From assembly GCF_009650095.1 (NCBI RefSeq), contig NZ_CP045915.1, forward strand, positions 4,340,001 through 4,404,000: a DNA stretch of 64,000 nt, written 5' to 3'. Below, in pieces: positions 1 to 64,000 of this stretch. The stretch comes from Gracilibacillus salitolerans. Its GTDB lineage: Bacteria > Bacillota > Bacilli > Bacillales > Amphibacillaceae. Positions within the stretch are counted from its first letter, which is position 1. Each line of letters opens with the position of its first letter. The position numbers and the translations under genes are program-made. Below the pieces are notes generated by a model, which did not search any database, was not told the DNA's origin, and saw only the letters and a program-made list of their open reading frames with translations.

Positions 1-841
1 AATCTATAAAATTCACTGTAAGAGACTCAACCCCATACCCTGCAGTATTTATAGAGTTCACTCTAACTATGATAGTCAGTTTTTCATACATTCAATATAC
101 AAATAGAGAACAAGATGTCAACCGAATAAACCACAGCTGTTCCCTATAGAAAAATCATAACTAAGGAATACAAATATCAGAACCATCCTCAATATGGTCA
201 TGCTCACTACAATTAAATTCCCCACTTTGATAGGTAAATAATCCAGCTGTAGGACACAATGGATCACTATAATATTCAATAAAAAAATGTTTAAACACAC
301 TATCTAATTCAGTATTCTCTAATATCAACTGATCGTGTTAATTTTCCAACCCATAACTGAGTACTCTGCACACAAAGCTCTTCTTTATTTTTAATAAAAT
401 TTCCAATAATCGGGGCACTTATTGCTAAAAGAGTACTAAGCGAGACAATAGCAGTTAGAAGCTCTATAAAAGTGAATCAAAAATGTTTCCCGATACTATG
501 TTTAAGTTCTTCTTCTAAATGCTTATGTTCTTAAGTAAATTAGCCCTAAGTGTCTGTCGCTACTAACCCGTGACCCTTAGGGTAATAATTTTGTTGTTTT
601 AGTTTCTTTAAAAAAGAAGGGCATTAAACCCCACCTCACACTATACTAATGACGATAAACGCCTAATGCTCCGTAGACCCACAGCATAGCCGAGTACCTC
701 CTTTGATAAAGGTGAGGGAGACAATACCTAAAAATATAGTTTGCAATATCTATCGTCGTACGATTATTGCGATACAATGTTTGCCATCAATTAGATAGGA
801 CCCTTTGATGAATTTTTCAACGATAAATAGCTTAGACATTT
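1..841. other. Non-coding, decayed stretch at window start
   Basis: I find no convincing intact gene in these 840 bases. On the minus strand an open stretch of 58 codons (161-337) ends in a stop at 161 and has a protein-like acidic, Cys-containing composition (it includes EYYSDPLCPTAGLF), but it begins right after a stop, has no start or ribosome binding site, and I do not recognise the family; it could be the 3' end of a decayed gene. A different-frame hydrophobic 60-codon ORF over the same bases also lacks a ribosome binding site. A possible toxin-gene remnant is listed separately at 543-704. The stretch lies downstream of the EpsC-like gene, whose transcript runs into it. Confidence 0.5.
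543..704 (-). pseudogene. Possible remnant of a holin-like type I toxin gene
   Basis: On the minus strand a perfect Shine-Dalgarno AAAGGAGGT (696-704) precedes an ATG at 687. The following codons read MLWVYGALGVYRH and stop. The VYxAL start, and a frame-shifted FIVISIV just after it, resemble small Hol-Tox peptides (typically starting with T/SVYEALMLM), as if the middle had been deleted. Downstream comes a T- and A-rich stretch, then a hairpin whose arms CCCTAAG (544-550) and CTTAGGG (576-582) pair, as is usual after such genes. The match rests on pattern memory only and the peptide is too short to be functional. Confidence 0.3.
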
Positions 842-2674
842 TTATTTTGCAACTTCCATCTCTTTTTTTCTCTGATCAGTATAGACAATATTCATCATTT
901 GCTTTTTTAACTGTTCATTTCGCATCCCTCTAAAACGATTAATTAAGTCTAGAATTTGTTCTTCTTCCACTTCAACGGTTTTTCCAATATAAATTTTATC
1001 AAATACGGCTTTTGGATGTATCTCGTTCTCACCAAGCAATTCTTCATACATCTTTTCACCAGGACGCATTCCTGAAAACTTTATCGAGATCTCTTCTTCT
1101 GTATAGCCTGATAGTTTGATTAAGTTTTTCGCTAAATCTACTATTTTGACTGGCTCCCCCATATCTAAAACAAATATTTCTCCACCTCTAGCAAGAGTAC
1201 CCGCTTGAATTACTAGTCTTGAAGCTTCTGGAATTGTCATGAAATAACGTGTCATATCCGGATGGGTCACCGTTATTGGTCCTCCTTGTTCGATTTGCTT
1301 TTTAAATAATGGAATCACACTACCCCTACTGCCTAACACATTCCCAAAACGCACTGCCACAAATTTGGTACTACTTTTCTTTGCGATATGTTGTACAACC
1401 ATTTCTGCAATTCTTTTACTTGCCCCCATTACATTGGTCGGATTAACGGCTTTATCAGTAGAAACTAAAACAAAGGTATGAATGCCAAACACATCTGCCG
1501 CTTCCGCTACATTTTTCGTTCCGATAATATTATTTTTTACCGCTTCGTGAGGGTTGTATTCCATTAACGGTACATGTTTATGTGCTGCCGCATGATAGAT
1601 GATCCTTGGATTATGTTCTTGTACAACCTCAAAAATGCGCTGTCGATCCTGCACATCTGCTATTATAGGTATAATTTCAATTTCATCTTGTTGGTATTTC
1701 TGCCTTAGTTCCATATCAATTGAATAAATACTAAACTCACCATGGCCAACTAATAATATTTTTGATGGTGTAAAACGCATTAACTGTCTACAAATCTCAG
1801 ACCCTATTGAACCGCCAGCTCCAGTTACCATTACGGTATTACCTGTTACATACTCAGAAATTGAATTAATATCTAATTCAACTGGATCACGTCCCAATAC
1901 ATCTTCGACATCCACATTTTTCAAAGAACTTACTGATATTTTCCCTGATACGATATCTTCTATTTTCGGTACCATCTGTACTTTAACATTAGTACTATTG
2001 CAGATAGCTACTAACTCTGATAGTGCTCCATTTGTTAAGGATGGAATAGCAATTACAATATGATGAATTTCTAAATCTTTCGCTAAATCCGGAATCTCTT
2101 TCGTGTTACCCGCAACAGGCAAATCATAAAGTTGCATTTTATGTTTCGCCATATCATCGTCTGCAAATGCAACTGGTAAAAGATCTGTATGTTGCTGTTC
2201 ATTCTTTAATTGTCTGGCAATCATCGCGCCAGCTGCACCAGCCCCAACAATCAATGTACGCTTTCTATTGGTCTTATCTTTCATATATTGATCGCGATAG
2301 ACTCTCCAAACAAACCTTGAACCACCAATTAATATAATATGTAATAACCAAGTTACGATAAGTGCCCTTCGATAAATGGTGAAATCATTTGCTAAAAATT
2401 GAACAATCCCTGTCGCTACTATAGTGAAAGTGATTGCTTTTACGATTGCCATTAACTCCCCAATACTCGCATAAGCCCAAACTTTGTGATACAACTTATA
2501 GACAAACGCAAACAGATGGTGAAATAAAAGTAAGGCAATTGCCGTAATTGCCATAATTTCTAATTCACCAAATGAAGTGTTTGGGTAAACAATCCATGAA
2601 GCTATAAAAATCGCTGTACTAACAATGAGAGAGTCTAATAATATTAATAAGAAAATTCGTTGTTTATAACCCAT
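842..2674 (-). CDS. epsC: Membrane-anchored nucleotide-sugar 4,6-dehydratase, EpsC/CapD family
   Basis: Predicted integral membrane enzyme of about 610 residues that makes a modified UDP-sugar (UDP-N-acetylglucosamine 4,6-dehydratase type) for exopolysaccharide. The N-terminus carries about four hydrophobic helices (roughly residues 10-130), followed by one Rossmann fold with GAGAAG (near 150) and the catalytic short-chain dehydrogenase fold with TGAGGSIGSE (near 290-299). The family's active-site signature STDKAVNPTNVMGASK is present, with Met instead of Tyr ahead of xxxK, as usual in CapD-type proteins. The ORF opens at 2692, but GGAAGGG lies nine bases before the Met at 2674, so I take that start. 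It follows galU by a short gap and is the last gene of the polysaccharide operon. The exact sugar product cannot be told from sequence. Confidence 0.9.
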   Translation of the reverse strand: MGYKQRIFLLILLDSLIVSTAIFIASWIVYPNTSFGELEIMAITAIALLLFHHLFAFVYKLYHKVWAYASIGELMAIVKAITFTIVATGIVQFLANDFTIYRRALIVTWLLHIILIGGSRFVWRVYRDQYMKDKTNRKRTLIVGAGAAGAMIARQLKNEQQHTDLLPVAFADDDMAKHKMQLYDLPVAGNTKEIPDLAKDLEIHHIVIAIPSLTNGALSELVAICNSTNVKVQMVPKIEDIVSGKISVSSLKNVDVEDVLGRDPVELDINSISEYVTGNTVMVTGAGGSIGSEICRQLMRFTPSKILLVGHGEFSIYSIDMELRQKYQQDEIEIIPIIADVQDRQRIFEVVQEHNPRIIYHAAAHKHVPLMEYNPHEAVKNNIIGTKNVAEAADVFGIHTFVLVSTDKAVNPTNVMGASKRIAEMVVQHIAKKSSTKFVAVRFGNVLGSRGSVIPLFKKQIEQGGPITVTHPDMTRYFMTIPEASRLVIQAGTLARGGEIFVLDMGEPVKIVDLAKNLIKLSGYTEEEISIKFSGMRPGEKMYEELLGENEIHPKAVFDKIYIGKTVEVEEEQILDLINRFRGMRNEQLKKQMMNIVYTDQRKKEMEVAK

Positions 2675-2701
2675 TTGGGCCATCCCTTCCATCGTTCAAA
2701 A

Positions 2702-3583
2702 TTATTGTTTTACCTTGCTTTCCACAGCTAATTGGTTAATAATTTTTTGCACTTCATCTCCAATTTCTTCATTTTGTAACGCAAATTCGATCGTTGTTTT
2801 GATGAAGCCTAGTTTTTCACCAACATCATAACGTTTACCTGCAAAATCATACGCAAATACACTTTGAGATTCATTTAATCTTTGAATCGCATCGGTTAAT
2901 TGAATCTCACCACCAGCACCTACTTCTTTCTGTTCTAGATATTTGAAAATAGTAGGGGATAATACGTAACGTCCCATGATAGCTAAGTTGGAAGGTGCTG
3001 TTCCTGGTTCTGGTTTTTCTAAGAACTTATTTACAGAGTAATTATCACCATGCTGTTCCTTTGGATCAACAATTCCATAACGGTGTGTTTCATGCTCAGG
3101 AACCTGTTGTACACCAATAATTGATCCACCTGTACTTTCGTATTCATTAATTAATTGCTTTAGACATGGTGTTTCTGATTGAACAATGTCATCACCAAGT
3201 AATACCGCAAATGGTTCATCCCCAATAAATTTGCGTGCACACCATACAGCATGTCCTAATCCTAAAGGTTCTTTTTGTCTTATGTAGTGGATATCTACTT
3301 CTGCAGGTTGTTTTGTTTTTTCCAGTAATTCAAACTTACCTTTCTTTAGTAAGTTATCTTCCAATTCAAAGTTATGATCAAAGTGATCCTCAATTGCACG
3401 TTTACCTTTACCAGTTACAATAATAATATCTTCTATTCCAGATTCTATCGCTTCTTCTACAATATATTGAATCGTTGGTTTATCGACAATTGGTAAAATT
3501 TCTTTCGGCATCGCTTTTGTTGCTGGTAAAAATCTAGTTCCCAGTCCTGCTGCTGGAATGATCGCTTTTCTTACTTTTTTCAT
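2702..3583 (-). CDS. galU: UTP-glucose-1-phosphate uridylyltransferase
   Basis: Cytoplasmic nucleotidyltransferase that joins UTP and glucose 1-phosphate to form UDP-glucose, the precursor for wall and capsular polymers. At 293 residues it has the usual GalU/GtaB length. The nucleotide-binding signature [16 protein letters not shown] sits near residues 14-29, followed by the family's [29 protein letters not shown] and the late [12 protein letters not shown] segment. A GGAGG lies 13 bases upstream of the ATG. It sits between the YwqE-type phosphatase gene and the EpsC-like gene on the same strand with short gaps, consistent with one transcript. Its product would also feed the UDP-glucose dehydrogenase encoded at 37512-38678. 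Confidence 0.95.
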
Positions 3584-3670
3584 AATAGATAACAGTCCTC
3601 CAATATATATTTAAAACATTCAACTAAAATACACCTTTAAAAGTATACCTTAACACGTAGTTCTAAACAA

Positions 3671-4438
3671 CTAAAAAATTCCCATAATCTTCTTTTTCTT
3701 AATTTTCTCTGGGACATCGCCTACTACATGATCCCCATTAACTAAGTATTGCGCATTTTCCATAAACCAGTAAACCAATGAAGCACCAAATTTATCTTTT
3801 ATTACTCCATGTGCTTCTTGCATCGCAAAACCTCTACTCGTTATATTATGCGCATCAGATGCAATAAAATGCGTTAAATTTGCTTCTATTAATTGCAGGC
3901 TGAATTTCTTAATTTTTTTACCGAATTTTCCAGATATACTTGCTGCAGTAACTTGAGTTAAGGTTCCATTACTTACTAAATCATACAATATATCAGGGTT
4001 CTCGATTAGTTCTTTATTCCGCTCTGGATGCACAATAATCGGTTTGATTCCTTGCAGCTGTAAATCAAACATTAATTGTTTCGTATAACGCGGAACATGA
4101 TTGGATGGAAACTCCACGAATAAATATCCACTTGTGTCATTTAGCGGTAGCAACTGTCCGTTCTGTAAGTCGTCTAACATATCTCCATTTATTCGTGTTT
4201 CTTGACCTGGAAGAATGGTAAGAGGAATAGCTTCTTCTTGTAATCTATCATTCAATTGATCTACTGCTACTAGTATATCTTCTTTATAGTTATCATAACT
4301 ACCATTTAAGTGATGTGGTGTGGCAATAATCGTGTTGATTCCTTGTGATACGGCACTTTTCGCCATTTGCACACTATCTTCCATATGCTTCGCACCGTCA
4401 TCCACACCAGGCAAGATATGACAATGAATATCGATCAT
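3671..4438 (-). CDS. ywqE: Protein-tyrosine phosphatase, CpsB/YwqE (PHP) family
   Basis: Metal-dependent phosphatase of 255 residues expected to remove phosphate from the tyrosine-rich tail of the BY-kinase encoded at 5562-6254 and from its targets. All expected PHP-type metal ligands are visible: DIHCHILPGVDDG (HxH, residues 5 and 7), TPHH near 41, the E of PGQETRI near 79, VEF near 108, VHPERN near 136 and SDAHN near 194. This intact set is the benchmark for the defective paralog just upstream (4597-5358). The gene lies downstream of a strong terminator (5511-5562), so it is probably not mainly expressed from the kinase promoter; galU and the EpsC-like gene follow on the same strand. Confidence 0.92.
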   Translation of the reverse strand: MIDIHCHILPGVDDGAKHMEDSVQMAKSAVSQGINTIIATPHHLNGSYDNYKEDILVAVDQLNDRLQEEAIPLTILPGQETRINGDMLDDLQNGQLLPLNDTSGYLFVEFPSNHVPRYTKQLMFDLQLQGIKPIIVHPERNKELIENPDILYDLVSNGTLTQVTAASISGKFGKKIKKFSLQLIEANLTHFIASDAHNITSRGFAMQEAHGVIKDKFGASLVYWFMENAQYLVNGDHVVGDVPEKIKKKKIMGIF

Positions 4439-4596
4439 ATCAATTCATCGTCCTTTCTGATCAGATATCTATTATTTTTACGTCGCAATGTCATACTAAA
4501 GTATAACAGGAAACAAGCTAAATGAAAATAGAATTAATATAACGAGTTTTGTCGAAAGGGCTTTAAATTCTGTAAACTTTATCTAACTTCCCCAAT

Positions 4597-5358
4597 TTAT
4601 ATAATACCGAACAGTTTCTTCTTTTTAATGCGGACCGGCTCTTCTCCTTGAACCATTTTATGATCCAAGATTAAACTCATGTTTTCACGTAATAAATACC
4701 ACTGGTTGAAAGAAATGTTACGTTTTATCGTCTTCCACGCAGATTGTAAGTAATAACGCTTTGCTTCTGACGTGTCTGAACCAACAAAATGAACAAGATT
4801 ACTTTTCACAAATTGTTGTGTTATTTTTTGCAGTTTCTTACCTTTCTTACCGACTATACTTTTAGCACTTACTTGTACTAATACACCATTCTTCACCATG
4901 CTGTAGAGATGATCATGATCCTCTTGTATCTGCAGGTTTTTTTCAGGATTAACAAACACAGGTTTATAGCCTTTTAATTGCAGTTCATAGCATAATTGTT
5001 TCGTATATTCCGGGATATGATCATACATTAATTCAATGAAAACATATTTGGGTACTGTACCATAAGTAATTAAACTGCCAGCCTCTAAATCTTCTTCCAG
5101 GTTTCCATAAATACGAATCGTTTGCCCAGGAATGATTTCCACGTCTATTTCTTCTTCTATTAGAAGCTGGTTGATTTTTTTAACTAGATTAATAATGGTA
5201 TCTTTATTAATTTCTTGCTTTTCTTGTATGTACCTGGGTGCTGCAATGATTTTTCTTACTCCTGCTTTTTCTGCTTCCTTCGCTATTGCAATTGACGAGG
5301 GAATATTTGCTACACTTTCTCGATTAATTGGAAGAATATATGGATTGATATCCAACAT
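4597..5358 (-). CDS. Degenerate CpsB/YwqE-like protein, probable pseudophosphatase
   Basis: A 253-residue paralog of the neighbouring phosphatase, alignable end to end, from LDINPYILPI at the start to IRIKKKKLFGI at the end. Most metal-binding positions are replaced: HxH (DIHCH) is DINPY, TPHH is APRY, the E of GQETRI is T in GQTIRI, VHPERN is VNPEKN and SDAHN is SDTSE; only the E of FIEL and the D of SD remain. The frame is open throughout and AAAGGGTGG sits five to six bases before the ATG at 5358 (preferred over an in-frame GTG at 5367), so the gene looks maintained rather than decaying. It could bind phosphotyrosine or the kinase without catalysis (inference). A weak promoter (TTTCCA, 17 bp, TATTAT; 5421-5449) lies upstream. 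Confidence 0.8.
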   Translation of the reverse strand: MLDINPYILPINRESVANIPSSIAIAKEAEKAGVRKIIAAPRYIQEKQEINKDTIINLVKKINQLLIEEEIDVEIIPGQTIRIYGNLEEDLEAGSLITYGTVPKYVFIELMYDHIPEYTKQLCYELQLKGYKPVFVNPEKNLQIQEDHDHLYSMVKNGVLVQVSAKSIVGKKGKKLQKITQQFVKSNLVHFVGSDTSEAKRYYLQSAWKTIKRNISFNQWYLLRENMSLILDHKMVQGEEPVRIKKKKLFGII

Positions 5359-5510
5359 AGGCACCACCCTTTCCTGTTATCTCATCTATACATACTAGAC
5401 CTTAGTCCCATTATATGTAAATAATAGCATATTCATTGTTTGTTGGAAAGTAATAACATTATGTCCCCACTTTATATACATTAGTTAAACAATCTTATTT
5501 TATGGGGATT

Positions 5511-5562
5511 CATTAATAAAAAAATACCTTTCGACCATTTTATTTAGTCGAAAGGTATTTAT
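5511..5562 (-). terminator. Intrinsic terminator after the BY-kinase gene
   Basis: A perfect 14-bp inverted repeat (5522-5535 with 5547-5560, core CTTTCGAC/GTCGAAAG) starts directly at the kinase stop codon and is followed on the minus strand by seven T residues. It separates the adaptor/kinase pair from the phosphatase genes, which in other Bacillaceae are usually co-transcribed. Confidence 0.85.
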
Positions 5563-6254
5563 TAGTTTCCGTAATAGTAATAGTGACCTTTTTTCTGCTC
5601 TCGGTCGTTTAGGACGACACCTAATAGTTTTGCATTACCAACATCTAATAATTCTTTTGCCTTGGTGGCAGCATCGTATTCTGTCTGATTACTACGAACG
5701 ACCATTACCGCACCATCACAAATATTAGCGAGGATTTGTGCGTCGGTTACTGCTAAAACAGGTGGTGTATCAAAAAGCACTAAATCATAATCTAAACAGG
5801 CATTGGAAATGAGGCTCTCCATTGCTTTAGATCCTAACAATTCAGAAGGGTTCGGAGGAATTGGGCCACATGTTAATAAATCCAGTCCTGCTACATCACT
5901 GCTTGTGACAGAGTCTCTTAATTCTGTTTCACCAACCAGTACACTGCTTAATCCTTTGCGATTATCAATCCGAAATGTGTAGTGAAGAGTTGGTTTACGC
6001 ATATCCGCATCAATTAGTAGTACTTTCTTTCCTTGTTGAGCAAACACGATCGCCAGGTTTGCCGTTGTTGATGACTTCCCTTCTGAGGGCCCTGAAGATG
6101 TCACAAGCATTGTTTTAAGTTCCCCATCTACAGCTGAGAATTGCAAGTTCGTTCGAATCGTTTTATATTGTTCCGATATTGGAGAACGCGGGTTCATCTT
6201 GGTAATTAAGTGTCTTACATTCTTTAAGTTAGACTGTTTTTTTCCTCTGGCCAC
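5562..6254 (-). CDS. ywqD: Bacterial tyrosine kinase (BY-kinase), YwqD/CapB type
   Basis: Cytoplasmic P-loop tyrosine autokinase of 230 residues that controls polysaccharide synthesis and phosphorylates enzymes such as UDP-glucose dehydrogenase in relatives. Walker A is SSGPSEGKSSTTAN (near 53-66), Walker A' is LLIDADMRKP and Walker B is LVLFDTPPV. The C-terminus ends in a tyrosine cluster (HYYYYGN), the autophosphorylation site. Like other Gram-positive kinases it lacks a membrane domain and needs the separate adaptor encoded just upstream (6229-6993), with which it overlaps by 26 bases. Translation starts with GTG at 6254 behind GGGGGAG. A terminator directly follows the stop codon. Confidence 0.93.
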   Translation of the reverse strand: MARGKKQSNLKNVRHLITKMNPRSPISEQYKTIRTNLQFSAVDGELKTMLVTSSGPSEGKSSTTANLAIVFAQQGKKVLLIDADMRKPTLHYTFRIDNRKGLSSVLVGETELRDSVTSSDVAGLDLLTCGPIPPNPSELLGSKAMESLISNACLDYDLVLFDTPPVLAVTDAQILANICDGAVMVVRSNQTEYDAATKAKELLDVGNAKLLGVVLNDREQKKGHYYYYGN

Positions 6255-6993
6255 TAACGCTCCCCCTCTCGATTTTTTGATTGATAGAAACGGGCTTTCC
6301 CATTGTCATCATATCTTTTTCTTCAATATGCGAGACTACTCCGAGAATCGGTAATTCCAGTTTACTCTCGACATCTTGTTCAGTTTTAATTGTATTATCT
6401 AAATATTCAAACAAGAATGCTAAACCTACCCCAACCATTGCCCCAAGCACGATAGCAATTGCGATATTAAGCAGTGGCTTCGGATTCACAGGTGTCGGGT
6501 TTGCTGGTACAACTGCCTCAGATAAGATACTCACGTTGTTAACGTTCATTAATTCCGGAAGATCTTCACGGAAAACTTCCACTGTTGTGTTCGCAATATC
6601 TGCCGCAACTGCCGGATCATAGTCTGTTGCTGTTAAAGTAACAACCTGAGAACCCTCTTCATTTGCTAAAGATACTTTTTCACTCAATGCTCCTGTTGAG
6701 ATCGTTAAGTTCATTTCGTCTACGACTTGATCTAAAATTCGATTACTTGTAATTATTCCTTTATATGTATTGATAATTTCAACATTGGATCGAATTTGGT
6801 TAAGATCGACATTATTGACTTCGTTCGTATCTTGAGTGACAATAAATTGTGTACTAGATTGATAGGTTGGTGTTAAAATAAAAAAACTAATGATAGCACT
6901 GACACCGGCAGCACCAACAATCAATAATATAATCAGTAATAAACGTTTTTTCAGGACTTCAAAAATCTCTTTCAGTGATATCGTTTCTTCCAT
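6229..6993 (-). CDS. ywqC: Wzz-type chain-length determinant / kinase adaptor, YwqC/CapA type
   Basis: Membrane adaptor of 254 residues that activates the BY-kinase and influences polymer length. One transmembrane segment lies near residues 17-40 and a second near 172-196, with an extracellular region between them that ends in a proline-rich stretch (PANPTPVNPKP), the usual Wzz layout. The short cytoplasmic tail after the second helix carries the kinase-activating region. GGAGG stands before the ATG, and a promoter candidate lies at 7070-7099. It overlaps the kinase gene, so the two products are probably translationally coupled. Confidence 0.9.
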   Translation of the reverse strand: MEETISLKEIFEVLKKRLLLIILLIVGAAGVSAIISFFILTPTYQSSTQFIVTQDTNEVNNVDLNQIRSNVEIINTYKGIITSNRILDQVVDEMNLTISTGALSEKVSLANEEGSQVVTLTATDYDPAVAADIANTTVEVFREDLPELMNVNNVSILSEAVVPANPTPVNPKPLLNIAIAIVLGAMVGVGLAFLFEYLDNTIKTEQDVESKLELPILGVVSHIEEKDMMTMGKPVSINQKIERGSVSGQRKKTV

Positions 6994-7069
6994 TATTCGT
7001 TACCTCCGCATATAGTTCTTTCAGATGAATTCTATCGATAAGATTGTATACGATCACACCATAAACGAA

Positions 7070-7099
7070 ATTATAACATAAACCGTTTTTATTTGTCAT
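7070..7099 (-). promoter_or_regulatory. Sigma-A promoter for the ywqCD-like pair
   Basis: On the minus strand, ATGACA (7094-7099) and TATAAT (7070-7075) are separated by 18 bases, about 75 bases ahead of the adaptor start. The -10 is perfect and the -35 is moderate. Confidence 0.55.
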
Positions 7100-7152
7100 A
7101 ATAATCTTGTGATTTTTAAGAATTTCTTTGCAATAATTGTAAAATGCAAAAA

Positions 7153-7190
7153 AAGAAAGCCTATGTAACCTATTTACACAGGCTTTTCTT
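7153..7190 (-). terminator. Intrinsic terminator after the LuxR-type regulator
   Basis: Arms 7156-7168 and 7174-7187 pair with one mismatch (AAAGCCTATGTAA with TTACACAGGCTTTT). On the minus strand the stem is followed by TTTCTTTTTTT. It lies immediately downstream of the regulator stop codon. Confidence 0.75.
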
Positions 7191-7192
7191 CA

Positions 7193-7822
7193 TTAAGATA
7201 CACGAAACCATTGATTTTTTAGCGCTGTGATCACAGCATTCGTTCGATCAGGGACTTCTAGTTTTCTTAAAATCGAGCTGATATGGTTTTTTACCGTTTT
7301 GTCGGTGATATATAATTTCTGGCTGATGCGATTGTTACTATATCCTTGTGTCAGGAGTTCCATTACTTCCCATTCACGATTGGTGAATACTCCGACTGGT
7401 CGTCTTTCTTTACGGCTATGGATTTCACGGTAATCTCCTAATAAAATCTGAGTTAGGTCTTCATGAATATAGTTTTGTCCGGACATGATCTTTTTAATAG
7501 CATGAACAAGTTCTTCTTTCTCCATTCCGTTAAAGAAGTAACCATTAAGGTCCATTTTAAATAATTCTGTTAGATCTGGATGTTGGGGATCTTCTGTCCA
7601 TACAATAATTTGCTTGTTGTTTTTTATGTATGTGTTAATTAAACTTATGGTATCTATATCCGTATCAATATCAATGATGAGCAGGTCGATAATATAGTCT
7701 CGGAGTTTCCCTTGTTGTTTCGGTTCAACCGCAATGATATCATAAGTTCTAAACTCATTAGAAAGTACTCCCACTAAACCTTCTCGATAGATAGAAGCTT
7801 CTTTCACTATCGCTATACGCAT
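7193..7822 (-). CDS. LuxR/NarL-type regulator with degenerate receiver domain
   Basis: A 209-residue transcription regulator with a receiver-like N-terminal domain and a C-terminal LuxR helix-turn-helix (about 143-200, including LTQGYSNNRISQKLYI and DKTVKNHISSILRKL). The receiver is unusual: the acidic pair is replaced by K7-E8 and the conserved Lys position is Asn98 (GYFFNG), while D51 and T76 remain, so normal phosphorylation control is doubtful. No histidine kinase gene is adjacent. GGGAGG precedes the ATG by about seven bases. Its leader contains a c-di-GMP-I riboswitch (7917-8006) and a terminator hairpin (7858-7886), so its amount may be set by c-di-GMP. The adjacent polysaccharide genes are the natural candidate targets (inference). 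Confidence 0.88.
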   Translation of the reverse strand: MRIAIVKEASIYREGLVGVLSNEFRTYDIIAVEPKQQGKLRDYIIDLLIIDIDTDIDTISLINTYIKNNKQIIVWTEDPQHPDLTELFKMDLNGYFFNGMEKEELVHAIKKIMSGQNYIHEDLTQILLGDYREIHSRKERRPVGVFTNREWEVMELLTQGYSNNRISQKLYITDKTVKNHISSILRKLEVPDRTNAVITALKNQWFRVS

Positions 7823-7854
7823 TGATATTTCCTCCCGTTTCCTTTTTTAAATTA

Positions 7855-7888
7855 AAAAGGCTATTTCTATAGTGTAGAAATAGCCTAA
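7855..7888 (-). terminator. Terminator hairpin in the regulator leader (riboswitch expression platform)
   Basis: A perfect 12-bp stem (AGGCTATTTCTA with TAGAAATAGCCT, 7858-7886) is followed on the minus strand by TTTTTAATTT. It lies between the c-di-GMP aptamer and the regulator's Shine-Dalgarno sequence, where an expression platform would sit. Confidence 0.75.
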
Positions 7889-7914
7889 AACAACTTAGTT
7901 ATATGGTTGAGTAA

Positions 7915-8008
7915 TTTAGGTAACCAGGCGATCATAGGTAATTGTGATTATACACCCCCCCTTAGACCCTAGGCTTTGCGTCCTGCTTTTTCAAGAAGTT
8001 TGCCTTTT
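7915..8008 (-). promoter_or_regulatory. Cyclic di-GMP-I (GEMM) riboswitch aptamer
   Basis: Read on the minus strand, this leader carries the conserved blocks of the GEMM-I aptamer in order: GGCAAAC, a GAAA tetraloop-type segment, GGACGCAAAGCC (about 7971-7983), a CTAA segment, and the receptor-side end GATCGCCTGGTTACC (about 7919-7933). A sigma-A promoter lies just upstream and a terminator hairpin just downstream. I recognise the class from its conserved nucleotides. Whether ligand switches the gene on or off cannot be decided by eye. Confidence 0.88.
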
Positions 8009-8033
8009 TCTTACTATTCAATTCTTTATTAAT

Positions 8034-8062
8034 ATAATACCGTTTACCTATGTTTATTTCAA
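8034..8062 (-). promoter_or_regulatory. Sigma-A promoter for the riboswitch-regulator transcript
   Basis: TTGAAA (8057-8062) and TATTAT (8034-8039) on the minus strand with exactly 17 bases between them place the start site just before the c-di-GMP aptamer. Confidence 0.75.
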
Positions 8063-8446
8063 TAATCAGGGAGAGATATTTTCAAAAATAATCTATTAGA
8101 CTCATTATAAGGGAATTAATTGGTAATTATTAAAGTATACGTACCTACTCATTATTGTTTTCTCTTGTCGAAAAATAGATTATATTGTCATTTAGCGGAT
8201 GCATAGTTCTTTATGCTTTGACATATTTTCACAAAATACTAGCTAATTTGGAAAGTTACTCGGGGGATTTATGTCGAATAAGCAAACTTTAGGATTAATA
8301 CCCCCAACTATAAGGATATAATCCAGACAGAAGCTGAACAAGATATACACAAACTCTGCTTTTCTCTCACATAAACCATATAAAACCTTATCTGTAGATG
8401 ATCTAATTATCCTATATGGTTAAATTAATATAGTTTTTTATCTCTC
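8063..8446. other. Intergenic stretch without an intact gene
   Basis: No gene longer than a few codons is supported. A GGGGG ribosome-binding-like run precedes a 16-codon plus-strand ORF (8271-8321, MSNKQTLGLIPPTIRI then stop), preceded by a TTGACA at 8217-8222. The peptide start looks like the beginning of a transporter but stops at once, so it may be a remnant. Nothing else is evident. Confidence 0.4.
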
Positions 8447-8510
8447 TTGACTATATTAATCAATTGATTAATAATGAAGGTGATTTTAATTAAACGATTG
8501 ATTAATTACA
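8447..8510 (+). promoter_or_regulatory. Promoter with palindromic operator for the TetR-CYP102A pair
   Basis: TTGACT (8447-8452) and AATAAT (8470-8475) are 17 bases apart. The spacer holds a perfect 18-bp palindrome, ATTAATCAATTGATTAAT (8455-8472), overlapping the -10. The half-site ATTGATTAAT recurs at about 8498-8507 just before the gene. A repressor bound here would block RNA polymerase, which fits autoregulation by the TetR protein encoded next. Confidence 0.75.
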
Positions 8511-8526
8511 GAAAGGAACTTCTATT

Positions 8527-9165
8527 ATGAATGTTGCAAATAGCAAAAAAGCACGCGGGAGACCTTTTAAAGATAAAGAAGTAGCAAAGAGGCAACTTTT
8601 AGGCTCTGCTACAAAGCTTTTTTCCACAAAAGGTTTTGAAGAAACAAGTCTCCGCGAAATTGCTTTAGATGCAAATGTGAATATGGCTCTAGTGAAGTAC
8701 CATTATGGTTCCAAGTTAAATTTATGGAAGGAAGTGATATCAAAACTCTCCGAGAAGGTGCTAGAAGTTAATGAATTCACTTTGGAAGAAGTCCGTGATG
8801 ATGCTGATATGAGAGCTTTGTTAGTTGAATTGTTTGACAAGATGGTTGACATGAGTTTCGAACATCAGGAGTTCAGTTTATTTATCATTAATGAAACCGT
8901 TCAACAAGGTGAAAGATTTGACCATTTATTCGATAAGTTAATCAAGCCTTTTCACGATCAATCTTATCCTTTCATTGTAAAAGGAATGGAATTAGGTATT
9001 CTTGAAGACCAGCATCCAGAAGAACTCATTGTCATGTTATTGTCATCTGTCTCATACCAACAGGCTGTCCCACATCTTATAGGGCAATTCACCAATGTAA
9101 TTAAAGATGAAGAGAAATGGAAACAAGAAATCAAACACAGTTTAAAAGTAAACTTTATCAAATAA
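8527..9165 (+). CDS. TetR-family repressor, FatR/Bm3R1-like
   Basis: A 212-residue TetR-type regulator. The N-terminal DNA-binding domain shows TKGFEETSLREIA and NVNMALVKYHYGSK (about residues 36-63); the remainder is a helical ligand-binding domain. AAAGGA precedes the ATG. It lies 33 bases upstream of a CYP102A gene on the same strand, the arrangement known for Bm3R1 with P450 BM3 and for FatR (YrhI) with YrhJ in Bacillus subtilis, where fatty acids release the repressor. The perfect palindrome in its own promoter (8455-8472) is the likely operator, and the two genes probably form one fatty-acid-inducible transcript (inference from the relatives). Confidence 0.88.
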   Translation: MNVANSKKARGRPFKDKEVAKRQLLGSATKLFSTKGFEETSLREIALDANVNMALVKYHYGSKLNLWKEVISKLSEKVLEVNEFTLEEVRDDADMRALLVELFDKMVDMSFEHQEFSLFIINETVQQGERFDHLFDKLIKPFHDQSYPFIVKGMELGILEDQHPEELIVMLLSSVSYQQAVPHLIGQFTNVIKDEEKWKQEIKHSLKVNFIK

Positions 9166-9198
9166 TACCATAACTCATCTCATGAAAGGGTGTTTCAA

Positions 9199-12100
9199 AT
9201 GGAAAAAACGACTACTATCCCTCAACCGAAAACCTATGGTCCGCTTGGTAATATCCCATTAGTAGATAAAGATAAACCAGTTTTATCCTTTATGGAACTA
9301 GCGGAAGATTACGGTCCCATTTTTCGACTTCAAACCCCAGGAAGTACCACCATTATCGTTTCTGGCCATGAACTAGTAGAAGAAGTCTGTGATCAATCAC
9401 GGTTTGATAAAAGTGTTGAGGGGGCTTTAGCAAAGGTTCGTGCCTTCAGTGGAGATGGGTTGTTTACCAGCTGGACCCACGAGGCTAACTGGAATAAAGC
9501 ACATAATATTCTCATGCCTACATTCAGTCAGCGGGCAATGAAGGATTACCATGCCAAGATGGTTGATATTGCCACACAACTTGTTCAAAAATGGACACGC
9601 CTGAATCCAAATGAAGAAGTGGATGTCCCCGCAGATATGACCCGTCTTACCTTAGACACGATCGGACTATGTGGTTTTAATTACCGCTTTAACAGTTATT
9701 ATCGTGAGACCCCACACCCTTTTATCACCAGCATGGTTCGTTCTCTCGATGAAGCGATGCACCAATTACAGCGACTGGATATACAAGACAAACTAATGGT
9801 GAGAACAAAGCGCCAATTTCAGCATGATATTCAATCCATGTTTTCTTTAGTAGATAATATTATTACTGAACGTAAAGCCAATGGAAACCAGGAAGAAAAC
9901 GACTTACTTTCCCGTATGTTAAATGTGAAGGATCCGGAAACAGGCGAAAATCTAGATGATGAAAATATTCGTTACCAAATCATCACCTTTTTAATTGCCG
10001 GGCATGAGACTACAAGTGGATTATTATCCTTTGCACTTTATTTCCTACTGAAAAATCCAGATAAATTGAAAAAAGCCTATGAAGAAGTAGACGAAGTATT
10101 AACAGGCCCCACTCCAACATATAAACAAGTTCTACAGCTTAAGTATGTTCGAATGATTTTAAATGAATCGTTACGTCTATGGCCTACTGCACCAGCATTC
10201 AGCCTTTATGCAAAAGAAGACACAGTAATTGGCGGGAAATACCCAATTAAGAAAGGGGAAGATCGTCTTACCGTTCTAATTCCACAGCTACATCGTGATA
10301 AGGCTGCATGGGGAGACGCCGCCGAAGAATTCCGTCCTGAACGGTTTGAAGACCCAGAAAAAGTCCCTCACCATGCTTATAAACCATTTGGAAATGGTCA
10401 ACGGGCATGTATCGGTATGCAGTTTGCCCTTCATGAAGCTACTCTCGTACTGGGAATGCTTCTTCAACATTTTGAATTTATCGATGACCAAGACTATCAG
10501 CTTGATGTGAAGCAAACATTAACACTAAAGCCAGGCGATTTTAATATTAGAGTTCAATCTCGTAATCAATCTTCTGCCATTGCACCAGTAGTAGAGACGC
10601 CGGATGATGATGAGCAAGTCGAACAAAAGAAAGTGGCTTCTGTTTCTGGACTTAATGATCGTCCACTACTTGTTCTTTACGGCTCTGATACAGGAACAGC
10701 AGAAGGTGTTGCACGAGAGTTGGCGGACACGGCTAGTTTACACGGTGTTCAAACAGAAGTAGCACCTCTTAACGATCGAGTCGGAAATCTGCCTAAAGAA
10801 GGGGCAGTTCTTATTGTGAGTTCCTCTTATAACGGAAATCCGCCAACCAATGCCGGTCAGTTTATACAATGGCTAGAAGAATTAAACCCAGGTGAGCTTA
10901 CTGATGTCCATTATGCGGTGTTTGGCTGTGGAGACCTTAACTGGGCCAGTACCTATCAGCATGTCCCAAGAACAATCGATGAACTGCTTGCCCAGAAAGG
11001 AGCAACCCGGTTCTCAGCACGTGGAGAAGGGAATGTCAGTGGAGACTTTGAAGAGCAGTTCGACCAATGGAAAAGTAACATGTGGTCGGACGCGATGAAT
11101 ACTTTCGGATTAGAACTCAATGAAAATATAGAAAAAGAACGGAATACATTAAGCCTTGAGTTTGTCAGTGGACTTGGAAGTTCCCCGCTTGCTCGCTCGT
11201 ACGAAGCAGTGAATGCGACAATTGTAGAAAATTATGAGCTCCAATCTGCTGACAGTGATCGAAGCACACGACATATCGAGATTGCCTTACCGCAAGAAAT
11301 TACTTATCAAGAAGGAGACCATCTCGGAGTGCTTCCTCACAACAGTGAAGAAATTGTCAACCGTGTGGTACAGAGATTTAAGTTAAACGAAAATGATCAA
11401 GTAATGCTCTCAGCAAGTGGGCGAAACGTAACACATTTACCACTTAATGTGCCTGTTAGTATACATGATCTTCTTAGCCATAGTGTGGAATTACAAGAAG
11501 CAGCAACCAGAGCTCAAATAAGAGAATTGGCATCTTTTACTAGTTGCCCTCCGCACAAACATGAATTAGAACATTTAGTGGAAGATGGAATTTATCAGGA
11601 TCAAATATTAAAGAAACGTATTTCCATGTTAGATCTTCTCGAAAAATATGAAGCATGTGAAATGCCGTTTGAGCGTTTTTTAGAACTTCTTCCTGCACTC
11701 AAACCGCGTTACTATTCTATTTCAAGTTCAGCACTCGTTGCCAAGGATCGCCTAAGCATTACTGTCAGTGTTGTAAGTGGACCTTCATGGAGTGGACTAG
11801 GAGAATATAAAGGGATCGCTTCTAACTATTTAGCTCAATGTAACATTGACGACAATATAGCTTGTTTTATTCGTACTCCGCAATCTAATTTTCAGTTGCC
11901 AGAAAATCCAGAAACTCCAATTATTATGGTTGGACCAGGAACTGGGATTGCACCATTTCGAGGTTTCTTACAAGCTCGTCGTATTCAAAGACAGAAGGGG
12001 ATAAAGTTGGGAGAAGCTCACTTATACTTCGGGTGTCGTGATCCTAAGCAAGATTATCTTTATCGTCAAGAATTAGAGAAAGATGAAACGGATGGTTTAA

Positions 12101-12378
12101 CATCATTGCACACAGCCTTTTCTCGCTTAGAAGGGCAGCCTAAAACATATGTACAGCATTTAATGAGACAAGATGGAGTTCCATTAATTTCATTATTAGA
12201 TAATGGAGCTCACCTATATGTATGTGGTGATGGTAATCAAATGGCGCCCGATGTAGAAAATACGCTTTGTCAGATTTACCAAGAACACCATAGTGTTAGT
12301 GAACAAGAGGCAAAAGATTGGTTGGAGCAGTTACAACGTGAAGGACGGTATGGGAAAGATGTTTGGAGTGGGATTTAA
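9199..12378 (+). CDS. cyp102A: Self-sufficient cytochrome P450 CYP102A (P450-NADPH reductase fusion)
   Basis: Single-chain fatty-acid monooxygenase of 1059 residues that hydroxylates long-chain fatty acids near the omega end with NADPH and oxygen. The heme domain has AGHETTS in the I helix, the ExxR helix (NESLRLWPT) and the heme-ligand loop [10 protein letters not shown] with Cys404. An FMN domain begins at [14 protein letters not shown], and an FAD/NADPH reductase domain follows with [20 protein letters not shown] and a C-terminal [10 protein letters not shown]. All parts are intact and length matches P450 BM3. The start is ATG 9199, six bases after GAAAGGGTG, not the GTG at 9190 inside that ribosome binding site. 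It is expected to be controlled by the TetR protein upstream. Confidence 0.96.
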
Positions 12379-12435
12379 TTACTAAGTTTATAGAATAATA
12401 GATGTGAGTATATATGTAGTGATCGACATCTCTAT

Positions 12436-12495
12436 CATCAACAGAAGAGAATCAGGGGAAGTTTTGTGTTCCCTTTGGTTCTCTTTTGTTGTTAA
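12436..12495 (+). terminator. Terminator-like hairpin after CYP102A
   Basis: An imperfect long inverted repeat pairs AACAGAAGAGAA (about 12440-12451) with TTCTCTTTTGTT and GGGGAA with TTCCC, leaving a short loop, followed by a T-rich stretch. It lies between convergent genes and may serve both. Confidence 0.5.
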
Positions 12496-12516
12496 TGTAT
12501 AGATTGTATCTTTACC

Positions 12517-13197
12517 CTAATTATGAATATTTAACAGTTTGATTAATTCGATGATTTCTTCATCGTTACTTGGATCAATGTACACTTGCTCTGTATTTCC
12601 AATAATATCTTCGGTTATTTTTCGCATCGTGCCTTCATCTAGATCATCAGAGGAATCCCAACGTAAAGGAACATTGTATACGTTAATCGTGCCATCGCCA
12701 TTACCACTATAAGTTACTGACCCATCAACTAAACGGGCACCTGCTAATTGGATAACATCTTCTGGATAGCTAGCACTTGTGTCATCATTAGGATTAATAG
12801 GTTCGCCAGCTGGAATATGTCGAACATTCAATTCATCTAGCTCTTGATTTGGTCCAAGTTGCAACCAAACTCGAGCATACTCTATTTGTTCACTAGAATA
12901 TGAAGATAGTGTCTCTTTATTATCTTGTGCATTTGAGGCATTATCTTCAGACGTGGTACCATCCGAATCATTAACAGTTTCTTCTGAAGGGGTGTCATCT
13001 ACATCCTCAGTTTCTGACTCCTCTACTTCATTTGTTGATGTACTTTTGTCTGTTTCGGTGGTATCTTTTTCTGTTGATTCTAAAACTGAACTATTTTCTG
13101 AAGAATCAGTTGAGGATTCTTCGTTGGTATTACTAGCACATCCTACTAGCATTAATAAAGCAACATTTAAACTAAGGATTATTGTTAGTTTTTTCAT
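12517..13197 (-). CDS. Acidic, Ser/Thr/Glu-rich lipoprotein of unknown function
   Basis: A 226-residue predicted lipoprotein: signal peptide with lipobox LVGC (Cys19), then about 75 residues of low-complexity Ser/Thr/Glu/Asp sequence that looks like a wall-spanning linker. A compact C-terminal domain of about 120 residues starts near SSEQIEYARVWLQLG and contains SYPEDVIQLAG, VTYSGNGDGTINVYNVP and a closing helix. I have seen this layout in Bacillaceae lipoproteins but cannot name the domain. AAAGGAACG precedes the ATG. It is transcribed towards CYP102A and has no obvious operon partner. Confidence 0.75.
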   Translation of the reverse strand: MKKLTIILSLNVALLMLVGCASNTNEESSTDSSENSSVLESTEKDTTETDKSTSTNEVEESETEDVDDTPSEETVNDSDGTTSEDNASNAQDNKETLSSYSSEQIEYARVWLQLGPNQELDELNVRHIPAGEPINPNDDTSASYPEDVIQLAGARLVDGSVTYSGNGDGTINVYNVPLRWDSSDDLDEGTMRKITEDIIGNTEQVYIDPSNDEEIIELIKLLNIHN

Positions 13198-13551
13198 TTG
13201 TTAATCGTTCCTTTCATTATTGCAAAACCGATTAAAGTTCCGTAAATCATCCACTCCAAAAATTTTGTGAGCTAATTGAATCCTTCATTTTATTCATCAG
13301 AACCCTCTACTTTTCCTGTTAATTTTGTGTTTTCCTCAAAGTGAATCTCAGGTTTATTATAATCTACTTTAGGATAATATGCATTTCTTTTATTGATGCT
13401 TCCTCCTTCTGGGGGAACCACCTATGTCATTGTTCTTTCTACACCATTTAAATATTTGATACTCATGAAACTCTCATTTTCTTCTCAGTATTTTATCAGA
13501 ATAAATTGGTAGCATATAAATATAACAACAAGACAGGAGAGGAAGAGGAAA
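13198..13551. other. Intergenic stretch with an unrecognised open fragment
   Basis: No intact gene is supported. On the minus strand 13290-13421 stays open for 43 codons from a GTG that follows a stop codon directly (VVPPEGGSINKRN at its start, TGKVEGSDE at its end). The composition is protein-like but there is no good ribosome binding site, so it may be the tail of a decayed gene. The remainder holds the upstream regions of the two divergent lipoprotein genes. Confidence 0.4.
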
Positions 13552-13878
13552 ATGAAAAAGCTATTGATGATTACTAGTGTTCTTACAATTATACTTACGG
13601 CTTGTGGTAGCCAACAACCTGAAGTTCAGATTTCAAAAGAAGAAAGTAAGGAAGAGACAGCAAATGATGAATTACCAGAGTACCACATACTCAACCAACA
13701 TATTGATCTGACAACTCTAGAGAAAACAACAGTCGAAGATAATTCAGAGAAAAGAGTACTTATATTTGAGACAGAGACAGGAAAACAAGAATACAAGAGT
13801 GTTTATATCAAGGAAAAAAGCAGACTAAAACTCATTCATTTTGGCGAAGAAGGTGTCCTTTTTAATCAACAAATTTGA
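13552..13878 (+). CDS. Small lipoprotein of unknown function
   Basis: A 108-residue protein with a lipoprotein signal peptide (lipobox LTAC, Cys18), a short charged linker rich in Lys and Glu, and a beta-rich C-terminal part (EKRVLIFETETGKQEYKSVY). GAGAGGAAGAGG precedes the ATG. I do not recognise a family. It is divergent from the larger lipoprotein gene at 12517-13197 and convergent with the HIT gene. Confidence 0.7.
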   Translation: MKKLLMITSVLTIILTACGSQQPEVQISKEESKEETANDELPEYHILNQHIDLTTLEKTTVEDNSEKRVLIFETETGKQEYKSVYIKEKSRLKLIHFGEEGVLFNQQI

Positions 13879-13896
13879 AACGTTACTAAATGAAAT

Positions 13897-14370
13897 TTAA
13901 TAAGCTTTCTTCATTAACTCATCGATTTCTTTATTTAACTTCTTTTTTAATTCGCCATGTGTTTCATGAGAGTATTTGTCTTCAGGATTACGCCATTTTT
14001 CACTAGAGTATTGCCAAACCGGATAAGGAATTCGTTCTTCTGGTTCCCAATTATAGCGTGGGAACACATGTGCATGTAGATAAGCGTCTGTATTCCCGTA
14101 AATGGAATAATTAATTCTTCTAGGTTCACATACTTTTATAATGGCTTCTCCAATCAAACTCATATCTAATAAGTAGTCACTTCGTTGTTTAAAATCAAGT
14201 TCTTCTAGTGAGTCATACATTTTTAATGGTAAAAGCACACAATACCCTGGTAGAAATTGAGTATCGCCAATGGCAGCAAAACCACTTCTCATTTTGGTAA
14301 TAATCATTGGATTTTCCCCACGGTGCGCAGATTCTATTCTATCTTTTTTCCACTCTTCATTTATGGTCAT
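13897..14370 (-). CDS. HIT-family hydrolase-like protein
   Basis: A 157-residue cytoplasmic protein of the histidine-triad superfamily (nucleotide hydrolases or transferases such as Ap4A hydrolase). The triad segment reads GNTDAYLHAHVFPRY: the second and third His of HxHxH are present, the first is Tyr, which occurs in some HIT subfamilies. LPGYCVLLPLKMYDSLEEL matches the strand-helix segment before the triad in the fold. GGGAGAG precedes the ATG. The substrate cannot be inferred. Confidence 0.75.
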   Translation of the reverse strand: MTINEEWKKDRIESAHRGENPMIITKMRSGFAAIGDTQFLPGYCVLLPLKMYDSLEELDFKQRSDYLLDMSLIGEAIIKVCEPRRINYSIYGNTDAYLHAHVFPRYNWEPEERIPYPVWQYSSEKWRNPEDKYSHETHGELKKKLNKEIDELMKKAY

Positions 14371-14506
14371 ATTGTATCTCTCCCTTAAGATAAAATAAAG
14401 ATAATCGATTGAATTGCCAACACCTTGATGTGGCTGTTGGCAGGATAATTGATGTCAACTGTCATAACCATGGTGCTAGTAAAAAGCAAGGTTGCAGAAT
14501 GAAGTT

Positions 14507-14668
14507 TTATTTATTTTCTAAATCTTCTATTCGCTTTTCTAAATGCTCTATCCTTTTCATTAATTCACTATTGGCGCTTTTCATTCGACTAGGTATCAAT
14601 TTAATTAATGAAATAAAGAATAAGAATAAGACGACAGCACCTAGAAAATATCCAATGATGATTTCCAT
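14507..14668 (-). CDS. Small membrane protein with C-terminal coiled coil
   Basis: A 53-residue gene: ATG at 14668, stop TAA at 14507, with AAAGAGGTG eight bases upstream. The protein starts MEIIIGYFLGAVVLFLFF, giving one transmembrane helix (about 3-25), then a charged amphipathic tail (SELMKRIEHLEKRIEDL) with heptad spacing typical of a coiled coil. A plus-strand ORF across the same bases lacks these signals. The function is unknown. It may share a transcript with the two membrane-protein genes upstream. Confidence 0.7.
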   Translation of the reverse strand: MEIIIGYFLGAVVLFLFFISLIKLIPSRMKSANSELMKRIEHLEKRIEDLENK

Positions 14669-14716
14669 CGGAAACACCTCTTTCCTTTTTTTAACTGTTT
14701 ATCTTGATGATTCTCG

Positions 14717-14923
14717 CTATTTTTCTTTTTTGCGTAATATAGACCAAAATATAATGATTACTATAAGTGTATAGTAGCCCGTGTAATCCTTTGGAATAGA
14801 GAATAATAGGATTGTAGCAATTATAAAAAATGGTGGTATTAGTATCCAATATCGCTTATTTTTAAAGTGTTTAATTACGATTCCCTTCTGTATACGTGGC
14901 CCACTAATCTTTATCACTATCAA
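14717..14923 (-). CDS. Small two-helix membrane protein
   Basis: A 68-codon ORF overlapping the end of the YrvL-like gene by 20 bases. It encodes a basic N-terminus (KHFKNKRYW) and two hydrophobic helices separated by SIPKDYTGYY, ending RKKEK. The start is uncertain: TTG at 14923 or GTG at 14917 would be translationally coupled to the upstream gene, since no clear ribosome binding site is seen. I do not recognise a family. Confidence 0.45.
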   Translation of the reverse strand: MIVIKISGPRIQKGIVIKHFKNKRYWILIPPFFIIATILLFSIPKDYTGYYTLIVIIIFWSILRKKEK

Positions 14924-15347
14924 AGACTATTTCTAATACGGCAAGCAGTAATGCGACGATGATCTCTGCTTTCAAGGACAATGTAATACTCCTCATCAAT
15001 TCATCCACCGTAAACAGGACTAGCCAGTTTGATAGGAATTCAAAACTGAACCGAATAAATCCTATCTTGATCTTTCCTGTCATATTACGGACAGTCAACT
15101 TGAAGAAAGCTTTGAAAAACAATTCGACAATTACTCCTAGAACGAAGAAGCTGACAACAAAGCCAAGCAGCGACCAGATGGAATGATACTGAACACCGAG
15201 AAGCTCGAAAAGTCCTGCAAGCCCAAAGAAAAAGACTCCTATTATGAAGCCGACTACAAGGAAAATGAGAAGTGCTATTGCAAAAACGGTTATTATTTTT
15301 TCTTTTTTATTCATATCTCGAAATGAATCATTATTATGTTGTGGCAT
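14904..15347 (-). CDS. YrvL-like integral membrane protein
   Basis: A 147-residue protein with about four hydrophobic segments. The early part MNKKEKIITVFAIALLIFL and FFGLAGLFELLGVQYHSIWS resembles the YrvL family, whose founder in Bacillus subtilis is linked to negative regulation of the SigO/RsoA system. GAAGGAG nine bases before the ATG at 15347 supports this start rather than the internal Met12. The assignment is from memory of the family pattern; no sigO-like gene is seen nearby. Confidence 0.6.
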   Translation of the reverse strand: MPQHNNDSFRDMNKKEKIITVFAIALLIFLVVGFIIGVFFFGLAGLFELLGVQYHSIWSLLGFVVSFFVLGVIVELFFKAFFKLTVRNMTGKIKIGFIRFSFEFLSNWLVLFTVDELMRSITLSLKAEIIVALLLAVLEIVFDSDKD

Positions 15348-15641
15348 AGGTTGTTGCTCCTTCTCTATCTCTAGGGACTCTTAATAGTTTCATTTAAAGA
15401 CCAAGCAAGCAGTACATTCACCCTCTGCGATTCCTGCTTATACCTACTCCTCTAGAAGAGAACTTGCTTTTCTTTGGAGTTGCTTTTGATTCTGCTCTTG
15501 ATAAGAGTTTAGATTTAAGGCTAAGTTTTTCAAATGAATACTTTTGTTATATTTTAACATAAAGCTAGATTTTCTTCAGTCAGTGTTTAAGAACAATGAT
15601 CCTTTAACTTTTCGATACTTTGAACAGGAATTTAACAATTT

Positions 15642-16643
15642 ATGTCGAATATTCTAGAAATAAAGGATGTGATTTCGATTATTATTAAAAAACGACAGGA
15701 ACCTGAAAGTATTTTGATGTTGAAACGTGGACTGAAACGAATCAGTAAACAAAGGCGTGACATGGAGTTGGAACTTCGCAATATCAAGCAAGGCTATCAT
15801 GCTGAATGCGAACTTGATTTTTACTTGGAACGAATCGGAATTAACTCAAACGATGTAATTGTTCTTCAAGACCTCCGCCTCCCCGCTGCAGATCGGCATT
15901 CCTTTTTTCAAATGGATAACCTTCTCCTTACCTCATACTTTGCGGTCAACATTGATGTAAAAAGCCAACCTGGTAAATTCACCTTTCAAAACAACGCGCG
16001 AAACTTCCAATACTATTTGCATGGAAAAAAATACGGGATGACGCATCCTATATCACAGGTAGACGAGCAGCGTGATCAACTTCGATTCTGGCTCGGTGCT
16101 GGGTGGGAGAATTATCCGATCGTCAATCTAGTAGCTTTAGCAGATCCAAATGCAGAGATAGCGACGGATTCGAGTAGCGATTGGGTATATGAGTGTGTTA
16201 TGCCATTTGCGTTATTGAAGGATTCATTTAAGCGTGCTACTAAGCAGTATACGCAATCCTTTTTTCAATTAAGTGAGCTGACGCGTATTGGTTATCAGTT
16301 AGCGCAGGCACATTGTAAACCTGAGTTGCATTATTGGAAAAGATTCGGAATTGAACTTGGAGATGTCGAGAGCGGGGTGCTTTGCCCTTTTTGCGGTAAG
16401 TTGGCGATGGATCGATTGCGGGTCATATGGGATTGCCCTCATTGCGGTGGACGAGATCGTCGCGCACATGTCATGAGCATATTCGATCATTTTGTATTTG
16501 TAAAACCGACGATGACGAATCAAGAATGCAGGGAGTTTTTGCATGTGGAAAAGGAACATACTGCTAGGGCTTTAATGACAAACGCTGGGATATTAGATTG
16601 GAATGGAAGTAATAGAGGTCGAGTGTATGTTTTGAAGAAGTGA
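15642..16643 (+). CDS. NERD-domain protein with C-terminal zinc ribbon
   Basis: A 333-residue protein. The N-terminal half is a NERD (nuclease-related) domain: a basic helix followed by GYHAECELDFYLERIG, VLQDLRLP, FFQMDNLLLTSYFAVNIDVKS, and a later HPISQVDEQRDQL. The C-terminal part has a CPFCG...CPHCGG zinc ribbon and a RAHVMSIFDHF motif, as in other Bacillaceae NERD proteins. Function is not established for the family; a nucleic-acid processing role is inferred from the nuclease-like fold. The ribosome binding site is weak (AGGA 12 bases upstream). The 290 bases before it contain no supported gene. A periodic repeat array begins directly after its stop. Confidence 0.82.
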   Translation: MSNILEIKDVISIIIKKRQEPESILMLKRGLKRISKQRRDMELELRNIKQGYHAECELDFYLERIGINSNDVIVLQDLRLPAADRHSFFQMDNLLLTSYFAVNIDVKSQPGKFTFQNNARNFQYYLHGKKYGMTHPISQVDEQRDQLRFWLGAGWENYPIVNLVALADPNAEIATDSSSDWVYECVMPFALLKDSFKRATKQYTQSFFQLSELTRIGYQLAQAHCKPELHYWKRFGIELGDVESGVLCPFCGKLAMDRLRVIWDCPHCGGRDRRAHVMSIFDHFVFVKPTMTNQECREFLHVEKEHTARALMTNAGILDWNGSNRGRVYVLKK

Positions 16644-16651
16644 TATTCTTT

Positions 16652-16850
16652 ATCAAAGGAACAAGGCGGGCTCTTCCTTGGATTAGTGCTCCGCTTCCTT
16701 GGATTTCTGCTTCTGTTCCTTGGATATAAGCATTTATCCAAGGAAGGGAAAGCTTTTTCCAAGGAAGGGAAGCCATTATCCAAGGAGCGAGGAGTTCTGT
16801 TCCTTGGATTAATGGTCCGCTTCCTTGGATATCACCGATTATCCAAGGAA
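16652..16850. repeat. 21-bp-periodic array of TCCTTGGA elements in both orientations
   Basis: Nine exact copies of the 8-mer TCCTTGGA or its complement TCCAAGGA lie at 16675, 16696, 16717, 16737, 16758, 16779, 16801, 16822 and 16842. Centre-to-centre distances are 21, 21, 20, 21, 21, 22, 21 and 20 bases. Orientation runs forward x3, reverse x3, forward x2, reverse x1; a degenerate reverse copy (TCAAAGGA, 16653) extends the phase upstream by 22 bases. Flanks are extended (TTCCTTGGAT). About two DNA helical turns separate neighbours. A second array of the same kind is at 27148-27238. ORFs crossing the array are artefacts of the repeat. Confidence 0.9.
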
Positions 16851-16975
16851 CAGAATATTCATCATGAAAGTGAAAGTCATAATGACCTCCGCTCAAGTGC
16901 CGACCTCTATCTATTTTTCTATTAAAAACCCTTGAACCTTAATTTGATAACATTGTTCTAACACAAGCAAAATAA

Positions 16976-17004
16976 TTGCTAAAAAAGTTAATTTATGCTA
17001 TAAT
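16976..17004 (+). promoter_or_regulatory. Sigma-A promoter for the methyltransferase pseudogene
   Basis: TTGCTA (16976-16981) and a perfect TATAAT (16999-17004) are separated by 17 bases. The predicted start near 17011 leaves a short leader that contains the hairpin at 17029-17066. Confidence 0.65.
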
Positions 17005-17028
17005 TTACAAATATTATTTTAATGCTAT

Positions 17029-17066
17029 AATAAGATTCTCCTGGCCAGGGGAATCTTATTTTTTTT
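17029..17066 (+). terminator. Leader terminator or attenuator before the methyltransferase pseudogene
   Basis: AATAAGATTC (17029-17038) pairs with GAATCTTATT (17051-17060); the interior CCTGGCCAGG is itself self-complementary. Eight T residues follow, then AGGAGG at 17071. A strong intrinsic terminator between promoter and ribosome binding site suggests that the gene was once controlled by attenuation. Confidence 0.7.
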
Positions 17067-17084
17067 ATATAGGAGGAAGATGCT

Positions 17085-17766
17085 ATGAAGCAAAATGAGT
17101 CAAGTCTAACTTCCTTAGTATCGGCTTTTGGTCGCGCGCATCACCATAGATACGACACACCTAAAATTTTCGATGATTTTATTGCGAACGATCTAATTTC
17201 CGAAGACGAATTTTCAGCTATTAGTAAGAATATGATTAACGGAATCCAGTTTTTTAACAAAGACATTGGGCAGCGTTTTAAAGATAATCCAGAAGAAATT
17301 TTGAAATGGATAACACAAGTACAGCTTTCTCCAACCCCCTTAGCACGTGCAGCATATTGCGAGAAAGTATTACTTCATGAAGTTGAGTTAGGTTCAAAAC
17401 AGTATGTCATACTTGGAGCGGGGTTAGACACTTTTGCTTTTAGGCATCCAGAATTGACCGACAGCTTTATTTACCAACGTTCCTCCAGGCAGCTCTATTG
17501 TTTTTGATTATGCAGATGAAAAACTCTTTGAAGAAAAGGGCATTTCTAATCGAGTTGAAAATATGGTTAAAATGGCTGCGGCAAGTGGAGAACCAATGAA
17601 GTCGGGTTTTACTTATGCAGAAGTCGAGAATCTATTAGAAAAATCAGGTTTGCAAATTTATGAACATTTATCACCAACTAATATAAATGAGCTTTTCTTT
17701 GGAAATAGGACGGATTATTTAACTGCCTTCGAGACCATTCATTTTATCCATGCTGTAAAGCAATAA
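17085..17766 (+). pseudogene. Broken SAM-dependent methyltransferase (LCM/Ppm1 family)
   Basis: The first 125 or so codons match the N-terminus of class I methyltransferases of the leucine carboxyl methyltransferase type, including the SAM motif VILGAGLDTFAFRHPEL. The frame then changes near 17465 and stops at 17507. Another frame continues with the family's C-terminal part (PPGSSIVFDYADEKLF, then RVENMVKMAAASGEPM, to FETIHFIHAVKQ at 17766). Together these cover about 220 residues against the usual 270-300, so a segment between the SAM motif and PPGSS has been deleted out of frame. A good AGGAGG precedes the start, so the gene decayed after the signals were in place. Confidence 0.85.
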
Positions 17767-17810
17767 AAGTCTGTAGGTAATGGCTGTTCACGAACAGAAC
17801 ACACTAAAAT

Positions 17811-17838
17811 GACCTCCGCTCAAGCGAAGGTCTTTTTC
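17811..17838. terminator. Bidirectional terminator
   Basis: GACCTCCGCT (17811-17820) pairs with AGCGAAGGTC (17823-17832), followed by TTTTTCTTT. It lies between the methyltransferase pseudogene and the convergent sugar ABC genes. The left arm sequence AATGACCTCCGCTCAAG also occurs at about 16879-16895 without a pairing partner. Confidence 0.75.
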
Positions 17839-17839
17839 T

Positions 17840-18655
17840 TTACCCTTTTACCGATCCAGCTAGTAAACCGCGGACAAAGTATTTCCCTAGTAAAATATAA
17901 ACTAGTAATGTCGGCATAGCGGCGAGGAGTGCGCCTGCCATTTGGACGTTCCATTGCACGATTTGGCTTCCAGACAGGTTTTGTAGTGCTACCATGACTG
18001 GCTGCGCATTGTTGTTGGTGATCGTTACGGCGAAAAGGAATTCATTCCAGATGTTAGTGAATTGCCAGATCGCAACGACAACGAATCCGGTGATCGAAAG
18101 TGGCAGGATGACTCTGCGAAAGATGCCGAGGAAGCTTGCGCCGTCCACTTGTGCTGCTTCAATCATCGAATCAGGAATGTTCGCATAGAAATTGCGGAAC
18201 ATTAAGGTTGTAATTGGTAATCCGTATACAACGTGAGTGAAAATAAGTCCTGCAATCGAGTTGTATAAACCAACTTTATTTAGAAATTGGATTAATGGAA
18301 TCAGAATGCTTTGGTAGGGAATAAACATTCCGAATAGAATCATCGTGAATACGACTTCGGATCCTTTGAATCTCCATTTTGATAGGACATATCCATTCAT
18401 TGCCCCTAGTATGGCTGATAGTAATGTAGCTGGGATGACCAAATAGAGACTGTTCATTAAGTTTGGTGCGAGCTCCGAGAATGCGTGCGTATAACTGGAA
18501 AAGTCAATCGCTGATGGCAATGCCCACATTTCGGATAAAGATACCTCCTCCAGTGGTTTGAAACTGGTGATCAGCATGACATAGACTGGAGTCAGGAAAA
18601 AGAGAGCAATCGCGATTAGTACGGTATATTTGACTATTCTTCTCACTACCATCAT
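17840..18655 (-). CDS. Carbohydrate ABC transporter permease, MalG type
   Basis: A 271-residue inner permease subunit with six membrane helices. The cytoplasmic EAA loop is visible as EAAQVDGASFLGIFRRVILP, which contacts the ATPase. It begins ATGATG behind AAGGGGGG and overlaps the stop of the partner permease by four bases, indicating translational coupling. With the partner permease (18652-19560) and binding protein (19741-21081) it forms a CUT1-type sugar importer. No ATPase gene is present, which is usual because a shared MsmX-type ATPase serves such systems. Confidence 0.92.
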   Translation of the reverse strand: MMVVRRIVKYTVLIAIALFFLTPVYVMLITSFKPLEEVSLSEMWALPSAIDFSSYTHAFSELAPNLMNSLYLVIPATLLSAILGAMNGYVLSKWRFKGSEVVFTMILFGMFIPYQSILIPLIQFLNKVGLYNSIAGLIFTHVVYGLPITTLMFRNFYANIPDSMIEAAQVDGASFLGIFRRVILPLSITGFVVVAIWQFTNIWNEFLFAVTITNNNAQPVMVALQNLSGSQIVQWNVQMAGALLAAMPTLLVYILLGKYFVRGLLAGSVKG

Positions 18656-19560
18656 GATGCCCCCCTTCTGCTGTTAATCAAGTATGGCACGATAAATACG
18701 GCAACGAGTAGCAACATAATGATGGCAATTGCTGCACCGTTTGCGTAATAGTTACCGCGGAATGTCGTCTCAAACATGTAGACACCTGGCACGTCGGTAA
18801 CGAAATTGGCACCCGAACCTGTCATCGCATAGATCAGATCGAATATTTTTAAAGAAATGTGTGCCATGATAATGACCACACTCATCGTAATTGGTGTTAA
18901 CATTGGTAAAATCACCTTGCGATAAATTTGCAGTTCGGATGCACCATCAATTCGTGCCGCTTCCCTGAGCTCATCTGGAATTCCAGTAAGTCCTGCGACA
19001 TACATCGCAAGTGAGAATCCTGTCATTTGCCATACAGCTGCAATAACAACTGCAATCATGGCGACAGGTAAACCGAATTCAATACTTCCCCACTGGAATC
19101 CCGCCAAAATATTGGTATCGGTATACCATTTCGGTTGGATGCCGAATACTTGTAAAAATTGATTGAAACCAGTAGATGGATTCAGTAGCCATTGCCAAAC
19201 GACACCAGTTACCACAAAGGATAGTGCCATTGGGAATAAAAAGATATTGCGGAATAGTGCATTTGCCTTTTTCGTTTGATCAAGCAAAATCGCTAAGCCT
19301 AAACCTAGGATAATAACAAATCCAATAAAAAGGATCGTAAAAAAGACGGTATTACGTAAATCTGCTTGGAAACGATAATCTCCAAATAGATAGATATAGT
19401 TTTTCAAACCAGCGAATGACATATCGGGCATCAGGGTATTCCAGTTACTTAAGGAAACCCAGCCAGTCCAACCAATAAACCCATATACGAATATGACAAT
19501 GAGCAAAAAGGATGGGGTTAAGAACAATAGTGCCATCAGCTGATCTCTGGTAATTTTCAT
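18652..19560 (-). CDS. Carbohydrate ABC transporter permease, MalF type
   Basis: A 302-residue permease with six membrane helices starting at LMALLFLTPSFLLIVIFVYG; the EAA loop reads EAARIDGASELQIYRKVILP. The open frame extends back to 19680, but GGGAGGA eight bases before ATG 19560 and the start of family similarity support 19560. It lies downstream of the binding-protein gene, beyond a hairpin at 19715-19733 that probably lowers its expression relative to the binding protein. Confidence 0.92.
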   Translation of the reverse strand: MKITRDQLMALLFLTPSFLLIVIFVYGFIGWTGWVSLSNWNTLMPDMSFAGLKNYIYLFGDYRFQADLRNTVFFTILFIGFVIILGLGLAILLDQTKKANALFRNIFLFPMALSFVVTGVVWQWLLNPSTGFNQFLQVFGIQPKWYTDTNILAGFQWGSIEFGLPVAMIAVVIAAVWQMTGFSLAMYVAGLTGIPDELREAARIDGASELQIYRKVILPMLTPITMSVVIIMAHISLKIFDLIYAMTGSGANFVTDVPGVYMFETTFRGNYYANGAAIAIIMLLLVAVFIVPYLINSRRGAS

Positions 19561-19654
19561 TGCGATTGTCCTCCCATCTGAAGTAATTTCTATATAATTT
19601 GATATGTTGTTTACTTGTGATTGATTGCTTATTTTTAATGAGATGAAGTTTTTC

Positions 19655-19683
19655 TTGCAACTTTTCCTCTTTATTTGCAACTT
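19655..19683. repeat. Short direct repeat in the importer operon spacer
   Basis: TTGCAACTT occurs at 19655-19663 and 19675-19683, 20 bases apart, each followed by a CTCTTT-containing stretch. It lies in the untranslated spacer between binding protein and permease genes. I see no assigned role. Confidence 0.4.
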
Positions 19684-19709
19684 CGCTCTTTGTTTTTACT
19701 ACCTTAAAA

Positions 19710-19735
19710 GGGAAGGCTCGCACAGGGCGAGCCAC
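19710..19735 (-). terminator. Intra-operon hairpin after the sugar-binding protein gene
   Basis: GGCTCGC (19715-19721) pairs with GCGAGCC (19727-19733); on the minus strand TTCCCTTTT follows. It lies directly after the binding-protein stop. Such stem-loops commonly give partial termination or mRNA protection, so the binding protein is made in excess over the permeases. Confidence 0.65.
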
Positions 19736-19740
19736 CAATC

Positions 19741-21081
19741 TTAAAGATCTCCTGCTATTTGTTGTAATTTCTCAATGAATTGATCTACATTTTGTTGGGT
19801 TACGAAGATGTTTACTTCTTGATTTGCTTTGGTTAAATATCCCTCTGATGCTGCTGAACCGTGCGCCAAGCTTGGTGCTAAGTTACTATTTTGGAAATCT
19901 TCCATTGTGTCTGTACCGTATTCATCATATTTTGATGCATCGGCATCAACACGTGCTGGTATCGAACCTTTTAATGGATTGAATGCATCTTGACCTTCTA
20001 CTGAACCAAGCACATTCAGGAATTCTTTAACCGTATCTGGATCTTCTACACCTTTAGGTAAACCAAATGTATCGGTGATAACCATGAAGTCCTCGGTTGT
20101 ACCAGGGAATGCAAAGTAACCAAAGTCAACATTTGTTTCTAAGTTCAAGTCGTTTGAGAAGTAACCTTTTGCCCAGTCACCCATGTTGGTCATGGCAGCT
20201 TCTCCTTCACCTACAAGCTGAGAAGCGTCTTGCCAGTTACGGGAAGCATGATCTTCGTTAACGTAACCTATTATTGTTTCGAAGTATTCAGCCGCTTCAC
20301 GAACGCGATCGTCGTCAAAGCCTACTTCTCCTTCCCACAATGCGCGATAATCATCTGGACCAAGTGTTGCTAGTAGTAAGTTTTCAAAAATTTGTGTTGC
20401 TGTCCATGCTTCTTTATCACCCATAGCAAGTGGTGTGACACCTGCTTCATCAAGTTGTGCTAATACATCGACGAATTCCTCTAAAGTAGTCGGCACTTCA
20501 ATACCGTGCTCCTCAAATACTTCCATGTTGTAGAACATTACATTTCCACGGTGAATGTTTACTGGTACAGAATAGATATTTCCGTCTTTACTTACCATAT
20601 CAATTAATTCTTCCGGGAATTTATCCATTAAATCATATTCTTCATAGAAATCATTTAACGGTTCCATCTTGTCTGCTGCAACCCAGCTCTCATTTAGCTC
20701 CGCTCCACCGTGTACTTGGAAAGTAGATGGTGGATCATTACCTTGCATTCTGGTAGCTAGAACTGCTTTTGCGTTAGTACCTGCACCACCTGCTACTGCT
20801 GCATTTTCAACTTCAATATCTGGATGTTTTTCTTCGAATAAATCAATGAGTGCAAGTAATCCATCTTCTTCCCCTGCACCAGTCCACCAACTGAAGATTT
20901 CTACAGAACCACCGTCGCCCGACGATTCAGCCTCCTCTTCTTCTGCTGCATCATCTGTTGTATCCTCTGTTTGATCGTCCGTGCTGCCTGTATCATCTGT
21001 CGTCTCATCATCTCCACCACATGCCACTAAGGCAATCATGAATATGAACATAATCAGAAACGCTAAACTCTTTTTTAACAT
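19741..21081 (-). CDS. Extracellular sugar-binding lipoprotein of the ABC importer
   Basis: A 446-residue family 1 solute-binding lipoprotein. The signal peptide ends in lipobox LVAC (Cys21), followed by an acidic linker and the binding fold (VEIFSWWTGAGEEDGLLALI, later ATRMQGNDPPSTFQVHGG and GEGEAAMTNMGDWAKGY). The acidic character suits an extracellular protein in a salty or alkaline setting (inference). GGGGG stands before the ATG. A cre-like site overlaps the promoter region (21103-21116), and the regulatory genes lie just upstream on the same strand. The neighbouring esterase hints at an acylated plant oligosaccharide, but the ligand is unknown. Confidence 0.92.
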   Translation of the reverse strand: MLKKSLAFLIMFIFMIALVACGGDDETTDDTGSTDDQTEDTTDDAAEEEEAESSGDGGSVEIFSWWTGAGEEDGLLALIDLFEEKHPDIEVENAAVAGGAGTNAKAVLATRMQGNDPPSTFQVHGGAELNESWVAADKMEPLNDFYEEYDLMDKFPEELIDMVSKDGNIYSVPVNIHRGNVMFYNMEVFEEHGIEVPTTLEEFVDVLAQLDEAGVTPLAMGDKEAWTATQIFENLLLATLGPDDYRALWEGEVGFDDDRVREAAEYFETIIGYVNEDHASRNWQDASQLVGEGEAAMTNMGDWAKGYFSNDLNLETNVDFGYFAFPGTTEDFMVITDTFGLPKGVEDPDTVKEFLNVLGSVEGQDAFNPLKGSIPARVDADASKYDEYGTDTMEDFQNSNLAPSLAHGSAASEGYLTKANQEVNIFVTQQNVDQFIEKLQQIAGDL

Positions 21082-21102
21082 GTTTCTACCCCCTTGGATT
21101 AA

Positions 21103-21145
21103 TATAAGCGCTTTCAGCTATAATTATATAGAGAAAACGCTTACG
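21103..21145 (-). promoter_or_regulatory. cre-like sites in the importer promoter region
   Basis: On the minus strand TGAAAGCGCTTATA (21103-21116) closely fits the CcpA cre consensus. A second partial match, CGTAAGCGTTTTCT, lies at 21132-21145, with a TATAAT between them (about 21121-21127). The core GTAAGCGTTTT recurs at 24994-25004 upstream of the sensor operon, so it could alternatively be the binding site of the adjacent AraC-type regulator. Confidence 0.65.
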
Positions 21146-21186
21146 ATCTGACACTATTTTTCTGTATTATATTACGAAAATCTGTA

Positions 21187-22509
21187 TTATTTTACGATTT
21201 GGCTCTGATATTGCTTCGGAGAGAGCCCTACATGTTTCTTGAAAACACGACTGAAATAGTTCGGATCTTTATAACCTATTTCATAACTAATCTCCTTCAA
21301 TGTCGCATTGTTTGTCTGCAGGAGTTCTTTCGCTTTCTTGATGCGGATTTCTGTTAAGTAATCAATAAACGTACTGCCTGTTGCTTCATGAAATAGATTG
21401 GATACATAATTAGTGCTTAAATCGGTATAGGACGAGACATCGACAAGATTGATTTGTTTGTGATAGTTATTTTCAATAAATTGTTTGGCTTTGACAATTT
21501 TATCTTGTGATTGGAAATAATGTTTGATTTCTTTACATACTAGTTGAATTAATTCTTTCCAGTCTTCCGTTGTGACTATTTCTTCCGGTGTCGTGTCAAG
21601 TTTAATCCCTTTATCTTCCGCAAGTTGCTTGATTTGCACGAATAATTCCACATTTGCATGCGGTGCGATCACATCGAATAAAACCCAGACTTTTTCTTCT
21701 TCACCGTCACGGATTGCTTCCAATAATCTATTGGTTGGAATCTCTTCTGATTGATTGGTTGCTGCAAATCCGTATTGCTTTTGTTTTGCCTTCAATAGCT
21801 GCCTTAGTGCTTTCTTTGCTTCATAGTAAGACGTAGTGAGGTCTTCCACTTTATCATACGGATGACCTGCACCGATATAATGGTCATCACCAAGTGTTAA
21901 TTGCAGACTGCGAATTTGTTTTAACACATCAGCATTGTCTAATCTTTCGTTGGATACATACAAGGCGATGTTATCTTGGGTGATATAGTCATCTGATAAC
22001 GTGAGTGGCTTATTGGCCATGATGAAATAACCGCTTTGCATATCTGGACAGAGACTTTGTTGGAGAGGATGTGCATCTTCTCCCTGGATCACTTTCGTGA
22101 GAAAAAGGGCACGCCGATTTTCAAGCATTTGCTTATCTTGTTCCAACTCGCTTTTGACATTTAAGATGGCACGAATGATTTCTTCCTTCTTACTCGGTTT
22201 GAGAATGTATTCTCGCACCCCTAGTTTCATCGCTTGTTTGGCATATTCAAATGTATCATAGGCAGTTACCATAATAAATTTCGTTAGGGGAAACGCTTGG
22301 CAAATTGACTCCATCGCTTCTAACCCATTGATGCCTGGCATCTTAATATCCATTAATATAATATCCGGCTGGATGCTTTCCGCTACTTCAATCGCTTTAC
22401 GGCCATTAACCGCTTCTTCAACCTGTTCAATATCAGAAAAGTGTTCCTCTAGAAATTTGCGCATTGCTTTTCTCTCTAAAAATTCATCTTCTGCAATCAC
22501 TACTTTCAC
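21187..22509 (-). CDS. AraC-type response regulator, YesN family
   Basis: A 440-residue regulator. The receiver domain has E7-D8 and the phosphoacceptor D54 in ILMDIKMPG, with LKPSK carrying the conserved Lys. A linker follows, then an AraC DNA-binding domain (about 340-440) with VSSYTDLSTNYVSNLFHE and LKEISYEIGYKDPNYFSRVF. Translation starts with GTG at 22509, overlapping the histidine kinase stop by four bases and preceded by GGGGG, so the two are translationally coupled. Expected to activate the adjacent importer genes and perhaps the esterase. Confidence 0.92.
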   Translation of the reverse strand: MKVVIAEDEFLERKAMRKFLEEHFSDIEQVEEAVNGRKAIEVAESIQPDIILMDIKMPGINGLEAMESICQAFPLTKFIMVTAYDTFEYAKQAMKLGVREYILKPSKKEEIIRAILNVKSELEQDKQMLENRRALFLTKVIQGEDAHPLQQSLCPDMQSGYFIMANKPLTLSDDYITQDNIALYVSNERLDNADVLKQIRSLQLTLGDDHYIGAGHPYDKVEDLTTSYYEAKKALRQLLKAKQKQYGFAATNQSEEIPTNRLLEAIRDGEEEKVWVLFDVIAPHANVELFVQIKQLAEDKGIKLDTTPEEIVTTEDWKELIQLVCKEIKHYFQSQDKIVKAKQFIENNYHKQINLVDVSSYTDLSTNYVSNLFHEATGSTFIDYLTEIRIKKAKELLQTNNATLKEISYEIGYKDPNYFSRVFKKHVGLSPKQYQSQIVK

Positions 22510-23963
22510 GCTAGTACCCCCAATTCTTGCTGTTGTTTGTCTGGTAAATATATTCGGATGATCGTTCCCTTACCTAATCTAGTATCGATTTCTAGAACAT
22601 CATCTGTTTGATAGAACATTTGCAGTCGTTTGATGACATTGACTAATCCTATCCCTGTCATATGACCAACATGTTGTTCATTTTCTGTGGTTGATTGGAT
22701 TAATTGTCTTCGTTTCTCTTCTGCCATGCCGACACCATTATCAGCAACTTCCACCATAACCCCGCTATGATGCGTTTTAACATGAATCGAAATTTTCCCG
22801 CCTTCCTCTAATGATTCCAAACCATGGATAAAGGCATTTTCGACAAGTGGTTGCAGCGTTAATCTTGGCAGTGGCAAATCACCATCTTCTGGTAACTGAT
22901 CGATATCAAATTCGATTCGCTCCATAAAGCGCATTTTTTGAATCGCTACATAATCTTCCACCATTTTCAGTTCTTCTTTTAAGGTGGTTGTTTTCTTTAA
23001 ATCGCCAAGGCTGTGTCTCATCATCGATGCTAAGGAGTCAATCAAGTTGGACGTTGATTTTGCGTCTTCTAAATACGCCATTTTCGATACAGTGTTTAAG
23101 GTATTAAATAAGAAATGTGGCTGAATTTGATTTTGTAAATGCTTGAGCTCTAGTTCCTTCATCAATCGCTCTTGTTCGGATTGATCTTTAATCTCTTTAA
23201 TTAAATTACGGATACTTTCCCGCATTTTGTTAAAAGAGTCGCCTAACAGCTTCAGCTCCACTGGTGACTGAATTTGGACTGATTTGCCATCGAATTTTCC
23301 AACTGATACTTCTTTCGCTGCTTGAGATAATGCTTGAACCGGTCGATGGATTCCTCTGGAAAATCGAACCGTTATAAACGCACCGAGTAAAATCGATGTA
23401 ATTAATAAATAGAGTGTAAAATATTTAAAGGCTTCATTGCGCTCACGAATGTCCGCATACAAGGATTGGTATTCTGTCAGTGACCCATCTAATAATTCCA
23501 AGGTTGATTCCTGAATATACGATGACGTTTGATCGACTTCTTTCACATGCATTGAATAGCGTTCCATATCATCACGGAGTACAAATCCGGTCGTTAAATC
23601 GGTCTGGTAACGGAGAGCATCGATTAAGTTGATATAATTTTTATAGTGAATCGAGTTCGTCTCTTGCATAATCGGTGCTGTTCTTTCATGGAAATTTTCT
23701 CTTGCTTCATAATAGGCTTCTAAGTCTTGTTCCTCTCCACTTAAAACATATGCTTTTGTCTTGTCAGATAGATCCTGAGCTGATTGGGAAATCGAATTCA
23801 GGTTTAGTAATGTTTCAAATTCCTGATGGTATTGCTGCATTAACTGCGTCGAACTGACATAAATCGAAATCGTGACAATATTAAATAAAATAATAATTCC
23901 AGCAAAGATCAGCGTTAATTTCGATTGAATCGTCCGACCGTTCAGTAATTTTTTTATTCGCAT
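22506..23963 (-). CDS. Sensor histidine kinase, YesM family
   Basis: A 485-residue membrane kinase. Transmembrane helices lie near residues 15-36 and 180-200, enclosing an extracellular sensor region of about 140 residues that is predicted helical. A HAMP segment follows, then the LytS/YesM-type His_kinase domain with the phosphorylation site QIQPHFLFN (His283) and an ATPase with NAFIHG and DNGVGM. The response regulator gene overlaps its end; the gene for a membrane-anchored sugar-binding protein ends just upstream. The three together look like a three-component sugar sensor. Confidence 0.93.
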   Translation of the reverse strand: MRIKKLLNGRTIQSKLTLIFAGIIILFNIVTISIYVSSTQLMQQYHQEFETLLNLNSISQSAQDLSDKTKAYVLSGEEQDLEAYYEARENFHERTAPIMQETNSIHYKNYINLIDALRYQTDLTTGFVLRDDMERYSMHVKEVDQTSSYIQESTLELLDGSLTEYQSLYADIRERNEAFKYFTLYLLITSILLGAFITVRFSRGIHRPVQALSQAAKEVSVGKFDGKSVQIQSPVELKLLGDSFNKMRESIRNLIKEIKDQSEQERLMKELELKHLQNQIQPHFLFNTLNTVSKMAYLEDAKSTSNLIDSLASMMRHSLGDLKKTTTLKEELKMVEDYVAIQKMRFMERIEFDIDQLPEDGDLPLPRLTLQPLVENAFIHGLESLEEGGKISIHVKTHHSGVMVEVADNGVGMAEEKRRQLIQSTTENEQHVGHMTGIGLVNVIKRLQMFYQTDDVLEIDTRLGKGTIIRIYLPDKQQQELGVLA

Positions 23964-23965
23964 CT

Positions 23966-24943
23966 TTACTCACCTTCTTTCAAAAATACCTCACCATTCA
24001 TCAGGTCTTCTTTCATGATCACACCTGTTTTGGTATGGTGTATTTGCTCGGGTTGATCATTTTGATAGAGTTGATACATTTCCTCGACTGCCTTCTTCCC
24101 CATTTCCTCCGGGTATTGGGCAATCGTTGCCTGGATCTTGTCGTCTTCTATTAAGGACAGTGTTTCTGGGAGAATATCAAATGCCAGCACATATGGACTT
24201 GTTGTCGGCTGAAATTCACTTATTGCTTGCACGATTCCCATTCCATCTAAAGCACTGATGCCAAAAATAGCGGTTATATCGGATCGACTTTTTAATAATT
24301 GATAGGTGGCATCTGCTGCACCTAATTCGGTAATATTCGATTCGGCTACTGCGACCAACTCAATTCGCTTCTCTTGGCTGATCGCTTCTTCAAACCCTTC
24401 TAAACGCTCCATTTGATTCTGGGCATCTTTTAATCCGATGATGGTAACAACTTTTTGCTCTCCTTCTGTTTCTTCGATCAGTGTCTTTCCTGCGAGATAA
24501 CCCGCTTCGAAATTATCTGTTCCCACATAAAAATCACGACCACTTGTTTCATTATCGGTGTCAATTGTTGCAACCGGGATATTGTGTTCCTTCGCTTTTT
24601 GGACAAGCTGACGAAATCTCGGATCACTCATCCCTTTGGTAATAATGGCATCAACATTGGCAGCAATCATGCGGTCCAATGTGTCGAGACGTTCATCGGT
24701 ATCTGTTACTTTTGGGCCTACATATTCTAAATAAATGTTATGCTGTTCCGCTGCTTGCTTCGCACCTTTTTCAATGAAACGCCAATAATTATTCCCGACT
24801 TCTTCGGTTACAAGTGCGAAATGATAATCATACATCTGCTCAGATGCAGCTTGCTGATCGATATAAAACGTTTCTTTGCCATAATAAAGCATAAGACTAA
24901 ATGGGATGAGAAAAAGAATGGTAAAGAAGATTTTTCGTAACAC
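23966..24943 (-). CDS. Membrane-anchored sugar-binding sensor protein (RbsB-like fold)
   Basis: A 325-residue protein with an N-terminal membrane anchor (about 5-22; no lipobox Cys seen) and a periplasmic-binding-protein fold: YHFALVTEEVGNNYWRFIEKG, ANVDAIITKGMSD, VATIDTDNETSGRDFYVGTDN, then a second lobe with ITAIFGISALDGMG. Both GTG 24952 and GTG 24943 are possible; AGAAGG lies eight bases before 24943, so I prefer that. Two bases separate it from the kinase gene. It probably binds the inducing sugar outside the cell and signals through the kinase, as AraP does in the Geobacillus AraPST system (analogy, not demonstrated here). Confidence 0.88.
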   Translation of the reverse strand: MLRKIFFTILFLIPFSLMLYYGKETFYIDQQAASEQMYDYHFALVTEEVGNNYWRFIEKGAKQAAEQHNIYLEYVGPKVTDTDERLDTLDRMIAANVDAIITKGMSDPRFRQLVQKAKEHNIPVATIDTDNETSGRDFYVGTDNFEAGYLAGKTLIEETEGEQKVVTIIGLKDAQNQMERLEGFEEAISQEKRIELVAVAESNITELGAADATYQLLKSRSDITAIFGISALDGMGIVQAISEFQPTTSPYVLAFDILPETLSLIEDDKIQATIAQYPEEMGKKAVEEMYQLYQNDQPEQIHHTKTGVIMKEDLMNGEVFLKEGE

Positions 24944-24992
24944 AGTAAACACCTTCTTCTTGAAATTGAGATATCTTTTCTTTTGATTAAAT

Positions 24993-25006
24993 TGTAAGCG
25001 TTTTTT
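24993..25006 (+). promoter_or_regulatory. cre-like / regulator site upstream of the sensor operon
   Basis: TGTAAGCGTTTTTT (24993-25006) shares GTAAGCGTTTT with the site before the binding-protein gene (opposite orientation there). It fits CcpA cre partially, and the sharing between two promoters of one locus also suits the YesN-like regulator. Confidence 0.5.
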
Positions 25007-25058
25007 CTGAACTTGTCTATGTTGTCGGGGAGATACTCCTCATTATCTCGTGAAACAT

Positions 25059-25094
25059 GGAAAAGAAGCTTGAGAGAACTCAAGCTTCTTGATC
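25059..25094 (-). terminator. Terminator overlapping the esterase stop codon
   Basis: AAGAAGCTTGAG (25063-25074) pairs perfectly with CTCAAGCTTCTT (25079-25090) across a four-base loop; TTTT follows on the minus strand. The upstream arm includes the esterase stop codon. Confidence 0.75.
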
Positions 25095-26336
25095 TGCCAT
25101 CCATTCGAACAGGCCTGGTACTTCATCATTATAGACATAGATCCATGACCAGTGACCATTATATTCATATGGGGTACCGTCTTCATTGGTATAAATCCCT
25201 GACGTGTCAAACACTCCATCGAATAAGGTCATGTGGACGTCGGCTCCTTCCACTTCCGACATTCTTTCATAAGTTGGAATCGTATTTTCTGTTGGATCTA
25301 ATGTTGGGTCATTTTCTGCGGTAATGAACCATGTAGGTGTCTTTGCTAAATCCGTAATATCTTGGTCCGAAATGATAGAATCATTTAAACCCTCACATAC
25401 TGGGAAAGCAGCTGCAAAATATTCTGGGTAGTCTCTTGTCATCACAAGAGTCATATAACCACCGTTAGAAGCACCACCGATATAAATACGGTCGGTATCA
25501 ATATCATCATGTTCCGCTACGAACTCTTCAATGAGCTCCATAAGTGGTTCTGTATAGATAGAAGTCCCATCTGCACCACCAGATTCACCGTGCATCCATC
25601 TCGTTGGCGCTTGTGGTACTAATACATATGCACCGTCATAATAATCTTGAACCGAATCAGACGCAAAACTTACTGCTTTATTTGCTGATAGCGGGATCGT
25701 AGGATCTGTTCCACCTTCCCCACCACCGTGTAACCAAATAACCAGCGGATTATCTTGCTTATCTTTTTCAGGTGTGTAGCTAGCATAGGACATGTCAACT
25801 CCTGCAAATGTGCCGCTGTTCATGTCAAAATCTTCAACAGCCTTTTTTGTATCGCCTTTAAAAGTGGTAATTTCTAAATCTGTTAGTTCTCCATATGGTG
25901 TCTCTATTGCCTGTTGTTGAGTAAAGGTATAATCGGTTTCGATCCACTCATTCAAGCCCATATAATTCATCGGTGCACCTAATGTTTGATCAGGACCGAT
26001 TGCTAATTCAAGGACAGCATATTTCCCCATTTCTTTGGCTGGATTGCCGTTCTTATCCGCTACATATGCATTGGTTACGTCACGATTTCCTTCTTCTAAA
26101 AGTGACTCTGCCAATCTGTTATCACTGCGCGTCACATGAACCGAAAATGTTTCTTCGTCTATTGAGTCGGTTGGTACAGGTTTTCTTAGTTCGACGATCA
26201 CCTGTGTAATCGCTGGTCCCCAATCCTGGATTTCTGTAATCGTATAGTATCCGTTTGATTCTTTGGCAGAAACAGGAAAACTGAATCCGATCGTCAGTAC
26301 AATCATACTACAAAAAATAATTATCTTTTTTAGCAT
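25080..26336 (-). CDS. Secreted esterase with N-terminal Ig-like domain (EstA/PHB-depolymerase type)
   Basis: A 418-residue secreted alpha/beta hydrolase. A signal peptide (cleavage after about residue 24, VSAKE) precedes a beta-rich EstA-type Ig-like domain (to about 140). The catalytic domain has an oxyanion segment WLHGGGEGG (201-209) and the nucleophile elbow GGASNGG with Ser290; a His in GHWSW near the end is the likely triad base. AAGGAGG precedes the ATG. A cre site (26378-26391) lies upstream. It is next to a sugar importer and its sensor, so a deacetylase or feruloyl-esterase role on plant polysaccharide is plausible; the substrate is not shown by sequence. Confidence 0.88.
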   Translation of the reverse strand: MLKKIIIFCSMIVLTIGFSFPVSAKESNGYYTITEIQDWGPAITQVIVELRKPVPTDSIDEETFSVHVTRSDNRLAESLLEEGNRDVTNAYVADKNGNPAKEMGKYAVLELAIGPDQTLGAPMNYMGLNEWIETDYTFTQQQAIETPYGELTDLEITTFKGDTKKAVEDFDMNSGTFAGVDMSYASYTPEKDKQDNPLVIWLHGGGEGGTDPTIPLSANKAVSFASDSVQDYYDGAYVLVPQAPTRWMHGESGGADGTSIYTEPLMELIEEFVAEHDDIDTDRIYIGGASNGGYMTLVMTRDYPEYFAAAFPVCEGLNDSIISDQDITDLAKTPTWFITAENDPTLDPTENTIPTYERMSEVEGADVHMTLFDGVFDTSGIYTNEDGTPYEYNGHWSWIYVYNDEVPGLFEWMADQEA

Positions 26337-26377
26337 CGTTTAACCTCCTTTTTGTTGTTTACGATCTTATATTAAGT

Positions 26378-26391
26378 TGTAAACGGATACA
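26378..26391 (-). promoter_or_regulatory. cre site upstream of the esterase gene
   Basis: TGTAAACGGATACA (26378-26391, plus-strand reading) closely fits the CcpA cre consensus, with central CG and flanking TG/CA. It lies about 45 bases upstream of the esterase start, so carbon catabolite repression is likely. Confidence 0.7.
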
Positions 26392-26586
26392 TTTACCCCT
26401 CAAAAAATAGCATAAGTTTATGATTTTATGGACAATTTTAAGAATAAGACAAGGGTTTGGGCAGGATTTACCATTAAATAGGTCGATGGTAGGGGTTGTT
26501 CATTGCAGAAAAACTGTTACATTACAGTCTAATTATATTTAAAATAGGGAATCTTATTAAAAACTAGGGTTTAGGAGGGAATGAAT

Positions 26587-26718
26587 ATGCCAAAAAAATT
26601 TAATAAAGAAAATGTTACGATTGGATCGAATGATGCGATTCGAGGCAAGCCATCATTTGATATTGATCGTGTTTTCAATGTTAAAGAAACAAAACAATCT
26701 GAAGAGAAAAAACTTTGA
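26587..26718 (+). CDS. Small hydrophilic protein of unknown function
   Basis: A 43-residue gene with AGGAGG (26573-26578) eight bases before ATG 26587; an ATG at 26581 is too close to it. The product (MPKKFNKENVTIGSN at the start, then DAIRGKPSFDIDRVF) is charged, without signal peptide or cysteines. A good terminator follows at 26746-26779, making this a complete small transcription unit. I do not recognise the family. Confidence 0.65.
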   Translation: MPKKFNKENVTIGSNDAIRGKPSFDIDRVFNVKETKQSEEKKL

Positions 26719-26745
26719 CACAATATTATCGGTTTCATATATAAG

Positions 26746-26779
26746 ACACCTCTTCTAGTCATACGTTGAGGTGTTTTTT
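26746..26779 (+). terminator. Terminator after the 43-residue gene
   Basis: ACACCTC (26746-26752) pairs with GAGGTGT (26768-26774) and six T residues follow. It lies 28 bases after the stop. Confidence 0.75.
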
Positions 26780-26841
26780 CCTGCGCTCTACTTTATAATC
26801 AGTCAACCAAATATTAGGTTGAGAAGTACTATTTAAACAAG

Positions 26842-27090
26842 TATCAATCCTTCCAGGTTCTAAGTAAAAATGGAGAGGAACTTGAAGGATCTCCTATCAT
26901 CAAAGATACATTAAATGTAAAGTATGGAGAAACCTATGAAATAGCATTTGTTGCAGACAATCCCGGAAACTGGTTATTCCACTGTCATGATTTACATTAT
27001 GCTTCAAATGGAATGGTGAGTATGGTTAAGTATCATCATTTTGAAGAGTTTTATACTGGTACAGGTCGGGTGGATAACCAACCTGAATAG
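26842..27090 (+). pseudogene. C-terminal remnant of a multicopper oxidase
   Basis: An open frame without start runs 82 codons to a stop at 27088. It contains FQVLSKNGEELEG, TYEIAFVADNPGNWLFHCH and DLHYASNGMV, the last cupredoxin domain of multicopper oxidases, including the type 1/type 3 copper ligands of the HCH motif. Everything upstream of this part (normally 350 or more residues, with three further His motifs) is missing. The join at about 26840 directly follows the terminator of the small gene at 26587. It lies beside the copper ATPase gene, so an intact oxidase was probably once part of this copper locus. Confidence 0.85.
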
Positions 27091-27147
27091 ATAATTTAAG
27101 AGACCAGGACAAAGCATTAATAATACCGAATTTAAAAATCAAATCCT

Positions 27148-27238
27148 TCCTTGGATATCTCGCGCTCTTCCTTGGATATATTCATTTATCTAAGGGAGAA
27201 TTACATCTTTCCAAGGAACAAAAATACTTATCCAAGGA
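27148..27238. repeat. Second 21-bp-periodic TCCTTGGA array
   Basis: TCCTTGGA at 27148 and 27169, a degenerate TCTAAGGG at 27189, and TCCAAGGA at 27210 and 27231. Centres are 21, 20, 21 and 21 bases apart, and orientation runs forward x2 then reverse x3. Same element and phase rule as 16652-16850. It lies between the oxidase remnant and the copB-like gene, in a 280-base stretch with no other feature. Confidence 0.88.
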
Positions 27239-27370
27239 AAAGAACACAAATCAAATATACCAAGCTCTTCTTTTATGTGTTCAAAACCGAATCGATCTAC
27301 AAATCGATAAAACTTCTCCCTCTTCTTATCATTTTGTCGATAAATAATAACTCTTCATTTAAAGCGTTAC

Positions 27371-29494
27371 TTAAGCTTTTAATAATTTCGCATTAATTGC
27401 TACAATAACTGTACTTAAACTCATAAGAACCGCTCCCACTGCCGGGCTTAATACAATCCCAAGTGGAGCTAAAACACCTGCTGCTAATGGAATAGCGAAA
27501 ATGTTATACCCTGTTGCCCACCAGAGATTTTGAACCATTTTACGATATGTTTTTTTCGATAGTTCCATTAAATCTACAACATCTTTTGGATTACTTCGAA
27601 CAAGAACAACATCCGCTGTTTCCATTGCTACATCTGTTCCAGCACCGATTGCAATCCCTAAATCAGCTGTTGCCAAGGCAGGTGCATCATTTACACCATC
27701 TCCTGTCATAGCAACCTTCCACCCTTTTTCTTCTTTTATTTTCTTCACCTGGTTCGCCTTATCATCTGGTAAAACTTCTGCATATACTTCATCGATATCT
27801 AATTGTTTTGCTACCCAGTTAGCCACTTTTTGATTGTCTCCTGTTAGCATGATCGAACGTACTCCATTTTCTTTTAAGGATGTAATTGCCTCCTTTGCTG
27901 TTTCGCGGACCATGTCTGCTAGTGCAATCATCCCGGTCAATTCGTCTTCAAGTAGTACAAATACGACGGTCTTCCCTTCCTCTGACATTTCATTAAACAA
28001 CTGCTGATCGTAACTTAAATGATGATTTTTTACATAGCCTGGACTGACAACATTTACTTTCTTGCCGTTTACTTTGCCCTGAATACCTTTACCAGTTATA
28101 GATTCAAAATCTGTTACTTTACCTAACTTAACCTTTCTTTCCTCAGAAAATTTAACAATTCCTGTTGCTATTGGGTGTTCAGAATTTTGCTCTAAGCTTG
28201 CTGCAAAACTTAAAATCTCATCCTCGTTGTAGCTTTCGCTAGGTACAATATTAGTTACACCAAACTCTCCTTTGGTCAGCGTACCAGTTTTATCAAAAAC
28301 AACAGCATTCAGATTACGTGCCCCCTCAAAGTTAGCACGGTTCCGAATTAATAATCCTTTTTTAGCAGAAATCGCTGTAGAAACTGCTATAACAAGTGGT
28401 GCTGCCAGTCCCAAGGCATGTGGACATGTAATAACCATTACTGTAACCATTCGTTCAATCGCAACATCCAAAGAATGACCAAGCAGCATCCAAATAAATA
28501 GGGTGGCAAATCCAGCAACTAAAGCAAGGTAAAATAACCATTTGGCCGCGCGGTTCGTTAAATCCTGGGTTCTGGATTTTGATTCCTGCGCTTCTTTCAC
28601 CATGGTAATAACCTGTGATAAATAAGATTCTTCCCCAGTTTTTTCTACTTGTATCGTAAGTGAACCTTCATTATTAACTGAGCCGCCGATTACTTCATCC
28701 CCTTCAAACTTTTCGACTGGTACGGATTCACCTGTAAGCATCGATTCATCTATAGCTGATTTTCCATCCATGATTGTTCCATCAACAGGGATCTTTTCAC
28801 CTGGTTTTACAAGAACCCGATCATTATTTTTTAACTCCGTTAAAGGAACATCCTTCACTTCATCGTTGTCATCTAAGCGATGTGCTTCATTTGGCATGAG
28901 TTTCACCAGTTGCTCAAGTGCATTAGATGCACCCATTACGGATCGCATTTCAATCCAGTGACCTAATAGCATGATGTCGACCAATGTAGCTAATTCCCAG
29001 AAAAGCTGATTACCTACCCAGCCAAATACAACCATGGTGCTGTATCCATATGCAATGGTAATAGCAAGAGCAATTAACATCATCATCCCTGGGTTCTTGT
29101 CTTTTAATTCTCTTATTCCACCTATTATAAATGGCCAGCCACCATAAAAGAATACTACCGATGATAAGGCGAATAAAATATACATATCACCTGTAAAGCG
29201 CCAATCCACTCCCATGAAATCTTGAATCATAGGTGATAAAGCGAGAATTGGGATAGTAATAATTAAGGAAATAAAGAATTTCTTCTTAAAATCCGCCACC
29301 ATATTTCCATGATCATGGTGACCATGTCCTCCGTGACTGCCGTGATCATGGCCGTGACTCTTATGTTTATCATGCACATGATCATGCTCATCGTGTTCTT
29401 CGTGATTATGTACATGGCTATGATGGCCATGGTGCTGGTGTTTATGATGTTCATGTTTATGATGTTCATGTTTTTCATGCTCATGTTTTGCCAT
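27371..29494 (-). CDS. copB: Copper/heavy-metal P1B-type ATPase, CopB type
   Basis: A 707-residue metal-exporting ATPase. The first 65 residues are extremely His-rich (repeats of HEHHKH and HDHGSH), a soluble metal-binding tail in place of CxxC domains. Membrane helices follow, then the actuator TGES, the metal-site motif CPH (357-359, typical of CopB rather than CPC of CopA), the phosphorylation site DKTGT (Asp401) and the hinge [18 protein letters not shown] six bases upstream supports ATG 29494 over a GTG at 29503. It exports copper or silver in relatives. A CsoR-like operator candidate lies at 29521-29530. Confidence 0.94.
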
Positions 29495-29520
29495 AAATAT
29501 CACTCCTTCTACATATACTC

Positions 29521-29530
29521 TACCCTGGTA
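29521..29530 (-). promoter_or_regulatory. Candidate CsoR-type copper operator
   Basis: TACCCTGGTA (TACC-N2-GGTA) lies 27 bases before the copB start within the presumed promoter spacer. CsoR-type repressors recognise TACC/GGTA dyads with a short centre. A related half-site (ATACCCTATA, about 30256-30265) precedes the lipoprotein gene at 30221. Judged by eye only. Confidence 0.35.
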
Positions 29531-29569
29531 TTTTAATTACAAACCAAACAACATTCCTTTTTAGAAGAA

Positions 29570-29620
29570 TTTTAAAAAAGCTATAGAGTGTTTATAGGTG
29601 AAACTAGCTCTATAGCTTAA
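29570..29620 (-). terminator. Terminator after the YdhK-like gene
   Basis: AAGCTATAGAG (29578-29588) pairs perfectly with CTCTATAGCTT (29608-29618), and six T residues follow on the minus strand. It separates the lipoprotein gene from copB, which therefore needs its own promoter. Confidence 0.78.
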
Positions 29621-29627
29621 TCCTTCA

Positions 29628-30221
29628 TTATTCAATTGCTGACAGTTCATCTTCGGTTACCCATTTATGATTAGTAACCTCTTCACCGGTAGTAGTCAGT
29701 GCAAAATCAACCATGTAAACAGTGGTTTCTTTAGCTGAATCAATTTCGGCTGTTGCGCCATCCATACCTTCCATATGATCAGCATTAATAGTTGCTTCAT
29801 CTCCAGGCTCTAAAGGTTCTTCTCCAGCATCTTCTAATTCTTCATGGATGACCCATTTGTGATCTGTAACTCTTTCACCACCATTTGTTGGAGTGTAAGA
29901 CACCGTATACACCGTTGTATCATATGCACCAACAATCGTTGCCTCGGCACCACTCATACCTTCCATATGGTCCGCTTCTATGATTGCTTGACTGCCTACT
30001 TCATATGTAGGATTTTCCGCTTCCTCTAAATCTTCTGGAACCTCCCCGGACCCTGACATATTCATATCTGAATGGTCCATTTCATCATGTGATTCAGATT
30101 CTGTCTCCATTTCTTCTTCTGTGTCTGCGCCTTCAGGATTTGTTTCTTCAGTGTCTTCACTACAAGCAGATAGAACCATTACAGCTAATAGAGAAAGCAG
30201 GGTAATTTTAAATTTACTCAT
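29628..30221 (-). CDS. ydhK: YdhK-like lipoprotein with two DUF1541 repeats
   Basis: A 197-residue lipoprotein: signal with lipobox LSAC (Cys20), an acidic linker containing a Met/His-rich stretch (MDHSDMNMSG), then two tandem domains of about 55 residues. Each repeat has the pattern ADHMEGM, AEATIVGA/TAEIDSA, TTVYxVxx and VTDHKWV/VTNHKWV. Such Met/His motifs fit metal contact. The family often sits next to copper ATPases and multicopper oxidases in Bacillaceae, as here. GAGGAGG precedes the ATG. The molecular role is not established. Confidence 0.88.
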   Translation of the reverse strand: MSKFKITLLSLLAVMVLSACSEDTEETNPEGADTEEEMETESESHDEMDHSDMNMSGSGEVPEDLEEAENPTYEVGSQAIIEADHMEGMSGAEATIVGAYDTTVYTVSYTPTNGGERVTDHKWVIHEELEDAGEEPLEPGDEATINADHMEGMDGATAEIDSAKETTVYMVDFALTTTGEEVTNHKWVTEDELSAIE

Positions 30222-30317
30222 TAGATATCCCTCCTCAATTTATTTGAGTATACAATACCCTATATAATGGCTGATTATGTGCAGAATATTATATATGTTG
30301 GAAAAAAACTTTTTTCG

Positions 30318-31490
30318 CTATTTAATTTTACGGTAAAAGTAACCAATAACCATTAATATCAAGGATGACACTACAAATAGTTGACCTAAAGAAGTATAAT
30401 TCAGTTGCACCCCATCTTGACTTTCTATATTCTCATTATCAGAAACATTAGGAAGCTTGTCCTCTTTTGAATCCATTTTTTTTAATTTAAATGAATGGAT
30501 AACTTCCTCATCTTCATTGACGATAACCAATTCACCATTTGTAGTTACTTGTTTATCGATTTCATTATTTAAAGGTTGAGTATACGCTAATTTTTCAGGT
30601 GTAGTATATTTATCTCCTTCTAGAGTAAAGGAAGTATCTTCAGCAATGTAAGATGTTTTGTAATGATCGAATCCATAGTTTAAGAGATTAATAGTATCCT
30701 CATATGCCCCATTGCTATCATTGCTTTTCAAGGTAATGACGATTAAACTTAAGTCCTCATTCTCTGCTGTTGTGGTAAGTGTATAACCAGATTCGTGAAC
30801 AAAACCATTTTTTCCGCCTGTAATATTCTCATAAGGAATTTCTCCCTTCAGTAATTTGTGATGAGTAATAAGTGTAGTATCCCACGCCTTTCCATCCCAC
30901 TCCATTTCTTTTGTACCGAATATTTCTGCAAAAGTTTCGTTTTTCATAGCATATTTTGTTACTTTTGCTAGATCTTCAGCCGTTGTAACATGTTCAGGAT
31001 CAAATAAACCGTGTGGATTCTTTAAATGAGTATGCTCAACACCAATCACATTTTCGAGATAATCATTTATATCTTCCGAGAATTGCTCTTCACTCCCACT
31101 TACATACTCAGCAATTGCTACTCCAGCATCATTACCAGAATTAATTAATAAACCTTTAATTAATTTTTCTAGCCGGACTTTTTCACCTTTCTCTAAGAAA
31201 ACAGTTGTACCTTCTATATTTTTAGCACTTGCATTACTACTAATAGTCACCATATCATTTAGATCCGCATTTTCTATTGCGTAAATTGCAGTAATAATCT
31301 TAGTAAGGCTTGCAGGATACATTTGGGAGGCGGCATTTTTCTTATAGAGAATTTGTCCAGATTCTGCTTCCATTATTATCGCCGCTTCACTTTCAATGCT
31401 GGGTAAAGTATTCGATTCAGCACTAACAGTTGGAAGAAAAATAGTATTAATCACAATTAATGTAGTTAAAAATAGTACACACCTTCTCAT
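30318..31490 (-). CDS. D-alanyl-D-alanine carboxypeptidase (penicillin-binding protein 5 family)
   Basis: A 390-residue secreted serine peptidase that trims the last D-Ala from peptidoglycan stem peptides. Signal peptide (about 1-24), catalytic SxxK as SLTK, second motif SGN (LLINSGNDAG) and third motif region TGGKNGFVHESGYTL, where the usual KTG is KNG. A C-terminal hydrophobic helix with a basic end (LMVIGYFYRKIK) anchors it in the membrane, which differs from the amphipathic anchor of DacA. GGAGAG precedes the ATG. It is a single gene with no close partner. The KNG variant may change activity or penicillin binding (inference). Confidence 0.9.
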   Translation of the reverse strand: MRRCVLFLTTLIVINTIFLPTVSAESNTLPSIESEAAIIMEAESGQILYKKNAASQMYPASLTKIITAIYAIENADLNDMVTISSNASAKNIEGTTVFLEKGEKVRLEKLIKGLLINSGNDAGVAIAEYVSGSEEQFSEDINDYLENVIGVEHTHLKNPHGLFDPEHVTTAEDLAKVTKYAMKNETFAEIFGTKEMEWDGKAWDTTLITHHKLLKGEIPYENITGGKNGFVHESGYTLTTTAENEDLSLIVITLKSNDSNGAYEDTINLLNYGFDHYKTSYIAEDTSFTLEGDKYTTPEKLAYTQPLNNEIDKQVTTNGELVIVNEDEEVIHSFKLKKMDSKEDKLPNVSDNENIESQDGVQLNYTSLGQLFVVSSLILMVIGYFYRKIK

Positions 31491-31909
31491 TTCTACTCTC
31501 CTATTAGAAATACTTATGATATTCTATTATAACTAGAAAATATGAAGAAAGAATGCAAATTTATCATTTGTAATAGTAGCTTAAAATAGTAGTAAAACTG
31601 TAAAAACACTGTATTTATTTGCCAATCCCACCTGGTTTCATTCACAGCTTTAATATTTACCCTGCGAGAACAAAAGAAGATCATTTCAACATCGTAGTAG
31701 CAAGAGAACTGATAAACTAAAATGGCGACCTTCTTGTGGAAGAATCGCCATTTATCGTTATCTTATATTTATATTTGATACAAGCGGGCTATACGATATT
31801 ACACCAATCCCCTCTTGCGCATGTTTGGTTGTTCTCCAAGAAATGATATAAATCAGGGGAGGAAGAAGTTAGCTTGAGGGTTCAAAGAAAAAGCCTACCT
31901 AGAGAGAAT
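31491..31909. other. Intergenic stretch with one hairpin
   Basis: No intact gene is supported. A plus-strand open stretch ending in RTKEDHFNIVVARELIN then a stop near 31720 looks protein-like but has no start signal, so it may be a gene remnant. AAATGGCGA (31720-31728) pairs perfectly with TCGCCATTT (31745-31753), a terminator-like stem with weak T runs on either side. The rest holds the promoter region of the carboxypeptidase gene. Confidence 0.45.
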
Positions 31910-32476
31910 TTACACCTTTAGCGAGCCACGGAATCCCCTCGCACCATAGTAGGATTCTGCTCCATTGTGGTACACAAAGACAGTATCATAGCGACGATCA
32001 CAAAATAGAGCTCCACCTAGTTTTCTAATATTTGCAGGTGTTTGGACCCAGCTTGATGTTTTTTTATCGAAATCTTCCAGTTTCTGCAATTCGCGGTATT
32101 GTTCTTCTGTTAAGAGTTCTATGCCCATAGCGGTTGCCATATCCATAGCGCTATTTTCTGGTTTGTGTTTTTTCCTGGACTCTAGCGCTTCCCTGTCATA
32201 ACAAACACTTCTACGGCCTTTAGGGCTTTCTGCTGAACAATCATAAAAAATGTATTCCTCGTTGTTGTTATCATATCCGACAACATCCGGTTCACCGCCA
32301 GTTCGTTCCATTTCATAGAGCGACCATAGTTTTTCAACATTAGCTTCCAACTTTGCTTGAACGTTAGGCCATTCAAGTTCCTTATGGCGGTTCATGTTTT
32401 CTTCAAAGCGTTCTTTTAATGCTTCGAGTAATGCTTCACGTTGTTCTAGTGATAACTCCTCATTTCTCTTTGTCAT
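31910..32476 (-). CDS. DUF4256-family protein
   Basis: A 188-residue soluble protein that matches the DUF4256 pattern: an opening helix with EALLEALKERFEENM, then GGEPDVVGYD, YIFYDCSAESPKGRRSVCYD, ALESRKKHKPENSA and a final DRRYDTVFVYHNGAESYY. No signal peptide or membrane segment. GAGGAG precedes the ATG. The family is widespread but without assigned biochemical function. It has no obvious operon partner. Confidence 0.85.
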   Translation of the reverse strand: MTKRNEELSLEQREALLEALKERFEENMNRHKELEWPNVQAKLEANVEKLWSLYEMERTGGEPDVVGYDNNNEEYIFYDCSAESPKGRRSVCYDREALESRKKHKPENSAMDMATAMGIELLTEEQYRELQKLEDFDKKTSSWVQTPANIRKLGGALFCDRRYDTVFVYHNGAESYYGARGFRGSLKV

Positions 32477-32733
32477 ATTGGTTTGCTCCTCTTATTGTTT
32501 TTACTAATCATAGTTTACTGCACTTACTTGAATAATAATATAGGGTGAAGCTCCTTTTTTGAAGAAAAGCACCTATTAATGAACTTTCAGAAGCACACCG
32601 TTAAGAGGAAGTGCACTCGTTTGTACTATTTTTCCTTTTTTAATATTTCCTGAAGTTTTTTTACCTATTCAGTTTGAACTAGACTATTATGTTAACAGCA
32701 TGAGTCAGATCTCATCATCACTCCAAATTTGAT

Positions 32734-32915
32734 GGACATATAGTACGTTATTTTGCATCATAACGCCCATTTATCGATGTTGGCGGACATATAATTCCTT
32801 ATTTAACGACTTTAGATAAAAATTAGCCTTATTTTCAATGAATAACGGAATAGATGTCCAACGAACCTCGTTAAAACAGCATTTTTTTCACAAATAGAGG
32901 AACATATGTCCGTTC
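32734..32915. repeat. Intergenic inverted repeats built on GGACATAT
   Basis: GGACATATAGTACGTTATTT (32734) and GGACATATAATTCCTTATTT (32785) are direct copies; AATAACGGAATAGATGTCC (about 32841-32859) is their near-complement, and AGGAACATATGTCCGTTCC (about 32898-32916) combines both orientations. They occupy most of the 500-base gap between the DUF4256 and nitroreductase genes. I see no coding potential. They resemble dispersed intergenic palindromes of Bacillaceae; whether they recur elsewhere in the genome cannot be seen here. Confidence 0.65.
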
Positions 32916-32939
32916 CCTATATACAAACAAAGTTAGCAA

Positions 32940-32972
32940 GACCAAATCCTATACGATTTGGTCTCCTTTTTT
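32940..32972. terminator. Terminator hairpin after the nitroreductase gene
   Basis: GACCAAATC (32940-32948) pairs perfectly with GATTTGGTC (32955-32963) across a six-base loop. The T run is better on the plus strand (TCCTTTTTT), though the nearest gene end is the minus-strand nitroreductase, so orientation is uncertain. Confidence 0.6.
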
Positions 32973-32983
32973 GGATATTTTTC

Positions 32984-33556
32984 TCAGGCTCTAAATTCAC
33001 CTTCCATAACCGTTTCTGTTAGCGGACGACGATCGGAAGGTAATTCACGTTCTTGGAATTTTTCTTCTAATTTTTCTTTTTCATCTTGGTAGCCTATTGC
33101 TACGACTGCATGGATTTCATATTGCTCTGGAATGTTTAATACTTCACGAGCTTTATCTTTATAAAATCCACCCATTGCGTGTGTGATGAGTCCTTTTTGC
33201 ATTGCCTGTAAAGCTAAATAACCCCAAGCTGTACCAGTATCAAACGCATGTGCCCCTCCGGCTTCGGTGTCAGAGATCACTAACGCAAATGCTGGAACCG
33301 TCGTACACCATGCTAGGTTTCCGTCCATAATAAAAGAATGGAATTTCTTGCGGTCTTCCTCTGTTCTCGCAAGGATAAAGCGCCATGGCTGTTTATTCAT
33401 AGCAGATGGTGCCCAGCGTGATGCTTCAAAAACAGTCTTCAATGTTTCTTCATCCACCTCTTGTTCTGAAAAAGATCGAGGTGACCAGCGGTTTAAAAAC
33501 ATCTCATCAATTGGATAATCCGCTGTACGATAGTCATTTATATTAATATTTTTCAT
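32984..33556 (-). CDS. Nitroreductase-family flavoprotein
   Basis: A 190-residue FMN-dependent oxidoreductase of the YdfN/YodC type. The FMN-binding N-terminal motif is NRWSPRSFSEQEV, followed by ASRWAPSAMNKQPWRFI; the C-terminal HAVVAIGYQDEKEKL is also typical. GAAGGGGGA precedes the ATG. Substrates (nitro compounds, quinones) cannot be told from sequence. The gene stands alone, with a hairpin after it. Confidence 0.9.
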   Translation of the reverse strand: MKNININDYRTADYPIDEMFLNRWSPRSFSEQEVDEETLKTVFEASRWAPSAMNKQPWRFILARTEEDRKKFHSFIMDGNLAWCTTVPAFALVISDTEAGGAHAFDTGTAWGYLALQAMQKGLITHAMGGFYKDKAREVLNIPEQYEIHAVVAIGYQDEKEKLEEKFQERELPSDRRPLTETVMEGEFRA

Positions 33557-33673
33557 CAGTATATTCCCCCTTCAACCACACATTATATGCTAAATTGGAA
33601 AATATCTCAAAAATCACGATTCTGGGCGAATATCATACCTTATAGTAATGACAACCTTAAAGGAGAAAGCATC

Positions 33674-33832
33674 ATGAAAAGCTTCTTTTATTTTTGCTTT
33701 ATTATGATCATTGGGTTCAGTCTATTTGTTGTTTTCTTACTATTTATTGCGCCCTTGATCGGTTTAAAAACATTTGTTATTTTGGTGATTTTGTTAATTC
33801 TTGGCTTCTTTATTGAATTTATTTGTAAATAA
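33674..33832 (+). CDS. Small two-helix membrane protein
   Basis: A 52-residue protein with two hydrophobic helices (starting MKSFFYFCFIMIIGFS and LKTFVILVILLILGFF). AAAGGAG eight bases upstream fixes the start at 33674, although the frame is open back to 33587. I do not recognise a family. It is followed by the XRE-TPR regulator gene on the same strand, but a palindromic region with promoter character separates them. Confidence 0.6.
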   Translation: MKSFFYFCFIMIIGFSLFVVFLLFIAPLIGLKTFVILVILLILGFFIEFICK

Positions 33833-33873
33833 TTTGAATATTTTTGAAAAATATATGGAATTTTCATGATTCT

Positions 33874-33897
33874 ATAGTATTATATATATTATACTAT
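33874..33897. promoter_or_regulatory. AT-rich near-palindrome before the XRE-TPR regulator
   Basis: A 24-base sequence running from ATAGTAT to ATACTAT is palindromic at 22 of 24 positions. It lies 20 bases before the regulator's GTG start and overlaps TATAAT-like sequences, as an autoregulatory operator would. Confidence 0.5.
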
Positions 33898-33916
33898 ATT
33901 TTTATAAGAAAGTGAT

Positions 33917-35182
33917 GTGAAGACAGTGTATGATAAAGGGAAACTAGTTCGTAAATACAGGAAGGAACACAATTGGACCCAGGGAAAATTGGCTAAAGAA
34001 GTAGATACAAGCGCCTCCACGATTTGCAAACTTGAATTAGGTAAATATATTCCACCAGAAAATCTAATGGCGAACATCCAAAAAGTTCTCCATATTAAAG
34101 AACTTGCCCATCAAGAATATTACCCACTCATCACCCAATTAACCTCTTGGCAACAAAGCATCATCCAAAGGAATTATGCTACTGCAAGTAAATACTACAA
34201 TGAACTCAAAAAATTTCCCATAACTTATTTTTACAATCAAAGAGGTTTATTATCATTGTGTAATTTTCAACATGCACTTATTTTTTACCGTCCAGATGTC
34301 GCATCTAAATACTTAGAGGATGTCAAGAAGCATGCTGATACACTTTCCCCTGTGAATACCTATCCCTACATAAAAGCGATCGGTTTGTATTATTTGTTAC
34401 TAGATCATTTAAACGATGCATTTACTTATTTTAATGATGCGACACAAATAAATCCTGACATGTTTGAAAAAGATGGTGAAATCCATCTGTATTATGCGCT
34501 TGCCTATGATAAAATTGGACAAAACTTAGATGCCACTAGCCATGCCTCCACTGCATTATCGATATTCCAGTCAAAATTGAACCAGCCCAATATTCTGCTA
34601 TCTCGCATCATTAAGATTAAAAACGCCCTATACAGATACAAACAACCGATCCAAGAAATTATCCAAGAATTACATAGCATTCTTGATAATTATACAAGTA
34701 TCCATAAAAATTACATCTATTATGTATTAGGTATCGCTTACCTGCAAAATAGTGATTTTGAAAGCGCATTAAAATATAGCAAAAAAGCCATGCATCATGA
34801 AAAATCACCATCAGTAAAAGTCATCTATATCTTTTTTATTGCTTATATTTACGCGTTGCTTGAAGATGTAAAGATGGCCTTAACAATTATTGAAGGTGGA
34901 AATTCGATTAACAAAGGAAAAAAATATGAGTATTATTTTTATTTATTAAAAGGGATTATTCAAGGAACACACGGATCTGAAGTTTATCGTCAAAAAATAT
35001 CAGAAGAAATTATACCCTATTTCCAGATGAAAGGGAATTTGCTTGAAGAAAATTATTGCCATGCGATACTTGGGAAGGTTTATTATTGCATGGGATTTTA
35101 TAAAGAAGCTGCCAATCATTTTTATATTTACCCTGGTAATTCATACATTTCAGAGTTACTGAGCAAATATCCGCAAAAGTAA
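33917..35182 (+). CDS. XRE-type HTH regulator with TPR domain (RRNPP-like layout)
   Basis: A 421-residue protein: an N-terminal XRE helix-turn-helix (about 6-60; LAKEVDTSASTICKLELGKY) followed by some 340 residues of helical repeats that fit TPRs (for example YALAYDKIGQNLDATSHAST and YVLGIAYLQNSDFESALKYSKKA). This is the layout of peptide-sensing regulators such as PlcR and NprR. No signalling-peptide gene (short, with secretion signal) is visible downstream, where a DUF1540 gene follows. GTG at 33917 is the probable start; the ribosome binding site is weak. Its targets are unknown. Confidence 0.78.
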   Translation: MKTVYDKGKLVRKYRKEHNWTQGKLAKEVDTSASTICKLELGKYIPPENLMANIQKVLHIKELAHQEYYPLITQLTSWQQSIIQRNYATASKYYNELKKFPITYFYNQRGLLSLCNFQHALIFYRPDVASKYLEDVKKHADTLSPVNTYPYIKAIGLYYLLLDHLNDAFTYFNDATQINPDMFEKDGEIHLYYALAYDKIGQNLDATSHASTALSIFQSKLNQPNILLSRIIKIKNALYRYKQPIQEIIQELHSILDNYTSIHKNYIYYVLGIAYLQNSDFESALKYSKKAMHHEKSPSVKVIYIFFIAYIYALLEDVKMALTIIEGGNSINKGKKYEYYFYLLKGIIQGTHGSEVYRQKISEEIIPYFQMKGNLLEENYCHAILGKVYYCMGFYKEAANHFYIYPGNSYISELLSKYPQK

Positions 35183-35242
35183 ATATTCCCACACATTTTT
35201 TTGGAATGTTGAATCAGAATATGCATATAGGAGGTGTGTGAG

Positions 35243-35398
35243 ATGGCGAAAGATGTTAAATGTGAGGTAAATAACTGTAAATTCTGGGCTGATGGCAATA
35301 GATGCCATGCTGATACCATCTATGTTGTCAGCCATACCGGAAAAAGTGCTGCCAATGAGAAAGAAACAGATTGCCAAACATTCGAACCGACCGTCTAA
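35243..35398 (+). CDS. DUF1540 small cysteine-rich protein
   Basis: A 51-residue gene with AGGAGGTG before ATG 35243. The product has the DUF1540 cysteine pattern (VKCEVNNCKFWADGNRCHAD, with a further Cys in ETDCQTF), likely a metal-binding small fold. The family is common in Bacillota and its role is unknown. It follows the TPR regulator by 60 bases. Confidence 0.88.
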   Translation: MAKDVKCEVNNCKFWADGNRCHADTIYVVSHTGKSAANEKETDCQTFEPTV

Positions 35399-35414
35399 CA
35401 GCCTTCTTTAATGG

Positions 35415-35443
35415 CCTCAGCTAACTATGGGGGTTAGCTGAGG
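35415..35443. terminator. Terminator-like hairpin
   Basis: CCTCAGCTAAC (35415-35425) pairs perfectly with GTTAGCTGAGG (35433-35443). The T run after it is weak. It lies between the convergent DUF1540 and YvrJ genes and may serve both. Confidence 0.6.
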
Positions 35444-35454
35444 TTAATCATTTG

Positions 35455-35592
35455 CTAGCGCATTTTCTCTGGTAAAGCAACAATGGACTCAATTAATGTA
35501 TTGAGCTTTGTTTCGATGCGGTGTAACAAATAGAATGTCACCGCAACAGGAAAACCGAGATCGGTAATTAACGATATCCATGCTTGCTCCAT
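35455..35592 (-). CDS. yvrJ: YvrJ-family small membrane protein
   Basis: A 45-residue protein with AAAGGAGAGGAG before ATG 35592. It has one hydrophobic helix (SLITDLGFPVAVTFYLLHR) and an amphipathic tail ending ALPEKMR, matching YvrJ-type proteins. It lies next to DUF2922 and DUF1659 genes, the usual three-gene neighbourhood in Bacillaceae, but a terminator (35674-35703) separates it from those two. The function of the set is unknown. Confidence 0.82.
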   Translation of the reverse strand: MEQAWISLITDLGFPVAVTFYLLHRIETKLNTLIESIVALPEKMR

Positions 35593-35673
35593 GTGATTAA
35601 CTCCTCTCCTTTTAGTAGTTGTATTTTGTTCGGACGATTTCAGCGTGCTTTCTCCTTATAACGTGATTAAATG

Positions 35674-35707
35674 AAAAGGAGAGCTGGTCTGCTCTCCTTT
35701 TTACTGC
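35674..35707 (-). terminator. Terminator between the DUF2922 and YvrJ genes
   Basis: AAAAGGAGAG (35674-35683) pairs perfectly with CTCTCCTTTT (35692-35701), with short T runs on both sides. It lies just after the DUF2922 stop. Confidence 0.75.
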
Positions 35708-35708
35708 A

Positions 35709-35921
35709 TTAGATTTCAATTTCACTGACATTTCGTTCAACGATGCGGGCACTTTTCTTCGCTACTAAATCTCCCCCTGAAGAAAAGAAGGCATTTTCAC
35801 TAAGGATGGCATCCATTGCTTCGCTTACTGCAACCGGATCAACAGGTTCTACTGGATTATCCAATGAGAAAGTAACTGTTTTCCCCTCTTCATTTTCGAA
35901 TTTCAATTCGATCTTCTTCAT
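35709..35921 (-). CDS. DUF2922-family small protein
   Basis: A 70-residue protein beginning MKKIELKFENEEGKTVTFSL and containing the family's VDPVAVSEAMDAILSEN. GGAGGTG six bases upstream favours ATG 35921 over the GTG one codon earlier. The gene follows DUF1659, with which it almost certainly shares a transcript. No function is established. Confidence 0.85.
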   Translation of the reverse strand: MKKIELKFENEEGKTVTFSLDNPVEPVDPVAVSEAMDAILSENAFFSSGGDLVAKKSARIVERNVSEIEI

Positions 35922-35954
35922 CACTTACACCTCCCTATTTCATTTGATTTTGAA

Positions 35955-36179
35955 TTAATCCTCTGTGATTAATTCTGTGTCATTACGTTTCACCGAATAT
36001 AAGACAAGTTGTTGTAATGGGACAAGCGTTTCTGTAACCGCTAGAAGCTGATCTGCTGTCGCATCTATCTTCACGTTGTTAAAAGACTTTGTCTTATAAA
36101 TCTGATCCCCAGAGATTGGGTCCGTTCCATCTTCGAATGTTAACTGTAGTCTGGAGTCAATTCTTTCTGCTAAAGCCAT
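35955..36179 (-). CDS. DUF1659-family small protein
   Basis: A 74-residue soluble protein (MALAERIDSRLQLTFEDG at the start, ending VKRNDTELITED) that fits DUF1659. AAGGGAGGTGG lies eight bases before ATG 36179; the GTG at 36188 overlaps that ribosome binding site. First gene of the DUF1659-DUF2922 pair. No function is established. Confidence 0.85.
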   Translation of the reverse strand: MALAERIDSRLQLTFEDGTDPISGDQIYKTKSFNNVKIDATADQLLAVTETLVPLQQLVLYSVKRNDTELITED

Positions 36180-36242
36180 ATGTGCCACCTCCCTTCACCT
36201 CTATAATCATATGAGGAGGCGGAGAGGTGTCTCAGCAAACTA

Positions 36243-36284
36243 AAAAAGCCAGTACTTTTTAAATAAGTACTGACTTTTTTAGAC
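36243..36284. terminator. Bidirectional terminator after the TagO-like gene
   Basis: AAAAAAGCCAGTACTT pairs with AAGTACTGACTTTTTT (about 36243-36281) with one mismatch, having A and T runs on both sides. It overlaps the final codons of the TagO-like gene. Confidence 0.75.
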
Positions 36285-37352
36285 TTTTTGTTTCCTACCT
36301 GTTAACTTTCTTAGACTGCTTAATATCGGTTGATGTCCATTCTTAACGACCCCGGAAAGCTCAGCGATTAACTGAATTCCAATGATAATAAATCCTAAAA
36401 TAATCAATGACGTTAACATCGTTGCACTATTAAAGATAATCGCCATAATCCCGAAGAAACCGCTAAATCCATAAATGATTAACACAGAAGTTTGATGACT
36501 ATAGCCCATCTCAACCAGCTGGTAATGAATATGTTTGCGATCTGCTGTACCTATATTTTGTTTATTGATTACGCGTCGAACAATCGCAAAGAGCGTATCA
36601 AAAATAGGAACAGCAATGATAATAATTGGGATGATAAAACTAAAAAAGGCGACATTTTTAAAGAGACCGAGCATGGATATAACAGAGATCGCATATCCTA
36701 AAAACAAAGCACCCGAATCGCCCATAAAAATCTTTGCCGGATAGAAGTTATGGTATAGAAAGCCAAGGCAACTACCAACTAAAACCATCCCTAAATACAC
36801 AACAATCATACGATAATCAGTGATTGCGATAATTAAGATACTTGTTAAACCAATAGCTGATACACCAGCTGCGAGTCCATCTAACCCATCAATAAGGTTG
36901 ATGGCATTGGTAACACCAACGACCCAAATAATCGTAAGAATGAGTCCAAGACCTTCTAACTCAACCGTTCCTACAAAAGGCATTGTTAATTTATCTATTA
37001 CTAATCCAGATGAAACCACAACAAGCGCAGCAGCAAGTTGCCCGATTAATTTCTGGTATGCTTTTAAACCGACAATATCATCAATGATACCTGTAATAAC
37101 AATAATAATACCACCAATAATAATCTCTAGCATGTGTGGATGCTGCGGCTGTAAATAAAGCAGTCCTGCAGCTACTCCCAGCACAATAGCGAGACCTCCT
37201 AATCGTGCTTTGACGCCGTCATGTTTTTTTCTTTCACCTGGTAGATCTACTGCGTTCACTTTAATTGCTAATTTTTTGATAAGAGGAGTTGACGCGAATG
37301 CCACGGTAGCTGATATTAGAAATGCTACAATTAACTCCGTTACGTTAAACAT
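36279..37352 (-). CDS. tagO: Undecaprenyl-phosphate N-acetylglucosaminyl 1-phosphate transferase, TagO/WecA type
   Basis: A 357-residue enzyme with about eleven membrane helices that moves GlcNAc 1-phosphate from UDP-GlcNAc to undecaprenyl phosphate, the priming step for teichoic acids and other wall glycopolymers. Visible active-site signatures are GIIDDIVGLKAYQKL, NAINLIDGLDGLAAG, KIFMGDSGALFLGY and the substrate-recognition segment TADRKHIHYQL. GTAGGTG precedes the ATG. It lies downstream of the UDP-glucose dehydrogenase gene and in the same region as the LCP ligase and the polymer cluster, for which it is the natural primer (inference). Confidence 0.94.
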   Translation of the reverse strand: MFNVTELIVAFLISATVAFASTPLIKKLAIKVNAVDLPGERKKHDGVKARLGGLAIVLGVAAGLLYLQPQHPHMLEIIIGGIIIVITGIIDDIVGLKAYQKLIGQLAAALVVVSSGLVIDKLTMPFVGTVELEGLGLILTIIWVVGVTNAINLIDGLDGLAAGVSAIGLTSILIIAITDYRMIVVYLGMVLVGSCLGFLYHNFYPAKIFMGDSGALFLGYAISVISMLGLFKNVAFFSFIIPIIIIAVPIFDTLFAIVRRVINKQNIGTADRKHIHYQLVEMGYSHQTSVLIIYGFSGFFGIMAIIFNSATMLTSLIILGFIIIGIQLIAELSGVVKNGHQPILSSLRKLTGRKQKV

Positions 37353-37511
37353 ATATACACCTACTTATTTAGAAGAAGTCCTGTTTTCAAATTTTAACAT
37401 ATTTACTTATAACATTGTACAAATACCTTGCACCATTATAGCACGATTTTACTTTATGTATACTATAAATATACGAATTTGATGATGAATTCCAGACTGT
37501 CTCTTCATAAT

Positions 37512-38678
37512 TTAATCTCTACTATACAGATCTCGTGTATACACTTTTTCTTTCACAGCTTTTAATTCATCAGTTAAACGGTTCGCAACAATCACATCAG
37601 CTACTTCTGTAAAAGTAGCAAAATCTCTGATTACTTTTGAATTAAAGAAGGTCTCTTCCTCAAGGTTTGGTTCATATATCACAACTTCTATACCTTCTGC
37701 TTTCAAACGTTTCATGACACCTTGAATAGCAGATTGTCTAAAGTTATCAGAATTAGTTTTCATCGTTAACCGATATATACCCACTACTTTAGGATTTTTG
37801 GCTAGAATGCTTGATGCGATGTGATCCTTTCGAGTACGATTGGCATCTACAATAGCAGCCATAATGTTATTCGGGACGTCTTGATAGTTTGCCAATAATT
37901 GTTTTGTATCTTTTGGCAAACAATAGCCACCATAACCGAAAGAAGGATTATTATAATGATTGCCAATTCTAGGATCTAAACCTACTCCTTCGATGATTTG
38001 TTTCGTATTTAGGCCACGTACTTCAGCATAGGTGTCTAACTCATTAAAGAAGGCAACACGCATCGCTAAATAAGTGTTCGCAAACAACTTAATCGCTTCC
38101 GCTTCCGTCGAGTTTGTAAATAACATATCTATATTTTCTTTGATAGCTCCTTCTACTAATAAATCAGCAAAAATACGAGCGCGCTCTGATTGTTCTCCTA
38201 CAACAATACGGGAAGGATATAAATTATCATACAAAGCTTTTCCTTCTCTTAAAAACTCTGGTGAAAAGATAATGTTCTCCGTTTGAAACTTTTCACGTAA
38301 TTCAATCGTATAACCTACAGGTATTGTTGATTTTATGATCATGGTTGTATCTGGGGTAATGGATAAAATTGTATCAATTACTTTTTCAACAGTTGATGTA
38401 TCAAAGTAATTCTTATCCGGATCGTAGTTAGTAGGTGTGGATATGATCACATAGCTTGCATTTTGGAAAGCCTGCTTTGGATCAGTTGTAGCTGTTAAGT
38501 TCAGTTCTTGGTTTGCCAGAAAATCTTCAATCTCCGGGTCAATAATGGGAGATTTATTGTTATTGATGAGCTGCACTTTTTCTTCTACTATATCTAAAGC
38601 GTATACTTCATTATTCTGTGCTAACAATACTGCGTTTGATAACCCAACATAGCCTGTTCCTGCTACAGCTATTTTCAT
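37512..38678 (-). CDS. ugd: UDP-glucose 6-dehydrogenase
   Basis: A 388-residue NAD-dependent enzyme that oxidises UDP-glucose to UDP-glucuronate. It opens with the Rossmann motif [15 protein letters not shown], followed by [10 protein letters not shown], the [11 protein letters not shown] segment, the central [16 protein letters not shown] with the catalytic Cys, and a C-terminal UDP-binding domain. The open frame extends to 38714 but GAGAGGA eight bases before ATG 38678 and the family start agree. It is divergent from the LCP gene. UDP-glucuronate is the expected building block of uronic-acid wall polymers such as teichuronic acid. In relatives this enzyme is a substrate of the BY-kinase. 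Confidence 0.95.
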
Positions 38679-38834
38679 ATAATTTCGTCCTCTCTTTTCA
38701 ACTATTGTCATCATTTAACATCTTATCGTATTTTTAATATAACATAGAATCTACTGATTTCATTAAAATGGTGTAACGTTTGTTACAGAAAAACGTCTAA
38801 TATATTAAATTGTAAAATATTTTCTTAAATACAA

Positions 38835-38863
38835 TTTACGTCCACACTATTTCATAGTAAAAT
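38835..38863 (+). promoter_or_regulatory. Sigma-A promoter for the LCP gene
   Basis: TTTACG (38835-38840) and TAAAAT (38858-38863) are 17 bases apart, about 40 bases before the LCP start codon. Confidence 0.5.
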
Positions 38864-38901
38864 GTATGTTAGTGCGGTTTAATCTAGAAATCGGGGGAAA
38901 T

Positions 38902-39951
38902 ATGATGTCAAAAAAAGATGTGAATTCCAGAATTCAAATAAAAGAAAAGAAAAAGAAGAGTAAGCGTAGGAAAATTATTTTCTTTATTTTCGTACCTTTA
39001 ATTATATTAATTGGGGCAGTCTCTAGTTATGCCATTAATTTATTCAATGAAGCAGAACAGGTCGTATCAGATTCTTATGAAGATGATGGTCGTGATAAAT
39101 CCGAACTACGTGCTAAAGAAGTAGATCCTACAGAGGATCATGTGTCTATATTATTTATCGGTGTGGATGCTAGTGAACATAGAGGCACAAAGGACGAACC
39201 TGTTCGTTCGGATGCATTGATCTTAGCTACGCTTAACAAGAATGATAATAGCGTAAAAATGCTTAGTATCCCACGTGATTCATATGTTTATGTCCCTGAA
39301 GTCGGATATGAAGACAAAATTACGCATGCACATGCATTTGGTGGAGTTCATGCAACCATTGACACAGTGGAAACTTTCTTAGATGTCCCTGTTGACTACT
39401 ATGTGAAGTTGAATTTTAATGCATTCGTTGATGTAATTGACGCAATCGGCGGGGTGCAAATGGATGTTCCATTTGAATTTACTGAATCCAACTCAGATGA
39501 TAAACGTGATTCCATTCATCTTCTTCCTGGTGAACAGAATTTAGATGGTGAAGAGGCATTAGCTCTGGCAAGAACACGTAAAATTGATAATGACTTAGAG
39601 CGTGGTAAAAGACAACAAGAAATCATGAAAGCCGTTATTAGTAAAGCAACGTCTGTTAATTCCGTATTTAAATTAGATGATGCTATTCAAGCTGTTGGTA
39701 ACAACATGACAACAAACTTAACTTTCGATGAAATGAAAGCTTTCTTATCTTATGGTACTTCAGGAAACATTGATGTTGATACGTTGAATCTTGAAGGAAG
39801 TGACATGCGGCTGAACAACACATACTATTTCAGCCTTGATGAACAACATCTTGCTGAAACACAGCAGATATTACAGACTCATTTGGATGTTGCCGAAGAA
39901 AGTGAAATAACGACCAATAACGAAGAAACACAGGAACCAACAAACGGATAA
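38902..39951 (+). CDS. LytR-CpsA-Psr (LCP) family wall-polymer ligase
   Basis: A 349-residue membrane-anchored phosphotransferase that attaches lipid-linked wall glycopolymers to peptidoglycan. A very basic N-terminus (EKKKKSKRRK) precedes one membrane helix; the LCP domain shows ILFIGVDASE, the Arg/Asp set in RSDALILATL, MLSIPRDSYVYVP, DYYVKLNFNAF, and ALALARTRKIDNDLERGKRQQE. A short Thr/Glu-rich tail follows. GGGGGAAAT and the ATGATG at 38902 set the start; the frame is open back to 38866. It stands alone between Ugd (divergent) and a terminator. It may ligate the polymer made by the cluster at 46263-64000 (inference). Confidence 0.92.
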   Translation: MMSKKDVNSRIQIKEKKKKSKRRKIIFFIFVPLIILIGAVSSYAINLFNEAEQVVSDSYEDDGRDKSELRAKEVDPTEDHVSILFIGVDASEHRGTKDEPVRSDALILATLNKNDNSVKMLSIPRDSYVYVPEVGYEDKITHAHAFGGVHATIDTVETFLDVPVDYYVKLNFNAFVDVIDAIGGVQMDVPFEFTESNSDDKRDSIHLLPGEQNLDGEEALALARTRKIDNDLERGKRQQEIMKAVISKATSVNSVFKLDDAIQAVGNNMTTNLTFDEMKAFLSYGTSGNIDVDTLNLEGSDMRLNNTYYFSLDEQHLAETQQILQTHLDVAEESEITTNNEETQEPTNG

Positions 39952-39971
39952 TCTAATTTATGGTAGATAAA

Positions 39972-40018
39972 TAATAAAAAATCCTCGGAGTTATGAAATG
40001 CTTCGAGGATTTTTTATT
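39972..40018. terminator. Bidirectional terminator after the LCP gene
   Basis: AAAAAATCCTCGGAG pairs with CTTCGAGGATTTTTT (one mismatch, about 39976-40014), with A and T runs on both sides. It lies between the convergent LCP and M14 peptidase genes. Confidence 0.82.
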
Positions 40019-40058
40019 TCTTTTTAGACTAAATTATGGAATAATCCGTATTCATTAT

Positions 40059-42854
40059 TTATTGATTTAATCTTACATAATTAGCTGTATATAAACCTAC
40101 TGTTTTATTTTTATTCCATACACTGTTCCAGTTACTAAGAGGAATTGGTCTTTCCCCAACGTATGGGGATATTTCAGGTGTGATTCCTGGTTGTTTCTTT
40201 TCATGAACAAACCAATCCGTATAACCTGCACCATTCGTGCTAGACTGTAAGTTGATCGGTGTATATCCAGTAATATTCTTCACTCCATTTGCTATCGATC
40301 TACTATGATAATCAAATCCATAACGCGTATAAATTAATTCTCCTGATGAATGATATGCTACAGCAGCTTTAAAGTTGTGATGATTAGTAAAATCGTAAAT
40401 CGCTTTTGTCTCTGGCTCTGATAAAGGTGCTTTCCCTTTATAGAAGCCATACCTTGGTCTTCCTGGATCATTTGAAACAGTTCTCCATAAATAAGGATAT
40501 TGTCTGTTTAAATCTACACCTCTTATATTTGCTTTCCAATGTTTGAAGTCTCTACTATTATCATTGATTGAGATTACTTTACTCGGATTCTTCGCAGTTG
40601 AAGGTCCTTCTTGTACTAACATTACGCCATCAGGGTTTACCATCGGTACAAACCAGATCGAAACATCGTTCAGTATTCTACGTGTATTGTATCCATTATA
40701 ATTTTGCATACGAGCATATGAACGAGCATACTCATCCACCATATTCATTAACACATTTGTTGTCATATGTTCACGTGCATGGTGTGAACCATTAAAGAAC
40801 ACTTCTTTATTCCCATTACCTAGTTTAATTGCATAGATATTACGTCCATCTACAGATTCACCAATTATTTTCGTTTCGATCAGATTAGGATATAGGAACC
40901 GAAGACGGTCAATGTCCTTTTGCATATCTTTATAACTATAATTCTGTCTTCCGTCCACTGTATTATATGTTTTACGAGGTAGTTTGTAAGAAATAACGTC
41001 ATTCATTGTTCTTAAAGTCTTCTTCTCTACGATACCATTAACCTTTAGTCCATGATAACGTTGAAATTCCTTAATTTTTCCTTCTGTATAACTACCTAAG
41101 TAATTTGAAATAATACTACCGCCGAAACCAGCACGATCCAAGTCTTCTTTGAAATTCTTAATCTGACTGTTACTGTTCCCCTTCTGTATTGGGCTATTCG
41201 CTGCATCCTTTAGTTCCTCGACTGTTTTTTCCTCTAAAATCCCGTTAACTTTTAAACCATAGTAACGTTGGAACTCTTTTACTCTTTTTTTGGTAAAAGC
41301 ACCGAAATAGTTTGTCTCAAGAATACCACTAAAGCCTAATTTATTGAGATACTTCTTTAGTTGTATTATTTCACTACTTCTGACTCCTTGTTTTGGTGAC
41401 TGATAAACTTCATTCAATTTTGCTAATGTCTCTGGACCGGCAATGCCATCTACAGTTAAATTATAATAACGTTGAAATTCCTTTAGCCTCTTAGTAGTAA
41501 AAGAACCAAAGTAAGTGGTTTCTAAAATTCCGCTAAAATCTAGTGTATTTAATTTTTTCTTTAATTCAACTACTGCAGGGTTTCTGTCTCCTTCTTGAAG
41601 GGATTGCGATAACTCATTTAAAGCAGTTATCGTGACATCATCTGCAACACCATTTACTTTTAATCTGTTTGCTCTTTGGAATTCTTTGACTCTCTTTTCC
41701 GTGAAAGAACCAAAGTAAGTGGAGATGAGAATTCCACCGTAGCCTATTCTGTTAAGCTGTTCCTTAATTTCAATCGTTTCTTCATGCCTTTTCCCTAATT
41801 GTGGCGCTTGCTCGAGGGCTTCTAATTTAGATCTTGTTTCCGGTCCAATCGCACCATCCACAGTTAGGCCATAATAGCTTTGAAACTCCTTTACTTTTGT
41901 TACTGTATACGAGCCAAAATAGTCTGTAATTTTTATCCCGCTAAAGCCTAAGTTATTCAATGTTCTCTTTAAATCAGAAATGCGCGGATTTCGGTCACCT
42001 TCTATAAATGGAGAAGAATATACTTCTGTTATTAAATCGTAAGTAACATTATCGACTATGCCATTTACATTTAAGTTATAGTAGGCTTGAAATTCTTTTA
42101 CCTTCTTCGTCGTATAAGCTCCATAATAACTGGATTCTATAATTCCTCCAAAGCCGATCTGATTGAGCTTTTTCTTAATATCAATAACTGCCTCAGAGTT
42201 TTTTCCTTCTTGAGGTGCTTCCGAAACTTCTTCCAATTTTGATTGGGTTTTTTCATCTAATATACCGTTCGCCATTAAACCGTAGTAGCTTTGGAACTCT
42301 TTCAGTTTTTTGGCACTGTATTCACCGAAATAAGTTGTTTCTTTAATACCGCCAAAATTAATACGATTTAAGACTTTTTTCATTTCTAATACATCATTGG
42401 AAGTAGTACCTTCCCTTGGTGCTTCATAAACGGCTGTTATTTTATTATATGTAGTATCATCTATAATTCCTGATGCTTCCAATTGATAATACGCTTGAAA
42501 CTCTTTCACTTTTTGAGTGGTATACGAACCAAAATAATTTGATTCAATGATACCACCAAACCCAATCGTATTTAGCATTTGCTTTATTTCTACAAGGCGA
42601 TCATCTCTTTGACCTTCTTTTAATTCACGAAATTCTGCTTCCTCTTGAGAGGCAACTACCTCCTCATTTTGTACTTCCAGTTGTTCAAGCTCCTCCGTTG
42701 TCTCTTCGGATTCTTCCGTTTGCTCTTCTACTTCCTCTGTTTCTTCTCCTGATTCCTTGATGTTTCCTTCATCGTCAGCGCTTTCCGCAAATGCAGAAAG
42801 TGGCATCACCAAACTGAAAAGTACGAAAAGAACAACCATCTTATAAGATGTCAA
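40059..42854 (-). CDS. Secreted M14 carboxypeptidase with eight peptidoglycan-binding repeats
   Basis: A 931-residue wall enzyme. Signal peptide (about 1-23), an acidic Glu-rich linker to about 65, eight tandem PG_binding_1 repeats of about 69 residues (to about 630; each with a YFGSYTxKKVKEFQ-like core and NGIVDxxT), then an M14 zinc carboxypeptidase domain of about 290 residues with HHAREH (zinc ligands H and E), VDLNRQYPYLW, AYHSSGEL and the catalytic Glu in TPEISPYVG. Such enzymes in Bacillaceae act as gamma-D-glutamyl-L-diamino-acid peptidases on peptidoglycan stems. The start codon is TTG at 42854, supported by AAGGGGG seven bases upstream; the first ATG is five codons in and too far away. 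Repeats are related to those of the glucosaminidase upstream. Confidence 0.9.
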   Translation of the reverse strand: MTSYKMVVLFVLFSLVMPLSAFAESADDEGNIKESGEETEEVEEQTEESEETTEELEQLEVQNEEVVASQEEAEFRELKEGQRDDRLVEIKQMLNTIGFGGIIESNYFGSYTTQKVKEFQAYYQLEASGIIDDTTYNKITAVYEAPREGTTSNDVLEMKKVLNRINFGGIKETTYFGEYSAKKLKEFQSYYGLMANGILDEKTQSKLEEVSEAPQEGKNSEAVIDIKKKLNQIGFGGIIESSYYGAYTTKKVKEFQAYYNLNVNGIVDNVTYDLITEVYSSPFIEGDRNPRISDLKRTLNNLGFSGIKITDYFGSYTVTKVKEFQSYYGLTVDGAIGPETRSKLEALEQAPQLGKRHEETIEIKEQLNRIGYGGILISTYFGSFTEKRVKEFQRANRLKVNGVADDVTITALNELSQSLQEGDRNPAVVELKKKLNTLDFSGILETTYFGSFTTKRLKEFQRYYNLTVDGIAGPETLAKLNEVYQSPKQGVRSSEIIQLKKYLNKLGFSGILETNYFGAFTKKRVKEFQRYYGLKVNGILEEKTVEELKDAANSPIQKGNSNSQIKNFKEDLDRAGFGGSIISNYLGSYTEGKIKEFQRYHGLKVNGIVEKKTLRTMNDVISYKLPRKTYNTVDGRQNYSYKDMQKDIDRLRFLYPNLIETKIIGESVDGRNIYAIKLGNGNKEVFFNGSHHAREHMTTNVLMNMVDEYARSYARMQNYNGYNTRRILNDVSIWFVPMVNPDGVMLVQEGPSTAKNPSKVISINDNSRDFKHWKANIRGVDLNRQYPYLWRTVSNDPGRPRYGFYKGKAPLSEPETKAIYDFTNHHNFKAAVAYHSSGELIYTRYGFDYHSRSIANGVKNITGYTPINLQSSTNGAGYTDWFVHEKKQPGITPEISPYVGERPIPLSNWNSVWNKNKTVGLYTANYVRLNQ

Positions 42855-42907
42855 TCTTTAACCCCCTTTTATAGTCTATAACTCTATTATATATCTCTGT
42901 GTAGAAA

Positions 42908-42946
42908 AGAAAAATAGCAAACTATCAAAGTTTGCTATTTTTAAAA
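42908..42946 (-). terminator. Terminator after the glucosaminidase gene
   Basis: AAAAATAGCAAAC (42910-42922) pairs perfectly with GTTTGCTATTTTT (42930-42942) across a seven-base loop, with T runs in either direction. It separates the two wall hydrolase genes. Confidence 0.82.
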
Positions 42947-42950
42947 AGTT

Positions 42951-45900
42951 TTATTTAATTATTTTTAAATACTGACCGCTAGATCCACTACTTACCCATC
43001 TATTAGCTCCATTATACTTAATATGGTACCACTCATTATCTGTAATGAGACGGGCATTACTATCCAGAATCCCTACTAAATGCTGACCTCGATTGACTTG
43101 CCCTACCAAGCTTCCGTTTGGCGATGTTCTAACATTCAATCCTGAAGCTGTTACTTCAATCAGGTTTTTCACTGTAACATAATCACCATGAACCCAACCT
43201 GATCTACCGTTTACTTTAGCTCGATACCATCCATAACCATCTTTACCAATAATATCAATAGTTTGATTATTATCAAGTGTTTCATAAACTTTGGTGCCGT
43301 TATTTGTATTTGGTTGAGCTCTAAAGTTTACTCTATCGGTAGTCGTACCCTTTATACCACTTGGATATTCAATTAGGTTATGTGGAGGATTTGCTCCACT
43401 GTAACCAGGTTGATCTCTAAACTGTGGTACTTCATATACATAATTGAATGTACTAATAGAATTCAAAATATTTGCCATACGAGACGTTTGATGAATCGCC
43501 CATGAAACATGAGTTGCATAATGGCCAGGACCTGTACTACCTGGATTCCATTTCATTTTGTATAATGTATCTTGACCATTTTTCACAAAACGTTCTGCAA
43601 TAAATTTTGCACCACCAATGATTGCTTCTTTAGGTGAGAACCAACCTTGCTCATAAGCGTATTTAGCACCACTTGAGTTAGCTGAGCCATCATATGCAGC
43701 TGTACCAAACATATTGTAGACAGTTTCTCCATTATATTTTTGGCCTTGAGCTAAAGTGGAAGAACCGTTACCTGTTTCGTGTAAGGAATGTGCAATCAAG
43801 TATACCTCATTCAGATTATATCTTCTTCCTGCTTCAGCAAAAGCTTCAGCTGTTCCCGCTAATGTTCCCTTTCCTTGTAATACTTTTTCATTAATTTCTT
43901 TCACATTGATATTAGCACTTTGTGAAAGTAATAAGAATTGCAAATAAGCATTTGTATCACTAGGAAAATTAGAAGGATTAGCATAGTATTCTACTAAATT
44001 TCTTCCTGCCGCAACGGTTCCTGTTCCATTTGCTTTAGGAGTTTTTGTCATAAGGCTATCGACAAAACTACTGAATGTTTTGTCATAATTGGTGTATGTA
44101 ACTAGAGATTGTACTAAATCATTTAGTTTATTTAGCGTAGTTTGATCTGCTACACCATTAGCCGTTAAGCCATACTTCTTTTGAAATTCTATTAATCTCT
44201 TCTTTGTAAAGGACCCAAAGTAATCAGACTCTAGGATACCATCAAAACCTAGTAAGTTGAGATTCCGCTTCATTAATGCAATATCCGGATGACGATCTCC
44301 TTCTCGATATGGTGGAGATGCTTGACTATTAATCTTAGCTAATGTCACTTCATCAATGATGCCGTTGACTACCAAACCATGATCTCTTTGGAATGCTTTT
44401 ACCTTTTTCGTTGTGAAAGAACCAAAATAATTAGTCACTTGGATTGTTCCATAACCAATATGGTTTAGATTTTCCTTAATATTTGATAAATTGCTGTGAC
44501 TTTTTCCTTCCTGGTAAGGACTATTCGCCACTTCCTTGATCTTATCCAATGTAGATTGGCCTACAACACCATCCGTTTTTAAACCATAGTATTGCTGGAA
44601 TTCTTTTACCTTTTTCGTTGTAAAGCTTCCAAAATATGTGGTCACCATAATTTGACCAAATCCAACTTTGTTTAAGTCCCTCTTGAAGTCAGCAATAACT
44701 GTATGGCGATCTCCTTCACGGTATGGTGGAGATGCTTGACTATTAATCTCGGCTAACGTCACTTCATCGATAATACCATTGACTACCAAACCATGATCTC
44801 TTTGGAATTCTTTTACCTTTTTCGTTGTAAATGAACCAAAGTAATCTGTTACTATGATTTTTCCGTAGCCTAGGGCATTTAGCTTTTTCTTGATATCTGA
44901 CAAATTGTTATGGCTTTTTCCTTCTCGATAAGGACTATTTACTACTTCGTCCATCTTATCCAGTGTGGATTCACCTACAACACCGTCCGCTTTTAAACCG
45001 TAATATTGTTGGAATTCTTTTACCTTTGTCGTGGTATAGCTTCCAAAATACGTGGTTACCAGAATTCCGTTAAATCCAATTCGGTTTAAGTCTCTCTTGA
45101 AGTCAGCGATAGTTGTGTGGCGATCTCCCTGTTGATATGGTGGAGATGCTTGGCTATTGATCTCTGTTAAAGTCACTTCATCGATAAGGCCGTTAACTGC
45201 CAAACCATGATCTCTTTGGAATTCTTTTACTTTTTTCGTAGTAAATGAACCAAAGTAATCTGTTACTATGATTTTTCCGTAGCCTAAGGCATTTAATTTT
45301 TTCTTAATATCTGACAAATTGTTGTGACTTTTTCCTTCTTGATAAGGACTATTTAATATTTCTTCCATCTTATCCAAAGTGGATTCACCTACAATACCAT
45401 CCGCTTTTAAACCGTAGTATTGCTGGAATTCTTTTACCTTTGTCGTAGTATAGCTTCCAAAATACGTGGTCACCTTAATACCATTAAATCCAATTCGATT
45501 TAAATCCCTCTTGAAGTCGGCAATAGCCGTGTGACGATCTCCTTGACGATATGGTGGAGAGGATTGACTATTAATTTTAGCCAAAGTTACTTCATCAATA
45601 ATCCCATTGACTACTAAACCATGATCACTTTGGAATTCTTTTACCTTTTTCGTAGTGAAAGAGCCAAAGTAATTAGTTACCTTGATTGTGCCGTAGCCCA
45701 TTGTGTTTAATTTACGCTTAATATCTGACAAATTGTTGTGACTTTTTCCTTCTTGATAAGGACTGTTATAAACTTCGTTGATTTTATTTAATGTGGACGA
45801 ATTTGCTTTGCCAGTTGCATCCAGCCCGTAATAATTTTGAAATTCTTTTACTTTTTTGGCAGTATAAGAACCAAAATAGCTCGTTTCCTGAATACCACTA

Positions 45901-46055
45901 AACCCAATTGCGTTTAACTTTTCTTTCATTTCTATGATCTGTTCATCGCTGTCACCTTCTTTATAAGTGACTTCATTTGCAGAAATAGATGTTACTGAAA
46001 GTAACATAGCAAAAAGAACTACTATCAACATTGTTAGTATTTTCCTAGTATTCAT
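42951..46055 (-). CDS. Large N-acetylglucosaminidase autolysin with nine peptidoglycan-binding repeats and SH3b domains
   Basis: A 1034-residue secreted wall hydrolase. Signal peptide (1-26), nine PG_binding_1 repeats of 69 residues (about 33-650), a glucosaminidase domain (about 680-870; LIAHSLHETGNGSSTLAQG with the catalytic Glu), and two SH3b domains to the end (RVNFRAQPNTNNG and GLNVRTSPNGSLVG). Repeats 2-9 form four alternating pairs, one member starting KSHNNLSDIK and the other DRHTxIADFK, so the real unit is 138 residues (414 bp) and neighbouring pairs are nearly identical at DNA level. It would cut the glycan backbone during wall growth or division. The frame is intact across the repeats. 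Confidence 0.92.
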   Translation of the reverse strand: MNTRKILTMLIVVLFAMLLSVTSISANEVTYKEGDSDEQIIEMKEKLNAIGFSGIQETSYFGSYTAKKVKEFQNYYGLDATGKANSSTLNKINEVYNSPYQEGKSHNNLSDIKRKLNTMGYGTIKVTNYFGSFTTKKVKEFQSDHGLVVNGIIDEVTLAKINSQSSPPYRQGDRHTAIADFKRDLNRIGFNGIKVTTYFGSYTTTKVKEFQQYYGLKADGIVGESTLDKMEEILNSPYQEGKSHNNLSDIKKKLNALGYGKIIVTDYFGSFTTKKVKEFQRDHGLAVNGLIDEVTLTEINSQASPPYQQGDRHTTIADFKRDLNRIGFNGILVTTYFGSYTTTKVKEFQQYYGLKADGVVGESTLDKMDEVVNSPYREGKSHNNLSDIKKKLNALGYGKIIVTDYFGSFTTKKVKEFQRDHGLVVNGIIDEVTLAEINSQASPPYREGDRHTVIADFKRDLNKVGFGQIMVTTYFGSFTTKKVKEFQQYYGLKTDGVVGQSTLDKIKEVANSPYQEGKSHSNLSNIKENLNHIGYGTIQVTNYFGSFTTKKVKAFQRDHGLVVNGIIDEVTLAKINSQASPPYREGDRHPDIALMKRNLNLLGFDGILESDYFGSFTKKRLIEFQKKYGLTANGVADQTTLNKLNDLVQSLVTYTNYDKTFSSFVDSLMTKTPKANGTGTVAAGRNLVEYYANPSNFPSDTNAYLQFLLLSQSANINVKEINEKVLQGKGTLAGTAEAFAEAGRRYNLNEVYLIAHSLHETGNGSSTLAQGQKYNGETVYNMFGTAAYDGSANSSGAKYAYEQGWFSPKEAIIGGAKFIAERFVKNGQDTLYKMKWNPGSTGPGHYATHVSWAIHQTSRMANILNSISTFNYVYEVPQFRDQPGYSGANPPHNLIEYPSGIKGTTTDRVNFRAQPNTNNGTKVYETLDNNQTIDIIGKDGYGWYRAKVNGRSGWVHGDYVTVKNLIEVTASGLNVRTSPNGSLVGQVNRGQHLVGILDSNARLITDNEWYHIKYNGANRWVSSGSSGQYLKIIK
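44108..45746 (-). repeat. Four tandem 414-bp coding repeats within the autolysin gene
   Basis: Residues 104-650 of the glucosaminidase are four copies of a 138-residue dimer of peptidoglycan-binding units (boundaries near residues 104, 242, 380 and 518). Pairs 2 and 3 differ at only a few residues, pointing to recent unequal exchange. The repeat number may vary between strains. Confidence 0.85.
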
Positions 46056-46189
46056 TTGTGGTTTTTCTTCACCTCGTTTCTTTGAATTTATTAGGCTACT
46101 ACTCTAGTATCAAGAAAATTACCAAAAAAATCAAGTGACTAAAGTCCTATATATCGTGAAAATAAATCATATTACGACACTCGTTTGTA

Positions 46190-46232
46190 CAAAAAAAGAC
46201 ATGAGCGTCCTATCTTAAAGCCCATGTCTAAT
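46190..46232 (-). terminator. Terminator after the first ATP-grasp gene
   Basis: AGACATG (46197-46203) pairs with CATGTCT (46223-46229), extended by GC/GC inside, followed on the minus strand by seven T residues. It lies 33 bases after the stop of the gene at 46263. Confidence 0.75.
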
Positions 46233-46262
46233 ATTCGTATCATCTCTTTCAATTCATTTGTC

Positions 46263-47711
46263 CTATATGATATCAAAACCTTGTCGAACAGGTCTAGTTC
46301 TTGATTGTTCACTTATTGTATGTGGTTCATTATAACCGTCTAATATATCTTTCACTAAATCTATCATTGTTTGTACGTTATCTGAGGACCCAGCCATTAT
46401 TAAAGTCATTTTATCCGGTTGCCTTTTGAGCGATCCGCTTATTCTATATCTATGGGCGATTCTCTGAACAGCACGCGGAAACTTCTTTTGAAACTTTTTA
46501 GGGACAGTAATAAAATATCTTTTTAAAATAATGTTATGTGGTATATCTGGTACCTCAACTTTTTCGAAGATTGTTCTCTTATAACACATGGAATAAACAC
46601 TGTTAAAATCAAAGTACATACGTCTGCTGCTCTTCCTGTCATAATTAATCGTATCAGGGAAAAGATAATCAATTATCTTGGCTGGTATATCCCTTGCTTG
46701 TCCAAATGTAGGATACATTTGAATATCTAATCCTGGTTTCGTATTAATCTCTAATACAATTGCTGTACCCTTATCTTCATCTATTAATAAATCCACTGCG
46801 CCTAAATGCAAGCCTTCTATTGCCTTTACTGCATTTATAGCTATTTGTTTATATTCCACACTTAATTCATCTGTAACATCAATTGATTCTCCGCCTGAGG
46901 ATACGTTAGCTTTCTTTTTTAAAAATACTAGTTCACCTTTTGGTAAAATGGTGTCTAATCTCAATTGTTTTTCTTCAAGTGTATTTTTTAATTCTTCATC
47001 TATCCCAATTTTCTTTTTATTAGAGGGGCCATTATTTTTGATACGTATTTTATTCTTGGCATCTATCAATTCTTTTAGGGTACTCTCTCCATCACCTGTA
47101 ACATTCGCTGGCACTCTTTGCACACTTGCAATTACTTCATCTTCAATAACGTACACTCTATAATCGTATCCTGTAAAACATTTCTCGATAATTATTTTAG
47201 AGTTAGCTGCTATCTCTTTTATTTCATCTAGTGCCTTTATCAATTGTTGATCATTTTGAATATCCGTTGTAATTCCTTTTCCACCATATCCATCATTGGG
47301 TTTGACCACTACAGGATAACCAAGTTGATTTGCATACTTAATCATTGCTTCATTAGAACTATCAGATTGGAAAAATGATCCTTCAGCATGTGGTACACCT
47401 TTCTCTTTCAATGGCTTTTTGGTTAATTCTTTATTCTTACAATTCGTTCTTGCTTCATCTGTCATAATACTCGGGGCGGCTGAATTAAAATCAAAGGATG
47501 TACCTTCTTCATCACTTAAAGTAAACCAAAAGATTCGAGAATCTTCTTCCCGTTCATATGACAGTTTCATTGCTAAATGCAAACCTCTTCTCCATCCTTC
47601 TAATGCAATAGAATAACCATTTAAAATTGCACTAGCTAAACTTGGTAAGGAGTTATCTATATGTTTTATAACTTGTCCTGAGATCTCTCTTCTTTTATCA
47701 AAATCTAACAT
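46263..47711 (-). CDS. CphA-like ATP-grasp ligase with C-terminal acylphosphatase-like domain (paralog D)
   Basis: A 482-residue paralog of the three ligases at 49893-54692. N-terminal part with the shared ALEGWRRGL motif, then an ATP-grasp domain resembling that of cyanophycin synthetase: VVVKPNDGYGGKGI, DYRVYVIEDEV, RVPANVTGDG and VLEINTKPGLDIQMYP. The C-terminal 110 residues look like a divergent acylphosphatase fold. The expected reaction is ATP-dependent amide bond formation between a carboxylate and an amino acid; substrates are unknown. AAGGAG ten bases upstream supports ATG 47711. It is split from its paralogs by the plus-strand permease gene and has its own terminator. Confidence 0.8.
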   Translation of the reverse strand: MLDFDKRREISGQVIKHIDNSLPSLASAILNGYSIALEGWRRGLHLAMKLSYEREEDSRIFWFTLSDEEGTSFDFNSAAPSIMTDEARTNCKNKELTKKPLKEKGVPHAEGSFFQSDSSNEAMIKYANQLGYPVVVKPNDGYGGKGITTDIQNDQQLIKALDEIKEIAANSKIIIEKCFTGYDYRVYVIEDEVIASVQRVPANVTGDGESTLKELIDAKNKIRIKNNGPSNKKKIGIDEELKNTLEEKQLRLDTILPKGELVFLKKKANVSSGGESIDVTDELSVEYKQIAINAVKAIEGLHLGAVDLLIDEDKGTAIVLEINTKPGLDIQMYPTFGQARDIPAKIIDYLFPDTINYDRKSSRRMYFDFNSVYSMCYKRTIFEKVEVPDIPHNIILKRYFITVPKKFQKKFPRAVQRIAHRYRISGSLKRQPDKMTLIMAGSSDNVQTMIDLVKDILDGYNEPHTISEQSRTRPVRQGFDII

Positions 47712-47717
47712 AATCAA

Positions 47718-48373
47718 GTTGCTCCTTTGTTGGAATATATACAGTAAGAGATTGTATATTGATTAATAGTTTAGCAAATCTAATTATCGCTGTATACGTA
47801 AGACTTAGTTTTAATTTTATATTCTCATTTTCGAGGTTTCTTTCCATATTATATTTATGCTAACATAAACTAAAGAAATGCGATATTTTTGGGTATGAGG
47901 TGTAAACAAAATACATTTTTATAAAGATTCCATTCTTTTATATATCCAATTAAATGAAGAAATTGAGCAAGCATTCATAAAGGCATATATAAATTAATAA
48001 AATCCCCAGTAAAAGATAAATAATGGACGAATAATATGTTGTATTCGTATCAAATATTATTATCAAGAAAAAGAAGTCTTTAACCTGGTACTAAGAAAAC
48101 GCAGAGCGCTCGTTCAGCTACGTACAAACTGCGCCCGTGCAACACGGGTGGGTCGAGTTGCCACGCAAAGTGGTGGTTTTAATCGATCATACTTCCGGAA
48201 GGAGATAAAGGAAACTCTTTGGGAGCTGAAAGCGAATCGATGTTGATTTATCGTACGGAAGTAGGGAAGTTTGCTAGTTGCTGGCTTGGAGCTAGATAGA
48301 TAAGCAATTCTATACTTTCTGTCATTTCAACAAAATTATATTCTAAAAATCATTATTGGAGAAGAGGATAACT
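47718..48373. other. Intergenic region holding a GC-richer structured element
   Basis: No gene is seen here. The first 370 bases are AT-rich upstream sequence of the ATP-grasp gene. The 48090-48300 part is visibly richer in G and C than its surroundings and is listed separately. The last 70 bases form the permease leader, ending in GGAGAAGAGG. Confidence 0.5.
48096..48298. other. Structured, GC-richer non-coding element (possible RNA or dispersed repeat)
   Basis: About 200 bases with several paired segments: CGCAG (48100-48104) with CTGCG (48129-48133); CCCGTG (48134-48139) with CACGGG (48143-48148) over a three-base loop; CCAC (48161-48164) with GTGG (48170-48173); and a long arm where TACTTCCG (48190-48197) pairs with CGGAAGTA (48256-48263), nesting GATAAA (48204-48209) with TTTATC (48247-48252). 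No open frame of note. It could be a structured RNA leader of the permease gene or a dispersed intergenic repeat of Bacillaceae; the text has the feel of a repeat I have met in other genomes, but I cannot name it. Confidence 0.55.
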
Positions 48374-49828
48374 ATGGAAAAACGTACTACCTTGAATAGA
48401 ACTTTAAAGCCACATTGGGTTTGGGCCATCGCTCTCGGATCTGCTATTGGTTGGGGAGCATTTGTACAACCTGTCAATTGGATGGCAACCGCAGGACCTT
48501 TAGGGGTAATCTCCGGGTTCTTTATTGGCGCCTTATTAATGCTATTAATTGCTGTGAGTTATGGGTTTCTCATTAAAAGCTTCCCTGTATCTGGTGGTGA
48601 GTTTGCTTATGCTTATATCAGTCTTGGCAGAACACACGCATTTATCTCTGGCTGGTTTTTAACACTTGGATATATCTGTATTGTAGCTTTAAACGCTTCA
48701 GCATTTGCATTAATGTTTAAATTTGTGTTCCCTAAACTGGTCGAAAGAAGCTTACTTTACCAAGTTGCCGGTTGGGATATCTTCTTACCAGAAGTAATTG
48801 TTGCCACCGTAATTTTGGGATTATTTGGATTTTTTAATGTTAGAGGAAGTAGTTTCTCAGGGAGAATTCAATTTATTTTTTGTATTGTAATGGTAACAGC
48901 CATTGTACTTCTAACTTTTATGGTCGGTATACAACCAGATGCAGGTTTTTCTAATATTAACCCTCCATTTCCAGCAGAAACTACTGCATTAGCGGCTATA
49001 ATTTCTATTGTAGCTATTGCACCTTGGGCATATGTTGGGTTTGATAATATACCACAAACTGCTGAAGAATTTGATTTTTCTTCTAATAAAGCATTTAAAC
49101 TAATAGTATTCGCTATATTAGCTGCCGCAATCTTATACAGTCTAATGATAATAGCTACAGCAATGGTTAGACCTTGGGAGTCAGTAGTCGCTGATAATTA
49201 CATTTGGGGTACAGGGCAAGTTATTCAAGACTTATTAGGTACAGCAGGATTAATTGTACTTGTAGTTGCACTTACAATGGGAATATTTACGGGACTGAAT
49301 GGTTTTATTATTTCATCAAGTCGTTTGCTATTTGCGATGTCCAGAGCAAAAATTATTCCTCAAAGTTTTTCTAAACTACATCCAAAATACAAAACACCTT
49401 ATTTGGGAATTATCTTTACCGTAATTATAGCAATGGTGTCACCGTGGTTTGGTCGGGAAGCGTTACTTTGGGTTGTAGATATGTCATCCATCGGGGTAAC
49501 GATTGCCTATTTCTATACATGCTATGCCGCATTTTCGTTATTCCGCATGAACATGGGAACTAACTTTGATGAGAAAAAACATATTATCTCACCTGGTAAA
49601 AAGGTTATTGCCATTCTTGGTATGATTGCTAGTATTACTTTTTTAGTATTACTCTTATTCCCTGGATCACCTGCATTCTTGGGCATAGAATCTAGAATTG
49701 CTTTAGGTGCATGGGTTCTGTTAGGTTTATTATTCTATTTAATCAAGAGAAAAGATTTAAATAAAATCTCAAAAGAAGAGCTGAATTATTTAATCTTAGG
49801 AAATAAAGAAGTAAAGATAAAAAAATAG
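48374..49828 (+). CDS. APC-family amino-acid permease
   Basis: A 484-residue transporter with about twelve membrane helices. The first helix carries the APC signature GSAIGWGAFVQP, and the region VSGGEFAYAY and APWAYVGFDNIPQTAEEF are also typical of amino-acid permeases. GGAGAAGAGG six bases before ATG 48374 rules against the TTG at 48356. It sits between ATP-grasp ligase genes on the opposite strand and may supply the amino acid they use (inference). Its substrate cannot be told from sequence. A bidirectional terminator follows. Confidence 0.88.
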   Translation: MEKRTTLNRTLKPHWVWAIALGSAIGWGAFVQPVNWMATAGPLGVISGFFIGALLMLLIAVSYGFLIKSFPVSGGEFAYAYISLGRTHAFISGWFLTLGYICIVALNASAFALMFKFVFPKLVERSLLYQVAGWDIFLPEVIVATVILGLFGFFNVRGSSFSGRIQFIFCIVMVTAIVLLTFMVGIQPDAGFSNINPPFPAETTALAAIISIVAIAPWAYVGFDNIPQTAEEFDFSSNKAFKLIVFAILAAAILYSLMIIATAMVRPWESVVADNYIWGTGQVIQDLLGTAGLIVLVVALTMGIFTGLNGFIISSSRLLFAMSRAKIIPQSFSKLHPKYKTPYLGIIFTVIIAMVSPWFGREALLWVVDMSSIGVTIAYFYTCYAAFSLFRMNMGTNFDEKKHIISPGKKVIAILGMIASITFLVLLLFPGSPAFLGIESRIALGAWVLLGLLFYLIKRKDLNKISKEELNYLILGNKEVKIKK

Positions 49829-49835
49829 AGATAAC

Positions 49836-49867
49836 AATAAAGCCACCCATTATTGGGTGGCTTTATT
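49836..49867. terminator. Bidirectional terminator
   Basis: AATAAAGCCACCC (49836-49848) pairs perfectly with GGGTGGCTTTATT (49855-49867). It lies between the convergent permease and ATP-grasp genes and also ends the long minus-strand polymer operon. Confidence 0.85.
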
Positions 49868-49892
49868 GATGAAACTTACACACTTTCCGTGA

Positions 49893-51353
49893 TCATTCTT
49901 GATTATTCAGTGCTTTCTTTTCGTTCTTCTCTTTTTCTCTTAACTTTTTACTTTTCTGGATTTTAAATCCTACTTGTAATTTTCCGCTCCAACGATGTTC
50001 CGATATTTCTAGCTGTTCTGAATTTAGTTTGTTTTTTCTTATTAACTCTTCCATGAATTTATTCACTTTAGCACTTTTTCCTACTATAACCAGTAACATA
50101 TCACCGCTTACCAGATGTCTTGCAAAACCATCTATAAAATTAGTTCTTGCTAATAACTTTAGATGGTTTTCAAATTCTGTTTTGACATCACCTTTAAGTA
50201 AATAAACTTCTTTTACTGCTTGCTTTTGAATTGGCTTAATTTTAATTTCTTCCACAAGCCCTTTTGTAATTCCCTCGTTTACGATATCAAAATTAAAATA
50301 ATAATTAGTTGCTTTAGGAGTATCAACTGTCTCCGGAAAGTAGTAATCAATTATTGCTTTAGGTACATCTCTTGCAACGCCCTCTAGCGGGAATAAATGA
50401 TTACTAATTTGCGCTTTTGAGTTTAGTTCGTTTACTACGACTTCGTTTTTATCCTCATCCACGATCAAATCTACTGCACATTGGATTAATCCCGGTACAG
50501 ATTGTGCAGCTCCTATCGCAACTTCTCTTACTTTTTCACTAAGACTATCGGTAATATCAATTGGATCTCCACCGTTAGCAAAGTCACCTTTATTTTTTAA
50601 GAATATACGTTTTCCTTCAGCGGGAATGGTTTCTAAGGTCATATCCTTTTTTTTCAGATAGTCTTTTAATGCGTTATTAATTTTGATTGGTTTAAAATAG
50701 ATAAATGGGCTTTTCTTTCTTTCGACGTTTTTACGCTTAATTAATTCCTCAATAGTATTTTTCCCGTCACCTAAAATATTAGCAGGCATTCTGTGAAAAG
50801 CGCCTAAAATTTGACCGTCTAACACAAAGACTCGATAGTCTTCACCAGTTATATATTTCTCAACTATGACTTCTTTATATCCCAATTGATGTCTCACATT
50901 ATTAATAGCATCTGCCATTTCTTGCTCATTTCTGATATTTGAAATTACCCCTATTCCTCCACCTGCATTAAACGGTTTAATTACAAGCGGGAAACCTATG
51001 GAGCTACTATAATCCAATATATCCTTATCATCAGCTTCGCTATCAAAAAATTCCCCTTCAGGAACTGGTATATTTTTAGCTCTCAAATGTTCTTTTGTAG
51101 CCTCTTTATTTATACATACTCTTATAGCTGATATTGGAATGATGTCTGGCCGTGAATAATTAAAAATATATGTTTTCTCCCCATTACTTAATTCAATGTG
51201 TTCTGGCCGACCTTTCCTGTTAACATACTTTAAAGTTAAGCCTCTTCTCCATCCTTCTAACGCTAAAAGATAGCTACATAACTTATAGCCATAGGCGGAC
51301 TTAGGTATGGAATTTTCCAAGTGATTAAACCATATTCTGTTATTTTCTCCCAT
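49893..51353 (-). CDS. CphA-like ATP-grasp ligase with C-terminal acylphosphatase-like domain (paralog C)
   Basis: A 486-residue ligase of the same family as its neighbours: LALEGWRRGLTL near the start, then LVIKPFNAGGGIGV, KYITGEDYRVFVLDG, RMPANILGDGKNTIEELI, and VVNELNSKAQISNHLFPLEG. The metal-site motif E-N is kept (NELNSK). The C-terminal part (VYLLKGDVKTEFENHL to the end) corresponds to the acylphosphatase-like tail and ends in a Lys/Glu-rich stretch. GGAGG precedes the ATG. It is the last gene of the minus-strand polymer operon and lies 19 bases after the next paralog. Confidence 0.82.
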   Translation of the reverse strand: MGENNRIWFNHLENSIPKSAYGYKLCSYLLALEGWRRGLTLKYVNRKGRPEHIELSNGEKTYIFNYSRPDIIPISAIRVCINKEATKEHLRAKNIPVPEGEFFDSEADDKDILDYSSSIGFPLVIKPFNAGGGIGVISNIRNEQEMADAINNVRHQLGYKEVIVEKYITGEDYRVFVLDGQILGAFHRMPANILGDGKNTIEELIKRKNVERKKSPFIYFKPIKINNALKDYLKKKDMTLETIPAEGKRIFLKNKGDFANGGDPIDITDSLSEKVREVAIGAAQSVPGLIQCAVDLIVDEDKNEVVVNELNSKAQISNHLFPLEGVARDVPKAIIDYYFPETVDTPKATNYYFNFDIVNEGITKGLVEEIKIKPIQKQAVKEVYLLKGDVKTEFENHLKLLARTNFIDGFARHLVSGDMLLVIVGKSAKVNKFMEELIRKNKLNSEQLEISEHRWSGKLQVGFKIQKSKKLREKEKNEKKALNNQE

Positions 51354-51372
51354 ATTTATCCTCCATCATGGT

Positions 51373-53019
51373 TTACGATTCTCTAGGTTTTAATAAAACT
51401 TTAATCAACCTTAGCGGTCCTGTAAATCTCCAAGAACGACTCAATTTTATTTTGATATTCTCTTTTTCAAGTCGACGCTTATCTTTTCGCATTTTGTGTA
51501 ATTCTTTTTCGTACCTTTTTATAACTGTATTAATATTTTTTATACTGCTTGATTCCAGCTCTTCACTAATTTCAAATCCGATACGAACTGGTTGATCAAA
51601 GGTTTCTTCTATTATTTTTTTGATTTCTGCAAATTCTTGAACATCCGTAATGATTTGTTTAAATTGATTGACAACACGTTTATCGGTACCTGCAACAATT
51701 ACTTCAATTTCACCGTCCATCAATGTTGTAATATAACCACTAAGGTGTTGCTCTAAAGCTTTATTTTTTATATATCGATGGTATCTAATTTGATTAACTT
51801 TTCCTGTTACAACATAACGTTTTTGATAGATCTCGCCTATCAATGCCGGCGCAACTTCCACTTCTTCTCCAGATCTGTTCTGCAAAGGACTTAATACCGT
51901 ATTAAAATCAAAATAAACTTTTTCACGATCCGTTTTTATATCTTTTGTTTTCGGAAAATAATAATCAACAATTGCTGAAGGAATATCTCTTGCTCTCCCT
52001 CTCATCGGAAATAATATACCGCCTATTTGCGCAGTTGGATTTAATTCAATCACTACAGCAGCTTGATTGATCGGCTTATTTAAGTCAACAATGATATCAA
52101 CACCGCCATGATATAATCCAGGTATTTCTTTCACCGCATTAATCGCTATTTCTTTAAATTCTTCTGGAATTTCATCCGTAACATCAACCGGATCCCCTCC
52201 GGCTGATACGTTTGTTTTTTCCTTTAATAGAATTTTTTCGTCTTTTTTTGGAATGCTGTCAAGTTGATAACCTGTATTTCCGATAAATTCCAGCGTTTCC
52301 TGATCAATATCAATAAGACAACTGAATAACCGCGCGTTTTTTCTCCGTTGTTCATTCTTCAACTGAATCAATTCTTCAATGGTATGTTCACCATCACCAA
52401 TGATATTAGCCGGTAAACGATTATATGCTGCCACCACTCTATCTTCGACAACGTAAACACGATATTCTTCACCCGGCATGTATTGCTCCACAATCAAATC
52501 TTCATATCCAAGTGTATTTCTCACATAATTAACTGCCTTTTTTAACTCTTCTGGAGACTTAATATTTGTTATTACACCATTTCCGAGACTTCCGTTAGTT
52601 GGCTTTAAGACAAGAGGATAACCTACTTGTTCAGCAAATGCTAATATTTCAGCTTCTCCTGCTTCAGCATGAAATTCATCACCAGCTGGAACAGGTACTC
52701 CCGCTTTTTTTAACCATTGTTTCGTTTCATTTTTATCAGATCCGATATCTACTGCTTCATTACTAACTTTGTCCCCTCTAGTTCTAAAGAAATAATGAGT
52801 TTCTGTCTCAGAACTTAAAGAAAACAAGCGACCAGGTGGGTTGACACCAAAAGTGATCATCTCGTCAAATTTACCTGAATCTATCGTATACCATTTTAAT
52901 TTTAGTCCTCTTCTCCAACCTTCAAGCGCTACTGCATAAGCACATAACTTCGTTTTACGAGCTCCCCTTACAATTTCATTTGTAAGATGCGGTAATGAAA
53001 TAACTTGATTACTATTCAT
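51373..53019 (-). CDS. CphA-like ATP-grasp ligase with acylphosphatase-like and coiled-coil tail (paralog B)
   Basis: A 548-residue ligase. ALEGWRRGLKLKW and RTRGDKVSNEAVDIG precede the ATP-grasp domain (LVLKPTNGSLGNGV, VEQYMPGEEYRVYVVED, RLPANIIGDGEHTIEEL, VVIELNPTAQIGGILFPM). The following acylphosphatase-like domain reads VTGKVNQIRYHRYIKNKA and LSGYITTLMDGEIEV; the catalytic Arg and Asn of true acylphosphatases are His and Thr here. A coiled coil then ends in SWRFTGPLRLIK, a closing motif common in polysaccharide-synthesis proteins. GGAGG eight bases before ATG 53019 fixes the start. Closest paralog is the gene at 53049. Confidence 0.85.
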   Translation of the reverse strand: MNSNQVISLPHLTNEIVRGARKTKLCAYAVALEGWRRGLKLKWYTIDSGKFDEMITFGVNPPGRLFSLSSETETHYFFRTRGDKVSNEAVDIGSDKNETKQWLKKAGVPVPAGDEFHAEAGEAEILAFAEQVGYPLVLKPTNGSLGNGVITNIKSPEELKKAVNYVRNTLGYEDLIVEQYMPGEEYRVYVVEDRVVAAYNRLPANIIGDGEHTIEELIQLKNEQRRKNARLFSCLIDIDQETLEFIGNTGYQLDSIPKKDEKILLKEKTNVSAGGDPVDVTDEIPEEFKEIAINAVKEIPGLYHGGVDIIVDLNKPINQAAVVIELNPTAQIGGILFPMRGRARDIPSAIVDYYFPKTKDIKTDREKVYFDFNTVLSPLQNRSGEEVEVAPALIGEIYQKRYVVTGKVNQIRYHRYIKNKALEQHLSGYITTLMDGEIEVIVAGTDKRVVNQFKQIITDVQEFAEIKKIIEETFDQPVRIGFEISEELESSSIKNINTVIKRYEKELHKMRKDKRRLEKENIKIKLSRSWRFTGPLRLIKVLLKPRES

Positions 53020-53048
53020 TCTGTTTACCTCCAAAAAGGATTACGTAC

Positions 53049-54692
53049 CTAGCTTGCACGGCGATTCAACAGGCGATAAAACAATTTTATGACATCAGAA
53101 ACTCTTCTGAATGGTGCCGTAATTCGCCATGACATACTTTTTTGATACGTATTATACTGTCCTTCTAGTTGCTTTAATTCTTTTTTTACCTGATTCATTT
53201 CGTCATTTAATTCTTTTAAATATTCAAGCTGTGTCTTATAATCTGCCTTTATTTCAAAGCCTATTTTAACAGGCTCATCCCAAATTTCTTCTAGAATATC
53301 CTCTACAGTTGATCTCTCCGGGTCTTCCTTTATGGATTCTTTGAACTCTTCCAACATCTCTTCACTATTACTAATAACGACTATTTCAATTCGTCCGTCA
53401 TGTAATTTGCTAATAAAACCACTAATTCTTCTTTCAAATGCTTGTTTTCTTAACCCCCTGTGATAATCGATACCCTGTACATCACCTGAGACAATAAATT
53501 TTCGACCGTAAACTTTCCCTATTGGCGGTTTGGACACTTTGGTAACAGTGGCTACCTTTGAAATAAGAGGTTCTAGCATATCACCTAAATCAAAATAGAG
53601 ACTTGTTTGTTTCTCCTCACCTTTTGTTTCAGGGAAATAGTAGTCGATAATAGCTGCGGGTACATCTCTGGCTTGTCCTTTCATAGGGAAGATAAGAGAC
53701 CCTATTTGAGCAGTAGGATTAATTTCTAATACGTATGGAGTGCGCTGTTCACCATCTTGTTGCACAATAATATCAACCGCTCCGTGAGGTAAGTCTGGAA
53801 TAGCCTTCAGTGCATCTACAGCTGCTAGTCTTATACTATCATCTAATTCGTCTAATACATCAACCGGATCTCCACCAAGTGATATATTTGACTTATTCGT
53901 TAGAAAAATTTGTTGACCTTCTGCTGGGATTTCATCAAAAGTATAGCCTTGGTCTAATACGTAATCAACCAATTCCTGATTAACCTTGATAGGGCAACTG
54001 ATTAAACGTGGATTGTTTTTGCGTTCTTCATTTTTCTGATCTATTAACTGTTTAATCGAGTTGATACCATTGCCGACAATATTTGCCGGGATTCGTTTAA
54101 TTGCACCTGCAACGGCATCATCCACTACATAAATTCGATAGTCTTCACCTTGAATAAATTGTTCCACAAGTATATCGTCATCTAACTCGCGTGCTACTTT
54201 ATTGATAGCATTCTGCAGTTCTCTCATAGTATTAATATTCGTGTAAACATGCTTCCCAAAGCTGCCATCAACTGGCTTTACTACAACTGGATAGCCAATA
54301 TTTTCAACATATTCATTTATTTCTTCAATCGAACTATCCTTAGAGAATGTCATACTTAAAGGGGTTTTGAGTTTGTTTTGTAGCACGTGCTTTTTAGTTG
54401 TTTCTTTATCTGCCCCTATCGTGACTGCTTCATTACTAACCTTATCTCCTCTAGTCTTAAAAAAGTAATGGGTTTTATCCCCTAAAGTAAGAGAGAATAA
54501 CTTACCTGGCTTTTCTGTTGCCCAGGTTTTCATATCTTTAAATTTTTCCGAATCTTTTACATGCCACCTTAATTCTAGACCTCTTCTCCAACCTTCAAGC
54601 GCAATGACATATGCATCTAATTCCGATCCTCTTGCATCGGTAACAATTTCACTTGATAGATATGGAAGCCAACTTGTATTCTGATCTTGCAT
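53049..54692 (-). CDS. CphA-like ATP-grasp ligase with acylphosphatase-like and coiled-coil tail (paralog A)
   Basis: A 547-residue ligase. ALEGWRRGLELRW (31-43), TRGDKVSNEAVTIGADKETTK (80-100), ATP-grasp with Lys139 in VVVKPVDGSFGKHV, VEQFIQGEDYRIYVVDD, RIPANIVGNG and the metal ligands of LEINPTAQI (322-330). Residues 398-450 (VSGDVQGIDYHRGLRKQA, ISGFISKLHDGRIEIV) follow the acylphosphatase pattern, but the catalytic Arg is His and the catalytic Asn is Lys. A coiled coil (about 485-520) ends in SWRITAPFRR. Relatives with this ATP-grasp domain add amino acids to carboxyl groups. It directly follows the TupA-like gene behind AGGAGG. Confidence 0.85.
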   Translation of the reverse strand: MQDQNTSWLPYLSSEIVTDARGSELDAYVIALEGWRRGLELRWHVKDSEKFKDMKTWATEKPGKLFSLTLGDKTHYFFKTRGDKVSNEAVTIGADKETTKKHVLQNKLKTPLSMTFSKDSSIEEINEYVENIGYPVVVKPVDGSFGKHVYTNINTMRELQNAINKVARELDDDILVEQFIQGEDYRIYVVDDAVAGAIKRIPANIVGNGINSIKQLIDQKNEERKNNPRLISCPIKVNQELVDYVLDQGYTFDEIPAEGQQIFLTNKSNISLGGDPVDVLDELDDSIRLAAVDALKAIPDLPHGAVDIIVQQDGEQRTPYVLEINPTAQIGSLIFPMKGQARDVPAAIIDYYFPETKGEEKQTSLYFDLGDMLEPLISKVATVTKVSKPPIGKVYGRKFIVSGDVQGIDYHRGLRKQAFERRISGFISKLHDGRIEIVVISNSEEMLEEFKESIKEDPERSTVEDILEEIWDEPVKIGFEIKADYKTQLEYLKELNDEMNQVKKELKQLEGQYNTYQKSMSWRITAPFRRVSDVIKLFYRLLNRRAS

Positions 54693-54721
54693 AAAGATGC
54701 CTCCTACCTTTTCTCTTCCTG

Positions 54722-56089
54722 TTATAAGGACTTGATCATTTCATCATAATATCGAAATGTTTTTCTGTCTATTAAATCTTGGAATAGACGTGTTTCCGCT
54801 TCTTCAAAGTACTCGCCTAACCAACTATCTGTAACTTGATCAAATTCATCAAAATTTCCCGGTTTTGGTGTAAATTCACCAAACACCATCTCTTCATCTG
54901 TTTTCAAGAAATCAATCCGTATAAAAGGCGCCGGAATTTCCTTGCTTATCATTTCTGCAAGTTCGATTTCCTGTTGTGATACACCTGCACCCTTGAACAG
55001 CTCATTTTCATATCTTCCAGTCGATATTCTGTTCGCATCTCTTGTCCACCAGCAATATCTTAATGCTGGGTATCTTTCTATTTCTAAAACTAATGCGACT
55101 TTTCCATAGAAACAATAAAATTTGATATCTTTTGCTGCTTGTTCCTGTTCATTGCCTATTAGTTCTTCTATCGACCATTGATCATCCTCAACCCACATGT
55201 TATCTAAGTCTTGGCCCATATGTTCTCTCAGAGTTTCGATACCTTTAATCACTTTCTTTCGACGTACATCCTGAATATAATCCGAATGGAACATAAGATA
55301 TACACCGCGAGAACCAGCACCATCCACTGGTTTTACAACACAATTTTCTTTTTGTGGTACCGTATCGATAGAATATGTCTGCTCCTCAAACCATGGTCTT
55401 CTTATTCTTAATAGATCGATGAATTTATATGCTATTCTTTTATCATCTAACAGCATCTCAGGCATTTCTTTATTCATTTGCCACTTTTTGGATTGGGAAA
55501 CGAGACTTGCCAGAAACGAAGACTTGACCTTAGCATCAGGGAGATGGTCAAGATCTCTTAACATAAATTCAGGTGTTTCTTCCAATGCTAAATTTGTTAA
55601 TATTTTTTGGTACAGATAATTTATGATCTCTTTATTCCCATTGTTTTTATATAAATGAGCAACTGCTCTTAATCCATGATTTAAATCTTGATTTACCTTC
55701 TGCTTCTTTGCAATAAGCATATCAAGCAAAGAATCTATTTCAGCAACTTGTACACCTTGCTTTATTATACTCTCGATTTTTGTTCTTTCAAGTTCTTTTG
55801 TAGACAAAACCTCTAGAAATTTTTCTTTTGTATCGTTTTTTTCTTTTTCTAATGCAAGTTCTACTTTTAAGGATTCGATTTGTTGCCTAAATTCTTGGCT
55901 GTCTGGTTGTTTTTGATTAGAAGGTAATTTATTTGCCGCCTTCCATTTCTTACTGTCCTTTAATTTCTTCGTTTCTTTGACAGTTTGTTTATTTTTCTCC
56001 TCAAAATAAGCTAGTTCTGCTTCTTTCTGGATGAGCTGTTGAACTGACTTCTGGTCATGATTCTCTTTACGATCAGTGATAGTGATCAC
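54722..56089 (-). CDS. TupA-like ATP-grasp protein with N-terminal coiled coil
   Basis: A 455-residue protein. About 140 residues of charged helix/coiled coil precede a helical region and an ATP-grasp domain of the TupA type: NCVVKPVDGAGSRGVYLMF, DIKFYCFYGKVALVLEIER, and the metal-binding FGEFTPKPGNFDEFD. TupA of Bacillus halodurans is required for teichuronopeptide, a wall polymer of glutamate and glucuronate important for alkaliphily. The start is a GTG at 56089, overlapping the upstream glycosyltransferase gene by 17 bases; no other in-frame start fits. Together with the four CphA-like ligases it gives this cluster five ATP-grasp proteins. Confidence 0.85.
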   Translation of the reverse strand: MITITDRKENHDQKSVQQLIQKEAELAYFEEKNKQTVKETKKLKDSKKWKAANKLPSNQKQPDSQEFRQQIESLKVELALEKEKNDTKEKFLEVLSTKELERTKIESIIKQGVQVAEIDSLLDMLIAKKQKVNQDLNHGLRAVAHLYKNNGNKEIINYLYQKILTNLALEETPEFMLRDLDHLPDAKVKSSFLASLVSQSKKWQMNKEMPEMLLDDKRIAYKFIDLLRIRRPWFEEQTYSIDTVPQKENCVVKPVDGAGSRGVYLMFHSDYIQDVRRKKVIKGIETLREHMGQDLDNMWVEDDQWSIEELIGNEQEQAAKDIKFYCFYGKVALVLEIERYPALRYCWWTRDANRISTGRYENELFKGAGVSQQEIELAEMISKEIPAPFIRIDFLKTDEEMVFGEFTPKPGNFDEFDQVTDSWLGEYFEEAETRLFQDLIDRKTFRYYDEMIKSL

Positions 56090-58712
56090 CTACTTCCGCT
56101 ATAGTTGGTAATAAATGAGGCTCCAAACGATCAGCATGTAAAGAATAACCAAATTGTTCTTCAACGAATTGTAATGCTGTTGTCACTTGCTTTTCGTATA
56201 ATTTCGGATCTTGCATTAATTGTCTCGCTTTCTCTTGGACTTGATTCGGTTCTGCATATATTGCTGCATCTTTAAACAGGTTCTGATAGGTTGGGGAAAT
56301 GATTACTGGCACACCTACTGCCATTGCTTCAAAGATTACTCGTCCAAATGCTTCAACCCAACCAGGATGCGTATAGTAAACAAAAACATCTATTTCTTTC
56401 AAAAAGTCTTTCGGTTCGATTTCACCGAATTCATGTACTTCCCAGTTTTGTGGGAGTTCACCAAGTAGCTTTTCTGGTACTTGAGCTCCTCCTAACACAT
56501 GAATTTCAAATTCTTCCGATTCCGGGTAAATGGTTAGCAATTCTTCCTTTTCATTTGGCCATTTCACATATTGTGCTCGAGAGTGACGACCAATTTTAAT
56601 TGGTCCATCTGTAGCTGGTCGTTTTACTCGTTTCCATTCTGCTACATTAATGATATTCACCCAATCTTCTGGCGCTAGGGTAATCGCATCTAAATCTTTC
56701 TGATGATGTTCTTCCAGTGCTTCTCGTACAGAAGGGCCTATCGGATACCAGATGGCTTTCTTACCAAAATATTGTTTCAGGCGTTTGGCGCATGTTCTAA
56801 TCTTATATAAAGGCGTTTCTTTTTTTGTATAATCTCTTTTCGGTGGTTGATTGACAATCACCTTAATGCTTTTTGCTTCAACATCTGGCACGTATCTCTG
56901 CCATTCCTGTAAAACAGGGGGATGACGGACAATGAGCACATTACAGCTAACCTTTTCGCCGTAGCCAATCATCTGAACTTGCTTACCATCGATCTGTTCA
57001 CGAACTTTTGGATTAATCATTTTGGTCGAATGTAAATCATGCCTGTACAGTTGGATTAATCCGGTTTTTAAGCCTAGTTCCTTTTGTGCTTTGATTTCTT
57101 CAATGTTGGACATGTTGGTACCGCCAAGCAACCTGAATTCCGAGACAATAATCACATCAAAATGGCGTCTAGCGTGAAGTGATTTTTCTCCCCGAATTGG
57201 CCACATTGGTTCTGGTACTGCAAAAGGTCTTTCTGTCATTGGAAAAGGGTAATACACATCATCATGTGTCTGATGATACTCTGTATAAGCATCTAAGTAT
57301 TCTTTTCTCACACCCATAAAGTATCCGTGGTAACCAAAGACACTATTAGCAGTTAGGGAGCCGCTTGATTGACGTTGAAAGGCACATGGCCCTGTTTGTA
57401 AATCAACTATTGCGTCTTTACCAAAGACTTTGATTAATCGTTTTTTAAACTCACCGTCTGCTCCAAATCGTACACTATCCCAATAGCCAATCTTTTCAAG
57501 GACTACTTCTCTTCTGAACATGAGTGAAGACATATTCGCAAATAGATATTCACCTGGCTTGCCGCGCCTATGAAAATGTAAATTTTCTGTCAACCTTGCT
57601 TGTTGCGAAGTATTGGCAATCACATTAGGATTTTCCAACAGATGTTGGACTTGAATCGTGATCTTCTCAGGATGTGACCAATCATCCGCATCATTAATGG
57701 TGACAAATTCACCTGTTGCTAGTTGTAATGCTTTGTTCCTTGCTATATATGCACCAGCATTCTTACTGTTTTTTAACAGTTTGATCCGTGGGTCCTTATG
57801 GGCATATTGTTCCACTACTTCAACCGTATTATCCGTGCTACAATCATCGACAACCAATATTTCAAGGTTTGTCCATGTTTGATTCGTGATAGAATCTAAC
57901 GCTGTTTGTACGGTTTCTGCTGCATTGTAAACTGGGATGATTACTGTTATAACAGGTCCTTGTTGTTGTTGTGCTAGTTGATCAGTTACCTCTATTGCAT
58001 CATATAACGTCCGACCTTGCGTCAGCGTAATGGGTGTTAGCTGATGAAGTGCAAATGCTTTATTGATCCACTCCACTTTCTTGTCACTAGTTGTTTCTGC
58101 TGACGCCATCGCTAAGCATAGATCTGGATGTTGATGTTGTTTGATATGTTCTAATAGAATCTGCTTCGCTGCATCATGTTCTTCCAAATGCCATAACAAT
58201 TCTGCTTCTAAAATAGGTACTTTTCTTGTCCAATCCTGTGAAAGAGTATACTGTTTTAACACGTTCAAATAGGAAAGAGCTTGCTCTGCAGCAGATACCG
58301 TATCTTGATTGGCATACCAAACAGCAAGTTCGAGAGCAGCATTTTTCCTATCATAGGGATTGTTTGTTTTTTCTACTATTTGCTTTAATTCAGGGATGAC
58401 TGTGTCGTAAAAGCCATACTCATATAATGCGCGTTTTAATTTTTTTATTTTCTGTTTCGATTTTTTTTGCATTTGCTTTTTGTCAAAGATTTGCTTGACC
58501 GTTTTCTTTCTAGTTGCAATTGCTTTGGCATTTTTCGCCCAAGTAAAACCGGACCTGATTACTCTATTTTTATCTATACGATTAAATGTTGCCAATGCTT
58601 TATCGTATTCTAGCTTATTTACGATATATTGTTGCTTTTCTTGCTCTAACTTGGCTTCTATTTCCCGTAGCTTTTGCTCCACATCCATTTGATTATGATC
58701 GTTTCTGGTCAT
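56073..58712 (-). CDS. Bifunctional GT2 + GT4 glycosyltransferase (paralog 2)
   Basis: An 879-residue two-domain glycosyltransferase. After some 200 residues of helical sequence comes a GT2 domain (VITVIIPVYNAAETVQTAL, DDCSTDN, then the acidic NDADDWSHPEK motif); from about residue 540 a GT-B/GT4 domain starts at RRHFDVIIVSEFRLLGGTN and ends with EAFGRVIFEAMAVGVPVI, the nucleotide-sugar-binding signature. It is homologous over its length to the gene at 58693, evidence of duplication. The frame opens at 58754, inside the upstream gene; I prefer ATG 58712, ten bases after GGAG, which overlaps that gene by 20 bases. It probably builds a repeating disaccharide of the wall polymer (inference). Confidence 0.88.
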   Translation of the reverse strand: MTRNDHNQMDVEQKLREIEAKLEQEKQQYIVNKLEYDKALATFNRIDKNRVIRSGFTWAKNAKAIATRKKTVKQIFDKKQMQKKSKQKIKKLKRALYEYGFYDTVIPELKQIVEKTNNPYDRKNAALELAVWYANQDTVSAAEQALSYLNVLKQYTLSQDWTRKVPILEAELLWHLEEHDAAKQILLEHIKQHQHPDLCLAMASAETTSDKKVEWINKAFALHQLTPITLTQGRTLYDAIEVTDQLAQQQQGPVITVIIPVYNAAETVQTALDSITNQTWTNLEILVVDDCSTDNTVEVVEQYAHKDPRIKLLKNSKNAGAYIARNKALQLATGEFVTINDADDWSHPEKITIQVQHLLENPNVIANTSQQARLTENLHFHRRGKPGEYLFANMSSLMFRREVVLEKIGYWDSVRFGADGEFKKRLIKVFGKDAIVDLQTGPCAFQRQSSGSLTANSVFGYHGYFMGVRKEYLDAYTEYHQTHDDVYYPFPMTERPFAVPEPMWPIRGEKSLHARRHFDVIIVSEFRLLGGTNMSNIEEIKAQKELGLKTGLIQLYRHDLHSTKMINPKVREQIDGKQVQMIGYGEKVSCNVLIVRHPPVLQEWQRYVPDVEAKSIKVIVNQPPKRDYTKKETPLYKIRTCAKRLKQYFGKKAIWYPIGPSVREALEEHHQKDLDAITLAPEDWVNIINVAEWKRVKRPATDGPIKIGRHSRAQYVKWPNEKEELLTIYPESEEFEIHVLGGAQVPEKLLGELPQNWEVHEFGEIEPKDFLKEIDVFVYYTHPGWVEAFGRVIFEAMAVGVPVIISPTYQNLFKDAAIYAEPNQVQEKARQLMQDPKLYEKQVTTALQFVEEQFGYSLHADRLEPHLLPTIAEVGDHYH

Positions 58713-61218
58713 GAAGATCTGGCTCCAATCTTGTAAAATGCATCTGATAACCAAATTGCTCTTCGACGAATTGTTGCGCTTTTGCTACTTGACTATTATA
58801 TAATTCATCATCTTGCATTACTTGTATCACTTTCTCTTGAACTTGATCTGGCTCAGCGTAAATCGCTGCATTTTTAAACAAGTTCTTGTAACTTGGTGGA
58901 ATGATTACCGGTACACCGGCTGCCATTGCTTCAAAGATTACCCGTCCAAATGCTTCTACCCAGCCTGGATGTGTATAATAAACGAAAACATCCAAATCTT
59001 TGAGGAACTCTTGTGGTTCAACTTCCCCAAATTCATATACTTTCCAATTGGCAGGTATTTGTCCAAGTACTTTCTTCGGTACTTGTGCTCCTCCTAACAC
59101 ATGGATTTCGTATTCTTTCGCTTCAGGATATATCGTTAACAGTTCCTCTTTATCATGTGGCCATTTCACATACTGTGCGCGTGAATGGCGGCCAATTTTA
59201 ATCGGTCCTTGTTTAGCTGGTCGTTCTTTTCTCTTCCATTCCGCAACATTAATAATATTTAACCAGTCATGAGAAGCAAGATTAATAGACGCTAAATCTT
59301 CTTGATGATACGTTTCTAATGCTTCTCTAACAGACGGTCCGATCGGATACCATGTTCCTTCATCACCAAAATACTCTTTTAACCTATTTACTGATGTCGG
59401 AATATCATATAATGCTTGTTCATTTATTGTGTAATCTCTCTTCGGTGGTTGATTGACAATCACCTTGATCGTTTTAGCCTCTATATCTGGTAAGTGTTTT
59501 TGCCAGTCCTGTAATACTGGTGGATGGCGAACGATTAAAACATCACAGCTAACCTTTTCACCATAGACTAACATTTGCACTTGTTTACCATCGATTTGTT
59601 CACGCACTTTAGGATTTAGTGTGGTAACAGAATTCAAATCATATCTGTACATTTGCACAAGACCTGTTGTTAAGCCTAATTCTTTTTGTGCTTTGATTTC
59701 CTCAACATTAGACGCATTAGTACCACCAAGCAATCTGAACTCTGATGCTATAATAACATCGAAATGTCTTCTTTTATTTTTCTCGCGTTCTGGCAACATT
59801 GGCTCCGGAACCGGAAAAGGCTGTTGTTCCAGAGGAAATGGATAATACAAATCTGCCGCATATTCATGGTGATATAATTGCGCTTCTAAGTAATCTTTTC
59901 TTGCTCCCATAAAATATCCTGGAAAACCGAAGGCAGAGCTTGCAGTTAATGATGTTTCTGTTTGTCTTTGGAAAGATAATGGCGCTGTTTTTAGCTCGAC
60001 AACACTTTTCTCACCGAATACATTCTTTACTCGACGCACGAATTCAGAGTCTCCGCCAAATCGTACGCTATCCCAGTAGCCGATCGCATGCATAACCGGC
60101 TCTCTCCGGAACATAAAAGATGACATATTAGAAAAAACATACTGTCCAAATTTTCCTCTGCGATAGAATGTCATATCTGTCGTTGCTCTTACTTGTTGCG
60201 AGAAATTAGCGATGGTAGACGTATGTTTGATTAAATGATTCACTTGTGTGGCAATCTTCTCTGGATGTGACCAGTCGTCTGCATCATTGACGGTTACAAA
60301 CTCACCAGTAGTATGTTCTAAAGCAGTGTTTCGCGATACATATGCTCCGGAATTTCGGCTGTTTTGCATTAATTTAATACGGTTATCCTCTTTCAAATAG
60401 TTTTCAACGATATCTAGAGTGTGATCCGTACTGCAGTCATCTACAACAATGATTTCAAGGTTTTTCCATGATTGTGCAGACAGGGAACGCAATGTCGTTA
60501 AAATCGTATCTTCTGCATTATACGTTGGTACAATAATGGTTACTTTAGACTCATTAGCCTGTTCTGACTGGCTATTAACAGCTGTCGCGATAGAATCATA
60601 TATTGTAGTCGCTCCGCTTTCATCAAATGTTATAGGTGTATTTTGATAACTCGAATAGATGGAATTGATCCATTTTAACTTCTCTTCGTGGTCATCCGCT
60701 ACGTTCGCTAATGCTAGATAAAGATCTTCATGTTGTTCCTGCTTAAGAGCTGTTAGCAATATGTTTTTTGCCTGCTCTTTTTTATCCAATGTTATTAATG
60801 CTTCAGCAGACATGATCGCATACTTGCGGTTTAAAACACTATCCTTCTCACCTTTGGAAAGTTCACGAATAATCATCAGGCTTTGTTTAGCATGTTCTTG
60901 ATCATATTTGTTGGCATGCCAAAGACTTAGCTCACGACCGGATAATTTCTTTAAAAAACGATCTTCGGCATGTTGATAAAGGTTAGATAAATCTTCTAAT
61001 CCTTTTTCGGTAAAGCCCATACTGTATAATTTATTTCTAATTCGATCCACTTTTTGTAATTGCGATCTTTTTTTGCCTGGTTTAATGATCTTTTTTAACA
61101 GTGCTTTTTGTTTATCTGTTAGCAGACTGCTTAAAAACTCTTTTTGTTTGGTATTCATTTTTTTATATAGGATCCAATCTGCTGTCGCAAAAACCTTATT
61201 CTTTACTTTTCTGATCAT
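58693..61218 (-). CDS. Bifunctional GT2 + GT4 glycosyltransferase (paralog 1)
   Basis: An 841-residue protein with basic helical N-terminus (1-220), GT2 domain from VTIIVPTYNAEDTI (226) with DDCSTDH (260-266) and NDADDWSHP (311-319), a middle segment, and a C-terminal GT4 domain that starts RRHFDVIIASEFRLLGGTN and carries EAFGRVIFEAMAAGVPVI. No signal peptide, so it acts on the cytoplasmic face. The paralog downstream shares the same domain order and many identical stretches. Fusions of two transferase types usually make alternating sugar units. The ribosome binding site is weak, and the gene lies 22 bases after the exporter ATPase gene. Confidence 0.88.
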   Translation of the reverse strand: MIRKVKNKVFATADWILYKKMNTKQKEFLSSLLTDKQKALLKKIIKPGKKRSQLQKVDRIRNKLYSMGFTEKGLEDLSNLYQHAEDRFLKKLSGRELSLWHANKYDQEHAKQSLMIIRELSKGEKDSVLNRKYAIMSAEALITLDKKEQAKNILLTALKQEQHEDLYLALANVADDHEEKLKWINSIYSSYQNTPITFDESGATTIYDSIATAVNSQSEQANESKVTIIVPTYNAEDTILTTLRSLSAQSWKNLEIIVVDDCSTDHTLDIVENYLKEDNRIKLMQNSRNSGAYVSRNTALEHTTGEFVTVNDADDWSHPEKIATQVNHLIKHTSTIANFSQQVRATTDMTFYRRGKFGQYVFSNMSSFMFRREPVMHAIGYWDSVRFGGDSEFVRRVKNVFGEKSVVELKTAPLSFQRQTETSLTASSAFGFPGYFMGARKDYLEAQLYHHEYAADLYYPFPLEQQPFPVPEPMLPEREKNKRRHFDVIIASEFRLLGGTNASNVEEIKAQKELGLTTGLVQMYRYDLNSVTTLNPKVREQIDGKQVQMLVYGEKVSCDVLIVRHPPVLQDWQKHLPDIEAKTIKVIVNQPPKRDYTINEQALYDIPTSVNRLKEYFGDEGTWYPIGPSVREALETYHQEDLASINLASHDWLNIINVAEWKRKERPAKQGPIKIGRHSRAQYVKWPHDKEELLTIYPEAKEYEIHVLGGAQVPKKVLGQIPANWKVYEFGEVEPQEFLKDLDVFVYYTHPGWVEAFGRVIFEAMAAGVPVIIPPSYKNLFKNAAIYAEPDQVQEKVIQVMQDDELYNSQVAKAQQFVEEQFGYQMHFTRLEPDLHDQKRS

Positions 61219-61240
61219 TTATAACACACCCATACTTAGG

Positions 61241-62815
61241 TTATTGTTTCACAACTTGTTTCTTTTTTTTCTTAGCTTTAGCCTTAGGTTTACTTCGGTT
61301 TGTTGCTTCTCGGTATGCGGCTACGACTTCTTCTGAAGCACCATCTTGTCTTACTTGTCCTTTTTCAATCCAAATTGCTCTCGTACAAACCGTCTCGACA
61401 AATTTCATACTGTGTGACACGATGATGACTGCCTTCGCTTGTTCCATCATTTCTTGAATTTTTTCGCTTGCTTTCTGTTTAAAAGCGACATCACCTGTTG
61501 ATAATGCTTCATCAATAATGAAGATGTCCGGCTTTAAAATGGCGGCGATACTAAAACCTAACCTTGCTCTCATTCCACTGGAGTACTGTTTAATTGGCTT
61601 ATAGATTTTATTTCCTAACTCCGAAAATTCAATGATGTCATCTACATGTTTGTCAACTACAGCTTTTGATAAACCTAATAGCATCCCATTTAAGTAAATA
61701 TTATCTATACCAGGTAACTGTTGATTAAATCCGGTACCATAGCTTAATAATGCCGTAGTTTCACCATTAACGACCACTTCCCCTTCGTCAGGCTTCAATA
61801 TCTTGGTTAACACTTTACATAACGTACTCTTACCTGCACCGTTATGTCCGATAATACCGACTACTTCCCCTTCAGAGATAGTAAAATTCAATTTATTCAA
61901 AGCAATATGTTCACTTTTGCGCTTATTATTAAACTTAATAGTTAAATCTTCTACAGAGACTACATTTCTGTTTTTAACCTCTAATTCTGTTTTCGTTAGT
62001 TCCAGACGTTTCCTAGGCTTTCTTTTCACTTTTGGAATCGTTGCTTCATATTGCTTCAATACTTCCTCAGGCTCACCAATTGCCCGGATTTCACCTTGCT
62101 CTAGCCAAATTAACCTATCACAATTTCTTTTCGCATAGCGGTGACTGTGGGTTACGATGATCACCATTTTCGCTTGTCCTAACAGTTCACGAATTTTCGT
62201 AGCTGCTTTTTGTCCGAATGCTCGATCACCTGTATTTAACGCTTCATCTAAAATTAAAATTTCTGGTTCCAAGTGTGATGCTACACTAAATCCGAGTCTT
62301 GCTTTCATCCCACTCGAATAGGTTTTCATTGGTCTATCAATGAACTCTCCAAGCTCTGAAAACTCATGGATCTCATCAAAAAATTCGTCTATTTTTGCTT
62401 TACGGATACCTAGCATCATACCGTTTAAGTAAACATTTTCCCGTCCCGTTAGCTCCTTGTTAAATCCCATTCCTAATGAGAAAAGGGCAGATACTTTTCC
62501 CTCGACTTGTAAATTTCCTTCATCTGGATGTAGTATGCCAGTTAAAGCTTTACATAACGTTGTTTTTCCGGAACCATTTGACCCAACAATTCCAAGTACC
62601 TCACCTTTATAGCCTGTGAAATTAATATGGCGAAGAGGCCATGTTTTCTTTGGAGCCTTTTTCTTCTCCTTTTTCTCCTTTTTCGAGAGATACTTAATGG
62701 CTATTGATTTATAATCATCTCTTGTATTTGAACTAAAGGCTACACCTAAATCATCTGCTTGAATGACGATTTCTTTTTGATTTTGTATTGCCTTATCTTC
62801 ATTTGTTGTAACCAT
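61241..62815 (-). CDS. Polysaccharide-export ABC ATPase with two fused nucleotide-binding domains (Wzt/TagH type)
   Basis: A 524-residue ATPase made of two complete Wzt/TagH-type domains: Walker A GSNGSGKT (about 78-85) and GHNGAGKS (about 323-330), signature motifs YSSGMKARLGFS and YSSGMRARLGFS, Walker B ILILDEALNTGD and IFIIDEALSTGD, each with its own switch His. Family members usually carry one such domain and dimerise; TagH adds an unrelated C-terminal part. The linker and tail are Lys-rich. GAGGG nine bases before ATG 62815 selects this start over TTG 62824. With the permease gene just upstream it forms an exporter for a lipid-linked polymer. Confidence 0.93.
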   Translation of the reverse strand: MVTTNEDKAIQNQKEIVIQADDLGVAFSSNTRDDYKSIAIKYLSKKEKKEKKKAPKKTWPLRHINFTGYKGEVLGIVGSNGSGKTTLCKALTGILHPDEGNLQVEGKVSALFSLGMGFNKELTGRENVYLNGMMLGIRKAKIDEFFDEIHEFSELGEFIDRPMKTYSSGMKARLGFSVASHLEPEILILDEALNTGDRAFGQKAATKIRELLGQAKMVIIVTHSHRYAKRNCDRLIWLEQGEIRAIGEPEEVLKQYEATIPKVKRKPRKRLELTKTELEVKNRNVVSVEDLTIKFNNKRKSEHIALNKLNFTISEGEVVGIIGHNGAGKSTLCKVLTKILKPDEGEVVVNGETTALLSYGTGFNQQLPGIDNIYLNGMLLGLSKAVVDKHVDDIIEFSELGNKIYKPIKQYSSGMRARLGFSIAAILKPDIFIIDEALSTGDVAFKQKASEKIQEMMEQAKAVIIVSHSMKFVETVCTRAIWIEKGQVRQDGASEEVVAAYREATNRSKPKAKAKKKKKQVVKQ

Positions 62816-62832
62816 GGTAAACAACCCTCTTT

Positions 62833-63624
62833 TTATAATACTTTAATGATCTTGTGCTCATTTTTGTTATAGTGATATAACATATATAGCACGGCGATAA
62901 TGGATACTATCGTTAACACGAACAAGCCTAAAAATTGTGGTGTCTGCTGTTCCATTAGTATGGCTCGATAAGCATTTAATAAAATGGCTACAGGATTCAA
63001 ATCCAAAATTAAATGAAACTGTTCTGGTAAATTACTTTCCTTTAGTCTACTGCCTTCCCAAATAATCGGTGAAGAATAAAAGAATAAGCGCAGCACATGT
63101 GATAACACATTATCAATGTCTCGTACAAATACTGTGATGTATGATACAAATAAACTTAATGCTCCTAAGAAAATAAGCGTAATTAGGATAATGACAGGTA
63201 AAAAAATAATTTGCCATCCTGGAACATATCCAAACGCAGCCAAGAATATAGCTATAACAATTAAACCAAAACAAAAATTAAACAATTGTGTAATGGATAA
63301 AGATAGTGGGAATATCGCTTTAGGTAAATAAACTTGATTGATAATAGATGTATACTTCGTAATAGATTTCGCGGAAGAATTAACTGTAGTATTAATCCAA
63401 CGCCACACCACTAAACCAATCACTAAATAAACCGGATATCCTGGTCCGCCTCGTCCTAAAAGAACAACAACAAGGAAATAATAGACGATGACGTTTAATA
63501 ATGGATCTAATAACCACCAAAAGTATCCTAAGTAACTATTTCGATTTTCTGCTTTTAAACCTGATTTCACAAGATATATAAGTAAATCTTTTCTTTTTAA
63601 TATTTCCGATATATAATTCAACAT
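62833..63624 (-). CDS. Polysaccharide-export ABC permease (Wzm/TagG type)
   Basis: A 263-residue ABC-2 permease with six membrane helices. The start (LIYLVKSGLKAENRNSYLGYFWWLLDPLLN) and the central YPVYLVIGLVVWRWINTTVN follow the Wzm/TagG pattern, as does SSPIIWEGSRL and LNPVAILLNAYRAILM near the end. It exports undecaprenyl-linked glycopolymer with the tandem ATPase encoded nine bases downstream of its stop. The ribosome binding site is modest (GGTGG). Confidence 0.92.
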   Translation of the reverse strand: MLNYISEILKRKDLLIYLVKSGLKAENRNSYLGYFWWLLDPLLNVIVYYFLVVVLLGRGGPGYPVYLVIGLVVWRWINTTVNSSAKSITKYTSIINQVYLPKAIFPLSLSITQLFNFCFGLIVIAIFLAAFGYVPGWQIIFLPVIILITLIFLGALSLFVSYITVFVRDIDNVLSHVLRLFFYSSPIIWEGSRLKESNLPEQFHLILDLNPVAILLNAYRAILMEQQTPQFLGLFVLTIVSIIAVLYMLYHYNKNEHKIIKVL

Positions 63625-63647
63625 TTGCTCTTAGACACCACCAATTC

Positions 63648-64000
63648 TTACCTCATATAATTTAAATATGCCTTCACCTTTAAAAATACATAATGTGCAA
63701 AATACCATAAGCTTTTTAAAAGGCCCAGCTGCTCGACTTGCCTGTAAACGATCCAATTTTGTTTCGCCATTCTGATTTTGTTACTTGAAATCGAATTACT
63801 TCTCACACGATACGCTGCCAGTACTTCATGTAAACCATAAGCTGTATAACCACGTCTTGTTAAATTAAGCCACAATGCGTAATCCTGTCGTGAACGAATG
63901 TTAGCCATGCGAATCTCAGGTATCTTCTCTCGATCCAGCATAACGGTTAAGCATCCTATCAGACAGCTTTTCAACAGTTGTTTATATGTTGTATTTTCTG
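63648..64000 (-). CDS. Glycosyltransferase family 2, C-terminal part (runs off the window)
   Basis: The frame is open to the window edge, so only the last 117 or so codons are visible and the true start is outside. The visible part has LKSCLIGCLTVMLDREK, RSRQDYALWLNLTRRGYTAYGL and LAAYRVRSNSISSNK, the acceptor-side end of GT2 enzymes that add hexoses or acetamido sugars to polysaccharide repeat units. It precedes the exporter permease gene by 24 bases and so belongs to the same operon. Confidence 0.85.
   Translation of the reverse strand, partial: ENTTYKQLLKSCLIGCLTVMLDREKIPEIRMANIRSRQDYALWLNLTRRGYTAYGLHEVLAAYRVRSNSISSNKIRMAKQNWIVYRQVEQLGLLKSLWYFAHYVFLKVKAYLNYMR

Follow-up and report, generated by a model that had tools for sequence, protein, structure and literature searches.

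The window (the whole 64,000-nucleotide stretch of DNA from the salt-loving bacterium Gracilibacillus salitolerans analysed here) is entered at its edge by a minus-strand run of genes encoding, in order, two GT4 glycosyltransferases (outside the window), a GT2 glycosyltransferase, a TagG-like permease, a TagH-like double ATPase, two GT2-GT4 fusions, TupA and three ATP-grasp ligases, with a fourth ligase gene beyond a convergent permease gene (Table 1). The gene list of the preliminary description (GT2, exporter, two GT2-GT4 fusions, TupA-like protein and ligases) was borne out, positions included. That description did not record the acylphosphatase-like domain of the ligases, or the CapA, racemase and Mur-ligase partners present in relatives.

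Table 1. Features of the locus and of the surrounding window; positions are those of the window unless prefixed by L009.
Feature	Position	Strand	Evidence
GT2 glycosyltransferase	63648..64000, crosses window edge; complete at L009:3648-4439	-	PF00535 157 bits, full gene
Two GT4 genes preceding GT2	L009:4441-5571 and L009:5748-6857 (outside window)		
TagG-like ABC-2 permease (Wzm type)	62833..63624	-	PF01061 35.5 bits; NF050109 69.8 bits (cut-off 380)
TagH-like exporter ATPase, two ABC domains in one chain	61241..62824	-	PF00005, two stretches; NF010066 402 bits
GT2-GT4 fusion glycosyltransferase 1	58693..61218	-	PF00535 124 bits; PF00534
GT2-GT4 fusion glycosyltransferase 2	56073..58754	-	PF00535 131 bits; PF00534
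TupA (TupA-like ATP-grasp amidoligase)	54722..56089	-	PF14305 226 bits (cut-off 25)
lig5, first ligase after TupA	53049..54692	-	CphA-like ATP-grasp; acylphosphatase-like domain; SWRxTxPxR-like tail
lig4, second ligase	51373..53034	-	CphA-like ATP-grasp; acylphosphatase-like domain; SWRxTxPxR-like tail
lig3, third ligase	49893..51353	-	CphA-like ATP-grasp; degenerate acylphosphatase-like domain
Terminator-like stem after third ligase, 15 pairs	49835..49868	-	
Amino-acid permease, convergent	48356..49828	+	PF13520 155 bits
lig1, fourth ligase	46263..47717	-	CphA-like ATP-grasp; acylphosphatase match not significant
LCP (LytR-CpsA-Psr) glycopolymer transferase	38866..39951	+	PF03816 158 bits
UDP-glucose 6-dehydrogenase (Ugd)	37512..38714	-	NF011631 654 bits (below equivalog cut-off of 757); TIGR03026 subfamily model above cut-off
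TagO/WecA-like initiating phosphoglycosyltransferase	36279..37352	-	WecA model 140 bits, below cut-off

In TupA, a long N-terminal region precedes the ATP-grasp amidoligase part (residues 204-428), and relatives of this protein carry the names teichuronopeptide biosynthesis or TupA-like. Five terminator-like sites were found between positions 46000 and 50000 (shuffles average 2.2), and the stem following lig3 is the longest of them. A promoter scan of the same interval was uninformative, as it returned 12 sites, against 17.4 in shuffles. Relatives of the cluster were sampled as 63 named loci from 28 genera, among the matches listed (80 loci kept). The amino-acid permease, which the preliminary description had placed, with the fourth ligase, beside the run, is indeed present there in convergent orientation, but its inclusion in the system was overstated: a permease lies near the cluster in only one of these 63 loci (L021). 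It was therefore rejected as a member, and is probably a bystander.

The CphA-like ligases and their acylphosphatase-like domain

The four ligases scored 193-233 bits on the ATP-grasp region of cyanophycin synthetase, far below the CphA equivalog cut-off of 850, and the match was confined to that region; they are therefore described here as CphA-like, and full CphA identity was rejected. They make up the entire family in this genome, four additional low-scoring matches (1e-4 to 1e-6) being assigned to other ATP-grasp proteins because the match was short. Among proteins of solved structure, cyanophycin synthetases and GshAB come closest, the ATP-grasp region aligning along roughly 270 residues (102-118 bits against CphA chains of known structure); these enzymes act on other amino acids. 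The ligases differ from CphA in their length (484-553 rather than about 880-930 amino acids) and in the acylphosphatase-like domain that follows the ATP-grasp region. Residues K139, E177, D307, E323 and N325 are conserved in 212-215 of the 216 aligned ligases and the first lysine, K100, in 184, and all six are invariant in the four ligases of the window. They correspond to the ATP-grasp lysines, the glutamate and the metal-binding D/E/N residues. An SWRxTxPxR-like tail was found in 106/216 ligases, 3/53 TupA proteins, 0/87 fused glycosyltransferases and 124/2409 ORFs overall (ligases included). It was considered as a possible signature of the complete complex and retained only as a ligase feature, as it is frequent in ligases only.

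Most of the window ligases bear the acylphosphatase-like domain at their C-terminus. PF00708 scored 57 bits in lig5 and 44 bits in lig4, 21.8 bits in lig3, slightly under the cut-off of 22.5, and a non-significant 13.5 bits in lig1. The positions of the catalytic residues of acylphosphatase, an Arg and an Asn, were placed by alignment to solved acylphosphatases. Both are present in none of the four window ligases, and no intact-pair ligase was found in the window's genome, so a working acylphosphatase was rejected for these proteins. The pair is complete in 39 of the 216 aligned ligases (16 are gapped at one position), and 37 of the 63 loci have a ligase with an intact pair, exactly one in 35 cases. 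The domain may serve in acceptor binding or control where the pair has been lost, with acyl-phosphate hydrolysis a possible role where it has been kept. The database name "acylphosphatase" is misleading for such ligases, and is corrected by the analysis of the cluster. A literature search combining acylphosphatase, ATP-grasp and cell wall found no report, and PMC12145430, one of two papers matching acylphosphatase and ATP-grasp without the cell wall, is in the passage concerned unrelated to this gene block.

Conservation of the cluster and its partners in relatives

Co-occurrence was assessed in 199 genomes of the order. Ligase matches were obtained in 29 genomes, 17 of which were removed because their best frame was long (750-894 amino acids) and lower-scoring, and was taken as CphA on length and score, leaving 12 ligase genomes, together with 11 for TupA and 16 for the fused glycosyltransferases. 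All three components are present in 11/11 TupA genomes, and TupA and the fused glycosyltransferases are both found in 11/12 ligase genomes (association by Fisher tests, uncorrected for kinship). The exception, G087, has a ligase but neither TupA nor fused glycosyltransferases, and five genomes have the fused glycosyltransferases without TupA or ligases. The preliminary description had proposed a single system, to be refuted if the ligases occurred as often apart from the glycosyltransferases and exporter as together with them; across the 199 genomes, ligases, TupA and fused glycosyltransferases coincide, and the idea passes this test. The TagG-TagH-GT fusion-TupA-ligase order is kept on one strand in 45/45 core-complete loci among the 63, from 22 genera, which excludes a chance arrangement. 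In all 53 loci with TupA, the matched gene that follows it is a ligase, at a distance of no more than 110 bp in 52 of them, and a double Walker A motif was found in the TagH-like chain of 46/46 relatives examined.

CapA-type genes (PF09587) lie in 26 of the 63 loci, 20 of them standalone and the other six joined to an additional TupA-like domain; Pfam matches were confirmed on one example of each kind. The background in 26 chosen genomes was 41 over-cut-off rows, about 1.6 per genome, giving a chance expectation of roughly 1% per locus. Four of the 12 TupA genomes among these 26 have CapA at the TupA cluster, and one more, G118, carries CapA next to a ligase at another site. The cluster of the window's genome contains no CapA, racemase or Mur ligase, the only CapA of this genome lying at 625 kb among unrelated genes. 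Glutamate or amino-acid racemases were found in the loci of relatives: in L092 a glutamate racemase above the NCBI cut-off is 41 bp from a ligase, with TuaD and GalU (both above cut-off) in the flank, and the racemase of L043 scores above the cut-off for cysteate racemase as well. At the place of CapA, L058 has a ligase resembling MurF (286.5 bits, against a cut-off of 288.6), with a homologue in L024. These extra genes point to acidic amino acids. An adjoining M14 carboxypeptidase was not supported as an enzyme specific to teichuronopeptide, as peptidoglycan-binding M14 proteins also adjoin glycosyltransferase cores without ligases (L076, L077).

This evidence also bears on whether the ligases might make a free cytoplasmic peptide osmolyte for high salt, akin to N-acetylglutaminylglutamine amide (NAGGN), with accidental wall neighbours. 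Against the model for NAGGN synthetase all four score 119-147 bits, far short of its cut-off of 569, and the named genera carrying the cluster are mostly salt- or alkali-loving. Such a role is nevertheless quite unlikely, given that across 22 genera the ligases are almost always found together with TupA and the exporter, and that six loci have a CapA-TupA fusion beside ligases. A spore-coat function is more improbable still. YheC and YheD are linked to spores, and genes for ATP-grasp proteins of this type were found in 22 of the 62 loci examined (PF14398 confirmed on three), but up to six ligases are present in Salinicoccus and Lacicoccus, which are not known to form spores, and the exporter and glycosyltransferase core are wall-polymer genes.

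The ligases fall into clades tied to operon position. The lig5 clade contains 53 members, including that of the window, 51 at position 1 and two at position 3, and all 38 members of the lig4 clade, again including that of the window, are at position 2; the lig1 clade adjoins CapA in relatives. The number of ligases per locus ranges from one to six, some loci ending at contig ends. Both features would suit a pathway, overlapping with the reading preferred below, in which each ligase adds a different amino acid, so that ligase number would set the sequence of a fixed short heteropeptide, or in which single amides are placed on different sugars; the YheC/D-type genes, and sugar-transfer ATP-grasps in three loci, supply more ligase types. 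We consider this a possible product but lean against it, since CapA, the glutamate racemase and the L-polyglutamate reported for teichuronopeptide (PMC3815933, in the passage concerned) favour repeated glutamate.

Probable backbone synthesis, export and attachment genes

The TagH-like ATPase passes the NCBI TagH cut-off (402 versus 320 bits) and is adjacent to the PF01061 permease. Among named proteins, TuaG comes nearest to each of the fused glycosyltransferases (105 bits for fusion 1 and 107 bits for fusion 2, both below the cut-off of 400). The genome has one second TagO/WecA-like match, which is weak (71 bits, 31%) and probably corresponds to MraY. Ugd is likely to supply UDP-glucuronate and LCP to effect attachment to the wall. 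The preliminary description had suggested that Ugd, TagO and LCP complete the pathway. All three are near the cluster here, but their distribution in relatives is uneven. LCP neighbours the cluster in several relatives: all three genes lie beside it in a genome whose name we infer to be G. lacisalsi, TagO and LCP in G118 and in another genome, presumably G. orientalis, LCP and a TuaD-type Ugd in G181, and LCP with a weak Ugd match in G172, whereas none of the three was matched within 40 kb in G145. Completion of the pathway by these genes is therefore plausible but not uniform.

An ordinary polyol-phosphate teichoic acid, with the ATP-grasp enzymes modifying minor sites only, would account for an exporter ATPase identified as TagH by the NCBI cut-off and for TagO and LCP, which are common to teichoic acid pathways; PF04464 (TagB/TagF) is above cut-off in 3/11 TupA genomes if weak matches are counted. 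We judge it unlikely, as the window's genome has no PF04464 match and strong matches (E<1e-60) were obtained in 1/11 TupA genomes against 4/9 other genomes tested (0/5 in genomes with the fused glycosyltransferases only).

The predicted pathway and known systems

Teichuronopeptide, a wall polymer composed of glucuronic acid and gamma-L-glutamate, is well known from an alkaliphile. It is probable, in our view, that the locus makes a secondary wall polymer of this type, through a TagO-to-LCP pathway with decoration by TupA and the ligases. The genes themselves, the ATP-grasp residues, the gene order, the co-occurrence and the acidic-amino-acid and UDP-GlcA genes of relatives are observed; the identity of the polymer, the amino acid and the order of steps are proposed on that basis. 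TagO would initiate a lipid-linked chain, and the GT2, GT4 and GT2-GT4 enzymes would build a backbone containing uronic acid from the Ugd supply. TupA would then amidate the uronic-acid carboxylate in the cytoplasm, and the CphA-like ligases would append further amino acids through acyl-phosphate chemistry, probably acidic ones, with glutamate as the first candidate. The TagG/double-TagH transporter would move the finished polymer out, and the LCP enzyme would link it to peptidoglycan.

The preliminary description called the system new, which is too strong. In the passages concerned, tupA and teichuronopeptide are already published (PMC8153356, PMC5938343), Oceanobacillus iheyensis being reported to have tupA in common with B. 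halodurans C-125 (PMC8153356), and distinct ATP-grasp ligases linked in operons have been observed before, with successive ligations and teichuronopeptides named among their products (PMC4431377, citing earlier work), which weakens any claim of full novelty. The titles and abstract openings found for teichuronopeptide and related terms, in largely open-access literature, do not describe this gene block. With the teichuronopeptide of C-125 the locus shares the PF14305 family and, as predicted, an acidic wall polymer of alkali-adapted Bacilli. That literature, in the passages concerned, ties the polymer to tupA alone, whereas here there are about a dozen genes, with one to six ligases and an exporter, and the clusters of relatives add CapA. 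O. iheyensis has a lig5-like protein (P0096, 51-53%); B. halodurans C-125 was absent among the matches listed (80 loci; best 120 of 967, 333 and 1034 proteins). The comparative-genomic prediction in PMC4431377 has the linked ligases in common with our locus, but its passage is without such a locus, an acylphosphatase fusion, an exporter or a CapA partner.

Other systems share individual parts. The C-terminal domain of Campylobacter jejuni Cj1438 is a TupA-like ATP-grasp, fused to a GT2 domain, which is reported to amidate glucuronic acid at its C6 carboxylate (PMC11800379), but there the amide partner is serinol or ethanolamine, and CphA-like ligases and a TagGH-type exporter do not appear in the part of its description concerned. 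PgsBCA/CapBCA resembles the relatives' loci in its CapA-type protein, with acidic amino-acid genes nearby. No CapB or CapC was seen in the cluster, and ligation is proposed to be by ATP-grasp rather than Mur-type enzymes, with a MurF-like ligase added in two loci. TuaA-H/TagGH is alike in the TuaG relationship, the TagH match and the TuaD of one relative, and differs from our locus in the GT2-GT4 fusions, the double-ATPase chain and the ATP-grasp decoration module found here.

According to the passage concerned of a 2013 review, B. halodurans makes L-polyglutamate without a pgs/cap operon, implying "an unidentified system", for example an ATP-grasp synthetase (PMC3815933). The ligases described here are strong candidates for the missing enzymes of the peptide part of teichuronopeptide. 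We tentatively propose that the acylphosphatase-fused enzymes may be its L-glutamate ligases, with TupA setting the first residue, the ligases extending the chain on the glycan without PgsB or PgsC, and the intact-pair ligase, where present, editing or ending the chain by destroying the acyl-phosphate. The cluster supplies concrete, testable genes for this polyglutamate gap, and their order is the same in 22 genera or more. It also suggests that the wall locus is modular: genes for glycan synthesis and export form a conserved core, to which an amino-acid ligation module is joined in some genomes and not in others.

Organization of the block and conservation of its gene order

The Gracilibacillus salitolerans genome consists of a single contig of 5.09 Mb, of which the window covers bases 4,340,001-4,404,000. 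The genes of the block, all on the minus strand and listed here as they are transcribed (from right to left), are two GT4 genes, a GT2 gene, a TagG-like permease, a TagH-like ATPase that carries a pair of ABC domains, two GT2-GT4 glycosyltransferase (GT) fusions, a TupA-like ATP-grasp amidoligase (TupA) and the CphA-like ATP-grasp ligases lig5, lig4 and lig3; both GT4 genes and most of the GT2 gene lie outside the window edge (stretch L009). Neighboring genes overlap or are separated by no more than 30 bp, the one exception being the GT4 pair, whose members are 176 bp apart. A terminator-like stem of 15 pairs directly follows lig3, and is followed by a convergent amino-acid permease and a fourth ligase, lig1. 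Farther past lig1 are genes for two peptidoglycan-binding repeat proteins, an LCP protein, Ugd and TagO. Both repeat proteins are very long; one has a terminal M14 carboxypeptidase and the end of the second reads like a glucosaminidase. Similar repeat proteins flank the core in relatives both with and without ligases. The closest protein relatives of lig5 among the matches listed are from Gracilibacillus (75-84% identity).

Coordinates of features in the window and in the loci of relatives (L-numbers)
Feature	Stretch	Coordinates	Strand
GT2-GT4 fusion	Window	58693..61218	-
GT2-GT4 fusion	Window	56073..58754	-
TupA	Window	54722..56089	-
lig5	Window	53049..54692	-
lig4	Window	51373..53034	-
lig3	Window	49893..51353	-
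lig1	Window	46263..47717	-
Two long peptidoglycan-binding-repeat proteins	Window	40059-42854, 42951-46055	
Alginate lyase (PF05426)	L076	6947-8644	
Ligase-adjoining divergent TagGH-like exporter	L090	17193-19614	
CapA-GDSL fusion and sugar-transfer-type ATP-grasp (PF14397)	L084 (G. orientalis, name inferred)	11452-14211, 14280-15719	
Member of 560-700 aa protein family	L055	14974-16665	

Gene order was compared in 63 loci from 28 genera, obtained from the best 80 matches in one scan of named genomes (L074 duplicates L041); as these loci were picked by ligase similarity, all counts are conditional on the presence of a ligase. TupA was present in 53 of the 63 loci. Five of the ten loci without it are less than 13 kb long (including L074), and in two others, L057 and L073, TupA lies elsewhere on the contig (for L057, at L054; for L073, on a contig matched by its equal length). 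The permease, ATPase, GT fusion, TupA and a ligase occurred together in 45 loci, and their order and single strand were identical in all 45 (22 genera). Two Walker A motifs were found in the double-ATPase chain in 46/46 cases. The ligases also have preferred places: 51 of the 53 members of the lig5 clade occupy the first position after TupA, and all 38 members of the lig4 clade, counting that of the window, the second.

Amphibacillus sp. MSJ-3 carries two ligase islands on one contig (L057 and L054), the second of which contains an LCP gene, two or three ligases and two consecutive CapA-TupA fusions. Some ligases (L053, L056 and L090) adjoin another TagGH-like exporter, a divergent one that scores 186-199 bits against the TagH of the window and is accompanied by TPR proteins in L053 and L056; these ligases possibly belong to a second polymer system.

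Co-occurrence across genomes and the ligase-free core

The preliminary description proposed a single system for an amino-acid-decorated wall polymer and named co-occurrence of its genes as the check. Co-occurrence was assessed in an even set of 199 genomes of the order, independently of the choice of loci by ligase similarity. The ligase search model matched 29 genomes; 17 of these were set aside because their best match, at 1e-51 to 1e-67, was a long frame of 750-894 aa judged from its length and score to be CphA. This left 12 genomes with ligases of the window family. TupA was found in 11 genomes and fused GTs in 16, and all 11 TupA genomes contained ligases and GTs, in agreement with the single-system proposal. 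The exceptions were one genome with a ligase only (G087) and five with GTs only. Fisher P values for co-occurrence, with kinship ignored, ranged from 1e-13 to 1e-17 (1e-12 to 1e-16 without the genome of the window). Of 397 genomes searched in the order, 20 had TupA, and a different query detected it in 2 of 299 genomes of the class, both from the genus of the window. Within families the pattern is patchy (1/18 in one family; 3/5 among the listed genomes of the window's genus), consistent with the module being gained or lost as a whole.

Four of the five GT-only genomes, which lack TupA and ligases, retain TagG, the double TagH and the fused GTs; in the fifth (L079), only a fused GT lies within the stretch read. 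Two have methyltransferase-GT fusions (L077 and L078), and in L076 the ligase-free GT/exporter core is adjoined by an alginate-lyase family protein, hinting at a uronic-acid polymer. These copies point to a wall-glycan core able to carry different decorations.

No match to the TagB/TagF family was obtained in the window genome, which, besides its TagO-like gene, has one weak second match of that kind (71 bits). A strong TagB/TagF match (E<1e-60) was obtained for 1/11 TupA genomes, 0/5 GT-only genomes and 4/9 others tested; the corresponding values for every match over the cut-off were 3/11, 1/5 and 5/9. In the window genome, the main anionic polymer of the wall may therefore be the product of this locus.

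Additional genes in the loci of relatives

In 20 loci (including the duplicate L074 and the split L027), CapA-type genes (PF09587) belong to the ligase block or border it, and six more loci have CapA fused to a second TupA-like domain (Pfam run on one lone CapA and one fusion). The CapA background is sparse: 26 chosen genomes together gave 41 rows above the cut-off, and the window genome has a single CapA, away from the cluster. In this 26-genome set, CapA is at the TupA cluster in only 4 of 12 TupA genomes; one more, G118, has CapA beside a ligase elsewhere. CapA was found in 15 of the 17 loci with a member of the lig1 clade (within 109 bp in 14) and in 5 of the 46 loci without one (one of the five being L074). 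In the two lig1-clade loci without CapA, L024 and L058, a MurF-like ligase adjoins the ligase, and each locus also has a racemase, at distances of 81 bp and 2.2 kb.

Asp/Glu-family racemases (Pfam run on three) were found in 6 of 62 loci examined and in L092, and in six of these seven loci the racemase is no more than 213 bp from a same-strand ligase. The L092 racemase exceeded the NCBI cut-off for glutamate racemase, and that of L043 the cut-offs for both general amino-acid racemase and cysteate racemase. TuaD and GalU, above cut-off in L092, are a UDP-glucuronate supply. YheC/D-type ATP-grasp genes were present in 22/62 loci.

Another CapA/ATP-grasp pair, adjoining an LCP gene, is found in L084. 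A family of proteins of 560-700 aa is encoded near a ligase in L055, L059, L070, L072 and L054; the one member scanned, from L055, gave weak glycoside-hydrolase/lyase matches (GH127-like, pectate lyase), and the family is perhaps a polymer hydrolase.

The ligases and their acylphosphatase-like domain

Lig4, lig3 and lig1 are 32-43% identical to lig5. In all four window ligases, the match to cyanophycin synthetase and GshAB is confined to the ATP-grasp region and does not extend over the whole of those enzymes. The C-terminal part matched acylphosphatase (Pfam) above the cut-off in two ligases and just below it in one, with no significant match in the other. At the sites of the acylphosphatase catalytic residues, which we take to be Arg and Asn, placed in lig5 by alignment to solved acylphosphatases, lig5 has His and Lys, and the Arg and Asn pair is absent from all four window ligases.

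We also aligned 216 ligases (212 distinct relatives' ligases and the four of the window). Both Arg and Asn were kept in 39, and 16 had a gap at one of the two sites. In the lig5 clade, 42 of 53 members have His in place of Arg, as do 36 of 38 in the lig4 clade. Five ATP-grasp residues were kept in 212-215 ligases and the first lysine in 184. Among the matches listed (P0002-P0282), the source names are mostly acylphosphatase, with a few D-alanine-D-alanine ligases or cyanophycin synthetases; despite this usual name, 177 of the 216 lack the catalytic pair. Given that the pair is mostly lost and the ATP-grasp residues are kept, most family members seem to be ligases whose acylphosphatase-like domain is non-catalytic. 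At least one ligase with an intact pair was found in 37 of the 63 loci, and exactly one in 35 of these 37 (some loci being cut by contig ends); about three in five loci thus also hold one ligase whose acylphosphatase-like domain may be catalytic.

Under the proposed mechanism, the ligated residue would be glutamate and the acceptor a uronic amide, with the acylphosphatase-like domain serving to edit or bind. In the Campylobacter capsule, a TupA-like domain makes glucuronic acid amides at C6 (PMC11800379). According to a review, B. halodurans makes L-polyglutamate without the pgs and cap operons, and ATP-grasp synthetases have been suggested for this polymer (PMC3815933). Successive ligations by linked ATP-grasp ligases, teichuronopeptides included, have already been stated in general terms in a comparative genomics study (PMC4431377). 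The cluster provides concrete candidate genes for such ATP-grasp ligation.
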